Below, one piece after another: positions 1 through 64,000 of a stretch of 64,000 nt of DNA (positions are counted from its first letter, which is position 1; every line of letters starts with the position of its first letter). The notes below the pieces were generated by a model, which did not search any database, was not told where the DNA came from, and saw nothing but the letters and a program-made list of their open reading frames with translations. The translations under genes were made by a program, and so were the position numbers. The stretch is from Ophioderma brevispina. Lineage: Eukaryota > Echinodermata > Ophiuroidea > Amphilepidida > Ophiodermatidae. The stretch spans positions 1 to 64,000 of the forward strand of contig JAMKCH010001639.1 in NCBI GenBank assembly GCA_023653785.1, read 5' to 3'.

Positions 1-1370
1 TAGGCAGGTGACATGCCGTGGATGTCCTTGAGAAGCAGAACCTTATAAACTACTCTCTGATTGGAAGCCAATGAAGTTGGTAGAGAGCTGATGTGATATG
101 TTCCCCTCGATGTATTTTAAGGAAAAGACAGAAAGAAAATACAGGCGCAGGTTTCTCGGCAAAAATATGTAATCCGGCATTTTGTACTGAAAAATATTAT
201 TTTCTAAACGCTTTTTTTGGAAATTCATTTTCGGAAACTTACTATTTGTTTTCATGTAAAAAAGTGCGTTTGTAAGATTTCAATAATGTCGGGAAATTTG
301 GAAATTCCTGGGATTATGATATTATTGGGAAAGGGGGTTTGGGTACTTATTTGAGGTGTCGCATAGTTACGCATTGATAGAAAATTTACCATTACAGCCG
401 GGACGTTCCGTTAGCAAAAATATGTAACAAATGTAACAACGTTATACTGAAAATCAGTACGTTACTCGTTAGGTACACGATGGTTCAACTGAAAATATAT
501 AGCTTCTTTCGAATATTTGAGGAGCCGTTTCAAGTGCTAATCTTTCAGTTTTAGAACCTGCATTGGGATGGATGTGTGTAATGATTGACTGTCACGCCAA
601 TATTCTAGAAGGTAACAAACCGAGGACTATAATTCAGCTTGAGTCGAAAACTACTGTTAGGTCTCCTTTAATTTAGTTCGCATAAGGCTTTCTGATAAAT
701 GTTTGATTTTTCATTTATTTATTTATTTCAGGTATATAAAAAACAGCTAACAGGCAGCATATGCTGATAAGCGTTAAAATTACAATATTAAAATACAAAT
801 ATACATAAGATATAGATATATTTTTCAATATAGGTATGCATTACTCCTCAGTTACTGTACCCGACAGTTATGAGTGAAAATTCTCTGGATTTACGCCCTT
901 CTTGTCGTTTCTGCTTTCTGCAATTACAATTTCCTGAAGGTTACAAAAATTGAAAAAAAGAAGCTTCATAATGAATGGACAACTTTGTGTTTTTAGAGGA
1001 GACCTCAAAAACCGAAGAAAAATATTCCTTTCTTGTATTCACAACTAAAAGAAAAATATTCTTTGCTCCTCCACACAACAAAAGAAAAATATTCTTTGCT
1101 TGTCCATACGACCACAACTCACAAAAGGTTCAGTCGGTTTCATTTTTTCTGTAAATTCAGGTTCGACGTTGAAATTGATATGTGTTTGTGCCGATCAGAG
1201 AATGACATTTAAAAGAAAATATGTTACATTTTTATAATAGTTCTCTAATAGGGCTCTAAATTTATCTAATTGCCTAACTTTTCGATATTTGTTTTTGAAA
1301 AAAAAATCTATTTCTCACCAAGTTAAGCTCAGGATGCACACTGCGAGTTAGCAAAAATGCCCTTAAAACA
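1..1370. repeat. Dispersed repeat A, copy 1
   Basis: The sequence from base 1 to about 1370 recurs with few changes at about 37055-38320, and its second half at 49495-50285. Shared landmarks are the start GGTGACATG, the block around 160-600, and an internal short tandem of the motif AGAAAAATATTCTTTGC at 1050-1100. Short open frames in it (including one of about 86 residues in copies 2 and 3) show no recognisable domain and are not called as genes. Copies 2 and 3 are part of the segmental duplication. Confidence 0.8.
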
Positions 1371-1806
1371 TCCAATTATGTAGTCTATAAAACAAATGTA
1401 GCACGAATACCGTCTGATATACCCTCCACACCATAAAAGGATGGATGCATTTAGGCGTTCGGTCATAATAAGTAATATCATTAATCCACTATATGTCTTT
1501 AGAGCATCAGGAGGGAATTTTGAGGATACAAATTCCTCTCAATTGCAGTTGACCGGATCTTATAACGATTTAAGAAAATAAGGAGAGTAACAATATAGTG
1601 TGCTAAGAAAATACAACATTCAGCAATTATATAAAAGGTGAAAAGCACTTTTCAAAACAGTTCCATGGGTAGTTTCTTAGTTATATAGAACTTTTTCCAG
1701 ATTAATTTGGATGTTAAAAGGAAATTAGAGCAAAATTACGAAAGCATGTCAAATTCACGTCCCACTCTCTCTGTTGGGGAAATTGTTCTGGGTACACAGT
1801 GAAAGC

Positions 1807-1809
<3 letters not shown>

Positions 1810-1883
<74 letters not shown>
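1810..1883. repeat. Poly(A) tract of 74 bases
   Basis: There is an uninterrupted run of 74 A. It may be a retroposon tail, but no target duplication or retroposon body was recognised beside it. Its length in the assembly is unreliable. Confidence 0.9.
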
Positions 1884-1885
<2 letters not shown>

Positions 1886-1889
1886 GATG

Positions 1890-3120
1890 CCAGCCCAGAT
1901 CAATCCTTGTAATACGGTTAAAAGATTTAACTCAAGTGTATAGTGTATTCCTTCTTGAACTTGGATTTCCTTGGAGTTCCGTTCTTATGTTGTTGGTGTG
2001 ATGTCCGGGTTTTTGCTGTTCTCATAGTCGCTACACTCTATGTTGGGAGTGTAATACCATCCATTGAGTATATCTATTTGATAGACCATCGCCATTGTTT
2101 CGGCGATTCATTTTTTCAGTAGTTGTGTGTATTTACCAACTGTCCCATTTTAAGCTAATTTGACAAAAACTAACAGTAATATCTAGTTATTGTCTAGTTA
2201 CTTTCTAGTTATAGTTTTGTTTTAAGAAACACATTTTTGCCCTCAAAGTGAAAAAAGAAGAAAAGACTTTCCATGGGCAACCATTTTGATACTAACATGA
2301 ACATTTAAGGTAATTTTATAAACTCATTTACTTTGAGATTTGCCAAAGAACAATTGTGTAAGACCTCACTCAAAAGGGAATTTTTTGGAAACACAATTCT
2401 GAAAGAAAATAGTTTGTTGTAACATTTTGTTTGTCCCTGAATAGGTTTGTTAATGTTGATATACTGAGATCACGGCAAGGCACTAAAGTCAACGTTAAAC
2501 GACCAATACACAATCTGTAGCCTCGATCCCACAACTAAAAAAAACAAAAAACAGTACGATTTTGGTATCATTGGAAAGCTTGCTTTTCTCACTTCATCTT
2601 CAAAATATTTTGGCTCAGTCGTTCCCATACCATGCTACAAGAATAAATACGAGATGTTTACGGTTATCGGAAAATGTTTGTACAGCAGTCTATGGGGTGC
2701 TGTGGTATACAATTATCATTCATGTTAAAATGGTATATCAGGTCAGATTTAAAGGCTGACTCCGAGATTTTGACATTTATGTTTTTGTGCATTATTGGAA
2801 AATTAGTCGACTAGAACCAAAGATAGTCAACTAAAATGCTCAATTTCGAAGTTTGAGATGAAATGGGTTGCGATGCAGTAAAGTTATGTAAAGTAAAACA
2901 GTGCCATAGGATACTGTGTATAATAAAAAATCCGGATCTGGATGGAATATTTTATAAATGACATTTTTACTTCTTTTCGCATAAAAATACTGGAAAATAA
3001 CCATGCTTTCAGTTAAGAATCACCTGTGTATAAACTACAACAACTATGAACTGTCCTTTTAGATGCTCTAACAAAATCTCTTATTTGAACTAAAGGTTAA
3101 CGAATACGTAGCCTTTTTTT
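1890..3120. other. Non-coding stretch, nothing recognised
   Basis: The sequence is AT-rich with only short frames lacking domain features. It lies directly beyond the 3' end of receptor 1 and should contain its 3' untranslated region, but no clear polyadenylation signal was pinned down. Confidence 0.5.
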
Positions 3121-3166
3121 ATATCAACTAAGCAAAATGGCTATGAGTACGTTCTGAAATAATACT

Positions 3167-4396
3167 CTAGATTGTTTCATGTTCTTTTTGAAGGCTTGCA
3201 TACACTGACTTTTCTCTTCCATCGTTTTGTAGCTCCATGTACCAGTGATCCACTGGAGACAAATGCGTTTCATATCCCCCATTTGAATCAAAGTCCATAT
3301 TGGCAGATACTTCACATTGTGTAACTTTATTTTCATGCTTCTCCGTTTGTGCTTTGTGATTTTCATCAACTTCCATATATCCGGGTTCATCATGCAATTC
3401 ACATGCAGTTTTTTGTTCGCGAGAAACTATTTTTTTTGGAGTTGTGTTTGTAAGTTTAGACCTTTCCTGCTTATTTATTTGTGCCCTTTTAATCCACCTT
3501 TTTACAAAAACCAGTGCCAATAAGATAGCAACGATCAAAACAATGGTACAAATCAAGTATATGAGTGTCATGTTGTCAAACTTATAATTGCGATTTTGTT
3601 TCGTTGATGTTTCAGGAGTTACTAACATTTGTACTGCAATTGGCCCAATGGAACATTCCTGGCTAGTTGAAGGAAAAGCCGTACTGATAATGCTACATTT
3701 GAATACCACACCGTTGTCTTTTTCATTAAGAGTATGCGTTATTATGCTGATCAAGTGAATTCCATCTTGGGTCACGGTTTGACTCTTTGGAATGTCTCTG
3801 TTATCGTTTCGATTCCATTGTAGAGTAATTGAAGGTTTGCCATCCGGAGACGAGCATGTAAGCGTGATTTCTTCTCCTGCATAATAGCTCAACCTTTTCT
3901 CACTCAAAGAACAAATAGGAAATTCTTCTGGTGGCAAATATGTTTCTGGTGCTGGTGTAACGTCTAGGGCAATAGAATCTGCTGCAATAGCATTAACATT
4001 CCCACTAGGATTAACAGTTAACACGTAACAGGAGTAAGTACCATCATCGGTTTCTTCATTCACTCCAATGATGGTCAGATGATATGGAGTTGATCCATCC
4101 TGCTGTGGTGGAAGAATGTCCAGAAATAAATTGTCTGTGATACCCATTACGAGTTGGCCATCGCGAACTAGCACAACGTTTTTATTAGTCCTGCTATCAA
4201 CCCGACTCATTCCAATTTGTTGGTTAGGATTATATTCCCACACCTTGCATTCGAAAGCAGTCTGACTACCGGCATTTACCGGGTTGACGGTGAAAGATAC
4301 TTCCACTCGGGTTTCAGCAAGGCTGAATGTTAATGTCGATATGCATACAAACAATCCGATAAAGAAAGTTTGGTATTGAATGGAATTTGATGCCAT
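3167..4396 (-). CDS. Two-Ig-domain type I membrane receptor with paired YxxL tail (receptor 1)
   Basis: This is an intact 409-residue single-exon reading frame. Residues 1-27 form a hydrophobic signal peptide ending SLA. The first Ig-like domain has Cys50 and Cys123, the latter in a TDDGTYSC motif typical of V/I-set strand F. The second has Cys181, Trp194 and Cys234, plus an extra possible disulphide pair, Cys162/Cys248. A transmembrane helix spans about 277-298 and is followed by KRWIKR as a stop-transfer signal. The tail of about 110 residues carries Tyr340 (YMEV), Tyr375, YMEL at 386-389 and YASL at 399-402. The two YxxL motifs are nine residues apart, within ITAM spacing; SVYASL also fits the ITIM consensus. 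The role inferred is cell-surface recognition with tyrosine-phosphorylation signalling. It lacks the Thr-rich stalk of its paralogs, and its ectodomain is very different from theirs, while the tail is clearly related. No ligand can be named. Confidence 0.85.
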   Translation of the reverse strand: MASNSIQYQTFFIGLFVCISTLTFSLAETRVEVSFTVNPVNAGSQTAFECKVWEYNPNQQIGMSRVDSRTNKNVVLVRDGQLVMGITDNLFLDILPPQQDGSTPYHLTIIGVNEETDDGTYSCYVLTVNPSGNVNAIAADSIALDVTPAPETYLPPEEFPICSLSEKRLSYYAGEEITLTCSSPDGKPSITLQWNRNDNRDIPKSQTVTQDGIHLISIITHTLNEKDNGVVFKCSIISTAFPSTSQECSIGPIAVQMLVTPETSTKQNRNYKFDNMTLIYLICTIVLIVAILLALVFVKRWIKRAQINKQERSKLTNTTPKKIVSREQKTACELHDEPGYMEVDENHKAQTEKHENKVTQCEVSANMDFDSNGGYETHLSPVDHWYMELQNDGREKSVYASLQKEHETI

Positions 4397-4564
4397 TTTA
4401 ACTGTACTTAAGGTTGTTTAGCTGCCAATATCGCTTTAAATTGCTGTAGAGGTTAAACAAGTCTGGCAATTGCTGTACACTGCGTTCGCATAATAGATAT
4501 ACTTCACTTATTTCCTTGTGTGAGGATAAAGTATTATATTGGTACTTTTGTCTGGAATTTTAGG

Positions 4565-4730
4565 TCAAAAGCAAAGGCTATTGACCCGACAGTCGGCTCA
4601 ATAATACGAAATGACTATCGGTCTGACTGTCGTGTCGATAGCGGTCAGAGGCCGCATACACTATTTACCCGGCAGTCGGGTCGATAACTATTCCGCATTA
4701 TTGAGCCGACTGTCGTGCATTTTATTCAAC
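4565..4730. repeat. Inverted repeat upstream of receptor 1
   Basis: CGACAGTCGGCTCAATAATA near 4587 is mirrored by TATTGAGCCGACTGTCGTG ending near 4717. Shorter copies of GTCGGGTCGATA-like sequence lie between the arms. The hairpin lies about 190-330 bases before the start codon of receptor 1. It could be a small MITE or part of the promoter region; nothing decides between these. Confidence 0.6.
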
Positions 4731-4859
4731 CGACTAAAGGAGAAAGTGGTTGAAAGCCGACCTTGTGTAGTGTCTAGTGAGGCAGTACTGCCCCTGCTTT
4801 TCGATTTTGGACCTATAGTGGGACAGAGTAGTAAAGACATGTGAAAATAAACAACCAGT

Positions 4860-5900
4860 CAGTTACAGAGAACACCCGGCGATAAATTAACAAAATACAT
4901 CGAGTAGGGCAGGCACAACAAAGAATGCTTTGGGCACAACTAGTCAGGCTTGTTTATTTTCTTCTGCCGCTGCATGACACAATCAAAAATGCGCACGGGA
5001 TTTCAAAAGGAAGTTTTGGGATAACCCGGTCAGGAGGGCGATACTCAGATTTGATCATGACCGTCGACGGGAAGGGAAGGTGCTGCTGGAGCATCGGAAC
5101 CTAGCGAAAATCGCTTTTAACCCACTACACGGCAACTCGTCTGTTATTTGAATAGATGGGTTGACATAAATTTAGGAGTATGTATATTCTTGTTAAGGTG
5201 TTCCACTGTATAATTGTATTATTAAGGTGTATTTAAAAGTGTTAAAATTATAATGTGTCATTAGTATCTGTTTGGGTATAATGCTCAAGTGATTTACTAA
5301 GTTAAAACATTTATCAAATGTACATGTATAAGACCATTTATCAAATACGCATAAGACCATCTATTTAATCTGTATTTGCCTTAATGTTTCAATACTGTAT
5401 TGGTTTATCTTGTTCTTTTTAAAAGGGATCTCGTGTTTGCGTGTTCTGATATGATTGTTGATTATTATTTGTAGTTGAAATTTTGCTTGATACATGGATG
5501 GGTGATCAACTTTGTCATCAGTGTATGATATGTATAATTATGAATTGATCAGTATATCTTGTGAAGCTGTGTTTTTGTAGATGCATGTTTTCTATGTGTA
5601 TTGTTAAAATCAATTGGTTTATCTTGTTTAATACATGGATGAGTAATGATCTGGTTCATCAGTGTATGATGTGTATCTATTTATAATTGTTGTAAATTGA
5701 ATGGAAATTAAGTTTTAATATTGCGTCGTTTTTTGATATATAATGATCTGTTTAAATACTGTTAACTTTTAAAAAATGTGACTGGAATTTACTGGGGTGT
5801 ATGTTTTATAAAGGTTTTGAATTTGTTAAAAAGTTAGATGTATTTTATCTTAATGACACGATATGACACAATTGTGTTGAGCTGTCGTTAAATTTTAATA
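4860..5900. other. Non-coding stretch, possible retroposon 3' region
   Basis: The sequence is AT-rich and ends in TTTTAATACTCACTC followed by a tetranucleotide tail. A simple-repeat tail after an AT-rich 3' region is usual for some LINEs and SINEs, but no coding remnant was found upstream. Confidence 0.3.
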
Positions 5901-5938
5901 CTCACTCACTCACTCACTCACTCACTCACTCACTCACT

Positions 5939-5985
<47 letters not shown>

Positions 5986-6000
5986 GGGGGGGGGGGGGGG
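5901..6000. repeat. Composite tract: (CTCA)10, then A37, then G23
   Basis: Ten perfect CTCA units at 5901-5940 run straight into 37 A (5941-5977) and then 23 G (5978-6000). Each tract is easy to see; the abrupt chain of three pure tracts may partly be a sequencing or polishing artefact. Confidence 0.9.
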
Positions 6001-6649
6001 AACCCTCTGCCGCAGTCGATGATCGGCGAGCAATCATTACTGGAGAATTTTTTTGAAAACTCCATATACGAACACGTAAAAGTGTAAAAGTATATTGCAT
6101 AATTACAACATGTTCCGGCTGTCTCCGCTGTGTATTTGTTGCTGTTTTCGTTAAATACGAAGTGTTTGTACATCGTTATGCGTTCAGCTTTAGTGCCCAA
6201 GACTGCCCAGTGTGGGAAATAAAGGATGAAAGTTTGACTAAATTTGAACGTGTTGACCCGGGGGGCCGTCTTGGATTTTCGTTGGGCACCCATGATCGTT
6301 CCAGGAGCTCTGAAACTAACGGGACCAACTTTCCGTAAAAATATACCGGGCCCCTAATGGGACCAGTTTTGGTGAAATTATACTAGTTTTTCAGTGAAAA
6401 TTACACCCAACGGTACAGCAGTAATTTGACATCCTTTCTGTGCTATTTTGAATATATTTTCCACTAGTATTATCCCAGTCATATACTCTCTTTTGAAATT
6501 CCACTTATAATGTATTATAAACATCTTTACTTGTTTGCAAAATAGTTTTGATTAATATTGCAACAATTAATTTTTAACTAATTATTTATCATATTGTTTT
6601 TGCTGTATTCTATGAATAAAGATTGAAGATAATTTGCAGTGAGATTATA

Positions 6650-7190
6650 CCCCTTGCCGGTGTCACGAGCGAGCCAGTCCTAGTCTTTTAGAGTCCGTCG
6701 GACATTGTGTTTTGAGTTTCACAGTCCTAGGAACATATGTTTTAAAATTAGGAGTCCTATAGACACTAAGTTCTGATTTTCAGTGTCCTAGGGACTATCG
6801 GTAATAACACACAGTGTCCTATGGACTACAGGTAATAAAAGGAAGAGTCCTAGGACATTTGAAATAGTGGGACTCTGACTTTTATTACATTACACAAACT
6901 CAGCCGTCATAAATTTGGGTCCGGGGAGTGTGTGTGTACTGTTTGAGGATCCCATGCAGTTGAATTACAGTCTAGGACCATATGTCTTAAAATTAGGGGT
7001 CCTATGGAGTACTAAGATTTGATCGCAGTGTCCTGGGGGACTATCGGTAATGACACGCAGTGTCCAACGGAGTACATTAATAAAAGGAAGAGTCATAGGA
7101 CATTTGTAATAGTGGCGACTCTGAAGTTATACATTTCACAAATCTCAGGGTCCCTTAATTGAGGGTCCAGGTGGACGATGTATGCTAATG
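6650..7190. repeat. Tandem duplication, unit about 250 bases, rich in GTCCTAGG
   Basis: The block at about 6715-6960 is repeated at about 6965-7190. Shared landmarks are GGACTATCGGTAATRACAC, GGTAATAAAAGGAAGAGTC and TAGGACATTTG. The unit is built from many copies of the near-palindrome GTCCTAGGAC; similar sequence occurs at 22200-22480. Confidence 0.75.
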
Positions 7191-8599
7191 TGGGGTATCC
7201 CTGCAAATGGTTTCAAATGTACAGCATCCCAGCACAAACTGTCTGCGTGCAATGGGCACCCATTAAATCCATAAAGTAAAGGGGATTTTAATCATTGTTT
7301 TTGTTGTGATGCTATCATAACACTCATAATGGACATACCATCATGGTACTACACCGACATCGATGTGCAGATGCACATAGTTTTCAAATGGCGGCAATTC
7401 AAGGGTGGTCAAAATAGGCTATTCCAGGCATATTCCAACCCCAGACAATTTCAAACTTCGAAATACATCTAGGGAATTCCCAAGACTTGTTTTTGACAAA
7501 TCAGTATGAGAATCGCCGTGGGAATTCTGGGTCCAGTAAAGTAATGCGAAATTCACAAAGTCATCTGGGTTAGATACTCAATTACTCAATTATCTCTTCA
7601 GTGAATCATCTGTTAAAATCAAAAATTGGGCATATTAGAATATATTTTTTTTACAATTTCTTGTTGGAAATTCTCAGCTCTTTTTGATTTCATGATGGGA
7701 ATTCCCAGTCCTTTGGATTCACTATGGAAATTCCCGTGCAATTTTGGAGAAGAAATAGCCCAATATGACTGCTTCTGTCCCAAATAGGTCAAATTGGTTT
7801 AAAATTATGGTTCGTCATGGCCATGGTGCAGTGTTGTCACTTGTTATTCTTTTTATTCTCTGCAGTTGTTTATTTTTCAGTATTTCAAGTTATTTTCGGG
7901 TCTATAACATGTGACGGGAGTTGTATCATCATTTTACAAACAAAAAATGTGAAAACTGTTATGCACATCACCTTTCAATGCTTACCAATTTCAAAGCTTT
8001 AAAGTACATAAATTAGGCCATTTTGCGGGTATGTTGAGAATAGAAACTTGTTGTTGTAGAGGAGCTCACCCCTCGAGCAAGTAGCAATATTTAATTTTAT
8101 ATTTTATCTTAAACGCGTCATTACATGAATACAAGATAATATTATTTTCCGAGTGTTAATCTCATTTTCAATTTAACTTTAATAATATGAACCTTGTATA
8201 TAGATGCGTACTCTAGAAAGTTTGTACAACGATGAAACAAAGCTAATGAAGCATCATATATTGTCGTTTAATTTTGTATGTTGGAAAGACAGCAAGAGTA
8301 AATATAATTCTGTAACGATTTATTTTTACATTAATGAAGCATTTAGAAAGACATCTAGACAATGTAACCTTTTGAATAATTTGTTTCATTCCTGATTTTG
8401 TGGTTGGACAATGTTCGTGCACCTTGGCCATTGAGAATTTACAGGACAATGACCATTTGGTCCATTTAGGGAATTGTAGTCCCATCGCAGTTGGACAAGT
8501 TGCCAGTTGGGCTCATTGCCATTGGTCTAACTCCTTTGTTCCAAAGAGCGTTTTTTCCCACACGTCTACTTTCCACATGGTCACATTGATAGTTTATAG

Positions 8600-8621
8600 A
8601 AAAAAAAAAAAAACAAAAAAA

Positions 8622-8665
<44 letters not shown>
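8600..8665. repeat. A-rich homopolymer tract
   Basis: About 65 bases of A with single C and T interruptions near the left end. It is flanked by repeats of CCAAATGG/CCATTTGG-type sequence (8.40-8.53 kb) that recur at 11.84-12.06 kb. Confidence 0.85.
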
Positions 8666-8667
<2 letters not shown>

Positions 8668-8929
8668 GAATGCCAACCATTTACATGCAACCACGTGCAA
8701 TGATATGACGCAGCGGCCATGAAACGAATGCAATTGGGACTGGTAAAAGACGAACGGGCAGTGGAAAAACTAGAAAACCCCCCCCCCAAAATCCATGGAA
8801 GCATGATCTATATGAAGAGGAATACTGCTTACCTCGAGGGAATTCAACTCGTTAGCAGGTAAGCCCCACCTGGATCGTATCTCATAGCAAATATCAAGGA
8901 ACATCTCGCTTCAACGTGTAGCGTGGCGT

Positions 8930-9110
8930 AACAGGGCCTGCTCGCTCTGAGGGGGCAAATTTTCCCGGTTTTGGGAAATTTTCCCTCTTAGGGGGGTCAA
9001 AATGCCATTTTTCCGGTCAGAGGGCGAAAAACGGCCTGATTCTAAGCATGCATTTTGCAATTTTTTCCCGGCAAAAGTCGTCAGGGGGGCAAAACTGCCC
9101 CCCGCTTGTT
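8930..9110. repeat. GC-rich repeat with alternating G8 and C6 stretches
   Basis: The block has several phrases of the type GAGGGGGCAAATTTTCCCGG and GGGGGGCAAAACTGCCCCCC, some of them self-complementary. It stands out from the AT-rich surroundings and sits directly before the LINE remnant. It may be the 5' region of that element or an unrelated insertion. Confidence 0.4.
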
Positions 9111-9189
9111 ACGATATGTGTTTAGTTACCTACTGTCGACCACATGGCAGAAGATACATGCATAGCTCTCACTACACGAGCCATTGAAT

Positions 9190-11640
9190 CATTCTCGAAA
9201 AGAACTTGTTACTGCTAGGGGATTGCAACGCCAGGATAGGACTGAAAGATGCCAAGTTCGCTCGGGCCCCGCGATCAAGAAAGAACGAGAAAAATGTAAA
9301 AAAAAATGTTGGATTGCAGGTAAACACAGCTCATCAATGCAAGAACATAATTCCACAAGAAAATGGGAAAGCTTGGAGGTGGATAACATTAAACCGAAAC
9401 GGAATGGAGAAGCAGCATTCTGATCTAGAGGGCGTACAGCGCTTGTCCGTGGGTCAGACCATAGCATGGTCTTTGCACGGGTTAGGTACAGTCTCTGGTA
9501 AAACAAACTAGCGGCTAGAAAGATCGACATGATTGGCGTCCTGCTCAGAGATATGACCTCCAAGCGCAGTCCATAATTGAGGTAATTACGCAACCTCCAC
9601 CTCTAGAAGATTCTAATGTATCTGCGACCAGCCGATACCTGAGAAAAGTGATTCCATTTTGGGAGACGAAGAAGAGAACACATCATTCAATGATGTGTAT
9701 GAACACAGTCCAGTTGAGAGAACAGGCACAAGTATAACCCTGTCTATCTGCGCCCCTTTTTCGGGAGTGAGGTTACCAATCCCTGGTTTCCTTATTAAAC
9801 ATGCATACTTCAAATAAATTTGGTTCCACTGGATAGGCTTAGATCATGTTCGTCTATTGGCATCAAAATAAGGAGAAACATCCAGAATATGACGTCACTA
9901 TGGCGAAATAAGTCAAGACAGGATGAATGAACATACTGGATATTGATGCCACGGATAAGGATACTTGACGATTTTGCTGGCTACTACGAGTAAGCACTAA
10001 ATTAGTTAGCACTAAAACTCTCTGTATATAAAACATAGTCATTTGCATCATTAGAACAAAAAAACACATGCGATAATCTGATATTTTTAACTGCTTTTCG
10101 TTTTACATATGTCTATGGAAATTGTAGTTTTGTGACCTTTGCGGCTTATGGACCAACATCCAAATCCATCATTCAAGATCGTCCTAAACGCTACCTCTAT
10201 CCCGGTTGGTGCTGATTTGCACGCAAAGGAGCAGAAAATACTAATTGGTAATGCAAATAAATCTTTTGACGGCCCCATATTCAGGAGATGTGAGATAGCT
10301 TGCCTAAGGAAATGAAAGAGTATGCATCAAGGGCTCAGAGGATGGTCAGCAACAATTTCAATGTAGAAGAGCAAGCCACGCAAAAGCAAATATTCTATCA
10401 GAACTACGCAAAAACTTCAAAGCACGGCAGCTTAACGGAAAATACCCAATCAAAAAAGCTAGAAAACTAGTACAACCACTTATTTTTAGAAATCCGAATG
10501 CTACTGATGAAAATGATCCAAATATTATGCATAAATCTCAATACAGAGAGTTTACACTCGACCCACGGAGGAGGTCAAGACGGTAAAGATTCTGTAGGAT
10601 TGTAGAAGAAAAGGACCTATGGGAGGATTGAATGCAGCTGAAGAATTGAAGCGGTGCGACGAGCTACAAGGAATTATTAATTTTTGCAACAGGATATGAA
10701 TTCATAATTACCTTCATAGATTTAAAGAAAGCCTTTGATAACACCCATCGAGGTAAATGATGAATATGCAAGGGCATGGTAACCCAGACTACTTGTGAAT
10801 GTCATCGACAAAAGGCTTATAAGTGATCACACCTGATAGGAAAACTAACCTATGTGAGGTTATGTTAGGTTAAGGTTAATGTACTTTATTTTTAGTACGT
10901 TCCAGAGCAGAAAGCCCGTGAATCCCATGCAACACTAGTTAATTACCGGGTGCAACTGTCATTTGTCAAATTCCATTGAATTCTTTAGAATCCCTCATGT
11001 GGTTGAAATCTGCCTTATTTGGCTAGTAGTCAGTCGGATAGTAAAAGAAGACTTTGGGGTAATAGACTTGATATAGTAATAAACATAACTTATTTCCTTA
11101 GGAATTGAGGTTTGGAACATTGAAAATAACCAACTCAAAATCCCTCATATAGTCAAGTTTACTGTTAGAATCTTTCTACTGTCCGTTACTTATCCTGGTA
11201 TCTACGCGAGTTAACCCAAAGCATGCATTTTATGATGGGACATTCTTAAATCATCCTAGGATTAGCCCTTAGAATAGCACATATGGAAGAGGAAGAGTTT
11301 GCTTTCGCTAAAAATAGGCGAGAGGAGAGGATAGGTTATAAAGTAAAAACACAGATCTCGGACTTCAATGACGACATTGCACTACTGTCGGGGGAAGACG
11401 AAGTTGAAAGGATCGCTTTCTTTCAAATGTTGAGTCAGTGATATTTTATGGCTGTGAAACTTCGAAGCCTACATCGCAAGTCACAAAAATCCAGATCGCA
11501 CCTACATGTAGCACTTCAATAGAACTGGTAAGAGCTGCCTTCAAATCATCGACAAGGAATTATACCCAGATCTGCCAAACGTGTCAACCAAACTAAGAGG
11601 GGACCGTGAAGAGCACACGATGTAGGTCACTGACAAATTA
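9190..11640 (+). mobile_element. Decayed non-LTR retrotransposon (endonuclease plus reverse transcriptase)
   Basis: Several LINE landmarks occur in the right order on the plus strand, in different frames. LLLGDCNARIG at about 9206-9240 is the apurinic endonuclease motif. GSDHSMVFARVRY at about 9451-9490 is its C-terminal SDH motif. FIDLKKAFD at about 10712-10740 is reverse transcriptase motif A. DFNDDIALLSG at about 11361-11390 corresponds to the FADD box, with Ala replaced by Asn. FYGCE near 11450 matches the conserved YGCE region after it. Stops and frameshifts lie throughout, so the element is dead. The clade could not be fixed; the motifs fit RTE- or Jockey-like lineages. No 3' tail or target duplication was identified. 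Confidence 0.8.
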
Positions 11641-12384
11641 GGATCAGTAGTATGTTTGGACTCCAAACAAAAGAGCTTTTTATTTATTTATAACAGTCAC
11701 TTACATAGACATCATGAACACCACGACACCGGACATGAGAGGATGAAATGAAACTACAATGCTGGAAAAGGGAGTACAGAAAACCATCACGACTTAAGAA
11801 GCCCCTAACGATTTGACAAGCAAACACGTTAGGAGGAACATGAAAAATTTGCCAAATGGACAAGTGTCAATTGGGTCAATGGTAATTGAAATAACTGCTT
11901 AAATTATATCAAGCGGTTACGGACGAAACTTTTAACTATTGTATAACTGCCAGTGCCAAGTGGTAAAAATTGGACCACCGGCAAAAGAGGAGCCAAATGG
12001 CAAATGGATCAACCGAGACTGTAAACATGAAGAGATTGAACCAAGTTGGATTGACCCAAAATGGAATTGAAACATCACACACAAATAAAAACTTCTTTTT
12101 TCAAACATTATAATATTTTTTAAATGTATATAAGAGCTTACATATTTATGAGTGCCTGTTACATGTATCAACATCCGTTTATCATTTCGCGCGTGCAACT
12201 AATTTATGTCAATAAAGAGGGATACCGTATAAACATTATATAGTCGATATTGAGATTCGATATTGTTTGAAACCCATCACAACGGTACATACCAAATTGA
12301 CTGATGGAAATGATCCTTGTAGTAAATGTAATGCTTGATAAAATTTGCCGGGCGTTGATACTATTTTGAGATTTGTGTTACTTA

Positions 12385-12785
12385 CACTGTAAAAGATCCA
12401 TCGAATTTTTACAATGAACCGTAAAATATTTAATGTTATTTACATGCAACTTTACAGTCGACCGTAATTTTACGTGAAATACCTGTAAATAACATAAAAA
12501 TAAGCATTTACGGTAAAGTACCGTAAAAATTCCGGTAAACCGTCAAATTACTGTTTGCCAGCATTCAGCAGAAAATGCATTTAGGGTAAAATGCTGGCCG
12601 ATGATTTGTGAGCATTTACCGATAAATTTGACGGTTTTATCCGTAATGTTTTCTTATTTATAAAAACGCTTTTTTTATGGTTTTGGGTTATGGTATTTGA
12701 CCGTAAAATTACGATCAACCGTAACATTGCATGTAAAATAAACCGTAAAATATTTTTTTCACCCTAAAAATCGGTTGCTGTGAAG
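12385..12785. mobile_element. Hairpin-rich MITE-like element with ACCGTAAAAT repeats
   Basis: About 400 bases packed with ACCGTAAAAT/ATTTTACGGT in both orientations. The left part (CCGTAAAATATTT, TTTACATGCAA, GACCGTAATTTTACG) is matched by its reverse complement near the right end (12.69-12.77 kb). No coding sequence is present. Such structure is typical of non-autonomous DNA elements, but the superfamily is unknown. Confidence 0.6.
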
Positions 12786-12789
12786 ATGC

Positions 12790-13840
12790 AAAATAGCTAG
12801 CTAGCAACATAGGGTCCATAACTCGCCTCTCAAGATTTTATAGCTTTTTATGCTTGAGTTTATGTAGAGTATTGTTATTATCGAACAACCATTTTAGAAG
12901 ATGTGCTATTAACATCTTTGGCCTAATAATAAATACGTCAATGTTTTAAAAATTTAGTGGTATTGACTAAAATTTCTGCAATTTAACCGCAAACGCAAGT
13001 CTATGGTAAACCTGAAAACTTTGCCATGTTTCTGTAAAACTTTAATAGAGGAAATACAAGAAAATCCGCTAACAGTCCAAGCTAATTTCACCAATACCCG
13101 ATTTTCAACAGACGGACACGAATTTTAAGCATCTAGTAACCGTAAAGTGCATCGAAATGCCCAAACACGAGATACTCAATAGTAGGTACAGCTGAAAGTG
13201 GGCCAATCGAGGTGAAATAATGAGTAAATTGCCTCGGATCTGCTTTATAAATGCATAATGCCAATTAAAAAAATACATCACTCTACAATTAACTTGCGAA
13301 TTTTGAGACATTTTAAAAGCAGTTACCAGATGAAGGAGAAAGCGGGACACTATACCCAGAATATTGAGTCGTAGTCGTATATAAACTATGACTTTTTCAT
13401 CTACACTGTCTAGCGAACGCCATTTTGTCACACTGACGAGTGAGAATACACTGGCAAAAAACAAGTGCTAATAATTAAAAATACATTGCATTTATTGAGA
13501 GCAGCACGTAATACAATAATGATGTTAACACTTATATGTTCAAACTATTTACCATGTTAAATTAATTGAACACGCAAGATGTTATGAGTGAGCAACAATT
13601 AATGACATTGAGGGCGTTCATCGTCTCATTTTTATTACACCTGTTATTCAAATCAACGGTGCTCTTTTAATTCCATATTGTTGCTTTAATATAGTAATGC
13701 ATATTTTAACATACAAATGTGTTAATCACTGGTTTATAAAATCGATATAATATTGATGTTAACTTTGCACACTGTAGACATTACAAAAGGACATATTTAA
13801 CATATTCACATATTAATCTCTCATTTTCAAAACTGTTTTT
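12790..13840. other. Non-coding stretch, nothing recognised
   Basis: AT-rich sequence with one 119-residue minus-strand frame (13105-13464) that has no domain, no start context of note and no homolog among the duplicated blocks; it is treated as chance. Confidence 0.5.
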
Positions 13841-13989
13841 CTATTTAATCAAGAAATGAGTCCTGAGCAAATACGGGAAGATTGCGCTCTCGACGCATCA
13901 AGAAGTCATTTATTACTGGATACCCAATAGCAGATAACACACACTCCGTCTCCAAATCACTTTGTATACATTATATAATATCTCATGGA

Positions 13990-14345
13990 GACAATAGATT
14001 TTCATTATTAGCCAACCTGCCGAACTTGCTATCACACCTGAGGCTTACTCTAAGGATAAAACTATATATTTTAGTCGAGTGCCACAACCCTACACTATCA
14101 CCCCTCAATGGCGACACTAGATAAATATAAGATTTCATTTTTCCGCAACATTATAAACTATAAATTATTTTAGTCGGGTGCCAAAACCCTAACTAACACA
14201 CCTAAGGCTAACACTAGGAAAATATATAGATTCATTTTTCACGCAACTTATAAACTATTTTTTTAGTCGGGTGCCAACCCTAACCTATCACACCTAAGGC
14301 AACCACTAGGATAAATATTATAGATTTTCATTTGCGATTATTGAA
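13990..14345. repeat. Tandem array, unit about 90 bases (first block)
   Basis: Successive units contain TTTTAGTCGRGTGCCAAAAC, CCTAACTATCACACCTAA, GGCTAACACTAGGATAAATA and TAGATTTCATTTTTCGCAAC. About three and a half units are visible; the same array recurs at 15815-16195. Confidence 0.8.
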
Positions 14346-14564
14346 CATTTTATAGACAGTGATAATGAAGCATCCACGTTTGCCGTATTAAAGTTTTGCG
14401 AGTGTGAAGCTGCACATAAACAAGCAATCCTTAAAACAGTCAAGTTGTCCCAGGGCAGGTACACCGCCCAAGTTCCAAGGTGCTACTTCAGTCGCGAAAA
14501 TTAGACTTTACTACATTGATAATTTAAGCGAGAAATTATCCAATTAAAGGGATACACAGATGTC

Positions 14565-14650
14565 CTTAAGTGGAGGTTTCTTGGAAGGGGGCTCGCCCCA
14601 AGCCAAATTCCAAGGCACGACTTGAGAAATCCACCATCCTATTAAAAATC
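14565..14650. repeat. GGGGGCTCGCCCC block, one of four copies
   Basis: CTTGGAAGGGGGCTCGCCCC followed by AAGCCAAATTCCAAGG and GAGAAATCCACCATCCTATT. Further copies are at about 16471-16570 and 16602-16690, and a diverged one at 15198-15280. The GGGGGCTCGCCCC core is self-complementary. Confidence 0.7.
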
Positions 14651-14689
14651 GTTAAGGTTTTATTTCAATGGTCAATACAAACGTCGGGT

Positions 14690-15175
14690 CACACGGAGGC
14701 TGAAACTCCGGAGTTTCAAACTCTGGAGTGTCGATCGGAGTTTTTTACCGTGTGGGACGCATTCGGAGGTTTTTAAACCCGGAGTTGTAATAAGGGTCTA
14801 GCGGGGTTTTATCTCCCCTAGAAACCCCTAGGGGGTGAAACTCAAACTCCAATAACACTCCGGAGTCTTTTGGAGTGTCATGCCGTGTGGACAGCGTCGG
14901 GGGGATAGTTAGCGGAGGTGACCTGCGCAGGGCATTTTTTGACATATTCTGTGTTTGAATATCACGCGCGAAAGTGCACGTCTTCCGGTATGGTGACTTT
15001 CCGTCTACATCCCGAATGCGAAGTTGGAGGAGAATTGGTCCAGGGGATGATTTCAGAATTTCGACCATCGTGTGGACGTTAATTTTGGAGTAAATTAAAA
15101 TACTTGGATTTAATTTTTCACCTCTGAGTTTTCAAAACCTTTGAGTTTTGTTACCGTGTGAACATGGCTATTGAG
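14690..15175. repeat. GGAGT-rich, GC-richer repeat
   Basis: The block holds many phrases such as AAACTCCGGAGTTT and CACTCCGGAGTCTTTTGGAG, and ACCGTGTGRAC at its ends and middle (near 14750 and 15152). Its base composition differs from the flanks. It is probably a non-autonomous element, class unknown; no coding sequence was seen. Confidence 0.45.
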
Positions 15176-15371
15176 TGTCTTTTTTAAGTGAATAATTTTC
15201 TGGATGGTGGCTCCCCCAAACCAATTTCCAAGGGCGTTACCTGAGAAATCAAACACTCTATTACAAAATTACATATGTTTTGCCATTAGTTTCTTTTGAA
15301 TTGGATTTGAGTGAAATAGACAAGCTAAACTACCGATGCCTCCCAATGAAGCCACGACCGTACGAATTAGG

Positions 15372-15660
15372 AGGGAGGGAGGGTTTTTAAAATAGAATGT
15401 AACAGACCGAATACAACAAGGCTTTCTGAATAGCGGCGATGAAGAGCATGACCAAACGTTCAAACAAAGGCGAGAGAGCAGCACACACACTCGACAGGTT
15501 GAAGGTCGACGTAAACAAAGGGCACGTGATCTAAATTGGATACCACGAACTGTTGTAGTAGACAAGGGGCGCGCATTAACGGTTGCCATGCAGCCAGGAG
15601 GACTCATCCTTGATAAGGGCCATTCATTTTTAATTTCGGTTGGGTGGGTCCTTCACAAAA
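15372..15660. repeat. Dispersed repeat B, copy 1
   Basis: It matches 21490-21785 in the same orientation: AAATAGAATGTAA, GCGGCGATGAAGA, GACCAAACGT, CAAACAAAGGCGAGAGA, GGTCG.CGTAAACAAAGGGCA and TTCGGTTGGGTG. The copies differ mostly by small indels. Confidence 0.75.
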
Positions 15661-15814
15661 TAAACGGAATTATCAAGAAATGATGTCCTGACAAATACGT
15701 GGAGATTTGCGCTCTTCGACGCATCAAGAATCATATTTATTACTGGATGCCACACAGATAACACACACTGCTCCTCTCCAATCAACTTTAGTATACATTA
15801 TATACATCTCATGG

Positions 15815-16195
15815 AGACAATAGATTTCATTCATTCATTTAGCCACTGCCGAACTTGGCTATCACACCTAGAGGCTTACGCTAGGATAAAACTATATATT
15901 TTAGAGTCGAGTGCCAAAACCCTAACTGTCACAGAATCACCCTAATGGCCGACCTAGGATAAATATATAGATTTCATTTTCGAAGACTTATAAAACTTAT
16001 ATTTTAGTCGAGTGCCAAAAACCCTAACTATCACCCTGATGGCTAACACTATGCTAAATCTTAGATTTCATTTTTCGCAACTTATAATATATATTTTTTA
16101 GTCGGGTGCCAAAACCCTAACTATCACACCTAATGGCTCACACTAGGATAAATATATATAGATTTTCATTTTTGCGACTTATTGAACCTTTTTAG
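15815..16195. repeat. Tandem array, unit about 90 bases (second block)
   Basis: About four units of the same sequence as at 13990-14345, with the same order of phrases and many small indels. It lies at the equivalent place in the second copy of the 1.8 kb duplication. Confidence 0.8.
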
Positions 16196-16839
16196 ACTTA
16201 GATATATGAAAGTATAAAGTTGCGTATTAAAGTTTTGCGAGTGTGAAGCTGCACATAACCAAGCATCTTAACAAAGTCATTTTCTCAACCCAGGTTTTCT
16301 CCCAAGGGGAAGGGAAAAACTACTTTGTTATGCCTTGCGACCATGTGTACCCCTCCCACGTTCCGAAGGTTCTCCTTCTCTTCAGGCGGCACAATAGACT
16401 TATACCTACATTTGCTACATTTAAGCTAGAAATTACCAATTAACAGGGATACACAATGTCCTTAATTGGTATGGTTTTCTTGGAAGGGGGCTCGCCCCAA
16501 GCCAAATTCCAAGGGCACTACCTTGAGAAATCCACCATCCTATTAACAAAATACGTAGGTTTTAATTCATGGCCTACAAATATGTTTTTTTAAGTGAATA
16601 TTTTTCTTGGAAGGGGGCTCGCCCCAAGCCACACATTCCAGGGCTTTCTTGAGACATCAACACACTCTTATTCCAAAATTACATATTTTTGCCATTCGTT
16701 TTCTTTGAATGTGATTTTTGAGTGAAAATAGACAAGCTAAACTACCAGATGCCAGTCCACACAAGTTACTTATTATATGTAACTTGCCACATTCCCCCCC
16801 CCCAAATTTTCACCAAAATAGGAGTGGATTACTTAGAGA

Positions 16840-17165
16840 GCACTGTGGGTTGCAAGGGGCATGGGTGCAGGCTGACCAGCCGCTCGCCTTACTAGCACAA
16901 AGTTGGGTTCGAGCCCCGCTGATGCGAATGTGTTGTGCACTTCCGAGCAAGGACCTTTCCTCACTGCCTATCTCTCCACCCAGGAGTACAAATGGGTACC
17001 GGCTACGTGCTAATGAATGCAAAAAAAAGACGCGGCCGTGCGGGAGGAGTGGCGAACCCCCACAGCAACAATCAATTAGTGAGTCCGGCCCAAACGCCAA
17101 TAACAGGAGAATGAGCACTCCGCCTGCGGGTGCACCGTTTGCATTTTCTTTCTTTTTTTTTTAAT
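16840..17165 (+). mobile_element. tRNA-derived SINE
   Basis: The head looks like a tRNA gene: CGCTCGCCTTACTAGC, then the B box GGTTCGAGCCC at 16906-16916 followed by CGCT, with an A-box-like stretch (GGGTGCAGGCTGACCAGCC) about 40 bases upstream. Downstream come ATCTCTCCACCCAGGAGTAC and AAATGGGTACCGGC, a phrase shared by many deuterostome SINEs as far as I recall. The body ends in a pyrimidine-rich TTTCTTTCTTTTTTTTTT tail. RNA polymerase III transcription is expected from the boxes. The tRNA-like head does not fold well enough to be called a functional tRNA. Confidence 0.7.
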
Positions 17166-17819
17166 TATTTAGATGGAAGAGGAGGATAAACTGGCGCCAG
17201 GTTTTCACATTGAAGAAACACAGGGCACACCTTAGATTATGTCGAAAGACTGAGTTCCCCGTCTCGGAGAGATGCAACCGGTCACGCCTAAACAATAAGT
17301 TAGTAACTGCTATATGTAATACATGCCATTTTGATGACGTGGGCCACATATGGAGTTAACACTATGGGCAGACTTTAATCAAGAACGCTCACCAGCACCC
17401 TGCTCTTCTCTCCTCCCCATATAAAAAAGTCTAGGCAAAATGTCTGACCAAAACAAACGAGTGTTAGGACTGCGGACAGCTTTTAGGTTCTCTTCCACCC
17501 GCAATCAGGCGTCCAAAGAAGTGGCAAGCGACACACAATATGTGTCATTATTGTAATATTGAGTAATAGTTTACTCGTATGGTTTACAGGGCCAGTAATA
17601 TCGATAAGCCCTATAGGGTTGTCCATTCTACTGGTCCTAGCCTATCTACCCTCAATGCTCATTTTAGCATAGTTGGCATTTATACTTTATTGTCTTCATG
17701 AAATTAACCTACTCCTGTATTATTCCATTTCTGTCCAAGTACGATTGTTTTTATGCTGAATACATACATTGAACATTGACATATGCTAAGATACTAACCT
17801 TGTTTTTAGACCCAAATTG

Positions 17820-18185
17820 TGATTTGCAAGTTTTATTCGTGGTACCAAGGTCACTACCGCCATCTTAGGTAAAGTTATTTCGGGTACCAAGGGGACATCT
17901 ACTCCCATATTAGGTAAAGTTAATGTGATTGCCATAGCTAGTAACTCCAGCAGTGGTCTAAATGATTAATATAAGCGAGACGACCTTAATCTTCTGATCA
18001 AGAGTCCCATGCAATTGATTAAAAACGTAGTGTCATGTGTGAAGACTCTACGGCCATAGTAGGTAAAGTTAAGCTGTTGCCAAGCTAATATCTCAAGAGC
18101 AGTGTATAACTGAGTGAAATAAGTGAGACTACTTAGCTCAGATCCTCGTAGTGTTCATATGCAAAGATTCTACGGCGCTAACGCC
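17820..18185. repeat. Diverged tandem repeat containing TAGGTAAAGTTA
   Basis: Phrases TAGGTAAAGTTA, GCCAAGCTAATATCTC/GCCATAGCTAGTAACTC, GCAGTG.TATAA and AAGACTCTACGG recur every 140-180 bases, at about 17865, 17910, 18055 and 18165. The copies are clearly related but poorly conserved. Confidence 0.5.
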
Positions 18186-18189
18186 GGAG

Positions 18190-20280
18190 GGAAGTCTCGG
18201 GGTGGAACTGTTGTCAGAGTGGTCAGCATCGTGACAAGACTTAACCCCTTACATACTGACACAGGATCCTAGCCTCATTTACTTGATACTGTGAGTCAAA
18301 GAGTCCTATAACCTACTCCCCTACGCTTACCAACCCTGTCCCCTCTGGTTCATCTGCCGTCGAATTCTAAAACAACCAGTTAACCGTACTAGTCCTCCCT
18401 AGATGCGGAGCTGACAGCTAATCAATAACGCAATAAACACTCTGTAGTTTGGGCAATACTTTACAGATGCGCCGCTGAGGGTTTTGAAACTAGCGTAAAT
18501 GGAGTGTAGGTCCGGTTCCAGGATTCTCACTCCCCTCGAACTAATTTGGCGATTTGCTTCAAGTATTCAAATTTAGCAGGGGAGCCAGCCACAAAGCGTT
18601 CCCACCTCAAATGACCCGCTCAAAAATTCCCCTGTAAAAAAAAATAAAAAAAATAACCGCAGAGAGCAGCAGATCCCTGTCTTGACTTGCAATCAGACTG
18701 CCAGTAAATTATAAAGAAAAAAAACATTTTCTACCACATTAGGACAATAAGCACGTATGAACGAGCGGCATCGATATAAATATATGCAATTTAGCTATAG
18801 ATTATATATATATATCTATATTATATATATAGATAAATATACACCTCAATTATTATTTTAATCATAACATAAAAATGTTTTTGAACATGCGCCATCTTAA
18901 ACCAAAATGGGGTTTTGTTAATAACACGCAACCATAGCTGTAACACACATATCAAGCACCACAATCAAGCTTGAGTAGAGTAGGTTCATAGTTTGAAATG
19001 AAAAAGATAAAACGTGGAGAGAGAGAGAGAGAGCACTCCTATCATTTCAATCAATCACGCATTTTAGGACAAAAACCAAAACCTCCAACAACGCGTACCC
19101 CCAGCTACATCTTTCAGCTTCCAAATAATAAGAACCCATCGGACTCTTAAATAACAACACGTAAATTTTACTCCACCAAAGGGCCCACTAGTATCAAGTT
19201 GCGAATGAAATCTCTGCACACATTTGAAATGACCGTAAGGTCGCCAAGAAAGGAACTTTCCAGAATTTTGGGTGAAAAATTCATTACCAAAATTAAATCC
19301 ATAGTGATCCAAAATCGATTCGCTAACCACTAAGTGTACTTGATATTAGGCTAGAGAACGATCATTACAACTTCGTTAAGCCAGGCTAAGACACCCAAAT
19401 AATTCAAACCGTATACTGAAATTCAATCAATAACAAGTATTACCAACAGCAATGAACCCAGCAGTAGCTTAACCACCAATAAGTTAACTCCACGTACACG
19501 GCCCAGATTAAGCCACTAAAACCAGATTGGCGCCGTAAGTTAAACGAACACTTGACCTTTATTATTTTCGAAATTGCGCATCTGTAAAACACTCATCCTT
19601 TGTGAGCGTGACAAATATAACATATACATTAAGGATAACAACGCATACAGTAGGCCTAACAGGACATTAAACGCACCGACCACCAATCCAGTTTGTTTCC
19701 AAGAAAAATACCAAAAAATCAACATTGCCATAACCACAACAAATTACCCAAAAACAAAATGATAAGGAATCTGGCAGACGATGACGATCGAGAGATTCCA
19801 TCCAACGCACGAATTGCAACTCTCCTCGAGGCCTCGATACCCCGATATTAAAGATTACAAAGTCCGCACAAATAAACTTAAATTAACATCGCCATATGAA
19901 ACCTTTTTTGCAGACGTATGATATAAAATTAGGAACTATTTGGATAGGCGAAGAGATAACGCGCAATGAAAATATCTCTCTTTCCGTAAATTCCACTACG
20001 ACTCGCCATAACAAGACCCATATCTATATGTAAGGGAAGTATCAACACATTTAATTGCCCAAGCAACAGGACACATTACTACTACAAACATTGAAATAAA
20101 TTTGGCAAAACTGAGCTCCCCACCCCTTATAATAAGGGGGGTCGAGGCGACACACGTAAAGCTGTTTATGCAAGACAATTACAAGACTATTACAATTACG
20201 ACTTATAAGTAATTTGGGGGACGTTACAACAAAACAACCAAACTGGCCCAAACTCGTACTGAAACACTCTACTCTTCGTC
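18190..20280. other. Non-coding stretch with AT and GA simple repeats
   Basis: It holds an A-rich run near 18637, an AT-rich self-complementary stretch at 18795-18840 (TATATAT and ATAGAT phrases) and (GA)n at 19017-19033. The remaining frames are short and show no domain. Nothing else was recognised. Confidence 0.5.
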
Positions 20281-20294
20281 AGAGATCCTGATCA

Positions 20295-20870
20295 ATTTCT
20301 GGCTACGCGCGTAAACCCGAAGTTGGGTGACAACGCTTGGCACCGGGAATGCAATACGTAAAACAACAGGCGCGTGCGTACCATTGCGATTCAGGAATAT
20401 ACGGCGATATATAAATTCACACCAACTCACCATCTAATACACTTTGCACACACCCACAACCCGACCGTCCCGCTGAGTATGAAGTACTGTGACGAATACA
20501 AACTACACGTCACAAATGCACCATAAAAGAACCAACGCTCACAACTGATACCGCTCGAAACAACTATTCCCTCGACAGTGATTCTGAAACATTCCCGGCT
20601 ACGCGCGTAAACCCGGTCGTGTGAGATACGAATCTTGACAACCGGTAATCCCCTACGCAACCAACAGCCGCGTACGTGCCATTGTTTCAGAAAATTATGA
20701 CGGCGATTGTATTTCACACACTCAACCCAAATGAATGTCTTGCCACAAACACACACAGCAAGAACCCCCGCTGAGTATGAATACTGTAACGAACACAATT
20801 CTACCAACACCCTATGCTCCACAAAAGAATCGCACACTACTTGTACTACTATGCACACTCAAGAACATTA
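20295..20870. repeat. Tandem duplication, unit about 295 bases
   Basis: GGCTACGCGCGTAAACCCG at about 20301 recurs at about 20597. It is followed in both by CAACAG.CGCGT.CGT.CCATTG, a GACGGCGAT/TACGGCGAT block, CCCGCTGAGTATGAA and CTGTRACGAA. Divergence is high and partly by indels. The open frames across it are by-products of the repeat. Confidence 0.7.
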
Positions 20871-21489
20871 TAATGTATATGGCTTACCCGATCAAACGAA
20901 GTACAAACCTTAATATAACCATACACCGGGTCACCTCTTACACTGTGGCAGAGCCCATTAGAATCGCTCGTCTCACCAATAAAAAAAAAAAAAACCAACG
21001 ACACTCAAAAGTGACAGGCATTGAGTTCTGTATCAGCAATTCCAGTCGACGACTCCTTCGATCTATCCTCAAATGCAGAGCATAATCCTGCTATTGAATT
21101 TAACTATTTTGTCGGTTTTTTTGCACACACAGTTTGGTAGGTTAGCCAAGATCAGATCCAGAAAAGCGTAAAAAATCCTGAAGTATTAAGGAATCGTTTA
21201 TAACCCAACAAGAATGCGAAGTTTACCGGTTGTCAGAACAACCATACGACCATTCTAACAATCGTTATTAGCACAGAAAACGACCATACAGCAGATTCAT
21301 CACGCTTTATAATGCGAATAAACGAACCGATGTTGACTCCATTCACATTGATCCTCAAGCTGGCAAATATCCACTGCGTATTTGTTTCATGGCTACATCC
21401 TCGGTCCGGTTTACTTGGAAACGTGTAAATGTCCATAATATCCAAATACCCTTTTCGACTAGAATTGCAAGTCTGATCAGATGCGAAGT

Positions 21490-21785
21490 GAATAAACATT
21501 TTTAAAATAGAATGTAAACATGACCGAATACAACAATGCGACTTTCTGATGCGGCGATGAAGAAGCGAATGACCAAACGTGCAAACAAAGGCGAGAGACA
21601 GCACACACATCGGTACAGGTGTAAAGGTCGAGCGTAAACAAAGGGCACAAGCTATCATTGGATACACGAACTGTGTGTAGACAAAGCTCTAATTACGGTT
21701 TGCCAGGCAGCCGGGGTAATCCTCCTTGATAATGGGCCGTTATTTTTAGATTCGGTTGGGTGATCCTCACAAAAATAAACGGAAT
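21490..21785. repeat. Dispersed repeat B, copy 2
   Basis: This is the second copy of the sequence at 15372-15660. The short minus-strand frame over it (21233-21667) has no recognisable domain and is interrupted in the other copy, so it is not called as a gene. Confidence 0.75.
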
Positions 21786-22199
21786 TTAAAACTTCCTCTG
21801 CCCATACAGTTAACAACATGGCTCTTTATAAATACAAATTTCAATATCAAATTTTAAAAAGAAGAGTTTAATTTTAAAACAAATTGAAAAGACAATATAA
21901 ACTACATTTCAAAAGAAAGTAATAAAAAGTACTACTAACTAAAAATAAATAAAAAGAAGTAAATCAAATAAGACAAAAATAAATTAATAAAATAATTATA
22001 CACCCACTGACTATAAAGTGTGCAACCAGCTCGAACCCTTTACACAATCACCAGAATCTGATTTTACAACAATACCATACACATATACTATTACATACCT
22101 GGTCTCTGAAGATCTGCAACCGCTAAGCCCCATCGGACTTGCACGTATCGGCGTGTTTTTAAGTAACTAAGTACCTTTCAATAAGTATGAGTAGCACAT

Positions 22200-22480
22200 A
22201 TCTTATGCTTTGGGACCCTACATAACAGTAACACAGGTCCTATACTACACATCACAGTTTAGGAACCTAGGACACTGCATCACAGTGCCACAGGATCCTA
22301 GGACTTTGCGTCATAGCACAGGGTCCTAGGACGCTTCCTGAGAGGACCATGAATTTTGCGATAGTTGTAACGAATTTGAGAGTCCCCCGAAATACAGAGT
22401 CCGGGTCGCACTAAGTAAAATTTATTTTTTAGTTGTCAGAAGCTCCGTGTCCTAGGACACACAGTTTCTGAATCCTGATT
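22200..22480. repeat. GTCCTAGGAC-rich stretch
   Basis: At least six variants of the palindrome GTCCTAGGAC occur, separated by about 30-40 bases in the left half. It resembles the repeat at 6650-7190 in motif but not in full sequence. Confidence 0.55.
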
Positions 22481-22491
22481 AAAGATTAAAG

Positions 22492-23103
22492 TTTTGAGTG
22501 ATTAAGTATGTTGACAGACTGACAGGAACCCCTGAAACGTGATTCTTAAGTGCAGCAAATGGTGCCTTAAGGAGAGGGGGCCAAGACAAAGTTTGTACAG
22601 GGGTCAACATTTTAAATTGATCCAATCATGTTGAAAAGTATACCATGTTATTTGTCTAACCACAAGGATTCGGGAAAGGTATAGTTTGTACCATCTACAA
22701 CGTAAAGTTTAAGAGTTATAGGCTAAAAACAGCAAAAGCAATAAAAAGGGTCAATTTCAGTTGTACAGGGGTCAAATTTTTAAGTTGCTCCGATTTGGAT
22801 AAAAAATGGTGCAAATTATTGATGGATTTCATAGGATTAAAATAAGGAATAGTTTTGATTGTCTAAAATGATGTTTTTAGCCTATAACTCTTAAACTTTA
22901 GGTTGTCGATAGTCCTGAATCCTTGTGGTTAGACAAATAACATGGTATACTTTTCAACATGATTGGATCAATTAAAAAAATTGACCCCTGTACAGACTTT
23001 GTCTTGACCCCTTCTCCTTAAGGCACCATTTTTGGCACTTAAGTATTATGTTTCAGGGGTCCCTGTCAGTCTGTCTACATATTTAATCACTCAAACCTTT
23101 TGT
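22492..23103. repeat. Long inverted repeat, arms about 235 bases
   Basis: The left arm 22492-22733 is complementary to the right arm 22872-23103. Shared phrases include GATCCAATCATGTTGAAAAG, TATACCATGTTATTTGTCTA, ACCACAAGGATTC, AAGTTTAAGAGTTATAGGC and CTTAAGGAGA. The 138-base loop is AT-rich and non-coding. Related but less symmetrical copies sit at 34955-35455 and 59440-59995, upstream of two receptor copies. A T22 run follows at 23131. Confidence 0.85.
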
Positions 23104-23159
23104 ACTTGAGATGTGTTACAAATGGCTGCTTTTTTTTTTTTTTTTTTTTTTTTAGGTAA

Positions 23160-24350
23160 GTCGAGAGGACGAGGTTGTGGATCACGAAATGCCCCTTTAA
23201 GTTAAGGGTCCACCTTGCAGGGTACGTCAGGACACTTATAATTGTTACAATGGTGCCAACATATAATTTTTATATTTTTCAAATGAACCAATCACTGATA
23301 ACACCTATTAAGGTCAATGTCTGGGGGTTAAGTAAGGTGGCCATTGGCATGTTTATTTTCAAGATTTTGCAATTAGAATTTTCAAACTAAAAACAACAAA
23401 ATGAAACATGTATTTTTTTAAGGATTTGAGGGGTTGAGCTTTATAGTGTGGGTTGGTGTGTATTCCCGAAGGATTTTCATGCTAAAATTGATTTTGTTGC
23501 TGTTTGGGTACCTAAACTGTCAGAAAATGATGGGGTGCAAATTTTCCTACTGATGCCCCCTTCTTCAAGGGGGAAAATGTTAGTACAGGGAAAAAATTAA
23601 AATCGAGTCAAATTGTGTTTTAATGTACACTAACGCGTTCGTCTCGTCATAAGGATTAGAAAAAAGTATATATTTGCCTAGGTTCCAACCTTAGTTAAAG
23701 CGGTATAGCCCCATAAAACCGGTTGAAATATCGGCGCAAAACTTTACAGATGGGGTTTGGGGGTGAAGGTTATTCTATCAAGATGAAAACTTTATATACT
23801 TAAATTTGGTCTTCCCCTTTGAATATGTTTTATAATAACCAAAATATAGCCAAAATGGCACAAATGTTTTATGCAAATTAGCATGTCTTGCAATACTTCC
23901 TTTTTTCTACCTTTTTGATATGTTGTTTGGGAGGGTTTGTACAGTAAGTTACGGCAAGAAACCTTCTGTAGCAGTTTTGTCTAGGTCAAACCGTAGAATG
24001 AGTGGACTATAGTCAAACATAAACAGGAAGCGTGTTTCACTGTCAACTCAGAATTGGCAATCACAACGTAAGGCTGCTATACGATGCCAATGGCGAAGAA
24101 TTGTGTTGCACCTAAATTATTATTTCCGTGGGCAAATCCGCACCAAATTACTCCGGGAAAAAATATGTTATTCTTACACATTTAAAGAATTGTACATAAC
24201 TTGATATGATTGCAAAAATGATATACTTCGTACTGAAAATGACTGTTAAAAACTTCAAAAATCCATAGCTCTGGATGAACTCGGTGGATCTGAAAATATC
24301 AAACATGACTGAGAAGCTCCTCATCAGAACTTCCAGGCAATCTAGTCGGC
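23160..24350. other. Non-coding stretch, nothing recognised
   Basis: AT-rich sequence without domains or strong repeats; one 71-residue frame at 23175-23390 has no supporting feature. Confidence 0.5.
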
Positions 24351-24357
24351 GAAGCGA

Positions 24358-24609
24358 TTAGCTAATATACGCGAACGGATTCCACTTCATCATAAATCTA
24401 TATTTCGGGTATTTACGGAGACCTCGAGTTGTTTGCCGAGTGCCAATGATATAATTAACGTGACAAGCAGCCATAATTAAGTTGGCGACAAGCAGTTTCA
24501 TATTGTGGACGGTTTCTTGACAATCACTATCGATTGATATTTCGCCATAAATGAAAAGGTTGACCATGCTTATCAATATGTGTAAGGATACTGGGATAGC
24601 AGCTATCAT
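24358..24609 (-). pseudogene. Possible fragment of a seven-transmembrane receptor
   Basis: The 83-residue frame has two hydrophobic segments, residues of about 3-22 and 40-56. The second is followed by VNYIIGTRQTTRGLRKYP, which resembles the end of helix 7 and the helix-8 start of rhodopsin-like GPCRs (NPxxY, then F/RRGLKK), with the NP replaced by HV. No earlier helices were found upstream on the minus strand. If the resemblance is real, this is a terminal exon or a remnant; chance cannot be excluded. Confidence 0.25.
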
Positions 24610-25679
24610 TCTAATGGTCTATTTAAAGGAGGGATGAATCGGTTTGACAGCATTATTTTGTGAATGCTGTATTTTGGGGAAGAGAAAACTGCAAGAGTGG
24701 TGAGATCCACGTCAAGCGCTGTGTGCAGTGGTTTCTGTCACCGATTACGTAAAAGGTGAAGGGGCCTAATATTACTAGGGGCCTTTGATATAATGATGGT
24801 AACACTCGATAATGTTAAGATGCTAGTAAAAGGAGCAAGCCTGGGGCGGTTCATGTATATCATCCATCAATTGTCAGGTAAGTGGCTAAATAAGTAAGTT
24901 TTGACATGCAAACTTTTAAAATGGCAGAGCAACAATGACAAGCATTGGTTTTTTTTAACCCAAATGCGCCAAAGATGCCATTATACATTAATTTAAACAC
25001 TTATTGCCGGTAGTTCAGGGCAGATATTGTTCTGCATCTGGAATAAGTTTAACTGGCATAAGAGAGACTTGACTCTCTAACATATTTAACAGATTGTTAA
25101 GTCATTCTTATGCTATTTTAATCTCATTGGAATGCCCTTTGTTCTTTGTTTTATCACAAGCCATGACTGTATGGCCATTAAGAGACACTGGCACAAAATA
25201 GTGCGCCCTCTAGATTTTCAAAATTATATTTTTTGGATGTGTTATAAAGCTTTTATATACAATAACCCTCAAGTGGTGAAATATTAAGCCCCAAGCAGCG
25301 TGAGTTACGGGGTAAAGAATGATTTATAATAATAGCGCCGGCGACATTAATTCAGCGAACGACGTAGAAATTGGAAGTGTAACACACAAGGAAAAACACA
25401 GGCCAAGTAACTTGTTGACAGAGCTGTGTTTTTAATATCATGAGGTACCGAGTCTAGATATTCAGTAATAGACAGGATTTGTTGATTAAACGCTTACGGC
25501 AACTTAAAAGTTAGCCTAAGAATCCTGGATGTCTTAGCTTTTTATTTATTAGCGTTGGCGGGGTGGGTCCCCGTGTGCATGAGATGTGCACTAAGCTGAC
25601 TCTTCAGAGCAATCGGACTAGACCCTAGACAAACAAAAAAAGTGAGGGTAGAACTTTTGCCACCCGGCACTTTTTTCCG

Positions 25680-26420
25680 CTAGAGGGCGTTTTCAAAATG
25701 GCCGCCAAAATGCCATTTAACGCCAGTATACAACGTTTCATAGCCAAATATGGGGTGAAATGGTCCAGTTTGTAGTGATTTCCTATATTGTGATGTCAAA
25801 TGTATAGAGCGGTCACACTCACCATTAAATGTATTCTCATTGAGGATGCCTTTTTTTCAAAAATGGCGCCAAATGGAATTTAACACCTCATAATGATGTG
25901 CGCAAAAAGTGGATGAAATGGCCCAGGTTTTCAGTGTTGTTATACTTGATGATGTCAAATGTAACGCGCAGTCACATTCACCACTCAAAAGTATTCCTCA
26001 TTGAGGGCGCTTTTCCAAATGGCGCAAAGCGATTTAACACCTTATAATGATGTTTATAGCCATAAAAAGGGGCAAAATGACCTGTGTTCAGTGTGTTCCT
26101 CATTTGTTGATGTCATTTGTATAGAGCGGTCACATCAGTACTAAAGTATTCGTAATGGAGGATGCTTTTCAAAATGGACTTCCAAAAGGAAATTTAGCAC
26201 CTCATAACAATGTTTTACTAGCCAAAAAATGGGTGAATCGCCCAGTTTCCAGTGTTTGCATATTTGTGGATGCCAAATGTATAAAGCGGTCACATTCATC
26301 ACTTAAATGTATTCCTAAGGAGGACACCGTTTCAAATGGGAGGCCAAATGAGATTTAACACCTTATATACATCTTATTATAGCAAAAAATGAGAGGCCCA
26401 GTTTTTCGTGTTTCCCTATT
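25680..26420. repeat. Left-arm tandem array, five units of about 155 bases
   Basis: Each unit has GAGG..GC.TTTTCAAAATGG, AATTTAACACCTCATAATGA, ATAGCCAAAAAATGGGTGAA, a GCCCAGTTTTCAGTGTT phrase and TGTATAGAGCGGTCACATTC. Units start near 25684, 25838, 26005, 26158 and 26320. Confidence 0.85.
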
Positions 26421-26904
26421 TGTGATTTTGTCTCCATGATTGTTGATACTTTATTCTGTCTAAATAATTGCCAGTTTTTATTTTCTCTTTTGACTTACAG
26501 TTATTTTTAGTGCGGTTGAGGATTTTCTGTTATGTTTCAGTTTAATGATTGATGTTATCCAGTACAATGTTGTTAGGATGAGATTACAATATTAAGTGCT
26601 GACAGGGTTGTGCGCTTGCGCTGCACTTGATGAAGCGAAATGATTTGACGATTTCCTAATGGCCCAAATAGGTAATACTATGGCAATCGCCACTGTAAGC
26701 GTCTCATAGGAGAGAGAAGATTTCTACATGACATACATAGTGGACAGGCTGGCATGTCTGAAAGCCGAAGACAAACTTCTGCAGCACATTGGGGATTTCA
26801 CAGTGCACGACATAGTTTGGAATATGTGTGGAAGTCTGCGTCAGCTGCAAACAGGTTTGATTCTTACAATAACAACATCTTGTGAAGGACTCATGATCGA
26901 AAAT

Positions 26905-27700
26905 AACGTCAAGTCATGTTAAGTAATTGAATGTAACAAACAATCAATGTGCTACCCCCCTTCCTGTCGGATGGAAGTTCTGGGACTTAAATAGTAACAA
27001 GGGGAAATTCCAGACACTTGTCCATCAGGAATCTGCCAAAAACGTTGCCCAACTTCACCTACGACAGAAACTTACTCAAGTTCTTTCGGGCGAGAGTGCG
27101 ACGATACCTTGCTTTCTTCTTTGGCGGGTTCCAGTAATGAGGTTCCTGAGTTAACTTAGCTACAGAAGAGGCGCTGTCGATCATCCTCATAGATGATGCA
27201 GGCAGTCAATTAATGCCAGATCACAACTGATCATAGTCATGTTTCGTTTATGAGGTATTTGCGCTATTACCTACTACTGGGAGATTTGCATTCCAATGGA
27301 TTAAATTTGCAATGGCACAGAATTGTAGCAGATAAGCGGCGGTAACGATACGAATGTCTTCTACATATGAAGTTGTGATCATTTTGATACAAAAAGGAAG
27401 GCCCCTTATGGTAACCATTATTCTTAGTTCCCTTTGTTTGGTTTTATGAAACCATAAATAACAAAAGGTTTGCCTATCTTAGGAGAGTTGCTATGCAGAT
27501 TAATTCTGATTATGATGTTTGTTTGTTAATTAAGTCTAGTCAGATTTTAAAAAATCTGTTAAAATGTGTTGGTCATTTTACAAACCCCCTTAGACCATTT
27601 TAACCCATATAGGGTTTCGTATAGTTGAATGGTCAGAACATGCCATCTCTACAGGAAGGGATGCAATCCTGATTGATTGTTGTAATTTCAATTGATGTGT
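26905..27700 (+). other. Unique centre of the foldback-like element
   Basis: About 0.8 kb lies between the inverted arms. A 75-residue frame at 26927-27154 (with HQESAKNVAQLHLRQKLTQV) reads like a captured protein fragment, but I do not recognise it. The stretch just left of it, 26710-26855, is also open, ends at a CAG/GTTTG that could be a splice donor, and is repeated inverted with changes in the right arm. No transposase motif was seen. Confidence 0.3.
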
Positions 27701-28199
27701 TTTTTCGAGTCCTTCACCGATTTGTAATTGTAAGAATCAAAGATGATATCAAGCCTGTTTGCAGTTGACACAGACTTCTAAACATAATTAAAAAGCTGTG
27801 TCTGAGAAATCCCCACGTGTGCAACAGAATGTGGTCTTCAGCTTTCAGACATTGGTCATCATATCCACTACGTATGTCATATGGAAATTTTCTCTCCTCT
27901 TACGAGACGATCACAGCGCGATTGTCAATTACTATTACGCTTGCCCATCAGGAAATGTCAACAATCATTTCGCTCCTCGAGGTGGCAGCTGGGCTAAGTG
28001 CACAACCCTATTAGCACTAAGATTGTAATAATCACCAATAAAGAATTAGTACTGAATCAAGATTCTCCTCAATTCAACTGAAACATAACTAGAAAATCAT
28101 TAATATCAATAAATTAACTGTAAGAAAAAAAGAAAATGAAACCGCAATTTGTTAGCTATGAATAATTAACTCACAAATAATGGGGAAAATCAACAATTA

Positions 28200-28945
28200 G
28201 GAAACACTGAAACACTCGGACATTTCACCCCTTTTTGGCTATTAAAACCTCATTATAAAGGTGCTTAAATCGATTGGCGGCCAATTTTAAAAGCATCCTC
28301 CAGAGGAATCATTTAAGTGAATGTGACCGCTCTATACATTTGACATCCACAAATATAGCAAAAACACTGTAGTAAATTAAACATTATTCTGAGGTGCCTA
28401 ATGATTTGGCAGGCCATTTGAAAAGCACCATTCCATACGAATCATTTAAGTAAACGATGTGACCACTCTATACGTTTGACATCAAAAAATATAGGAAAAC
28501 ATTAAAAGCCGAGTAATTTACCCCTTTTAGACTATTAAACATCATTACAAGGTTTAAATCGCATTTGGCGGCCATTTTGAAAAGCGCCCTAATGCGGAAA
28601 CATTGAGTGGAATGGGAGGCTCTATAAATTTTTCACATCAAAAATTAGCAAAACACTGAAAAACCGGGCCATTTCACCCATTTTTGGCTAGTTGTAAGTA
28701 AAAATCATTTATAGTGGTTTAAAATTGCATTTGGCCGGCCATTTTGAAAAGCGCCCTCAAGTGAGGAATACATTCAAGTGGTGAGTGTGACGGCTTATAC
28801 ATTGAAATCAACAAATATGGAAAACAATACAAAACTCAACCATTTCACCCCATATTGTGGCTATGAAAAACGTCGTTTATATGGCGGTTAAATGGCATCA
28901 TTTTGGCGGCCATTGTGAAAACGCCCTCTAGCGCAAATGCCGGGG
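28200..28945. repeat. Right-arm tandem array, five inverted units
   Basis: These are the same units as at 25680-26420 but reverse complemented, with GCGGCCATTTTGAAAAGCGC phrases at about 28280, 28408, 28566, 28734 and 28906. Confidence 0.85.
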
Positions 28946-29219
28946 TAGCAAAGCAAAAAGTCTACCTCACTTTGGTAGGTCTGATTAGTGTAGTCCCTGC
29001 TGTCTGTGAAGAGTAATTAGGCACATATCCTGACACGGGGACCCACCCAGCCCACACGGGACTCAAATGTACTCTTGCTTTTTGGTAATTATTTTCTGTG
29101 TTAAAAATATCTCTATTCTTCGAATGGCAAGATTATCATTTGCGAGCAAATGAAAACATATTACATATTTTTCTGAAAATGTGCCAGTGCCGCCATAAAA
29201 AAATACATTTAACCCTTGT

Positions 29220-30235
29220 CTACGAAGTGGTTACTGAGTCCCCCCTTTCAGGTTTTTTCCCCGGCTTGCTAAGGCTTAATGTATTCGGCGCGGCGCGACA
29301 GGCGCGGGCGCGGGCATACAAATGCGGAATTCTCAGGATTATATGGTAAGCCGTTCGGAATAAAAATCATGTTTTTGTATAGGTAGGATCGAGCGCCTGA
29401 TTAGGTTACTTTTAGGCTTTATGGTGAAAGGGAACCATTGCCCCTAGTCTTGGATTTCACGGAGTCTTACTATCGGCTAGAAAAGTTCGGGGACGGATTT
29501 AAAATGTGTTTTTTAAGCCCCCTCCACGAAAGGAAGTGGGTATTGCTGCCAAAGTCGGGTTTTTTTTAAGGCTTCTGGCATTTTTCGGGGTTTGGTTGGC
29601 CCAGTGGGGCCATTTGGGGTTTTCGGAAAGGGTGTGTGGTTTTGGGTGACACCCACGAAATGATTCTCAAAGCTACTCCAAACCTTCTACGAGACCCGAG
29701 GCCACCCCACACTAATAAAAGGCCCAGGGGGGTTGGGACGGGGGAGGGGGGTACAAGGCCAAACACCAATAACTAAAGCCTAATAAGTATCTCTGGCGCT
29801 CATCCTAATAACCAAAAATGTTTTTTTTTAATTTTTTACATCTTTTAAGGCTTAATGTATTCGGGGCGGATTTTTTTCTATCTATGTGGGGTCTGCGAAA
29901 ACATTATCAACTGGATATAGAGGATTAGGCTATTGGTGTATAATTTAGTATTTTTTACAGAAACCTGGCCGTCTAAGTAAAAGACTAACTTCTATAGGTC
30001 CATCAACCACTTGCAACACAAAAGGCCCCCAAAAACCCGGTAACATCCAAAACCGGGAAACTTACAAAGTGTCCACTTTTGTTTAACAAACACACAATTG
30101 ACGCAACGGCCTCTAGCATATAATCCTGAGATCCCGCATTTGTATGCCAGCGCCTCCTGAGTCCACGGACGCGCCGAATATATTCAAGCCCTTGCTAAAA
30201 CCCCCTTTTTGGCTGCCAAATTGATTAACATTCTG
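29220..30235. repeat. Inverted repeat, arms about 130 bases
   Basis: The left arm at about 29265-29355 (TAATGTATTCGGCGCG, GGCATACAAATGCGG, CTCAGGATTATATG) is complementary to 30105-30200 (CATATAATCCTGAGATC, CCGCATTTGTATGCC, CGCGCCGAATATATTC). The outer flanks match more weakly. TTAAGGCTTAATGTATTCGG occurs again in direct orientation near 29849. It is probably a non-autonomous element; the interior shows no gene. Confidence 0.65.
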
Positions 30236-30896
30236 CTCCTTTCATCCAAAAACACATCCAGGGGTATAGGTAAGATACAGGGTGATCCAAGTGATGGATA
30301 GGGATGGTGGTGGCAACGAACAGGTACCAAAATGCCTAGTACAACACAGGAATATCAAGCTTTGATTTTAGGTACCCTAGATAGCTATGTCCTCCTCTTC
30401 ATTATACTTACAATCAGTACCAACCTGACTAGCGTTACGTCACAATGCCGTAATGTCAGCAAAACTGTCAATTTCCTAGGACACACGTGAGAATAGGGGA
30501 GGAAAATACATGTTTTTTTGCCAAAAGGTTAGGATATCAGATTTTCATGCGGTTTTGACTACTTGATGGGAAATGACTAATGTTATATAATGAGTGCATT
30601 TTCGTGCCATAATAAGTTGTTTGAGTCGCTAAAATTGCGAAATATCAATTTTCCACCCTATATTCGGTATTTTCGTACTTTCCTCAACATAGTGACGTCA
30701 TAATGGGGATGTTGGTACTTATTTTGGTACCAATGGAAAGAAGACACTCTAAGCTATCATTTGGTACCAAATTTACAGGAATCGGATGTTCAGTAACGAA
30801 AATCACAGGGGGTGGTAACCACCACCCCTTTCGGGATTTTCTTTACAAAAAATGGCTCATAAACGAGGGTTAACGCTTATTCGGTACACATAATAA

Positions 30897-31406
30897 TTAA
30901 AGCAATAATGGCACATTTTTTGAAGAACGCCCCCAATTTTCCAAATTAAATATTTTGGCACAGTTACGTTGGTAATTGTCTAGGAAACTATACATGCGAA
31001 CGAGAATGCTAAAAAATGAGTATTTATCATAAAATAAGCGATTTTGTAATTAGAAATGGGATCCCAGATTGGCCTTAACGGCAAAGCTGGAAATGCTATG
31101 TTTATGTCCGTCCACGATGAAATAGTGCCACCTCGAGAAAATAACCTCTAACTTGACCTGCCTGAAACAATAAAACAACTAATGGATGAGCGTGGACACG
31201 TACGTGGCGCTATTTCCCGGCTATTTCACATTGATAATAATCATTCTAATTACAAAATTACTTCGTTTGTGAGACACAGACATTTTCGAGCTTAACCATT
31301 CACAGGTATAGTTTACTAGCCAGTTTACCAATGCAACCGTGTAAAAATCTCAATTTTTTGACAAATTGGGGGCGCTCTTCAAAAAAAGGTGCTATTATTG
31401 CTTTAA
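30897..31406. mobile_element. MITE, AGCAATAATGGCAC family, copy 1
   Basis: The 510-base element is bounded by TTAAAGCAATAATGGCAC and, inverted, by GTGCTATTATTGCTTTAA. Both ends continue into TGAAGA.CGCCCCCAATTT, giving terminal inverted repeats of about 45 bases. Copies lie at 41114-41650 and 54346-54896. The TTAA at each end could be a piggyBac-type target duplication or part of the repeat. No coding capacity. Confidence 0.75.
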
Positions 31407-31409
31407 TAG

Positions 31410-33025
31410 CGTCGCTATGAGACTGTTTGCAAATATATGGTCCAGGACCATATTTTCGGGCCAGAATCTCACATTAGCAATTGGCACATGCTCTTTGATA
31501 TGGGTCGGTCCTTGCAGTCGGTTGATTCTTCAGCTCCAACGGCTTTGGAATAAGAAAATATTCCTTGGCACCATATAAACAGATCAGAATTTTTCGACGA
31601 GATTACCCTTTACGTGTTAAACCAATGGCGACATCTAAAATTGGAATTTCTTGGCCGCCCTCCCTTGGCTCTTTTTAATGTACTAGGATACATTTCTTAT
31701 GTATATCTTTATTTAGTCACCCTGGTATATCCCTAACGTCCCTTAAAACCTTCAAAACCCACCTGACGACAAATCTCGGAGTGGGAAATTGCTCCTAGAT
31801 CTGACAACAGAAATACCGCTACCTCACTTTTTGCGGTGATTGTAATTTTTTTCTCCAGGGACATTAGGGATATTTGACAAATTAAAATATTTTAAAATTA
31901 ATAACTAAGTAATTAATGCACTTTTAAAACCAAACTTGGATTAAAAGTTGTAATAATTAATACTTCGCCTAAAATGCATAACAGTGCATCATTCATGTAA
32001 ATAGTGCCTCTAAACGTAGAACAAATTTTAAAGGCCTAAATTTCTATAAAACCGTATCTTCTGATTTTTTAAATTTCTACTTCGTTTTTCAGTTATTCAG
32101 TAAAAATTATATTGGCTGGCTCGCGGGTATCATGACAAAAAAAATAAAAAATCCAATAACATAATTTCGTCGGTATTGTTCCGGCGGACCGTCTCTTCAA
32201 ACCCCATTAATGTACCTAAAACGTTGTTCGGATTACGTTTGTTAAAAAAAATAGCCATTTACAGACCTGCATGGTTACCATGGTAGCCAGGGTAAGAAGT
32301 TACAGGCGATAAACACATTAAACAAAAAGCAAAACATTGCCAATGCGGACGTAACGCTAGTAGGAGTAGGCCTAACATTCAATTTCAAGTAATGTTGCCC
32401 GCCATAATTGATGTTGTACAGTCTGGCATTTAAAATTATGTTTCCAAATCTATTTTCTTTCGCCTTTGAGTCCTTTTTAGGGACTTTTGGGGCTTTTTGA
32501 AATTTGGAGGGGGGGGGGGGGGCGGGGCTGCCCACGACCTCCGGTTACAGGTCTGATAGCTGATTGTTGAGGCCCTTGTGAAACTAAGTTGAGCGAGCTT
32601 TTAACCTTTAAAAAGAGTTATAGTCATTAAGCTATGATGAAATGAATAAAAGTCTACATTAGCTTTAAATGTAAGATTAAGGCTCATATTAGGCCTACAC
32701 CAGGAGGAATGGAGGAGTTGACGAGTTAGAGATGCTGACAAAAATGTAAGCGAGAGCGGGAATATGGACATTTTACGAAATGAAAGGGTAACCTTAACTT
32801 TTCATGGGGACATTGGGGAATGCTAATTTTTTAACAAAGGAAGGGAAATGACAATTTTTTTCCGGAAAAAAAAGATTGAAAGCCACCCGGAACGGAAGCT
32901 TACCATTTCCCATGCACCCACGTAACACCTATGACCGGGTCCCTAAAACCAACAAAACGAAAAGTCAGATTAACTACGCTTTGATTATGAGCGCATTACG
33001 CCAACGAAACATTTTTTTTAAATAG
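31410..33025. other. Non-coding stretch, partly duplicated
   Basis: 31.70-31.87 kb (ATCCCTAACGTCCCTTAA, CCTAGATCTGACAACAG, AATACCGCTAC) recurs at 44.34-44.53 and 55.58-55.72 kb and marks the 3' flank of the receptor copies. A G18 run lies at 32506-32523. No gene was recognised. Confidence 0.6.
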
Positions 33026-33029
33026 GATA

Positions 33030-34365
33030 ATCAATTGTTACGTATTCTTTTCGCAACAGAATAGGGCATGCCGCGTGTTTTTCCATTCCCATTTTTTGTA
33101 GCTGCATGACTCCAATCTACCGGCCTGGCACAAACGGGTTTCATATCCATCTTTAGAATGTCTTATTCGACTGTGTGTTGTGATTTGGTGATGTCATTCA
33201 ATTGATTATTATAACTATCATGGACGTTTGATTTACGCCATCGGATACCAGAATAAATGATGATCCCAGTAAAGAGTTATAATGCAACAAATGTACTGAA
33301 AACTCCAGAAACAGTTGCCGTTGAAAATTGTCCGAATAGCCATTTGACTCATCAGATGTTATGAGATGAGTACTGGAGATAACGATTGTCCACAGGGATG
33401 TGACTCTCCGTTAGTTTCCATTCGTCGTTAGTTAGAAGCTTGCAGAGATACGCGAATCCAGTGTTGTAGGCATAGGTTGGTTGACAGTTTTCAGTTAGTT
33501 TCTATTTTCATTGTAGCAGAGAGGTTGGTAGGCATGGTGGTAGTAAATGTGCGTGGTGTTGGCTTGGTTGTAGGCGTGGTGGTTGTTGTTGGCATTTGCT
33601 GGTGTGGGAGGTATATAAGGTATTGCATGGGAAAAGTACACATGTCTTGATATTCTGTAAAAAGCTTCATTATAATATTACATGAAACTTCACACCCGTC
33701 ATCAGAAGTGAATAATGCCACCATACTCACTTCTGAATTACAATCTTATCAAAAGGAAGTGTTACTCGGCACGTGGTTATGCCACAAGCATCACTTCTAC
33801 TCGCCAATTTAATGGAGGATGCGGCTTCCCAAAGCAGGGGGAGAGTTGCACAGTCAAAGGCCACGTTCCTCAAATAAGTTAACGTGATTGGATCAATCTG
33901 AAATAGTAGTGGATAAATATGGGGTAGATCTGTGTAAAATAAAGTACATCCAGGTTGATTGTCTGTTCGGCTAAAGTGGTTGTTCCAGGGTGTCTTAGTA
34001 AGTAATGTTATCGTCACCCATTATATGATGACTTGACTTGTAGGGATGAAACAGTGTTGTCACTATGCCTCATGGTGCTCCATCACTTTGCAGCTGACAG
34101 AATCCAGGGGAATCATCCTTTGAAACAAACACTATCGTAGAAGTAATAGGATTCTTTGTAATTGATTACAGACTGGGTATTCATGAAGTCATATCCGGAT
34201 ACCATCACAGAAATACACAGCTACTGCATCTCCCTTTCTATTCGCTCTCGTGATGCCGAATACACTCACAGTTACTTGTTGACATGGAGATCTTCTTGAT
34301 TGTAGGCAGAAGAACAAGACGCTCACAATTAAAGACTAGGTTACTTACATTTCGACAATCACAAA
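33030..34365 (-). pseudogene. Decayed paralog of the two-Ig receptor (copy 2)
   Basis: The sequence aligns by eye along its whole length with the genes at 44.8 and 57.4 kb, in the same orientation. Recognisable blocks are the C-terminal tail (33.05-33.18 kb), the membrane-proximal region (33.2-33.4 kb), the Thr-rich stalk (around 33.55 kb, MPTTTTTPTTKPTP), the second Ig domain (33.65-33.95 kb) and the N-terminal leader region (34.25-34.36 kb). Many small insertions and deletions break it into short frames of at most 96 residues, and several Ig cysteines and tail tyrosines are lost or out of frame. The flank beyond the start (34.37-34.9 kb) also matches the other copies, so it arose by DNA duplication and not by retroposition. 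It is unlikely to make a receptor. Confidence 0.8.
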
Positions 34366-34369
34366 TAAT

Positions 34370-34900
34370 AGTGCTTGCCAAACAATTAAAATCCAAAAAT
34401 CGCTTTATTCAGGTTCGAAAAGTACAACTTTGAAAAAACTCGCGGGTATTAAATGAATGCTGAATATAATTAAAAAACCCATACTGTTTTACTATTTAAA
34501 AAGACCACTGTTCTGTCTTGGTAGCGATAAGTTTGATACAAATCCGCTTTGTCCATGTTCAATGAATCAATTGTCATGCCTTCATTTCCAATACAGGTTC
34601 ATTCTAGGCGAAAATTGAAAATAGTCTATCGTTCCTAGGTGATCTAAAATGGCATTCTATAAATCAGATGCAATAAAAAGTATTATACATGTTGTGGTGG
34701 AAAAGTTGAAACCCATTACATCAAAATTGCTTGTGACATTGTGTGTCTTTGTACCCTTTCCTGCGGTTCACTGCTTTTTTCTACAATTAACTGCATTTTA
34801 CGTGTCATATAATTGTTGTTTTCCCCCAGTTTACGGAGCATTACTAAAGAGCATCATCGCATCTAGAACCGCAAAATATGTAAAGGAAAAGTGAACATTT
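34370..34900. repeat. Receptor 5' flank, duplicated with copies 3 and 4
   Basis: It matches 46100-46720 and 58770-59380: the leader-proximal GCCAAACAATTAAAATCC, the AAGTTTGATAC and CAATACAGGTTC blocks, TGCGGTTCACTGCTTTTTCT and ACTAAAGAGCATCATCGCAT. The conservation upstream of the start codon suggests that promoter sequence was copied with the genes. Confidence 0.7.
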
Positions 34901-34954
34901 TAACCTGGAGGCTAGCAGCATTCTGTCCCACCACATCGAGAGTTATTAAAACTG

Positions 34955-35455
34955 TTGAGTGATGAAAATGGTGTATTAAGGAGAGTGGTTCTGGCAAATA
35001 TACACGGATTGGGGCGGGGGGGGGGGGGGGGGGGGTTAATTGACAATCATGTTGAAAGGATGTACAAGTTAAGCTTGTTGTCTAATACATACGGATTCCA
35101 AACAGGTACGATCATACTATTTAAGCCTGTAGTCTTGAGTTACAGATTTAAAAACGGCAGCAATCAGTAAGAAGGGTCAATTTCAGCTGTTTGTTACAGG
35201 GGTCAAATGTTAAAGTGCTCCTATTGGGACGAGTAATGGTGCATCTTGGCGGAGCTCACCGGGTTAAAATAATAAGGATAGTTTGACTCCTTTAAATGCT
35301 TAGTTAATACCAAACTAGGGGGAAATGTGTCAAAAGTGTCTGACAACGAGGCTTGACCTTTTTGACCCCTGGACTGAAATTGAAATTGGACTTATACAGT
35401 TTTCATTCAAATCTTTAGTATTCGGAGTAAAATGTGTTACAAAAAAGGGCTGATA
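34955..35455. repeat. Copy of the 22.5 kb inverted-repeat family
   Basis: It shares TTAAGGAGAGTGG, AATCATGTTGAAAGG, AAGGGTCAATTTCAG, GGGGTCAAATGTTAAAG and GATGTGTTACAAA-type ends with 22492-23130, and aligns closely with 59440-59995. A pure G run of about 26 bases lies inside it at 35008-35035. Confidence 0.7.
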
Positions 35456-35499
35456 GCTTCCGGTTATTTAAGCTTCATTAATATGAGGCGGACTATAGA

Positions 35500-35750
35500 T
35501 GTTCATTTAATTGTGACAGGTTGTAATAATTTGTTCTTGACATTAGCAAAATGTTTAAAAATGGCTCCTGGCACAAACGTACAGCAGACTACGCACCTGT
35601 ACAAGTTGGCCAGAGCAATTAAAAAAAATGAGAAAATGAACTTGAAACTCATCATGAACAAAAAGGTTAGCCGTATGCGTTGTTCCGGCAAGATAGTGCG
35701 TGGACCTACCATTGATAAAATTTTGTGTTGTTTGTAAGGGAAGCAGCGTG
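35500..35750. repeat. Paralog of the sequence flanking the Penelope-like insertion
   Basis: TTGTTCTTGACATTAGCAAA, AATGGCTCCTGGCACAAAC and ATGAACTTGAAACTCATC match 61330-61470, while the sequence before 35500 matches 59985-60060. This is therefore the site without the insertion. The short frames here are not called. Confidence 0.65.
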
Positions 35751-35819
35751 CGATCGATATGAAACGAGAATATAAAAAACTGTGGAAAATGACATTTTTT
35801 GCTTATAAATCAAATGTTT

Positions 35820-36840
35820 GTGTTTTCAATTCCATATAACTACTTTAAAGGGATAAGGATAACCGAGAGAATGAAGTGTAGAAATGCATATTATAAATTG
35901 AGATAAGTGTGATTTTGCAAACGCCATACTAAACATCTTTGTTGTCCAAGTAAAATTATAACACCATATAGTGAAAATGATGGTGTATTGGAGGAATTTT
36001 TCATACCTCTCCCCACAAATAGACATTCAGCGATGGAGTCTCAAATATCAACACTAAAACAGCTGAGTATGGTTTACACCAGAACAGACTAAACAAAGAT
36101 CAATTATGTTTGTGTATGAGGTCAAACTGTGCAAATTATGGTGCACAATATCATATCATGCTGAGATATTCACAGGAAAGGCTTTTTTCATCTCAAGTCA
36201 GAATTTTTATACGCACGTATAGAAATTAGAGAATCAGATAGAATATGCTGCCTTGTCTTTAATACACAGATTTCAAGCCAACCACTTGCAGGTTACGTAA
36301 GCACATCCATGCCAGTAACAAAAATAAAAAATATGAATTTTGATGATTTTTTTTCAATGTATCGGATCAGCAAATCGCTGCTTATCCCTTTAATGTAGGA
36401 ACAAAAACACCAAATACGTACTGAAAGAAATGAAGTATTTGAGGAAATTACCGTCTCCCGCAAATAAACATGCATCGATGACGACTCAAAACCTACCTTA
36501 AACAGCTGATTGTGGTTTACACCAGTACAGAATAAACAAACATCAATAATATTTGTGTTCAGGTCAAACTGTACAGGACATGGTGCACAATATTACGTTT
36601 ATAAATCTGGGATATTCACAGGAAAGGCTCTTTTGATCTCAAGCCGGAAATTTTATACGCACGTATAGAAATTACAGAATCATAAAAAAGTACTGTCTTA
36701 TCTTTAATACAAGGATTTCAAGCCAACCACTTGCAGGTTATGTTAGCACACCTATGCCAGTAACAAAAATACCAAAATACGAATTGTGATGATTTTTGTT
36801 TTCGATTTTGGATCAGCAAATCGCTGCTTATCCCTTTAAG
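35820..36840. repeat. Tandem duplication, unit about 465 bases
   Basis: 35825-36375 and 36380-36840 share ACAGCTGA.T.TGGTTTACAC, AGGTCAAACTGT, ATATTCACAGGAAAGGCT, TTTTATACGCACGTATAGAA and AGCCAACCACTTGCAGGTTA. A third copy at 43380-44280 is split by the hairpin element at 43.52-43.94 kb. Confidence 0.8.
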
Positions 36841-37054
36841 TAAGGCCAAGAAAAAACAAGTTTGTCCCAGAAGACGGCACGAATTTTGTTTAAAATTTGT
36901 CTTTTTTTGGATTTTTTTCCAACGGCCCTGTGTGCTGCGCAAGCAAAAGATCTATGACAATAGTTGATAAGATGACTTGTGCAGTCAGCTGGCAGTAAGA
37001 AGACAATCTCAAGGTTCTCGATGATAAATACAGCTTGATGAGCTCACAGGTATA

Positions 37055-38320
37055 TGCAGGTGACATGTCGTGGATGTCCTTGAGAAGCAGAACCTTATAA
37101 ACTACATTCTGATTGGAAGCCTATGCAGTTGGCAGAGTCAGAAAGCAAATACAGGTCCATGATCTTCGGCAAAAATATGTAATCCGGCATTTTGTGCTGC
37201 AAAAATGTTATTTTCTAAACGCTTTTTTTTTGGGGGGGGGGGAGGAATGCATTTTCGGAAACTTACTATTTGCTTTCATGTAAAAAAAGTAGACATTGCG
37301 TGCGTTTGTAAGATTATCAGCAATGTCGGGAAATTTGGAAATTCCTGGGATTATGATATAATTGAGAAAGGGGATTTGGGTACTTATTTGAGGTGTCGCA
37401 TAGTTACGCATTGATAGCAAATTTACGATTACAGCCGGGGCTTTTCGTTAGCAAAATTATGGAACAAATGCAACAACGTTATACTGAAAATCAATACGTT
37501 AGGTACACGAGGGTTCAACTGAAAATATATTGCTTCTTTCGAATATTTGAGGAGCAGTTTCAAGTGCTAATCTTTCAGATTTAGAACCTGCATTAGGATG
37601 AATGTGTGTAATGATTGACTGTCACGCCAATATTCTAGAAGGTAACAAAACGAGGACTATAATTCAGCTTGAGTCGAAAACTACTGTTAGGTCTCCTTTA
37701 ATTTAGTTCTCTTAAGGATTTATGAAAAAAAATCTGTATTTTTTTCCAATCTATTAAAAATGTTCAATAGAGGTATGCATTATGCATTACCCCTCAGTTA
37801 CTGTACCCGACAATTGTGAGTGAAAATTCTCTGGATTTACGCGATTCTTGTCGTTTCTGCTTTCATCAATTACAATTTCCTGGAGGTTACAAAATTGAAA
37901 AAAGAAGCTTCATAATGAATGGACAACTTTGTGTTTTTAGAGGAGACCTCAAAAACCGAAGAAAAATATTCCTTTCTTGTATTCACAACTAAAGAAAATA
38001 TTCTTTGCTCCTCCACACAACAGAAGAAAAATATTCTTTGCTTGTCCATACGACCACTACTCACAAAAGGTTCAGCGGTTTCATTTCTTTCTGTAAATTC
38101 AGGTTCGACGTTGAAATTGATATGTGTTTGTGCCGATCAGAGAATTACATTTAAAAGAAAATATGTTACATTTTTATAATAATTGTAAGGCTCTGAATTT
38201 ATCTAAGTGGCCAATGTTTCGATATTTGTTTTCGAAAAAAAAAAGAAATCAATTTCTCACCGCAAGTTAAGCTCAGGATGCACACTGCGAGTTAGCAAAA
38301 ATGCCCTTAAAGCCTTTGAG
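37055..38320. repeat. Dispersed repeat A, copy 2
   Basis: This is a near-identical counterpart of 1-1370, with small indels, including an expanded T8G10 tract at 37223-37241. A frame of 86 residues at 37919-38179 is also open in copy 3 but is broken in copy 1. It has no signal peptide or recognisable domain, so coding is not claimed. Confidence 0.8.
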
Positions 38321-38349
38321 TCTTTATAAAACAATAGTCTGTAACCATA

Positions 38350-40330
38350 TATGTAGTCAATTTTTTCTTTTTGTTTTGAATTTTTGTATAGCACGTTTTA
38401 CTTAAATGTTTGGTGATGTGATGTTTTCTCCCTCACATTGATGCATATCACAAAAACATCTGATTACAATTTTTAATGTAATCGTCCAGTCGCTTGGATA
38501 GAAGAATCAAAATGTGTACTAAATTTCGCGGGCCTTTAAATTTCACTTGGGTGATGAGAAAAATAATAATATAATTTTTCGTCTAGATAAAATTCCTCTC
38601 ATTTTGAGGGAGTAAAATGTGCTTAGCCTGGTATAATAACGTTTGCTGAAATTGTCCGTTTCGGAACATTTTTCTCAAGAAGTCGTATCAGGAGATCCTT
38701 GCACCGTTGGAACGTTAGCCATTTCCCTCCAGGGTTTTCTTTAGTTTTTGCTTTTTTAAAAAAAACCAAAAAACATACATTTTTTTTAAAATAGAATTAA
38801 TGCTAATTGACCTAAGGTAACGCGTCGGGGGCCCCAGTGGGCGGAAAATTCCTCCACTCATGAATTCTTTGTCCTTAGAACTCTATGAGTTGCACTGCAC
38901 CGTAATTCTACACAAAGCAATACTCTCACTTATTCCTGTCCTTTATTAACCAATTGCCACTGTCGTGTAAATAATCTAATAGACAAGGCACAATTTGGTG
39001 CAAGCACCAATGTGGCTCGCGCAATGAGATTGTAAGAGGTGCTAGAAAAAAGGAGTCAAATTTGCACTCTAGGATGTCTATCAGTTTGTTCACTTAAATC
39101 AAGAAAACCTCCAAATAATGACCAAAGATACACGAACCCTTGATGGAATGTATTTCGTATGAATCACAGCCACTTCCCATTATTGCTTATTCCCTACTCA
39201 AACCTACTAAGTCAAAATTAACACTTATCCTGGGTCAAATGATGAACTCGGTCCATTTGCAACCGTACATGGGTACCCATTCGGCACTGGAACCTGTCAT
39301 GCACTTTGTCCAGTAAGCGATGCAGTTGATAGCTGTTGAATCGTAGAGACTTTGCGTACTAACCAAGGTCTTAATTAGCACTAACTAAAACGTGGTAAGC
39401 TACTTACTGAGCCACCGGGTGCATATCGGCACATATACCACTCAAGCAGACCGAAAAGTCACGATCATAACCTGTCTCGGTGTGCTTTAGGGGGATCATA
39501 CTTAGGAAAATCTTGTCAATGATTCTGGGAATATTTGGAAAATTTGGTCTGGATGGAAAGCTTAGTAACGAATTAATATAAATCAAAATAAGTTGAAAAT
39601 TGTCCACATGTGTTGAGTTGTTTGCCCTTTTTAATTTCCCGCCCAATAGATTACTCAAAAACGATCCCGCACAAATCCACATCGAATGCAAATGGTGACG
39701 TCAAAGTGATGACCATCCATAATTTACTTCGGTCGTTGTTGTAACCATCATATCGCAGTGTTGCCACTTCAATAATAATTAACCACGAAATGAAAACAAC
39801 TATTTCATTCTGTAACTTTTTTTCTAATTTTATTACTATTTCAATTAATCCATCAATATTAAACGGTGTCAGCAATTAACAATTCGAGTAAAACGTGTTT
39901 GGTTCATCACTTTGACGCCACGAGTTGGGCGCTTTTCATCAATGAATCGTGCGAAAAATCCGCCCGTTTCTTCGTATGTCAAAAAAGCAAAAATTAAAAA
40001 ATGCCTCTATTTTGTTAATTTTCCATCAATTGTATTATTTATGAATGTAATCAAACTGAGCTTGACAATCTTGACATATTTCCTTTACTGGGCAACGTCT
40101 GCCGACGCTAGCCTTCGAATAGGCTTTTCGCGCCCAAATGCAATAAACATACGCTTTTCGTAAAAGCAATGTTCCGAAAGTCTAGCGTCCTCCGACGTTC
40201 CTGCCGATGAGTATGAACCCCTATTAGACCGCAGATTGGCCGTGCGGAGGTGTAGTATCGAAGCATTTGCTCACATTAAGTCCTCAGCTTGGTTGAACTT
40301 TTAGCTGGAGCAGCCACTTATACTATTCGT
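38350..40330. other. Non-coding stretch, left part duplicated at 50.3-50.9 kb
   Basis: 38.34-38.98 kb resembles 50.29-50.86 kb (AACCATATATGTAGTCAATT, TGCACCGTTGGAACGTTAGC). From 39.0 kb on only short frames and no domains are seen. Confidence 0.5.
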
Positions 40331-41113
40331 TAATGCTTTATGTTTTTCCTGTAAAGAGAGTCTGTAACACAAGAGTATTTTTGTTGTAAACTGCGCAAAA
40401 GCGCCTCCAACAGACTAATTCTGATCCGACAGCATGAATTAGGTATTTTTTGACAGTCCTAAAGAAGTTTGGTTTAAATACCGGGAAGCAGATTTGTTGT
40501 GACGGGTTCGATGCCTGGACGCAACCCAACGAAATAGGGAAGTGTGACCATAGGGTTTAATGCATATTTGACCGATTCATTTTAAGAACAATTTTCACGG
40601 TTCGCTGTTGCGCATGCCGGATCAATTAGGGTTATATAATCTGTTGCCTGAGCTTTTTAATAAGGTTATGTAAGGATCTCCATTTCACTATATGTACCTC
40701 ATGTACAAGCGTATCTACAACGATGTTATTTTGTCCGTTCCTCGTTTAAAGCAATAACAGCACCAGGGGAGGGCGGTCATGAAATCCCAATTTCAGACTT
40801 CCGCCATGGTTTAACACGTAAAAGCGAATCTTGACGAAAAATTCTGAATTTTTTATATGTTGGCCAGGAATATTTTCTTATTCCAAACCGTTGGAGTTGA
40901 AGAATCAACTCCACTGTAAGGTTTTTGTGAAGTGTGTTGGTATTAATAACGAACGAGGACGAGTCGGTGTAGGTCATGGGAACACCATTGACCGACCACA
41001 GCAAAGACCCAAATTGGTTTATGGCTTGCACTCCGTATTACTGTAATTTCGTTTCGTTAACATTTTTTGGTGAATTGCTATAATGAAATATAGGCTTGGC
41101 CGCCACGCCTGAA

Positions 41114-41650
41114 CAGCACATTTTTGAAGAGCGCCCCCAATTTAAAAAAGGTTGATATTTTTTTTGCACAGTTATTTTGGGAATTGTCTAGGAACCCACC
41201 TGCTAACGTAGAATTGCGAAAAAGTGTGTATGCTATTTTATCATAAAAATACGCGATTTTTGTAATATTTAATTTGGGATCCCAATTTTACTTAACGGCA
41301 GAGCTGGGAAATGCTAAGTTTATGTCCTCCGTGTGAAATATTGCCAACCTCAAGAAAATGACGCTAACTTGACTTGCCTGCACTACTAACACACTATTTG
41401 ATTTGGCGTAGAGAGGTACAATGGCCGCCTATTTCCGCTATTTCATATGTGAATGCCGTTTCCTTACCGTTGATTATAATCAGAGATCTCCGAGATAATT
41501 ATTTTAATTACCAAGTCCGTCGTTTGCGACACATAGAACATTTTTTTGAGCTTCACCATTCACAGGTATTTTTTTTTTTTTTAAAAAACAAAAAACAGCG
41601 GCGTTTAATTTTTTTTTGTAAAATTGGGGGCGCTCTCAAAAAATGGCTGT
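41114..41650. mobile_element. MITE, AGCAATAATGGCAC family, copy 2
   Basis: It shares the interior GGGATCCCA, AACTTGACTTGCCTG and CTATTTCCGCTATTTCA with copies 1 and 3, and both AGAGCGCCCCCAATTT ends. The outermost TTAAAGCAAT ends are not preserved. A T-rich insertion lies near 41567-41618. Confidence 0.7.
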
Positions 41651-41734
41651 TTTGCGTACCAATTTGGGATCTTCATCAAATCCCGGCTCATCGAAAGTGG
41701 GATGAACTATGAGTGTGGGTTGTGTGATGTGGTG

Positions 41735-41775
41735 TATGTGTTGTGTGGTGCTCGCGCGCGCGCCTGTGTGATGTG
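41735..41775. repeat. Alternating GT/CG tract
   Basis: GTGTTGTGTGGTGCTCGCGC continues as CGCGCCTGTGTG. The paralogous tract is at 53520-53572. Alternating purine-pyrimidine of this kind can form Z-DNA. Confidence 0.7.
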
Positions 41776-41898
41776 TTTATGCCATCATGAAACATTAGAA
41801 GTCCATTATCTGTTTTGCATCCTTGTGCCATATCCTGTTTTACCCATTGAACCGTAAACCTGAGCCACATGAAAACAATACTAGAGCCCAGTCGACTC

Positions 41899-42130
41899 TT
41901 AAAGGTGCAACGAGAGATTTTGAGCCCCAAAATGTGCATAATAGCAATTTCATATAGATAGACACTCAATGATTTCATACCTAGTATTTGGCTCCAGAAA
42001 TGTCCTTGGAAGAGAGAAAAAATGTGATTTTGATTTTGCTTATATTTCACTATAAAACCTAGGCTGATTTTGTATTGCCTCCTATACGGAATTATAAATA
42101 TCCAATTGGAGTTATACCAAGAAAACATTT
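41899..42130. mobile_element. Partial MITE, TTAAAGGTGCAACGAGA family
   Basis: The left end TTAAAGGTGCAACGAGAGAT followed by TTTGAG matches the ends of the element at 56401-56746. The right end could not be located, so the end coordinate is approximate. Confidence 0.4.
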
Positions 42131-42594
42131 CTCAGCTTCTCCTTTCAGATTGGAGTGGGGATCTTTTTTGATGGAAAGCAAAAACATTTTATAACAAATC
42201 ATGTGACCCAAACCTCAGTACGCTTCCAATATTAGTGTATTGGGGACACCAGCCTGAATAAATATTTAAAGCTCTCGTGACCCCTATTAAACACAGTCAT
42301 AACTCCCATGCCCTCACCTTACGGAGACCACAATTATTGAAATGACCCATTACTAATGTAATAACATCTCGATGCAGGTACTAAAAATTTAAGAATTCTG
42401 AATTCTTAAAGACATTATAGGTCCTACTAAAGATATCGAAACCTTTTTCCTGGTATGTATTTAATAAAGGGTTACATTAATAAAATACCTTCCATTTTGA
42501 CTTCAGGAGTCAGGTCATTTCTATCTATTGTCATTTGTATTTATATTGCATAGAAAATAATCCGATTCTCCTTTCATAAGCTATCCCTATCGCC

Positions 42595-42700
42595 CGAACC
42601 ACGGCCCACGTCCCCCACCCCCCCCCCACACCCCCCACGCCAAACCCACCTTCGGCGCACGAATCCGGCCAACCCCCCCCCCATCTCACCATACCAACAC
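42595..42700. repeat. C-rich tract
   Basis: Runs of 7-10 C separated by A, AC or CA (CCCCCACCCCCCCCCCAC and similar), with G-rich complement on the other strand. A quadruplex or i-motif is possible. The frame on the minus strand is low complexity only. Confidence 0.7.
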
Positions 42701-43520
42701 CACACATAACCTAAACACCTTACGGTAAAAATCTGTTTCCTACTGTCCCTTATTATGGCGGGGATCACAATTACTAGTTTTTAAAGGGAATTAAAACAAA
42801 GAAAATAACAACACAAACCTAAGTAAATAATATAATGTGAGTTTTAGCATAACATAAGTTTCCGAATTTGAATCCTCGTGATGTTTAACCTTTTTTAATT
42901 TGGTTTTTTTGGTTTTATGTATTGTCATACAACACTTAACCAGTAACGAGGCCAAATTAACATAATTAAGGATACCATTTAATAACGGAATTCCATTACC
43001 AAACCCTATTACCGTGGGATGTATAAACAAAATGTGCATGAAGAAACGCTACTTTTATTCCAATCAAAATTGAGATTTTGGTATCATAGAGATGTTCATA
43101 TTTTTTTCTCATTCCCAGTGGAAATTTAGGGCCAGGAAACGTTTCCTTTGGTGTAATTGACAAAAACGTCTCCAAATGTGGTCGTCTACATTAATTAAGG
43201 TTTCGAAAACAGTATAGTAAAATAAGCCACTTACTCTATGAATAAAATCTCTTACACATTTTTTTTGTTATCTATTGTGAAACCCTCAAAGTTTGAATTT
43301 TCCAAAAATGGTTCGTAACGGGCTTCGCAGCGATATTTGCGAGAGAATCGAAAATGTGGAAAGCATTATTTAAACTTATAAATCAGGGATAAATGTGTAC
43401 AATTCCATAGACTTGCTTTAATGTAGAAACACACCCCAAATAGTGAAAAAATTGAAGTAGTGAAGGAATTGTTATACCTTCTCCCGAAAATAGACATACA
43501 GCGATGAGTCTCAAAATTAA

Positions 43521-43945
43521 GAAATAAAGGGTACGATATTCATGTTTATGCCAGAATAATGTGTCCGAGGCAAGTAAAAACATGAATAATGGGCGAGGCG
43601 AAGCCGAGACCCATTATTCAAATGTTTTTACTGCCGAGGACACATTATTCGGCATAAACATGGGCATCGCACCCTTTATTTCTATTATATTACCTAAATA
43701 AATGGTAAATTCTTACTAAAACGTAACAGTAATTTAACGTCTTTAATACAGCGCGCGCCCTGTTTCCTCCGCGTAAAGGTTAACGCGTGCGCCTATAGTG
43801 ATGGTGACACCCGCCGAAAAGAATGTTCCCTTGCATCACGCACTAGGGCGTAATCGCGGCCCATTATCGCAGAATAATGGTCGGTATACTAACCAATCAA
43901 AGAGCGCGCTTTTGAATAATGGGCAGTAAACGTAATAGAATCTAC
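43521..43945. mobile_element. Hairpin element inserted in the 465-base repeat
   Basis: The left 162 bases (43521-43682) form a hairpin with arms of 73 bases and a 16-base loop containing GGCGAAGCC. The insertion interrupts a copy of the 35.8/36.4 kb repeat between CTCAAAATTA and ATCTACAATAAACAGC. The remainder is GC-richer, includes GCGCGCGCCC near 43751, and has a further CCATTATTCTGCGATAATGG-like motif in inverted orientation near 43861-43882. No coding region. Confidence 0.7.
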
Positions 43946-44799
43946 AATAAACAGCTGATTGTGGTTTACACTAGCACAGAATAAACAAAGATCAATAATG
44001 TTTGTGTTTGAGGTCAAACTGTATTGATCATGGTGCACAATATCACGCTTAAAATGTGGGATATTCACCGAGAAAAGGCTTTTTGATCTCAAGTCAGAAT
44101 TTTGATACGCACGTATAGAAATTAAAGAATATATAAAGAGTACTGCCCTGTCTTTAAGTCAAGCCAACCACTTGCAGGTTACGTTTGCATATCCCTGCCA
44201 GTAACAAAAATAAAACAATATGAATTTTTATGATTTTTCGATGTTTCGGATTAGCAAATCACTGCTAATCCCTTTAAGAATCGAAGAACCCAAAACAGGT
44301 TTCTCACATTACAACAGTTAATTTTGGTTCATATGAAGAATCTTATGGTTTCCATATCCCTAACGTCCCTTAACTGCATTAAATTGCACTTTTCAAAATC
44401 ACGGACCGGCCTCTTGGCTTGTTTTATGGGGAAATTGCCCCTAGATCTAACAAGAAAAACACCGCTACCCCCTTTTTTGCGGTGATCGCCAGGTTGGTAG
44501 TCATATTCCTCTAGGGATATAGAGGACAAGGTTGGAATTTTTGCTTAGACTGTAGTTTTAAGACGATGCAATATAAATAATTCCATTTTTATTTCTGTTC
44601 CTAGTTTCTATAATTTCTATCTTGTGACATCGGGGAATAGTTTCCTGGAATGTGTGAAAATACCTTGGGCATTTTAGCGTTAATACCTCCTTCTAATCTT
44701 ATTGTTTGGTAGAATGAAGGTAGAACAAATATGAAATTAAAACACAACGTCAGCATGACGACAGTGGTTTTTGTACTCATTACGCCAAGCAAACACTTT

Positions 44800-46105
44800 T
44801 TAAACAGGACCATTTAGCGTTTCGTATTCTTTTTGCAGACTAGCATACGCTGTGTTTTCCATTCCATCTTTTTGTAGCTCCATGTACGTCCGATGTACTG
44901 TCGGCAAACGCGTTTCATATCCATCATTGGAATTGTTGACTATGTGTAATTGAGGTGGCGTTAACTCAAGAGATTTTTTGTAGTATTCCCGTGATCCTTT
45001 GATTTTACGCATTTGGAATATTAGATAAATGATGACCCCTGAAAGAGTTATTATGATGGCAACTAATGATACCGAAATTCCGACAACAGTTTCCATTTTG
45101 AAACAGTCCGAATTACAATCACATACATATGACTTATCAGACCTCATGAGATGAGTACTGATAATAATCATTTTGTCCACAGGTGACTGCGATTCCCTGT
45201 TACGCCCAATCGTTGTGGATGCAGAAAGACGCGTATTATCCAGTGTTGTAGGCGTAGGTTGCTTGGCAGTTTTTAAGGTGCTTTCTGTTTCCGTGGTAGC
45301 AGAGAAAGTGGTAGACATGGTGGTAGGTAAAAGTGTCGTAGTGTCTGATTTGGTTGTAAGTATCGTGGTTGTTGTTGGCATATTGGTTGTGGGACGTGAT
45401 ATAACTGTTATTGGTGTGGTAGAGCAGCTGTCTTGATATTCAGGAAATGCTTCACTTCTAACATTACATGTAAAAATCACACCGTCATCATCAAGTGATA
45501 ATGCAATACTTAATTCTGACACTATAATATCAAAATGAATTGTTACCTCAGCAGTTGCTATGCCAATACTATCGCTTCTACTCCAATTTAATTGAGGAAT
45601 TGGATTTCCAAACAAGGAGCTGCAAGTCAATGTAAGAACGTCTCCTTCAAAATAATTTAACTTGCTTGGATTAAAATCACATAGTGGATAAAAATTTTGT
45701 AGATCTGGCAAATAAAGTACATCCAGGTTGATTGTCTGTTCGGCTAAAGTGGTTGATCCAGGTTGTCTTAGTACAGTACATGTATATTCACCACTATCTG
45801 ATTTACTAGCCTCATGGATGATCAGTGTCAATATGCCTCCCGGTGATCCATCAATTTGAAGTTGCCAAGATCCAAGCGGGCTGTCTTTAGAAGCAACAGT
45901 ATCAGAACGTACCAGAGATCTTTCTAATGATTACAGAATCAGTTCCAATGAAGTCATCTCCAGATACATCACAGAATATAGCTACTGCATCTCCCTCTTC
46001 TATTCGCTCTCGTGATAACGATATACTCAGAGTGACTTGTTGCGTGGATATCTCCTTAACTTGTAAGAGAACAAGCGACACAATTAAATGACTTAGTACG
46101 CACAT
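44800..46105 (-). pseudogene. Two-Ig receptor with Thr-rich stalk, one frameshift (copy 3)
   Basis: This is a near-complete paralog of receptor 4. The start chosen is the Met at 46105 (MCVLSHLIV), which lines up with the receptor 4 start; a Met ten codons upstream lies in frame but has no counterpart. The frame gives a signal peptide and the first Ig strands, then breaks near 45.88-45.91 kb, where this copy is two bases shorter than receptor 4. From 45831 down to 44800 the frame is open again for 343 residues: the end of Ig1 (SDSGEYTC), Ig2 with its Cys and Trp, a Ser/Thr-rich stalk, a CDCNSDC juxtamembrane cluster, a transmembrane helix and a tail with YMEL, YASL and YETL. Apart from the 2-base deletion nothing looks decayed, so it is either a very young pseudogene or an intact gene with an assembly error. 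Confidence 0.8.
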
Positions 46106-46734
46106 TTCGAAATCACAAATAATACTGCTTGGCAAACAATAAAATCCAAAATCGTTTTATTCAAGTTCGAAAACTACATCTTTGGGAAAAACATTGACAG
46201 GATATGTGTGTGCTGCTGAATATAATTAAAATCCATAATTGTTGTCACTATTTAAATGTACTGACTGTTCTTTGTAGAGTTAAGTTATCGTACTAGCAGA
46301 GCCGCGTTGTCCATTGTCAAGGTAAATCATATCATGCCTTTGTCTAAATACAGGTTCCATTCTATGAGAATATGGAAAATCAGCCTATCGTTCAATGTAT
46401 AAAATGCCATTCTATAAATCCAGATGCAATAAAGGTATACAATGATTGTGGTGGAAAATGAACCATTATATCAATTACGTGACATTGGTGTGTCGTTCTG
46501 TACCCTTTTCTGCGGTTCACTGCTTTTTCTACAGTTCACTGCCTATTGTAAGTGTCATGTAAATTGTTGTTTCTGTCCCATATACCTATACTTGCGACAA
46601 TTCCTGTAGAAGTATCGGTTAAATATATTGGCCTTTGGTTATTTGCCCCAGTTCACGGACCATTATTGAAGAGCATCATCTTCAAATCGAAGAGTAAAAA
46701 GAAGAGTTTTATACCTTTTAACCCGGTGTGAAAG

Positions 46735-47040
46735 CGCATATAGTCCGGCAGATATTATAGTCCGGGGGGCTATTGTTCCTAGGGACAGGGAATAGCCCTA
46801 ACCGGACTATGAGGAGAATGCTCCTCCGGACTATGACTCCTAGGTACAGAGGTCCACTGGACAACTGCACCTAGGAATGGTAGCCCTTACTGCATCATGT
46901 ATTTTTAGCATATTGTGTATGTGAACCGGACTATATCCCCCACTGGACTATAGTGCCTTTTACAGCAGTAAAAGTAATCAGTGTCCGCCGTACTATAGTC
47001 CTATCTGTTACGCTCTTCTAATCACGAATGCAGCTATTCA
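46735..47040. repeat. GGACTAT/ATAGTCC-rich stretch
   Basis: At least ten copies of TAGTCCGG or CCGGACTAT in both orientations, with inverted pairs such as GGACTATGAGGAG and CTCCTCCGGACTATG near 46804-46840. It leads directly into the minisatellite. Local foldback or a composite element is likely. Confidence 0.6.
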
Positions 47041-47042
47041 AA

Positions 47043-47285
47043 AGGGGTCCAGAGGACCATGATACCCAGTGTTAGTTGTCCACTGGACATTAATATCCAT
47101 TATCATGTTCCAGGGGACCATGGTACCCAGTGGTGTATGTCCACTGTACTTTACTGTCCACTCGTGGTCCATGGGACTATGATACCCAGTGTTAGTTGGC
47201 CACTGGACATTAATATCCGTTACTATGGTCCAGGGGACCATGATACACAGTTTTGAAAGTCCACTGGACATTAATGTCAAGGAAA
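47043..47285. repeat. Minisatellite, four units of about 60 bases
   Basis: Units start near 47043, 47105, 47166 and 47227. Each contains GGTCCAGGGGACCATGATAC, CCAGTGTTAGTTGTCCACTG and GACATTAATATCC. The second unit is the most diverged. Because 60 is divisible by three, a 102-residue minus-strand frame is open across it; it is a product of the repeat, not evidence of a gene. Confidence 0.85.
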
Positions 47286-47289
47286 CATT

Positions 47290-49490
47290 ATTCCCTGCGC
47301 TGAACACATGATAAATATTGTATGTAATGGGTAAATTGGGGACCAAGGAATATAAAAACCGTTATTATTTTACATAACTTCCCCGGTCTACAAAAGGGAA
47401 TGCAGGCCCGTGACCAGGATTGTTCTGGGGGAGGGATGGGCACTGTTGTCAAATGGGATTTTCTTCCAAAATTCGTTCGGCCGCCCTACCAAAAAAAAAA
47501 GAAAAGATGATGTGGGGGGGTATTTAGCTTTGGCAAAAGGGACCCTTTTTAATACCAACATTTGTCCGCTCCAACAAATCTATTTTGCTGGCCTTTTTTT
47601 AGGCCTTTTTAAGCTTTAATGTTGTTTTTTTTTAATGTGGGAGGGGCGTCCGCCTCCTTCGCCACCGCCCCACTGCTTACGGCCTGGGGAATTTGTATCG
47701 CTAGAACCCCTCCTGATTTTTTCCTTTTCCTTTCTTAATAAAATACAAGATTTTTTAAGACAGTTGGATATAATAGTATTACTACGTTGGTGAGTAGGCT
47801 TTTGCTGACTTGACAGAACTTGTTACTGAAATTCAAATATTTGTATTTTGTAAAATTAAATGGCTGAAAGGCAAATTCAAATGTCCCATAAATATCAAAT
47901 GCTATTACAATTATGTTTCTATGTTTAGAGCTTCCACTTCACCTATTACATATTTTTCATCAACACATATTCTCAAAAGATCTCCATAATAATATAGCCG
48001 AACTATAACTATAACCTCGTCTAACCGAGGGAGGGGGGGTGGTTACCACCCCCTTCAGTTTTTTCCCCATCTTGCTAAAACCACTATATAAAGCAGTGAA
48101 ATTTTGTATTGCTTTTTGGCGCTATACGTGCGTATCATCAAAAACGCAAATGAAAAATTTCTCCCCAAATTTTGTGGTAATTGGTTGTAAAATTATATCA
48201 AAATAATTAATGCCATCTTAAAGCCACTATCTCCTCTTCCAACTAATAGGTAATTTGTTCGTATGCGGTCATGGGTACCGCTATCACCATTGTTTTTTTT
48301 GCACAAGTCAGCTTGGGGACCAAGTTTTCAATACAAATCTCGCAATCCACTTGCATAACTGAAGTAAGAAGAGAGGGAAATTGAAATAGGATTTGGTGTA
48401 ACCTGACTTGAAACGATCCAAACTTATCGCAACCGCGGAAATGAACCTCTGCTCCCTCTTCTACTTGTCTTGAGATCAGAGAATATGAAATTAGCTTACG
48501 TTGACACTCCCGCGATGAATTAAATAAAAGATGGAGAAGGGAAGCAGAAACGTATTATCAAGTTGTTTGAAGGTCTTTCAAAATATTTAACCCAAAAATG
48601 TAGCCTTTTTTCCGGGCTTTTGTTGAAAATATGCCTAGTATGTTGAGTATCGAATTGTGACAGATCGTTCACCACAGTTGAAGTGATTGTAAAAGTAAAG
48701 GCTACATTTGAAAATATAGCTTGGATTTAACAATCTATTGGTATGAAATGAAAAAAAAACCACACAGGATACTGGTGATTTTCGACAGGAAATCTGATCT
48801 AAGAATATGGTACCGCTGTTACTAGCATATGACACAAAACGCGTGATTTGAAGTTCCAGTAGCAAACACAAATTAAGCGATTCTGTCTGCTACAATGACG
48901 CTAACAGACAATCTCAATGATACTACGAAGTTGCTACTCCGGCCTATTATACAGAATGCGACACACAAAAATAAAGATAGCATATGAGGTCACTTGTTGT
49001 AAAACACCGCTTTTAATCGATGTCAAATCCGGAACCTTATTCTACCGGTCCTGCCCTGAAAAAAAATAGTAGAGCAGATTAACTACTTTTGGGGCCATAA
49101 GTGACTACAAGGTCATACAAGCACCAAAGTTGGCACATGCACTCCTTTTAGATCACTTATTAAAATAATGTAAGCAATTCAAAATCCAAGATGGCTGCGA
49201 TATTTCAAGATGGCCGTCACTGGGTCACACCCTGCACAGGTCAGTAATTTCCATTCACTAGTGCATTAAGAAAATATGCCCACTGGTTTTGGAGTATGAT
49301 TTCTGATACCCAGAACACACAAGGTGAATTTCTGTAAATGCATAACATGTAGAGCTCACTGAACTTTAAAATCTCACCTTGTAAAAATTGAGGGCGCCCT
49401 TCCACCTTCCACCAAATCTATGCATGTCCCTTTGAGGATATGAAACCTCGAAAGGCTAGTAGAAAGGCCACATACATCAACACACACTCA
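47290..49490. other. Non-coding stretch, nothing recognised
   Basis: Low-complexity runs (A10 near 47490, T9 near 47622) and short frames only. 49.08-49.40 kb has CAAGATGGCTGCGATATTTC and similar phrases seen in small animal repeats, without a second copy in this window. Confidence 0.5.
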
Positions 49491-49494
49491 CGAT

Positions 49495-50285
49495 TATTTG
49501 AAGAGCAGTTTCAAGTGCTAATCTTTCAGTTTTAGAAACTGCATTAGGATGAATGTGTGTAATGATTGACTGTCACTCGAATATTCGGCTAGAAGTTAAC
49601 AAAACGAGGACTATAATTCAGCTTGAGTCGAAAACTACTGTTAGGTCTCTTTAATTTAGTTCTCATAAGGATTTCTGAAAAAAAATTCTGTATTTTTCCC
49701 CAATCTATTAAAAAATGTTCATTAGAGGTATGCAGTATGCATTACCCCTCAATTACTGTACCCGACAATTGTGAGTGAAAATTGTCTGGATTTACGCGAT
49801 TCTTGTCGTTTCTGCTTTCAGCAATTACAATTTCCTGAAGGTTACAAAAATTGAAAAAAAGAAGCTTTATAATGAATGGACAACTTTGTGTTTTTAGAGG
49901 AGACCTCAAAAACCGAAGACAGATATTCCTTTCTTGTATTCACAACTAAAGAAAATATTATTTGTTCCTCCACACAACAAAAGAAAAATATTGTTTGCTT
50001 GTCCATACGACCACTACTCACAAAAGGTTCAGCGGTTTCATTTCTTTCTGTAAATTCAGGTTCGACGTTGAAATTGATATGTGTTTGTGCCGATCAGAGA
50101 ATTACCTTTAAAAGAAAATATGTTACATTTTTATAATAATTGTAAGGCTCTGAATTTATCTAAGTGGCCAACTTTTCGATATTTGTTTTCGAAAAAAAAA
50201 TCAATTTCTCACAGCAAGATAAGCTCAGGATGCACACTGCGAGTTAGCAAAAATGCCCTTAATGCATCAATTTTTTTGTTTTTAT
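49495..50285. repeat. Dispersed repeat A, copy 3 (partial)
   Basis: It matches 37550-38320 and 540-1370, starting inside the repeat at a TTTGAAGAGCAGTTTCAAG junction. The similarity to copy 2 continues past the repeat to about 50.86 kb, showing that copies 2 and 3 were duplicated together with their right flank. Confidence 0.8.
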
Positions 50286-51639
50286 AAAACAATACCTCGG
50301 TAACCATATATAGTCAATTTTTCTTTTTGTTTCATTTTTATATAGTACATTTTACTTAAATGTTGGTGATCTGATGTTTTATCCCTCATACGTCAGCTTA
50401 AAACTCACCTTTTTCGTTAAGCTTTTCATGGCTCATAGCTGTTTGTTTGATTTGTATGTGTTGATTGTTATGGCTCTGAGTTCTCTTGAAGATTTTGCGC
50501 CTTATAAGAACTATTCATTATTATTATTTATTGATGTATATTCGCCAAAAACATCTGTTACAATTTTTAGTAAAATAGATATAACACATTTCCCGGCCTT
50601 AAATTTCACTGGGGTGATAGAAAAATATGAATTTTCTCTGATACTAAATCCTTCAGTTTTGAGGAGTAAATTGCGCTTGAATAATAACGTTTTTTTCTGA
50701 ATTTCATGTCCGAAGCATTTTTTCTCAAGAAATCTTATCATGTGATCCCTGAACCGTTGGAACTTAGCAATTTCTCGCCAGGGTTTCCACTAATTCCTTT
50801 CCTTGTGACAATTGCCATGTGAGTTAAATAGTCTAAAAGACAATATAGTACATTGGGAAATATAACTGATTTGGTTTTAGTTTTTTCAGTATTACAATTT
50901 TGACACCCACGTGTTTTCCAATACTAATTTCCATGAGACTCTGAGAAATCATGGTGTTATTTTTTAAATGTTTCTTGGGTGTTTTATAAGGGTACAAATT
51001 GTCAGGGTAACAATAAAGAGTTTAAATTGGCTTTTAAGAATCTGTTCTGTTTTGCTCATAAGGTTTCTTAAAAAAAGTCTTGATTTCCATATTTACGATC
51101 TTGGGTTTTAGTACAATAGGCGCAAGAAGATCAAGGTCATTATTTATAGAATGAATCCGATTTTGTTGCCAACAGGTTTTAATCGTTCATTAATCATACT
51201 AAATAAGAAAATGTATATAGATCTCTGTGTTTCACCTTTTCTCAGGACTTTTCAGATATGACTAGTGATCTCCCATATACTTCGTATTTTCGGCTTCTCT
51301 ACAGTAAGACAACAATTTTGGCACCATTTTAAAACAAACCGATGAAAGCTTAAATTGTACCCCTGGTTACTTGAACCCGTTTTGTCTGTGTAAGGCTTGC
51401 TACTATAGCCCTATATGGCAATCTACCTTTCGTAATCCCTTGAAAGGTACTGAACATGGATGGTATACTTTAACCATAACTCGACATTTTTTTTGTCTAT
51501 CCACCATATTTGTTTTTTTTCACGCCGAAAACAACGTGACTTTTGGTTTTTTGAAGTCTTGCGCTCGTTTTAAGACCATTTTGAAAAAAATCGGACCTAC
51601 GGTTATGACGCGGCGTTACGTAATCTCACTGCGGTGCGA

Positions 51640-52970
51640 AGAAAGCTATTTCCCATTAAAAATTACACGAACAGCAGAAATCCAGTTTTTTGTGCTAAGG
51701 ACAGTTACACTATGTTTTATCTTATTTAAATCCAACAAGCTGATATTAAATGACAAGAAGACGGAGATGATGTACTTTCGCTCTCATTTTATCAGATCGT
51801 CTAGCACTCCCTCCAGCCATTTATGATCATTGGCAATTTTGTTATAAACATCGTCGCGAAGCACGGACCTTGGTAGTCCATCTTAGACTCATCACTAAGG
51901 AATGATCATCCTGTTAACAGCTTATGCAAAAGCTGATTGGCTCTCAATAAGGAAAATGGGGCAGTTTCGACAGTACCTTGATGAAAATCTACCATCAGCT
52001 TGGTCCACGCCTTTGTTACACCTAGGCTGGATTCCTGCAATTTCTTGCTTTATGGCCTTCCAGAACGAGAATTGACCAAGGTTCAGCGAGTTCAAAATGC
52101 AGCTGACCGTCTTGTCCTTAAAATTCCGTCGACGAGACCATATCACCCCAGCTCTCTACCCTACATGGCTTCCAATTAACAGAGGGCAGTTTTTAAGATT
52201 CCTACTTCTCATCTAAGGCCATCCACAGTATGTCCCTGCCTATATCTTTGAGCTCATCCAGCTGTTTCACCACCGAAACTCTTGAATCAGCTTCTTGCTC
52301 CCGCTGAGTAAATCTTCAACTCATACAAGTTCTATGGTGACCAGATCTTTTGCTTACGCGTAGCACATTTGTGAATAAACTCCCTAACGTACCGCTTAGC
52401 TCAGTCCATCAACTATCTTTAAAGTCCCGTCTGAAGCATTCCTATTTACACAACCTTTTGGCTCCTGATACGTATCTCCCTGTTTTCTGATGCATCCCAA
52501 TTACTAATTATAATTCTGTGATTTTTTTCCCTTTCTTTTCTTATTCTCTACCTTCATCCAATCCGTTGCCTAGGATAGTGTTTTCATCAGTTTAGGTAGG
52601 GTTAGCGGCATCTGAATCCAGGAAAGCAGACTTACTATGGCTGTGGGTACATACACACAGATCCTCCACACTGACGATTCAGGTGTATCCCCATATGGTT
52701 CTAGTATGGGATGCAACTGGGTTGTCTTTCTCTTCTATTGTTTGGTCCCAATATATGTTTGAATTCCACTAAATTTCAAGTTTTTTGAAATTGTGTATAA
52801 TTGATGTATATCAATTGTTGTTTTTACATGAGAATTTTATCTGTATGTGTTGTATTTGTCTATTGATATGTTGTATTTTGCTCCTTTCTATGTGAAAGCT
52901 CCTAGAGCCTCTGCATTAGCGCTATATCAGATGTTTATGTATTATTATTATTTATTCTATTTATTTGTAT
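51640..52970 (+). mobile_element. 5'-truncated CR1/L2-like LINE, 3' end
   Basis: Reverse transcriptase C-terminal landmarks occur in order but in several frames. NKLILNDKKTEMMYF is at about 51735-51778. FVTPRLDSCNFLLYGLPE and LTKVQRVQNAADRLV lie at about 52005-52115, followed by PYHPSSLP and a region matching the usual KILLLTFKALHG, SLRSS and SFKSRLKTHLF blocks. The 3' region ends GCATTAGCGCTATATCAGAT and then an ATT-rich tail, the normal end of CR1/L2 elements. Frameshifts and stops make it inactive. It sits between the repeat A copy 3 flank and block D2 and has no counterpart in D1, so it entered after the duplication. Confidence 0.85.
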
Positions 52971-52974
52971 TAGG

Positions 52975-53160
52975 AGCATGTGTCGCATACTTTGACACAC
53001 ATCATTGCCAAAATTTTGCTTGAAAAAATGCGAAAACCCATGCTTTTTTTAGATTTGTCGCATTTTTGCATGACGTCTGTTTTGACGTCACTGTGACGTC
53101 ATACAGGTAAGTTTGTACTTTTTTGGTATCATGGACTCGGGCGGGTCAATAGCTATCCAT
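52975..53160. other. Non-coding junction between LINE and block D2
   Basis: It holds two perfect copies of TGACGTCA separated by a few bases (53084-53101), the consensus CRE/ATF site. Function is not established. Confidence 0.4.
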
Positions 53161-53519
53161 TGGTACCATACATCTTAGTTCATCATCCCGTTTCCGAGAT
53201 ACGGGGGTCTGGAATCCCCCCCGGCGGTGAATGGGTCCAAAAAGCCCGGCTCTTTATGGTTAAGAATCCGAAGCAAAAAGCCATGATGTATAATTCGATC
53301 CCTGTGGAACGCCACCCAACGAAAGATGGCAGTGTGACCGTAGGGTTTAATTGACCGATGCATTAAGAACAAATATATTTTCAATCGAATACGGAATTGG
53401 CGCATACGGAATCCAATTAGGGATGATATAATCTGTTGACTGAGCTTGTGAATAGTTGTAAGGATCGCCATTTGCTATTATTGCTTTAACAAATTTGCTC
53501 GTTCATCAAAATGGGATGA

Positions 53520-53572
53520 ACTATATGTGGTGTGTGTGTGTATGGTGTGTGCTCGCGCGCGCGCGTGTGGTA
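53520..53572. repeat. Alternating GT/CG tract, paralog of 41.74 kb
   Basis: The sequence has GTGTGTGTGTATGGTGTGTG followed by CTCGCGCGCGCGCGTGTGG. It is longer than the copy in D1. Confidence 0.7.
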
Positions 53573-54345
53573 AGGTGTTTTTAGCTATGCCATGAACAAA
53601 TTATAAGTCAAATTAAATCTGTTTTGCTGTTTGCATCCTTGGCCATATCATGTTTTACCATTGAACAGTAACCTTGATCCAGTTTCCATGATTATTTATA
53701 TTTTTTTCCATTTACCGTCACCAAAATAACAATCAAGAGCCAGCGACCTATTTAAACACTGACAATGCTCAGCATTACGAGACCTATTTTGAATTGACCC
53801 GAATTGAATTGATCTTGATGCATGTACTAAATTTAAGCATTCCTGAATTCTAAAAGAAATTCAGTCTACTAAAATATCGAAGCTTTCGGTTGTATTCAAT
53901 AAAGGGTTACATGAATAAAAGTACCTTTAATTTTACGTCCGATTCCAGGTCTTGCATGCTATTGTCATGTAGTTTATCTGCTGAAATATCACGGTTCATT
54001 GCCTTTCTAAGCTATCCTCATCTGAACACGCGTATTTGCCTTACAGTAAGGATATTTGTTTCTACTTCCTATATGGCGAGGATCACAATTACTAGTTTTT
54101 AAAACGGAATTAAAGTTGTGGATTTTTTACGCAAACAACAAAGAAAAAAACATAAAATAAAGTAAAATAATAAATTTGAGCTTATTAGTAATAACAATAA
54201 AGTTTTTTAATGATTTTGGTTTTAGCATTGTCATACAACACTTCACCAAGTTAACAAAGGCAAATTAAATAGTAGGAACCCATTAATAACGAATAGGTTA
54301 TACAGCGCCATCACTCGCCAAGATGGTTTGTGAATTAGTCATTCA

Positions 54346-54896
54346 TTAAAGCAATATGGCACAGTTTTTAAAGAGCGCCCCCAATTTTCAAAATTTATAT
54401 TTTTTTTCTTTTAACACAGTTACGTTGGTTAATTGTAAGGAAACATACATGCGAAAGCGAATGCTAAAAAATGTTTATTTATCCCAAAATAAGCGATTTG
54501 TAAGTAGAATTGGGATCCAAGATGGCTTAACGGCAGAGAGGAAATGTACGTTTATGTCCGTCCATGTTTATGAAAATAGTGCACCTCGAGAAAATAACCT
54601 CTAACGTGACTTGCCGAACTATTAAAACAAAATAAGGATGAGCGTAGACCACGTAACAGGGCGCTATTTCCGGCTATTTCAATTGGAAGCCGTTTCCAGC
54701 AGCGTTGAATTATTATCGGGGATCCACGATCATAATTATTCTAGTACAAAATTCCTTCGTTTGTGACACATAGACATTTTCTAACTTAACCATTCACAGA
54801 TATAGTTTACTAGGCCAGTTACCAATGCAACAGGTAAAAATCTCAAATTTGAAAAATTGGGGGCGCCCTTCAAAAAAAGTGCTACTATTGCTTTAA
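54346..54896. mobile_element. MITE, AGCAATAATGGCAC family, copy 3
   Basis: It is bounded by TTAAAGCAATATGGCAC and GTGCTACTATTGCTTTAA. The interior matches copy 1 closely, including ACATACATGCGAAAGCGAAT and GAGAAAATAACCTCTAACGT. It lies in duplication block D2, but at another place than copy 2 in D1, so it is an independent insertion. Confidence 0.75.
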
Positions 54897-55714
54897 GGAT
54901 TTACAGAGGCTTAATAAGAAACTAACCTAAATACATGCATAACAATGGATTGAATACTCATTACACGTATACTATGTTAATTTATCACCAAAATGTCAAA
55001 TAACACCACCAAGACTGGCATAGTACACTATGTGGGATGCGGATTAGTCATTACATTAACAATTTAGAGTGATAAATTAGGAATTAGCATCCGAAATATG
55101 CAAATTGGACTAATTATGATGCCATAGTACGCCTTCGGAATTCATCAACACATTAAATTTCTCTCAGGTCTTGAAGTGGGTTATTAAGGAATCAGGAACT
55201 GAAATAACTGAACTAGTTATTTTGTAATTAGACTACAAAGTTAAAGTGGATGACTCGATTGACACCCCCTCCCTTACTTTTTCCATCAAAATTGAGATTT
55301 TTGTATCAGGAGAAGTTTTTATTTTTCTCATTACCCAGCGAAATTTAAGCCAGAAATGTTTTTTTGATGTTATTAACAACAACGTTTCCAAATGTCGTCG
55401 CTACATAATTTTGTATCCGAAAAACATAATATATCGCCATACTCTAAGAAAAATTGCTACTTACAACATTGTTTTGTAGCTATTGTGGAACCCTCCAGGG
55501 TGACTTTTCAAAAATGGTTCTTAAGAAGCGAAGAACCTAAACAGTTTCTCACATAACTTTCAACAGTTTTGGTTTATGGGAAGAACTTATTGTTCCTTAA
55601 TCCTAACGTCCCTTGACTGCATTAAATTGCACTTATCCAAATCAACAGACCTTCTCCTTGCCTGTTTAGGGGGAAATGCCCCTAGATCCAACAAGAGAAA
55701 TACCGCTACTCACA

Positions 55715-57045
55715 AAATATTTACTGAGTCGGGTGACTCAGATACGTGAATCTTTTTTTGTCTCTGTAGTGATCACTTTGTCTGCTAGCTGAGTCCCTTT
55801 AGTGAGTCATGTTGACAGCAGATGTGATGAGTCTAATGACTCCGATTAAATCCAGTTGAGTCAGAAGACTCAATTTCATTACTTAGTAGTCATCAGTTTT
55901 TTCTTCTGTAGCGACGCACTTGCTTGTGTAAAATGGTCAAAAGACTCAAATGATTGCATGCGGTCTTCTGACTCACGTGAGTTATGCTCATTTCGTGACT
56001 GGATGAGTCATTGATGCACTTATCTTGCCTCATGAGTATGTTAATGCCAGCAACAAGTGAGATCAGATGAGCGGCAGTCCCATGACACAGACTAATTAAA
56101 TGTTTAAACTGGAATTTGATATTGATAAAATAATGAAAATAACGAGGGTGGAGGATGACCCGAAGGTCCTTATGCCTAACCGATGCAGTACACCAGGAGA
56201 TATATAGTTGTGCTCAGCCGGCCGGCCGAAGCTTCCCACAAATTTCACCCAGGATGTGCAATGGGTAGCGTGCATTACAAAAACATGCACATATTTGCAG
56301 CCCTAAAGGCCGAGAAGCAATCCACAATAACCAAAATCTTATGCTTTTCATGAGTCCACTCTTTAATTGAATAAATTCTGTTGTGTCTGATGGTGTATTC
56401 TTAAAGGAAAGGTGCAACGAAGATTTCAAATAAAAGGTGTCCCTAAAAAATGTTAAATTCTGATTTTTGCCCGGATGTAAAACTTTCCATAAAAATTCCC
56501 CATCTTAAAATATTACGCTGAAAATGTTTTCTTTGTACAAATATTGGGAAATTTTTTCATTTCGTATAGGACAAATACGAAATTCAGTCCTATGTTTTAT
56601 ATTGAATATACACAGTCCAAATCAGACTTGTTTCTCCTTTTTAAGCATTTCGGTAGCCATTAACAGGTAAAGCTCTATGAGTGTCTACTATTTAAATCTA
56701 TTATACACAATAGTCTGGGTTCCTCAAAATCTCGTTGCACCTTTAATTATAATCGTATCTGAACGAGGGTGAAGGCCATCGGGACTGTACAGTCAGCTGC
56801 TTTGCACCTGGACCACATTCCTCGCTTTCGTTTGACTCATTTCACATACGACGTGAGTCAAAAGTCGATCTGGACGCATGTGAAGTGTATCCACTGAGTC
56901 AATAACGATGTTTCAAGTGAGTCACTACAACTTTGACTCTGTTTACCAAGTATGATCTTTTCGACTCGTTGTTTCTAGAAATGAGTCAGTTTGCAGCTGA
57001 CTCACGACAAATATGCCCAAATGAGTACTTGACAGAAAATATTTT
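55715..57045. mobile_element. 1.3 kb insertion with subterminal TGAGTC arrays
   Basis: Compared with block D1, where GCTACCCCCTTTTTTGC is continuous near 44465, this copy is interrupted for about 1.33 kb. The ends are imperfect inverted repeats (CACAAAATATTTACTG and, inverted, CACAGAAAATATTTTCTG). About twenty TGAGTC/GACTCA motifs lie in two clusters, 55722-56040 and 56830-57025, leaving the middle nearly free. This layout, with motif arrays near both ends, is known for several cut-and-paste transposons, where transposase binds them. No transposase was found. Confidence 0.7.
56401..56746. mobile_element. Nested MITE, TTAAAGGTGCAACGA family
   Basis: Ends TTAAAGGAAAGGTGCAACGA and, inverted, TCGTTGCACCTTTAA. 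It lies inside the element at 55715-57045. The interior is AT-rich and non-coding. A related end is at 41899. Confidence 0.65.
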
Positions 57046-57443
57046 CTGTGTACCTCCTTTTGTGGGGGGGGCGAAGGATTGTCAGGTTGGTATCATTTGT
57101 CTCAAGGGAAATGTTCGCTATAGAGGACAAGGGTAGAATCTTTTTGCTTAGACTGTAGTTTCAAGACGATGCAAGATAATTCCGTTTTCTTCTTTCTCCT
57201 AGTTTCTATAATGTATATTTGTGCCCATCGGGCAATCGTTTCCTGGAATGTGTGAAAATACCTTGGGCATTTTAGCGTTAATACCTCCTTCTAATCTTAA
57301 TGCATGCCATGAAAGGTAACAGTCGTGGTTACGTACATATTGTTTGGTAGAATGAAGTGTAGAACAATATAAAATTAAAACACAACGTCAGCATGACGAT
57401 CTTGTTTTTCTTTTTTTAAACTCATTACCCCAAGCAATTTTTT

Positions 57444-58769
57444 TTAAACAGGACCATTTAGTGTTTCGTATTCTTTTTGCAGACTAGCATACGCTGTGTT
57501 TTCCATTCCATCTTTTTGTAGCTCCATGTACGTCGGATGTGCTGTCGGCAAACGCGTTTCATATCCATCATTGGAATCGTTGCTTATGTGTAATTGAGGT
57601 GGCGTTAACTCAAGAGATTTTCTGTAGTTTTCCTGTGATCCTTTCATTTTACGCATTTGGAATATTAGATAAATGATGACCCCTGTAAGAGTTATTATGA
57701 TGGTAACTAATGATACCGAAATTCCGGCAACAGTTTCCATTTTAAAACAATCAGAATTACAATTACATACATATGACTTATCAGATATCATGCGGTGAGT
57801 ACTGAAAATAACGTTTACGTTCACAGTTGACTGCGATTCCTTGTTACGTTCAATCGATGTAGATGCAGAAACACGCGAAGCCAGCATTGTACGCGTAGGT
57901 TGGTTGACAGTACTTTCTGTTCTTGTGGAAGCAGAGAAGGTGGTAGCCATTGTGGTGGCAGAGAGGGTGGTAGCCATGGTGGTAGGTAAATGTGTCGTAG
58001 TGTCTGAATTGGTTGTAGGTGTGGTTGTTGTTGTAGGCATGTTGGTTGTGGGACGTGATATAACGGATAATGATGTGGTAGTGCAGCTGTCTTGATATTC
58101 AGGAAATGCTTCACTTCTAACATTACACGTAAACTTTACGCCGTTATCACCAAGTGATAATGCAATACTCAATTCTGATAATATACTATCAAAATGAATT
58201 GTTACCTCAGCAGTTGGAATGCCAATGTCATCACTTCTACTCCAATTTAATTGAGGAATTGGATTCCCAAGCAGTGATCCGCAAGTCAATGTAACAACGT
58301 CTCCTTCAAAATACGTTAACTTGATTGCATTTATCTCACATATTGGATAAATATTGGGTAGAGCTGGCAAATAAAGTACATCTAGGTTGATTTTCTGTTC
58401 AGCTAAAATTGTTGATCCAGGTTGTCTTACTACAGTACATGCATATTCACCATTATCTGATCTACTTGCATCACCGATGAGCAGTGTCAATCTACCTCCC
58501 GACAACCCATCAATACGAAATTGCCAAGATTCAGGCGAACCGTCTTTAGAAGCAACAATATCGTAAAACGTATCAGAAAACTTTCTAATGATTACAGAAT
58601 CGGTTTCCATGAAGCCATCTCCAGATACATCACAGAATACAGCTACTGCATCTCCCTCTTCTATTCTCTCTCGTGATACCGATACACTCACAGTTACTTG
58701 TTGCATGGAGATTTCCTTGATTTGTAAGAGAAGAACAAGCGACACAATTAAATGACTTGGTATGTACAT
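57444..58769 (-). CDS. Two-Ig-domain type I membrane receptor with mucin-like stalk (receptor 4)
   Basis: This is an intact 441-residue single-exon frame. Residues 1 to about 23 are a signal peptide (LIVSLVLLLQI core). Ig1 has Cys46 and Cys111 (DNGEYAC). Ig2 has Cys163, Trp176 and Cys215, with an extra candidate pair Cys144/Cys229 also present in receptor 1. Residues of about 230-325 are a Ser/Thr-rich, probably O-glycosylated stalk holding a near-exact 9-residue duplication (TTMATTLSA/TTMATTFSA). A CNCNSDC cluster at 335-341 precedes the transmembrane helix at about 346-370. The tail has Tyr403, YMEL at 414-417, YASL at 427-430 and YETL at 434-437. The first two are separated by nine residues, as in an ITAM; TAYASL also resembles an ITSM. 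The gene probably encodes a cell-surface immune or adhesion receptor signalling through SH2 proteins; this is inference. It is the best-preserved member of the stalked subfamily. Confidence 0.87.
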   Translation of the reverse strand: MYIPSHLIVSLVLLLQIKEISMQQVTVSVSVSRERIEEGDAVAVFCDVSGDGFMETDSVIIRKFSDTFYDIVASKDGSPESWQFRIDGLSGGRLTLLIGDASRSDNGEYACTVVRQPGSTILAEQKINLDVLYLPALPNIYPICEINAIKLTYFEGDVVTLTCGSLLGNPIPQLNWSRSDDIGIPTAEVTIHFDSILSELSIALSLGDNGVKFTCNVRSEAFPEYQDSCTTTSLSVISRPTTNMPTTTTTPTTNSDTTTHLPTTMATTLSATTMATTFSASTRTESTVNQPTRTMLASRVSASTSIERNKESQSTVNVNVIFSTHRMISDKSYVCNCNSDCFKMETVAGISVSLVTIIITLTGVIIYLIFQMRKMKGSQENYRKSLELTPPQLHISNDSNDGYETRLPTAHPTYMELQKDGMENTAYASLQKEYETLNGPV

Positions 58770-59439
58770 TTGAAATCACAAACAATAATTGTTGCCAAGC
58801 AATAATATCCAAACTCGTTTTATTCAAGTTCGAAAACTGCAACTTTGGGGGAAAATGACAGGATATTTATATTATGCTGAATATAATAAAATCCATATTT
58901 TTTGCTACTATTTAAAGGCAGTGGATTTTCTTTGTAGAGTTAGGTTATCGGTAGCAAAGCCGCGTTGTCCATTGTCAATGTAACTCATGTCATGACTTCA
59001 TCCAAATACAGGTTCCATCCATGAGAATATTGAAAATCAGTCTATCGGTCAATGTATATAAAATCGCATGCTATAAATCCAGATGAAATAAAGGCATTAA
59101 ATGATTTTGGTGGAAAAGTGAACCATTATATCAAAATTGCATTGATTCGTGACATTGGTGTGTCGTTCTGTATACCCTTTCCTGCGGTTCACTGCTTTTT
59201 CTACAGTTCACTGCATTTTACGTGTCATAATTGTTGTTTCTGTGCCATATACCTATACCTGCGAGCAATTCTGGTAGAACCATCTGTTAAATATATTTGC
59301 CTTTGGTTTTGCCCCAGTTTACGGAGCATTACTAAAGAGCATCATCGCATAGAACCGTAAACATGTAAAGAGAAGAGTTACACATTTTAAGCCTGTAGCT
59401 AGCAAACATGTGTAACCACTTCTCGAGCACAAAATGTTT

Positions 59440-59995
59440 GAGTGATTAAATTTGTAGACAGCCTGAGAGGCACCCCTGTAATGTGATTCCTAAGTCCTGC
59501 AAATGGTGTCTTAAGGAGAGTGGTCTGGGCAAATATTACACGGTGGAAGGCGGGATTTTTTAATTGATCAAATCATGTTAAAAGGTGTACAAGCTTATTT
59601 GTCTCATCAAACTGTACCTTTTGTTTCCCAAAAGGTACAGTTCATACTATTTACAGCCTGAAGTCTTGGAGTTACAGATTAAAAACGGCAGCAATCAATA
59701 AGAAGGGTCAATTTCAGTTTTGTACAGGGGTCAAATGTTAAAGTGGCCCCTATTTGGATTAATAATGGTGCATATTATTGGTGGAGCTCACAGGGTTAAA
59801 ATAAGGACTAGTTTTGATTAGCTTAAATACTTAGTTAATACCAAACTAGGGGAAAGGTGTCAAACCACATTGTTTACAACGAGACTTGACCTTTTTTTAC
59901 CCCTGGAGTGAAATTGAAAATGAGACTGTATACAGGTTTTATCATTCAAACCTTTATTATTCGAGATGTGTTACAAATAGCTGCTAGCTTCGGGG
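59440..59995. repeat. Copy of the 22.5 kb inverted-repeat family
   Basis: It aligns through its length with 34955-35455 and belongs to the flank duplicated with the receptor genes. The two halves are only partly complementary here. The extra hairpin CTGTACCTTTTGTTTCCCAA followed by AAGGTACAG is present near 59610-59640. Confidence 0.7.
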
Positions 59996-60124
59996 TTATT
60001 TAGCTTCCTTAATATGAGGAGGGAAGATAGTCTAAATAACATGGAATTATTTCATTGTACACTAATTATGTGTATTTTCATAGGAGAAACTTTCCTTCAA
60101 TCAGAACCAGTTAAAACTGACTAA

Positions 60125-60170
60125 CCTGACAGTTTCGTCCGTCATGGGCGACAGACTTCTTCAGAGTGAT
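60125..60170 (-). ncRNA. Hammerhead-ribozyme-like motif, left end of the Penelope-like element
   Basis: On the minus strand CTGAAGA (CUGANGA core) is followed by a stem of GTCTGTC and GACGGAC, seven pairs including one G-U, around loop GCCCAT. GAAAC and then TGTC follow, giving GAA plus a very short stem III and a GUC cleavage triplet. Penelope-like elements are known to carry minimal hammerheads in their terminal repeats. One extra A between the core and stem II departs from the consensus, and stem I pairing is weak. Confidence 0.45.
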
Positions 60171-60651
60171 GACCCATCTTCTTAGACATCCTATTTCCGG
60201 TGGAGCCGGATGATGTCAGGAGAGGATCATATACGTGACTTAAAAATGGCCGCCTCCGTCCCTGTTCATAGTGTTTGGTCCCCGCTTCCTGATAACAGAT
60301 ATTCTCGTATCTCGCGTGTTGTTTCGTTGCTCTCCATTTGTAAAACTTTGGCCTCAGACCAATTGATGACGTGGTTGAAGAGAATAGCATGGTCTGCGAC
60401 AGCCAATTTACTTTGTTCACCAAGATTGTTCTTAGCTTGCCGAGTGTACGTTTTGGTTTTATTTTCCATTTTTCTGTCTCAATCTGATGTTCGCGGAGAC
60501 GGGTGCTAAGTTCTCGACCCGATTCCCCTATGTAGGTGAAGTCACAGTTCTTACAGGGGATCTCATAAATGATGTCAGTTGTCCCCGGGTCAACCTTGTC
60601 TTTGGCGTGAACAAGCAACTTCCTTAACGAGGTATGAGGTCTTGAAGCCAA
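60142..60651 (-). pseudogene. GIY-YIG endonuclease part of the Penelope-like element
   Basis: This 169-residue frame begins SRPHTSLRKLLVHAKDK and continues with IYEIPCKNCDFTYIGESGRE and LSTRLREHQ. This is the Penelope type of GIY-YIG domain: the paired cysteines before YIG, then a catalytic-type Arg and Glu/His in the following helix. Upstream in another frame is YVKGLTERASRVFKKHNI, the usual sequence just before it. The right-hand part of the element (about 60880-61100, minus strand) still encodes, with frameshifts, HHPLHHKLGVVRTLLDRK and KALSKCGYPEWSFEKVEKQI, which are characteristic of the linker between reverse transcriptase and endonuclease. The endonuclease nicks target DNA to prime reverse transcription. 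The frame is broken, so this copy is inactive. Confidence 0.8.
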
Positions 60652-60746
60652 GTGGATATTGTGTTTTTGAACACTCTGCTGGCTCTCTCAGTGAGGCCTT
60701 TCACATAATGGTGCAACCACCAGGGTTGGTACATTTACTGCACCCA

Positions 60747-60852
60747 CTTTGTCTGCTCCCAGTCGAATTCAGCAGCCTTGACGGAATAAAGTGCACGTGA
60801 TACTGTACTTTATTCCGTCAAGGCTGCTGAATTCAACTGGGAGCAGACAAAG
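60747..60852. repeat. Perfect-arm palindrome inside the Penelope-like element
   Basis: Arms 60747-60792 and 60807-60852 (46 bases, one mismatch seen: CAGTCGAATTC against GAATTCAACTG) surround a 14-base loop. Weaker pairing extends outward to about 60700 and 60880. The palindrome interrupts the coding sequence between the linker and endonuclease regions. Confidence 0.85.
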
Positions 60853-61189
60853 CGGGGTCACCAAATATACCAACCCCAACCACCATACTTTTCTGGTTGG
60901 AATCCTTTTTCTTTACAGGATGTTTTTGTTTTTTTGCTCTGGATCTGCTTTTCGACTTTCTCGAAGGACCACTCCGGGTAGCCGCACTTGCTCAAAGCTT
61001 TTTTTACAGTCTCTTCTTCCAGCTTCTTCTTCTGTTACAATGCTTTCCTTTTCTTTCTGTCAAGAAGAGTGCGTACGACGCCCAGTTTATGATGTAAGGG
61101 GTGGTGCGAGTTAAAGTTGAAGTGTATATGATCCTCTCCTGACGTCATCCGGCTCCATCGGAAATAGGATGGCTAAGAAGATGGGTCAT

Positions 61190-61236
61190 CACTCTGAAAA
61201 AGTCTGTCGCCCATGACGGACGAAACTGCCAGGTTA
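61190..61236 (+). ncRNA. Hammerhead-ribozyme-like motif, right end (core mutated)
   Basis: This is the same structure as at 60125-60170 in opposite orientation. Stem II and GAAAC are unchanged, but the core reads CTGAAAA, so the invariant G is A, and the cleavage triplet reads GCC instead of GTC. This copy should be inactive. Confidence 0.4.
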
Positions 61237-61469
61237 GTTAGTTTTAACTTTTGGTTCTGATTGAAAAAACGTTTCTCCAATGTATTTTCTACGATAATAA
61301 TATGTGTATTTTCATTTTTTAATTTTTAAAAAATTGTTCTTGAAATTAGGAACTGCAAAATGTAAAATGGCTCCTTGGCACAACTGTGCGCACATGTACA
61401 AGTTAGACAGCAAAAGAAAATGAACTTGAAACTCATTCATCCCACATTGCACAAATAGCTAGCCGTATA

Positions 61470-61665
61470 CGTTCAGAAAAAAAAAGTTTGTCCCAGACGA
61501 CCGCGCGGATTTTGTTTAAAATTTGTCTTTTAGCGCTTTTTTAGAGATTTTTGCTCACTTTAAAGATTTGTTTTTAATTTTCAGAAAAAAAAAAATGAAA
61601 AACGCATTTCGCATTTGCATTTTTCAAATTTCTTCTGAGACAAACTTGTTGGGTTTTTTTTGCCT
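61470..61665. repeat. Inverted repeat with AAGTTTGTCCCAGA ends
   Basis: AAAAGTTTGTCCCAGACGAC at the left is matched inverted by TTCTGAGACAAACTTGTT at the right. The left half is also found at 36850-36915 (ACAAGTTTGTCCCAGAAGAC, TTTTGTTTAAAATTTGTCTT). It is a small MITE-like element. Confidence 0.6.
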
Positions 61666-61969
61666 AATATTAATGTTAAATGTTTTCTTCTTATAGGAGT
61701 GTACAGCCCGTGAGATTGTTGAAATTGTGATATCGAAATTGTAATTGTTGCCCTATATAATGTGCAATGGGATCAGTATCTGCCGGGTCCTGAGTGAGTT
61801 GGCGTTTGTCGTTGCCCGACTTCACATATATTAGTCCTCAATTTGTAGTAGAACCACACAGGGCCGTTGGGGGTGTGACAACCCCATTAACATGATTCTG
61901 TGATTTGCGTTTCTCGGCAAAATAGGTGTAGAAGTAAGTATAGTCTGCCGTACTCATAGTCCGGCTACA

Positions 61970-62055
61970 ACGGAAAAAAAAAAAAAAAAAAAATACCAAA
62001 TTTACAGGAATCGGATGTTCAGTAACGAAAATCACGGGGGGGGGGGACCACCCCC
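61970..62055. repeat. A-run and G-run flanking a copy of 30.77-30.83 kb
   Basis: After A18 (61975-61992) the sequence CAAATTTACAGGAATCGGAT and GTTCAGTAACGAAAATCAC repeats 30770-30808, followed by G11 where the other copy has GGGGGTGG. This is a short truncated repeat copy. Confidence 0.65.
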
Positions 62056-62329
62056 TTTCTGGAGTTTTGTTACAAAAAATGGCTCAGGTAGACGAGGGTT
62101 AATTAAAAGAACGTTGCATGAGTTACGAAATTGGTATAAAGTACATGGAACTGTAACATGCATAGCCGGTATGTTATAGGCGCTGCAAGGCGATGAAAGT
62201 GAAAAAATAAACCCTACTTCTAAACATTGACCCTACCCCTAAACCATACCTCGCGTTTCCATCTAATATTATTTTAACCTTTTTGTTTTTATTTTTGTGC
62301 ACTTGGATATTTTACTGTATAGTATTTTT

Positions 62330-62414
62330 ATAAGTTGCTCTTAGCTGGTTTAGTACGATGATGGGTTTGTAATAGCGCATTATAAAAGCCGTTTATTATT
62401 ATTATTATTATTAC
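62330..62414 (+). mobile_element. Retroposon 3' tail (CR1/L2-like)
   Basis: AATAGCGCATTATAAAAGCC followed by GTTTATTATTATTATTATTA is the typical 3' terminus of L2/CR1 LINEs or of SINEs using their tails. No coding region is attached. Confidence 0.6.
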
Positions 62415-62419
62415 ATATC

Positions 62420-63295
62420 ACAAGTATTTTTTTCAATCACAAAATCAAATAATTTTTTCAATCAGCAATTGGATCATGCTAAAAGCTCTCTTTCGAAATA
62501 CGACATGGGCGTGGGAAGCTAAAAGGAGTACAAGATCACACCCAAGTATTATACTAACTACTCCTGTGTCTAGTATAACCCTTCTATACACCCAGGGTGC
62601 CACAGAGGGTCTTAGTTGTATCACTAGAAAAGCCGGAGTGGCCATTTTTATAATCATTTATCATGAATTTTGTTAATATATTTCTTAAAATTAACACGTT
62701 TTTTGGTTTGTTCATATTGACCATTAATCTATATTTTGGTTATTTGCTAATAAACTTATACTGAATTCACTCCTGATCCAATCGCTTCATTATTCAGTCA
62801 TAATATCTCACGTTATTTATAACCTTCAAATGTATGGACTTGTGTTGAGTTGCTTATATGTCGCTATAAATCGAGGCAATAAAACATTTTACGGATATCT
62901 TTACAGGTGTTTGTTTCCATATTTTTTATTGCATTAAAGGTGTGTGACCCGATCGACAACTTCGTCTCCCACTTCACTCCATCAAAATTGAGATGTTAGT
63001 TTCAGAGGAAAGTTTATATTTTTCGCATGACTCCAGTGAAGTTTTTTCGATGTTATGAACAAAAGCGACTCAGCTCGTCTCCATTATTGTGGTCGACTAC
63101 ATTTATTTAACACACACCTTTAATCAGATGTTTTGGTCATGTGCTTCAATGTGAGAAGCCGCAGACGTGATAATATGTAATGGTACACAAAATGGTGGTC
63201 TTTATAAATTCATGTCAAATGCTATCAATCCACGTTTAACTTACATTGGTAAATTAAGCGTTTTCGTACTGTCAATTGACAGGTTTGAATAATTT
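62420..63295. other. Non-coding stretch, nothing recognised
   Basis: AT-rich sequence. 62945-63130 shares ATCAAAATTGAGAT and the following phrases with 43065-43150 and 55283-55395 (a diverged repeat). No gene was seen. Confidence 0.5.
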
Positions 63296-63299
63296 GCTT

Positions 63300-64000
63300 A
63301 ATGATTCGTCTCATCATTATCATCATCATTAGGCTATGTCACCCACAGCTGTGTGTAACCTTCCTCCAGTCATTTTCCATCTTGTTTTTGGTCTTGCCTC
63401 TTTTGACCAAGCTGTTATCTTTATGTACCCTGTATGCCATCTCTCCAACGCCTTTTTCTGTCTTCCTCTCCTCCTCTTTCCTTTTTTGGCTGCCATCCTT
63501 TAAGTCTTTTCGCACACCTGTTGTCTTGTGTTATGGATACATGCCCTGCCCATCACCATTTTAATTCTTTATCTTCTGGACAATGACTTTCACTTCAGTG
63601 TGAAGCACTCTGTCTCTTAGCGTGAGATAAAGCATTTCCCTTTCCATTGCTCTTTGGGCTGTAATCAATTTATGTTCCATTTCCTTCGTTGTTGACTATG
63701 TCTCAGCTCCACTAAATAATGGTTGTCAGCATACATTGATCATACACTCTCCTCCTTAGGGACATAGGGATGTTCTTATCAGTCAACATGTTTCTGTGTA
63801 TTCCAAAAAAATCTCCACGTTGCCCTTATTCGGGTGACACCAACTCAGCTGTGTTGGTGTCCAGTCAGCTGTGTTGGTGTCCATTTTTAGTGTTTGTCCC
63901 AGGTATTTACAGCTTCTAACTTTACCTTTATGCACTTGTAATCCAACCTGTTAACTTTCTCTATTCAAGCTCTTCAGCTAAATTTCCAGATCATTTACAG
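63300..64000 (-). mobile_element. LINE reverse transcriptase C-terminus, runs off the window
   Basis: Read on the minus strand, the sequence encodes with frameshifts FFGIHRNMLTDKNIPMSLRR and VYDQCML, a GAET motif, ELKW.WAGHVS, TQDNRCAKRLKGWQPKK, RKRRWRDGIQG and LEEGYTQLWVT before a stop. This is the standard C-terminus of a widespread animal LINE group. The 3' end is followed by a GATGATGATAATGATG tail at 63302-63333. The element is 5' incomplete in this window and inactive as read. Confidence 0.8.

Follow-up and report, generated by a model that had tools for sequence, protein, structure and literature searches.

The vertebrate paired receptors (KIR, FcR-like, Siglec-11/16) are clustered type I immunoglobulin (Ig) receptors. 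Domain shuffling has been proposed for the FcR- and KIR-related receptors in the passages cited here (PMC2413239), and gene conversion is described, in the part of the Siglec work drawn on, as making the ectodomain regions of Siglec-11 and Siglec-16 alike (PMC5701461). Among invertebrates, the passages on Hydractinia Alr describe a cluster of related Ig superfamily (IgSF) genes, about 40 in number and possibly including pseudogenes (PMC11876637), and ITAM and ITIM motifs have been reported in Alr candidate genes (PMC12065747). The same source describes Botryllus FcoR as a multigene set of type I Ig receptors, encoded at one locus, whose tails bear tyrosine motifs, and notes that at some FcoR loci alternative splicing switches between ITIM and hemITAM (PMC12065747). 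In the oyster, CgIgIT2 is an Ig receptor whose tail has a tyrosine motif and which is expressed mainly in haemolymph; the motif is called an ITAM in the relevant passage of the review, and the receptor or IgIT signalling is called inhibitory in two titles of its reference list (PMC11999971).

Four related loci (r1 to r4), all on the minus strand, were found in a 64,000-nt stretch of DNA from the ophiuroid Ophioderma brevispina (contig JAMKCH010001639.1, positions 1 to 64,000), which is referred to below as the window. Their positions are given here, with A and B denoting the two ectodomain types:

3167..4396, minus strand: r1, an intact 409-aa ATG-to-stop ORF in a single exon, with an A-type ectodomain, a membrane helix and a YxxL-pair tail
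3170..3289, minus strand: shared tail module of r1, YETHL...YMEL-x9-YASL
about 33021..34259, minus strand: r2, pseudogene of a B-type receptor
44484..46727, unstranded: duplicated unit containing r3, 83% identical in self-comparison to 57077-59396, with a related unit at 32994-34821 (73-74%)
44800..46105, minus strand: r3, a B-type receptor frameshifted once near 45904, with an intact tail
57444..58769, minus strand: r4, an intact 441-aa ATG-to-stop ORF in a single exon, a B-type receptor
57444..57740, minus strand: membrane segment and tail of r4, a probable conversion tract by its identity to r3

Two of the four copies (r1 and r4) are intact. r2 is a pseudogene, with 21 stops in 413 codons in one frame and its paired motif destroyed; it can be aligned with residues 30-441 of r4. 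r3 shares 75.6% identity with r4 along residues 70-441 of the latter and changes frame near 45904. In the self-comparison of the window, unit 32994-34821 is 73-74% identical to both 44484-46727 and 57077-59396, and judged by these alignments r2, r3 and r4 are tandem duplicates. The protein identity between r1 and r4 is about 28%. The first-pass annotation had described four same-strand paralogs; the four minus-strand relatives are present, but r2 is a pseudogene, r3 is frameshifted and r1 is not a close paralog of the others. The ORFs of r1 and r4 (409 and 441 aa) are uninterrupted, and the wider claim made there, of Ig receptors that lie in a cluster, duplicate, consist of a single exon and have a paired-tyrosine tail of their own, is supported.

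Elsewhere in the window, a repeat occurs at 37540-38435 and 49491-50388 (92.5% alike, about 12 kb apart) and has relatives at the window start (1-699 and 834-1395, 83-92%); a long inverted repeat (25554-26892 / 27707-29055) is 72.7% alike, with internal direct similarity. Ten further ORFs, taken from 86 of at least 80 aa (receptors included), were compared with Pfam at E 0.05, and nine of the ten had no match. The ORF at 60145-60687 gave a sub-threshold GIY-YIG match (E 4e-4) and is presumably a fragment of a Penelope-like retroelement. No tRNAs were found in the window, and no Rfam families at the gathering score.

r1 and r4 each contain one N-terminal and one internal hydrophobic segment (Kyte-Doolittle), in agreement with the signal peptide and single helix assigned to them at first pass, and the internal segments have zero charged residues in their 19-residue core. 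AlphaFold models of both proteins contain two beta domains; a long membrane helix is seen in the r1 model (mean pLDDT 60) and no membrane helix in the r4 model (mean pLDDT 52), where pLDDT falls under 50 at that place. Both models are of low confidence overall; their Ig domains are usable and the stalk and tail are not. Pfam Ig models exceed the cut-off in both r1 and r4, and the structural models agree with a place in the Ig superfamily. The two Ig domains attributed to the receptors are both recovered by Pfam in r4 (two stretches above cut-off); in r1 only the second is, and the first is supported by conserved Cys and DxGxYxC positions and by the AlphaFold model, with its two beta domains and its membrane helix. 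The order in r4 is signal segment, two Ig domains, Thr-rich stalk, hydrophobic membrane segment and a tail with YETRL/YMEL/YASL/YETL; the stalk is absent from r1. Just before the membrane segment lies a three-cysteine cluster (YVCNCNSDCF in r4, YVCDCNSDCF in r3), which could link receptors as dimers. A fold search, made for the r4 model only, returned generic Ig pairs, for example SIRP, nectin-like proteins, CD22, SYG and antibodies, and no homology is claimed from matches of this kind. Sub-threshold Pfam matches (RIFIN, V-ATPase) lie largely in the stalk, membrane and cytoplasmic parts and likely reflect composition; NCBIfam gave one sub-threshold match, in r1 only, which provides no name.

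Relatives were sought in a space of about 5.8 billion proteins, of which the r4 and profile searches scored, respectively, the 7990 and 7994 candidates with the most words in common. The r4 search yielded at least one relative, P0001 (35% identity over 98%), and the r1 search yielded two, P0002 and P0003. A profile of all five proteins recovered at least P0002, P0001 and one distant hemicentin-type nematode protein and missed P0003, a member of its own alignment, so protein searches of this kind lose relatives. No names are attached to P0001-P0003, and the earlier statement that the family could not be recognised as a named one agrees with this outcome: at the depth searched no named close relative was found, only these three unnamed proteins and the distant hemicentin-type one. 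Two scans of viral contigs gave zero tblastn-confirmed relatives. The ectodomain of r1 is 55% identical to that of P0002 and 53% to that of P0003, the A-type ectodomains being 53-56% identical among themselves; among the B-type ectodomains, r4 and P0001 share 42% over 223 aa, and r3 groups with r4. The tails are also of two types, the YxxL pair (r1, r3, r4, P0001) and a long type of 349 and 363 residues (P0002 and P0003, respectively). The r4 and P0001 tails are 54% identical over 52 aa. The two long tails are 49% identical to each other, are unrelated to the YxxL tail, and contain 3-5 YxN and 13-16 PxxP matches, which we take to suggest Grb2/SH3 adaptor coupling.

The YMEL-x9-YASL motif, previously attributed to all four copies, is present in r1, r3 and r4 and destroyed in r2; YETL occurs in r3 and r4, as had been stated, and its counterpart in r1 is HETI. 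In r1, r4 and P0001 the YxxL-x9-YxxL pair has a constant spacing of 9, and the letters of the spacer vary. The ITAM pattern YxxL/I-x6-12-YxxL/I was found in the cytoplasmic tails of r1, r3, r4 and P0001, and in none of r2, P0002 and P0003. The ITAM spacing noted at first pass is thus present in three of the four loci, although a spacer of 9 fits only the wide form of the rule (6-12). When the tails were shuffled (20,000 times each), the pattern arose in 0.4% of cases for r1 and 1.9% for r4, and it is present in 8 of the 234 stop-to-stop stretches of at least 60 aa in the window, three of the eight being receptors. Taken alone the motif is weak evidence; since the same spacing recurs in P0001, it appears to be more than chance.

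A different function would follow if the second tyrosine were an ITIM/ITSM-like site for SHP-type phosphatases and the proteins were inhibitory receptors. The ITIM pattern [SIVL]xYxx[ILV] fits SVYASL of r1, as had been proposed, and LAYENL of P0001, but it is absent in r4, and the first tyrosine of the pair fits it in none of r1, r4 and P0001. The second tyrosine of r3 and r4 lies in TAYASL, which does not match the ITIM and, contrary to the first-pass reading, also misses the strict ITSM; the latter is T-x-Y-x-x-V/I. The ITIM is not kept across the family (r1 and P0001 have it, r4 does not, r3 has TAYASL); by these alignments, it is the ITAM-like geometry that is conserved. Because the pair and its spacing are the common feature, whereas an ITIM is found only at the second tyrosine of r1 and P0001, the ITAM reading is better supported, and we consider inhibitory receptors unlikely.

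YxxL/V is also an endocytosis signal, and by the general YxxPhi rule the motifs listed for these tails fit it as well. They could on this account serve the AP-2 endocytosis or sorting of adhesion or scavenger receptors and have no part in phosphotyrosine signalling, and the ectodomain matches obtained by sequence and fold do include adhesion proteins (nectin-like, contactin, SYG) besides immune receptors. A single YxxPhi suffices for AP-2, however, and a pair held at a fixed spacing of 9 in r1, r3, r4 and P0001 is not expected from sorting signals, which makes this explanation improbable.

The two tail types do not follow the two ectodomain types, as r1 combines an A ectodomain with a YxxL tail. 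Its ectodomain is 35% identical to that of r4 over 159 aa, and its cytoplasmic part matched r4 (E 6e-15) and P0001 (E 1e-5) in blastp, against E 0.19 for P0002 and E 0.03 for P0003. At the nucleotide level, the last 117 nt of r1 (3173-3289) are 79% identical to r4, and 115 nt match r3 at the same level; the r1-r4 match has a sharp edge and starts about 40 codons before the end, and self-comparison found no nucleotide match to r3 or r4 in the rest of the gene. At identical residues, r1 and r4 use the same codon in 20 of 24 cases in the tail and in 29 of 72 in the ectodomain (P=3e-4), a test that is favoured by the tail segment having been delimited by its own nucleotide match, although blastp on the proteins alone also recovers this tail. 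Codon usage would be expected to yield 10.9 of 24 in the tail (P=6e-5, 200,000 simulations), the ectodomain reaches at most 11 same codons in any 24 consecutive identical residues, and pS is 0.33 in the tail and 0.69 in the ectodomain. On the strength of this codon agreement, r1 looks like a mosaic of one ectodomain type with the tail of the other. We conclude from the r1-r4 comparison that, in these two genes, tail and ectodomain differ in their histories. What is exchanged seems to be the tail, a feature missed by the first-pass annotation.

Between r3 and r4, the membrane segment and tail (57444-57740) are 95-97% identical, and identity drops on either side, to 82% in the stalk and 89% in the 3' flank. 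Synonymous changes number 1 of 71 in this stretch against 47 of 243 from signal segment to stalk (P=5e-5), and nonsynonymous changes 12 of 223 against 100 of 762 elsewhere (P=0.001), the regions for this test having been drawn after the genes had been inspected. Such identity is not confined to the tail, as one 120-column interval of the 5' flank (59229-59115) is also 95% identical. In the same membrane segment and tail r2 is 63-69% identical to r3 and r4, no higher than its range elsewhere, and because this pseudogene is not conserved there, the stretch does not appear to be simply slow. Conversion between r3 and r4 over the membrane segment and tail is probable; synonymous constraint is possible but less likely. 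Over all codons pN is 0.114 and pS 0.153, a sign of weak constraint (N vs S, P=0.08; P=0.02 without the membrane segment and tail, P=0.20 within them), and r3 may therefore be dead; that r1 and r4 are intact and have their tail in common with P0001 counts for a functional family. Quite improbable, finally, is vertical descent of a YxxL tail without exchange, with loss in P0002 and P0003 and strong constraint on the tail codons: the r4/P0001 tail is indeed better conserved than the ectodomain, and the r1/r4 tail was picked by its nucleotide match, but amino-acid constraint does not fix synonymous codons, whose agreement exceeds the codon-usage expectation, and the edge of the match is sharp.

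The reading we prefer, to which we give an even chance, is that of a single-exon type I Ig receptor family, most likely of activating immune-type (recognition) receptors, with a tail that passes from gene to gene. The sequences show at least two ectodomain lineages, A (r1, P0002, P0003) and B (r3, r4, P0001), and the short tail module occurs in both. This module may move from one intronless gene to another, through gene conversion or unequal recombination, the sequences being too few to tell direction and mechanism, and varied ectodomains would thereby stay wired to one signalling output. If established ITAM knowledge applies, ligand binding would lead a Src-type kinase to phosphorylate the two tyrosines, and the phosphorylated pair would then be bound by a tandem-SH2 kinase of the Syk/ZAP-70 type. 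As the core membrane segments have no charged residue, a DAP12-like adaptor would not be called for. More tentatively, the tail may be a signalling cassette, about 40 codons long, that is handed from one intronless Ig receptor gene to another across lineages, each new ectodomain thereby being coupled to a single activating output.

Ig receptors with ITAM or ITIM motifs are a known kind in invertebrates, and the proposed tail exchange is the new part; among the literature matches listed, mostly non-subscription papers, none described intronless Ig receptors of invertebrates that exchange their tails. Hydractinia Alr, likened here by description only, resembles the present family in its clustered IgSF genes and ITAM/ITIM-like tails, and the Alr passages (PMC11876637, PMC12065747) make no mention of a single-exon build or of tail exchange. 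FcoR, as its passages describe it, has a V-type Ig, a sushi and two C2-type Ig domains and is spliced, whereas the receptors here have two Ig domains in one exon and a putative exchange at the DNA level; the plan of a sushi and three Ig domains was not found in r1 and r4, where only Ig families pass the Pfam cut-off. CgIgIT2 differs in having five Ig domains against two. The vertebrate paired receptors (KIR, FcR-like, Siglec-11/16) are clustered type I Ig receptors, as are those described here. In Siglec-11/16, according to the passage cited, it is the ectodomains that are alike; here it is the membrane segment and tail, and the ectodomains differ. Pairing of the vertebrate type, with similar ectodomains and opposed tails, was not found in the window, in which tails are alike and ectodomains differ, although the A-type ectodomains, which occur with one kind of tail in r1 and another in P0002 and P0003, would approach it if these proteins belonged to one species. 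The family may add an animal lineage to those with clustered Ig receptors and ITAM-like tails, and bear on whether this coupling is old or convergent. Should the tail exchange hold genome-wide, germline receptors would diversify recognition and keep one output with no exons to shuffle. The cassette, if real, would be the reverse of the vertebrate paired receptors, in which ectodomains are kept alike and tails differ.
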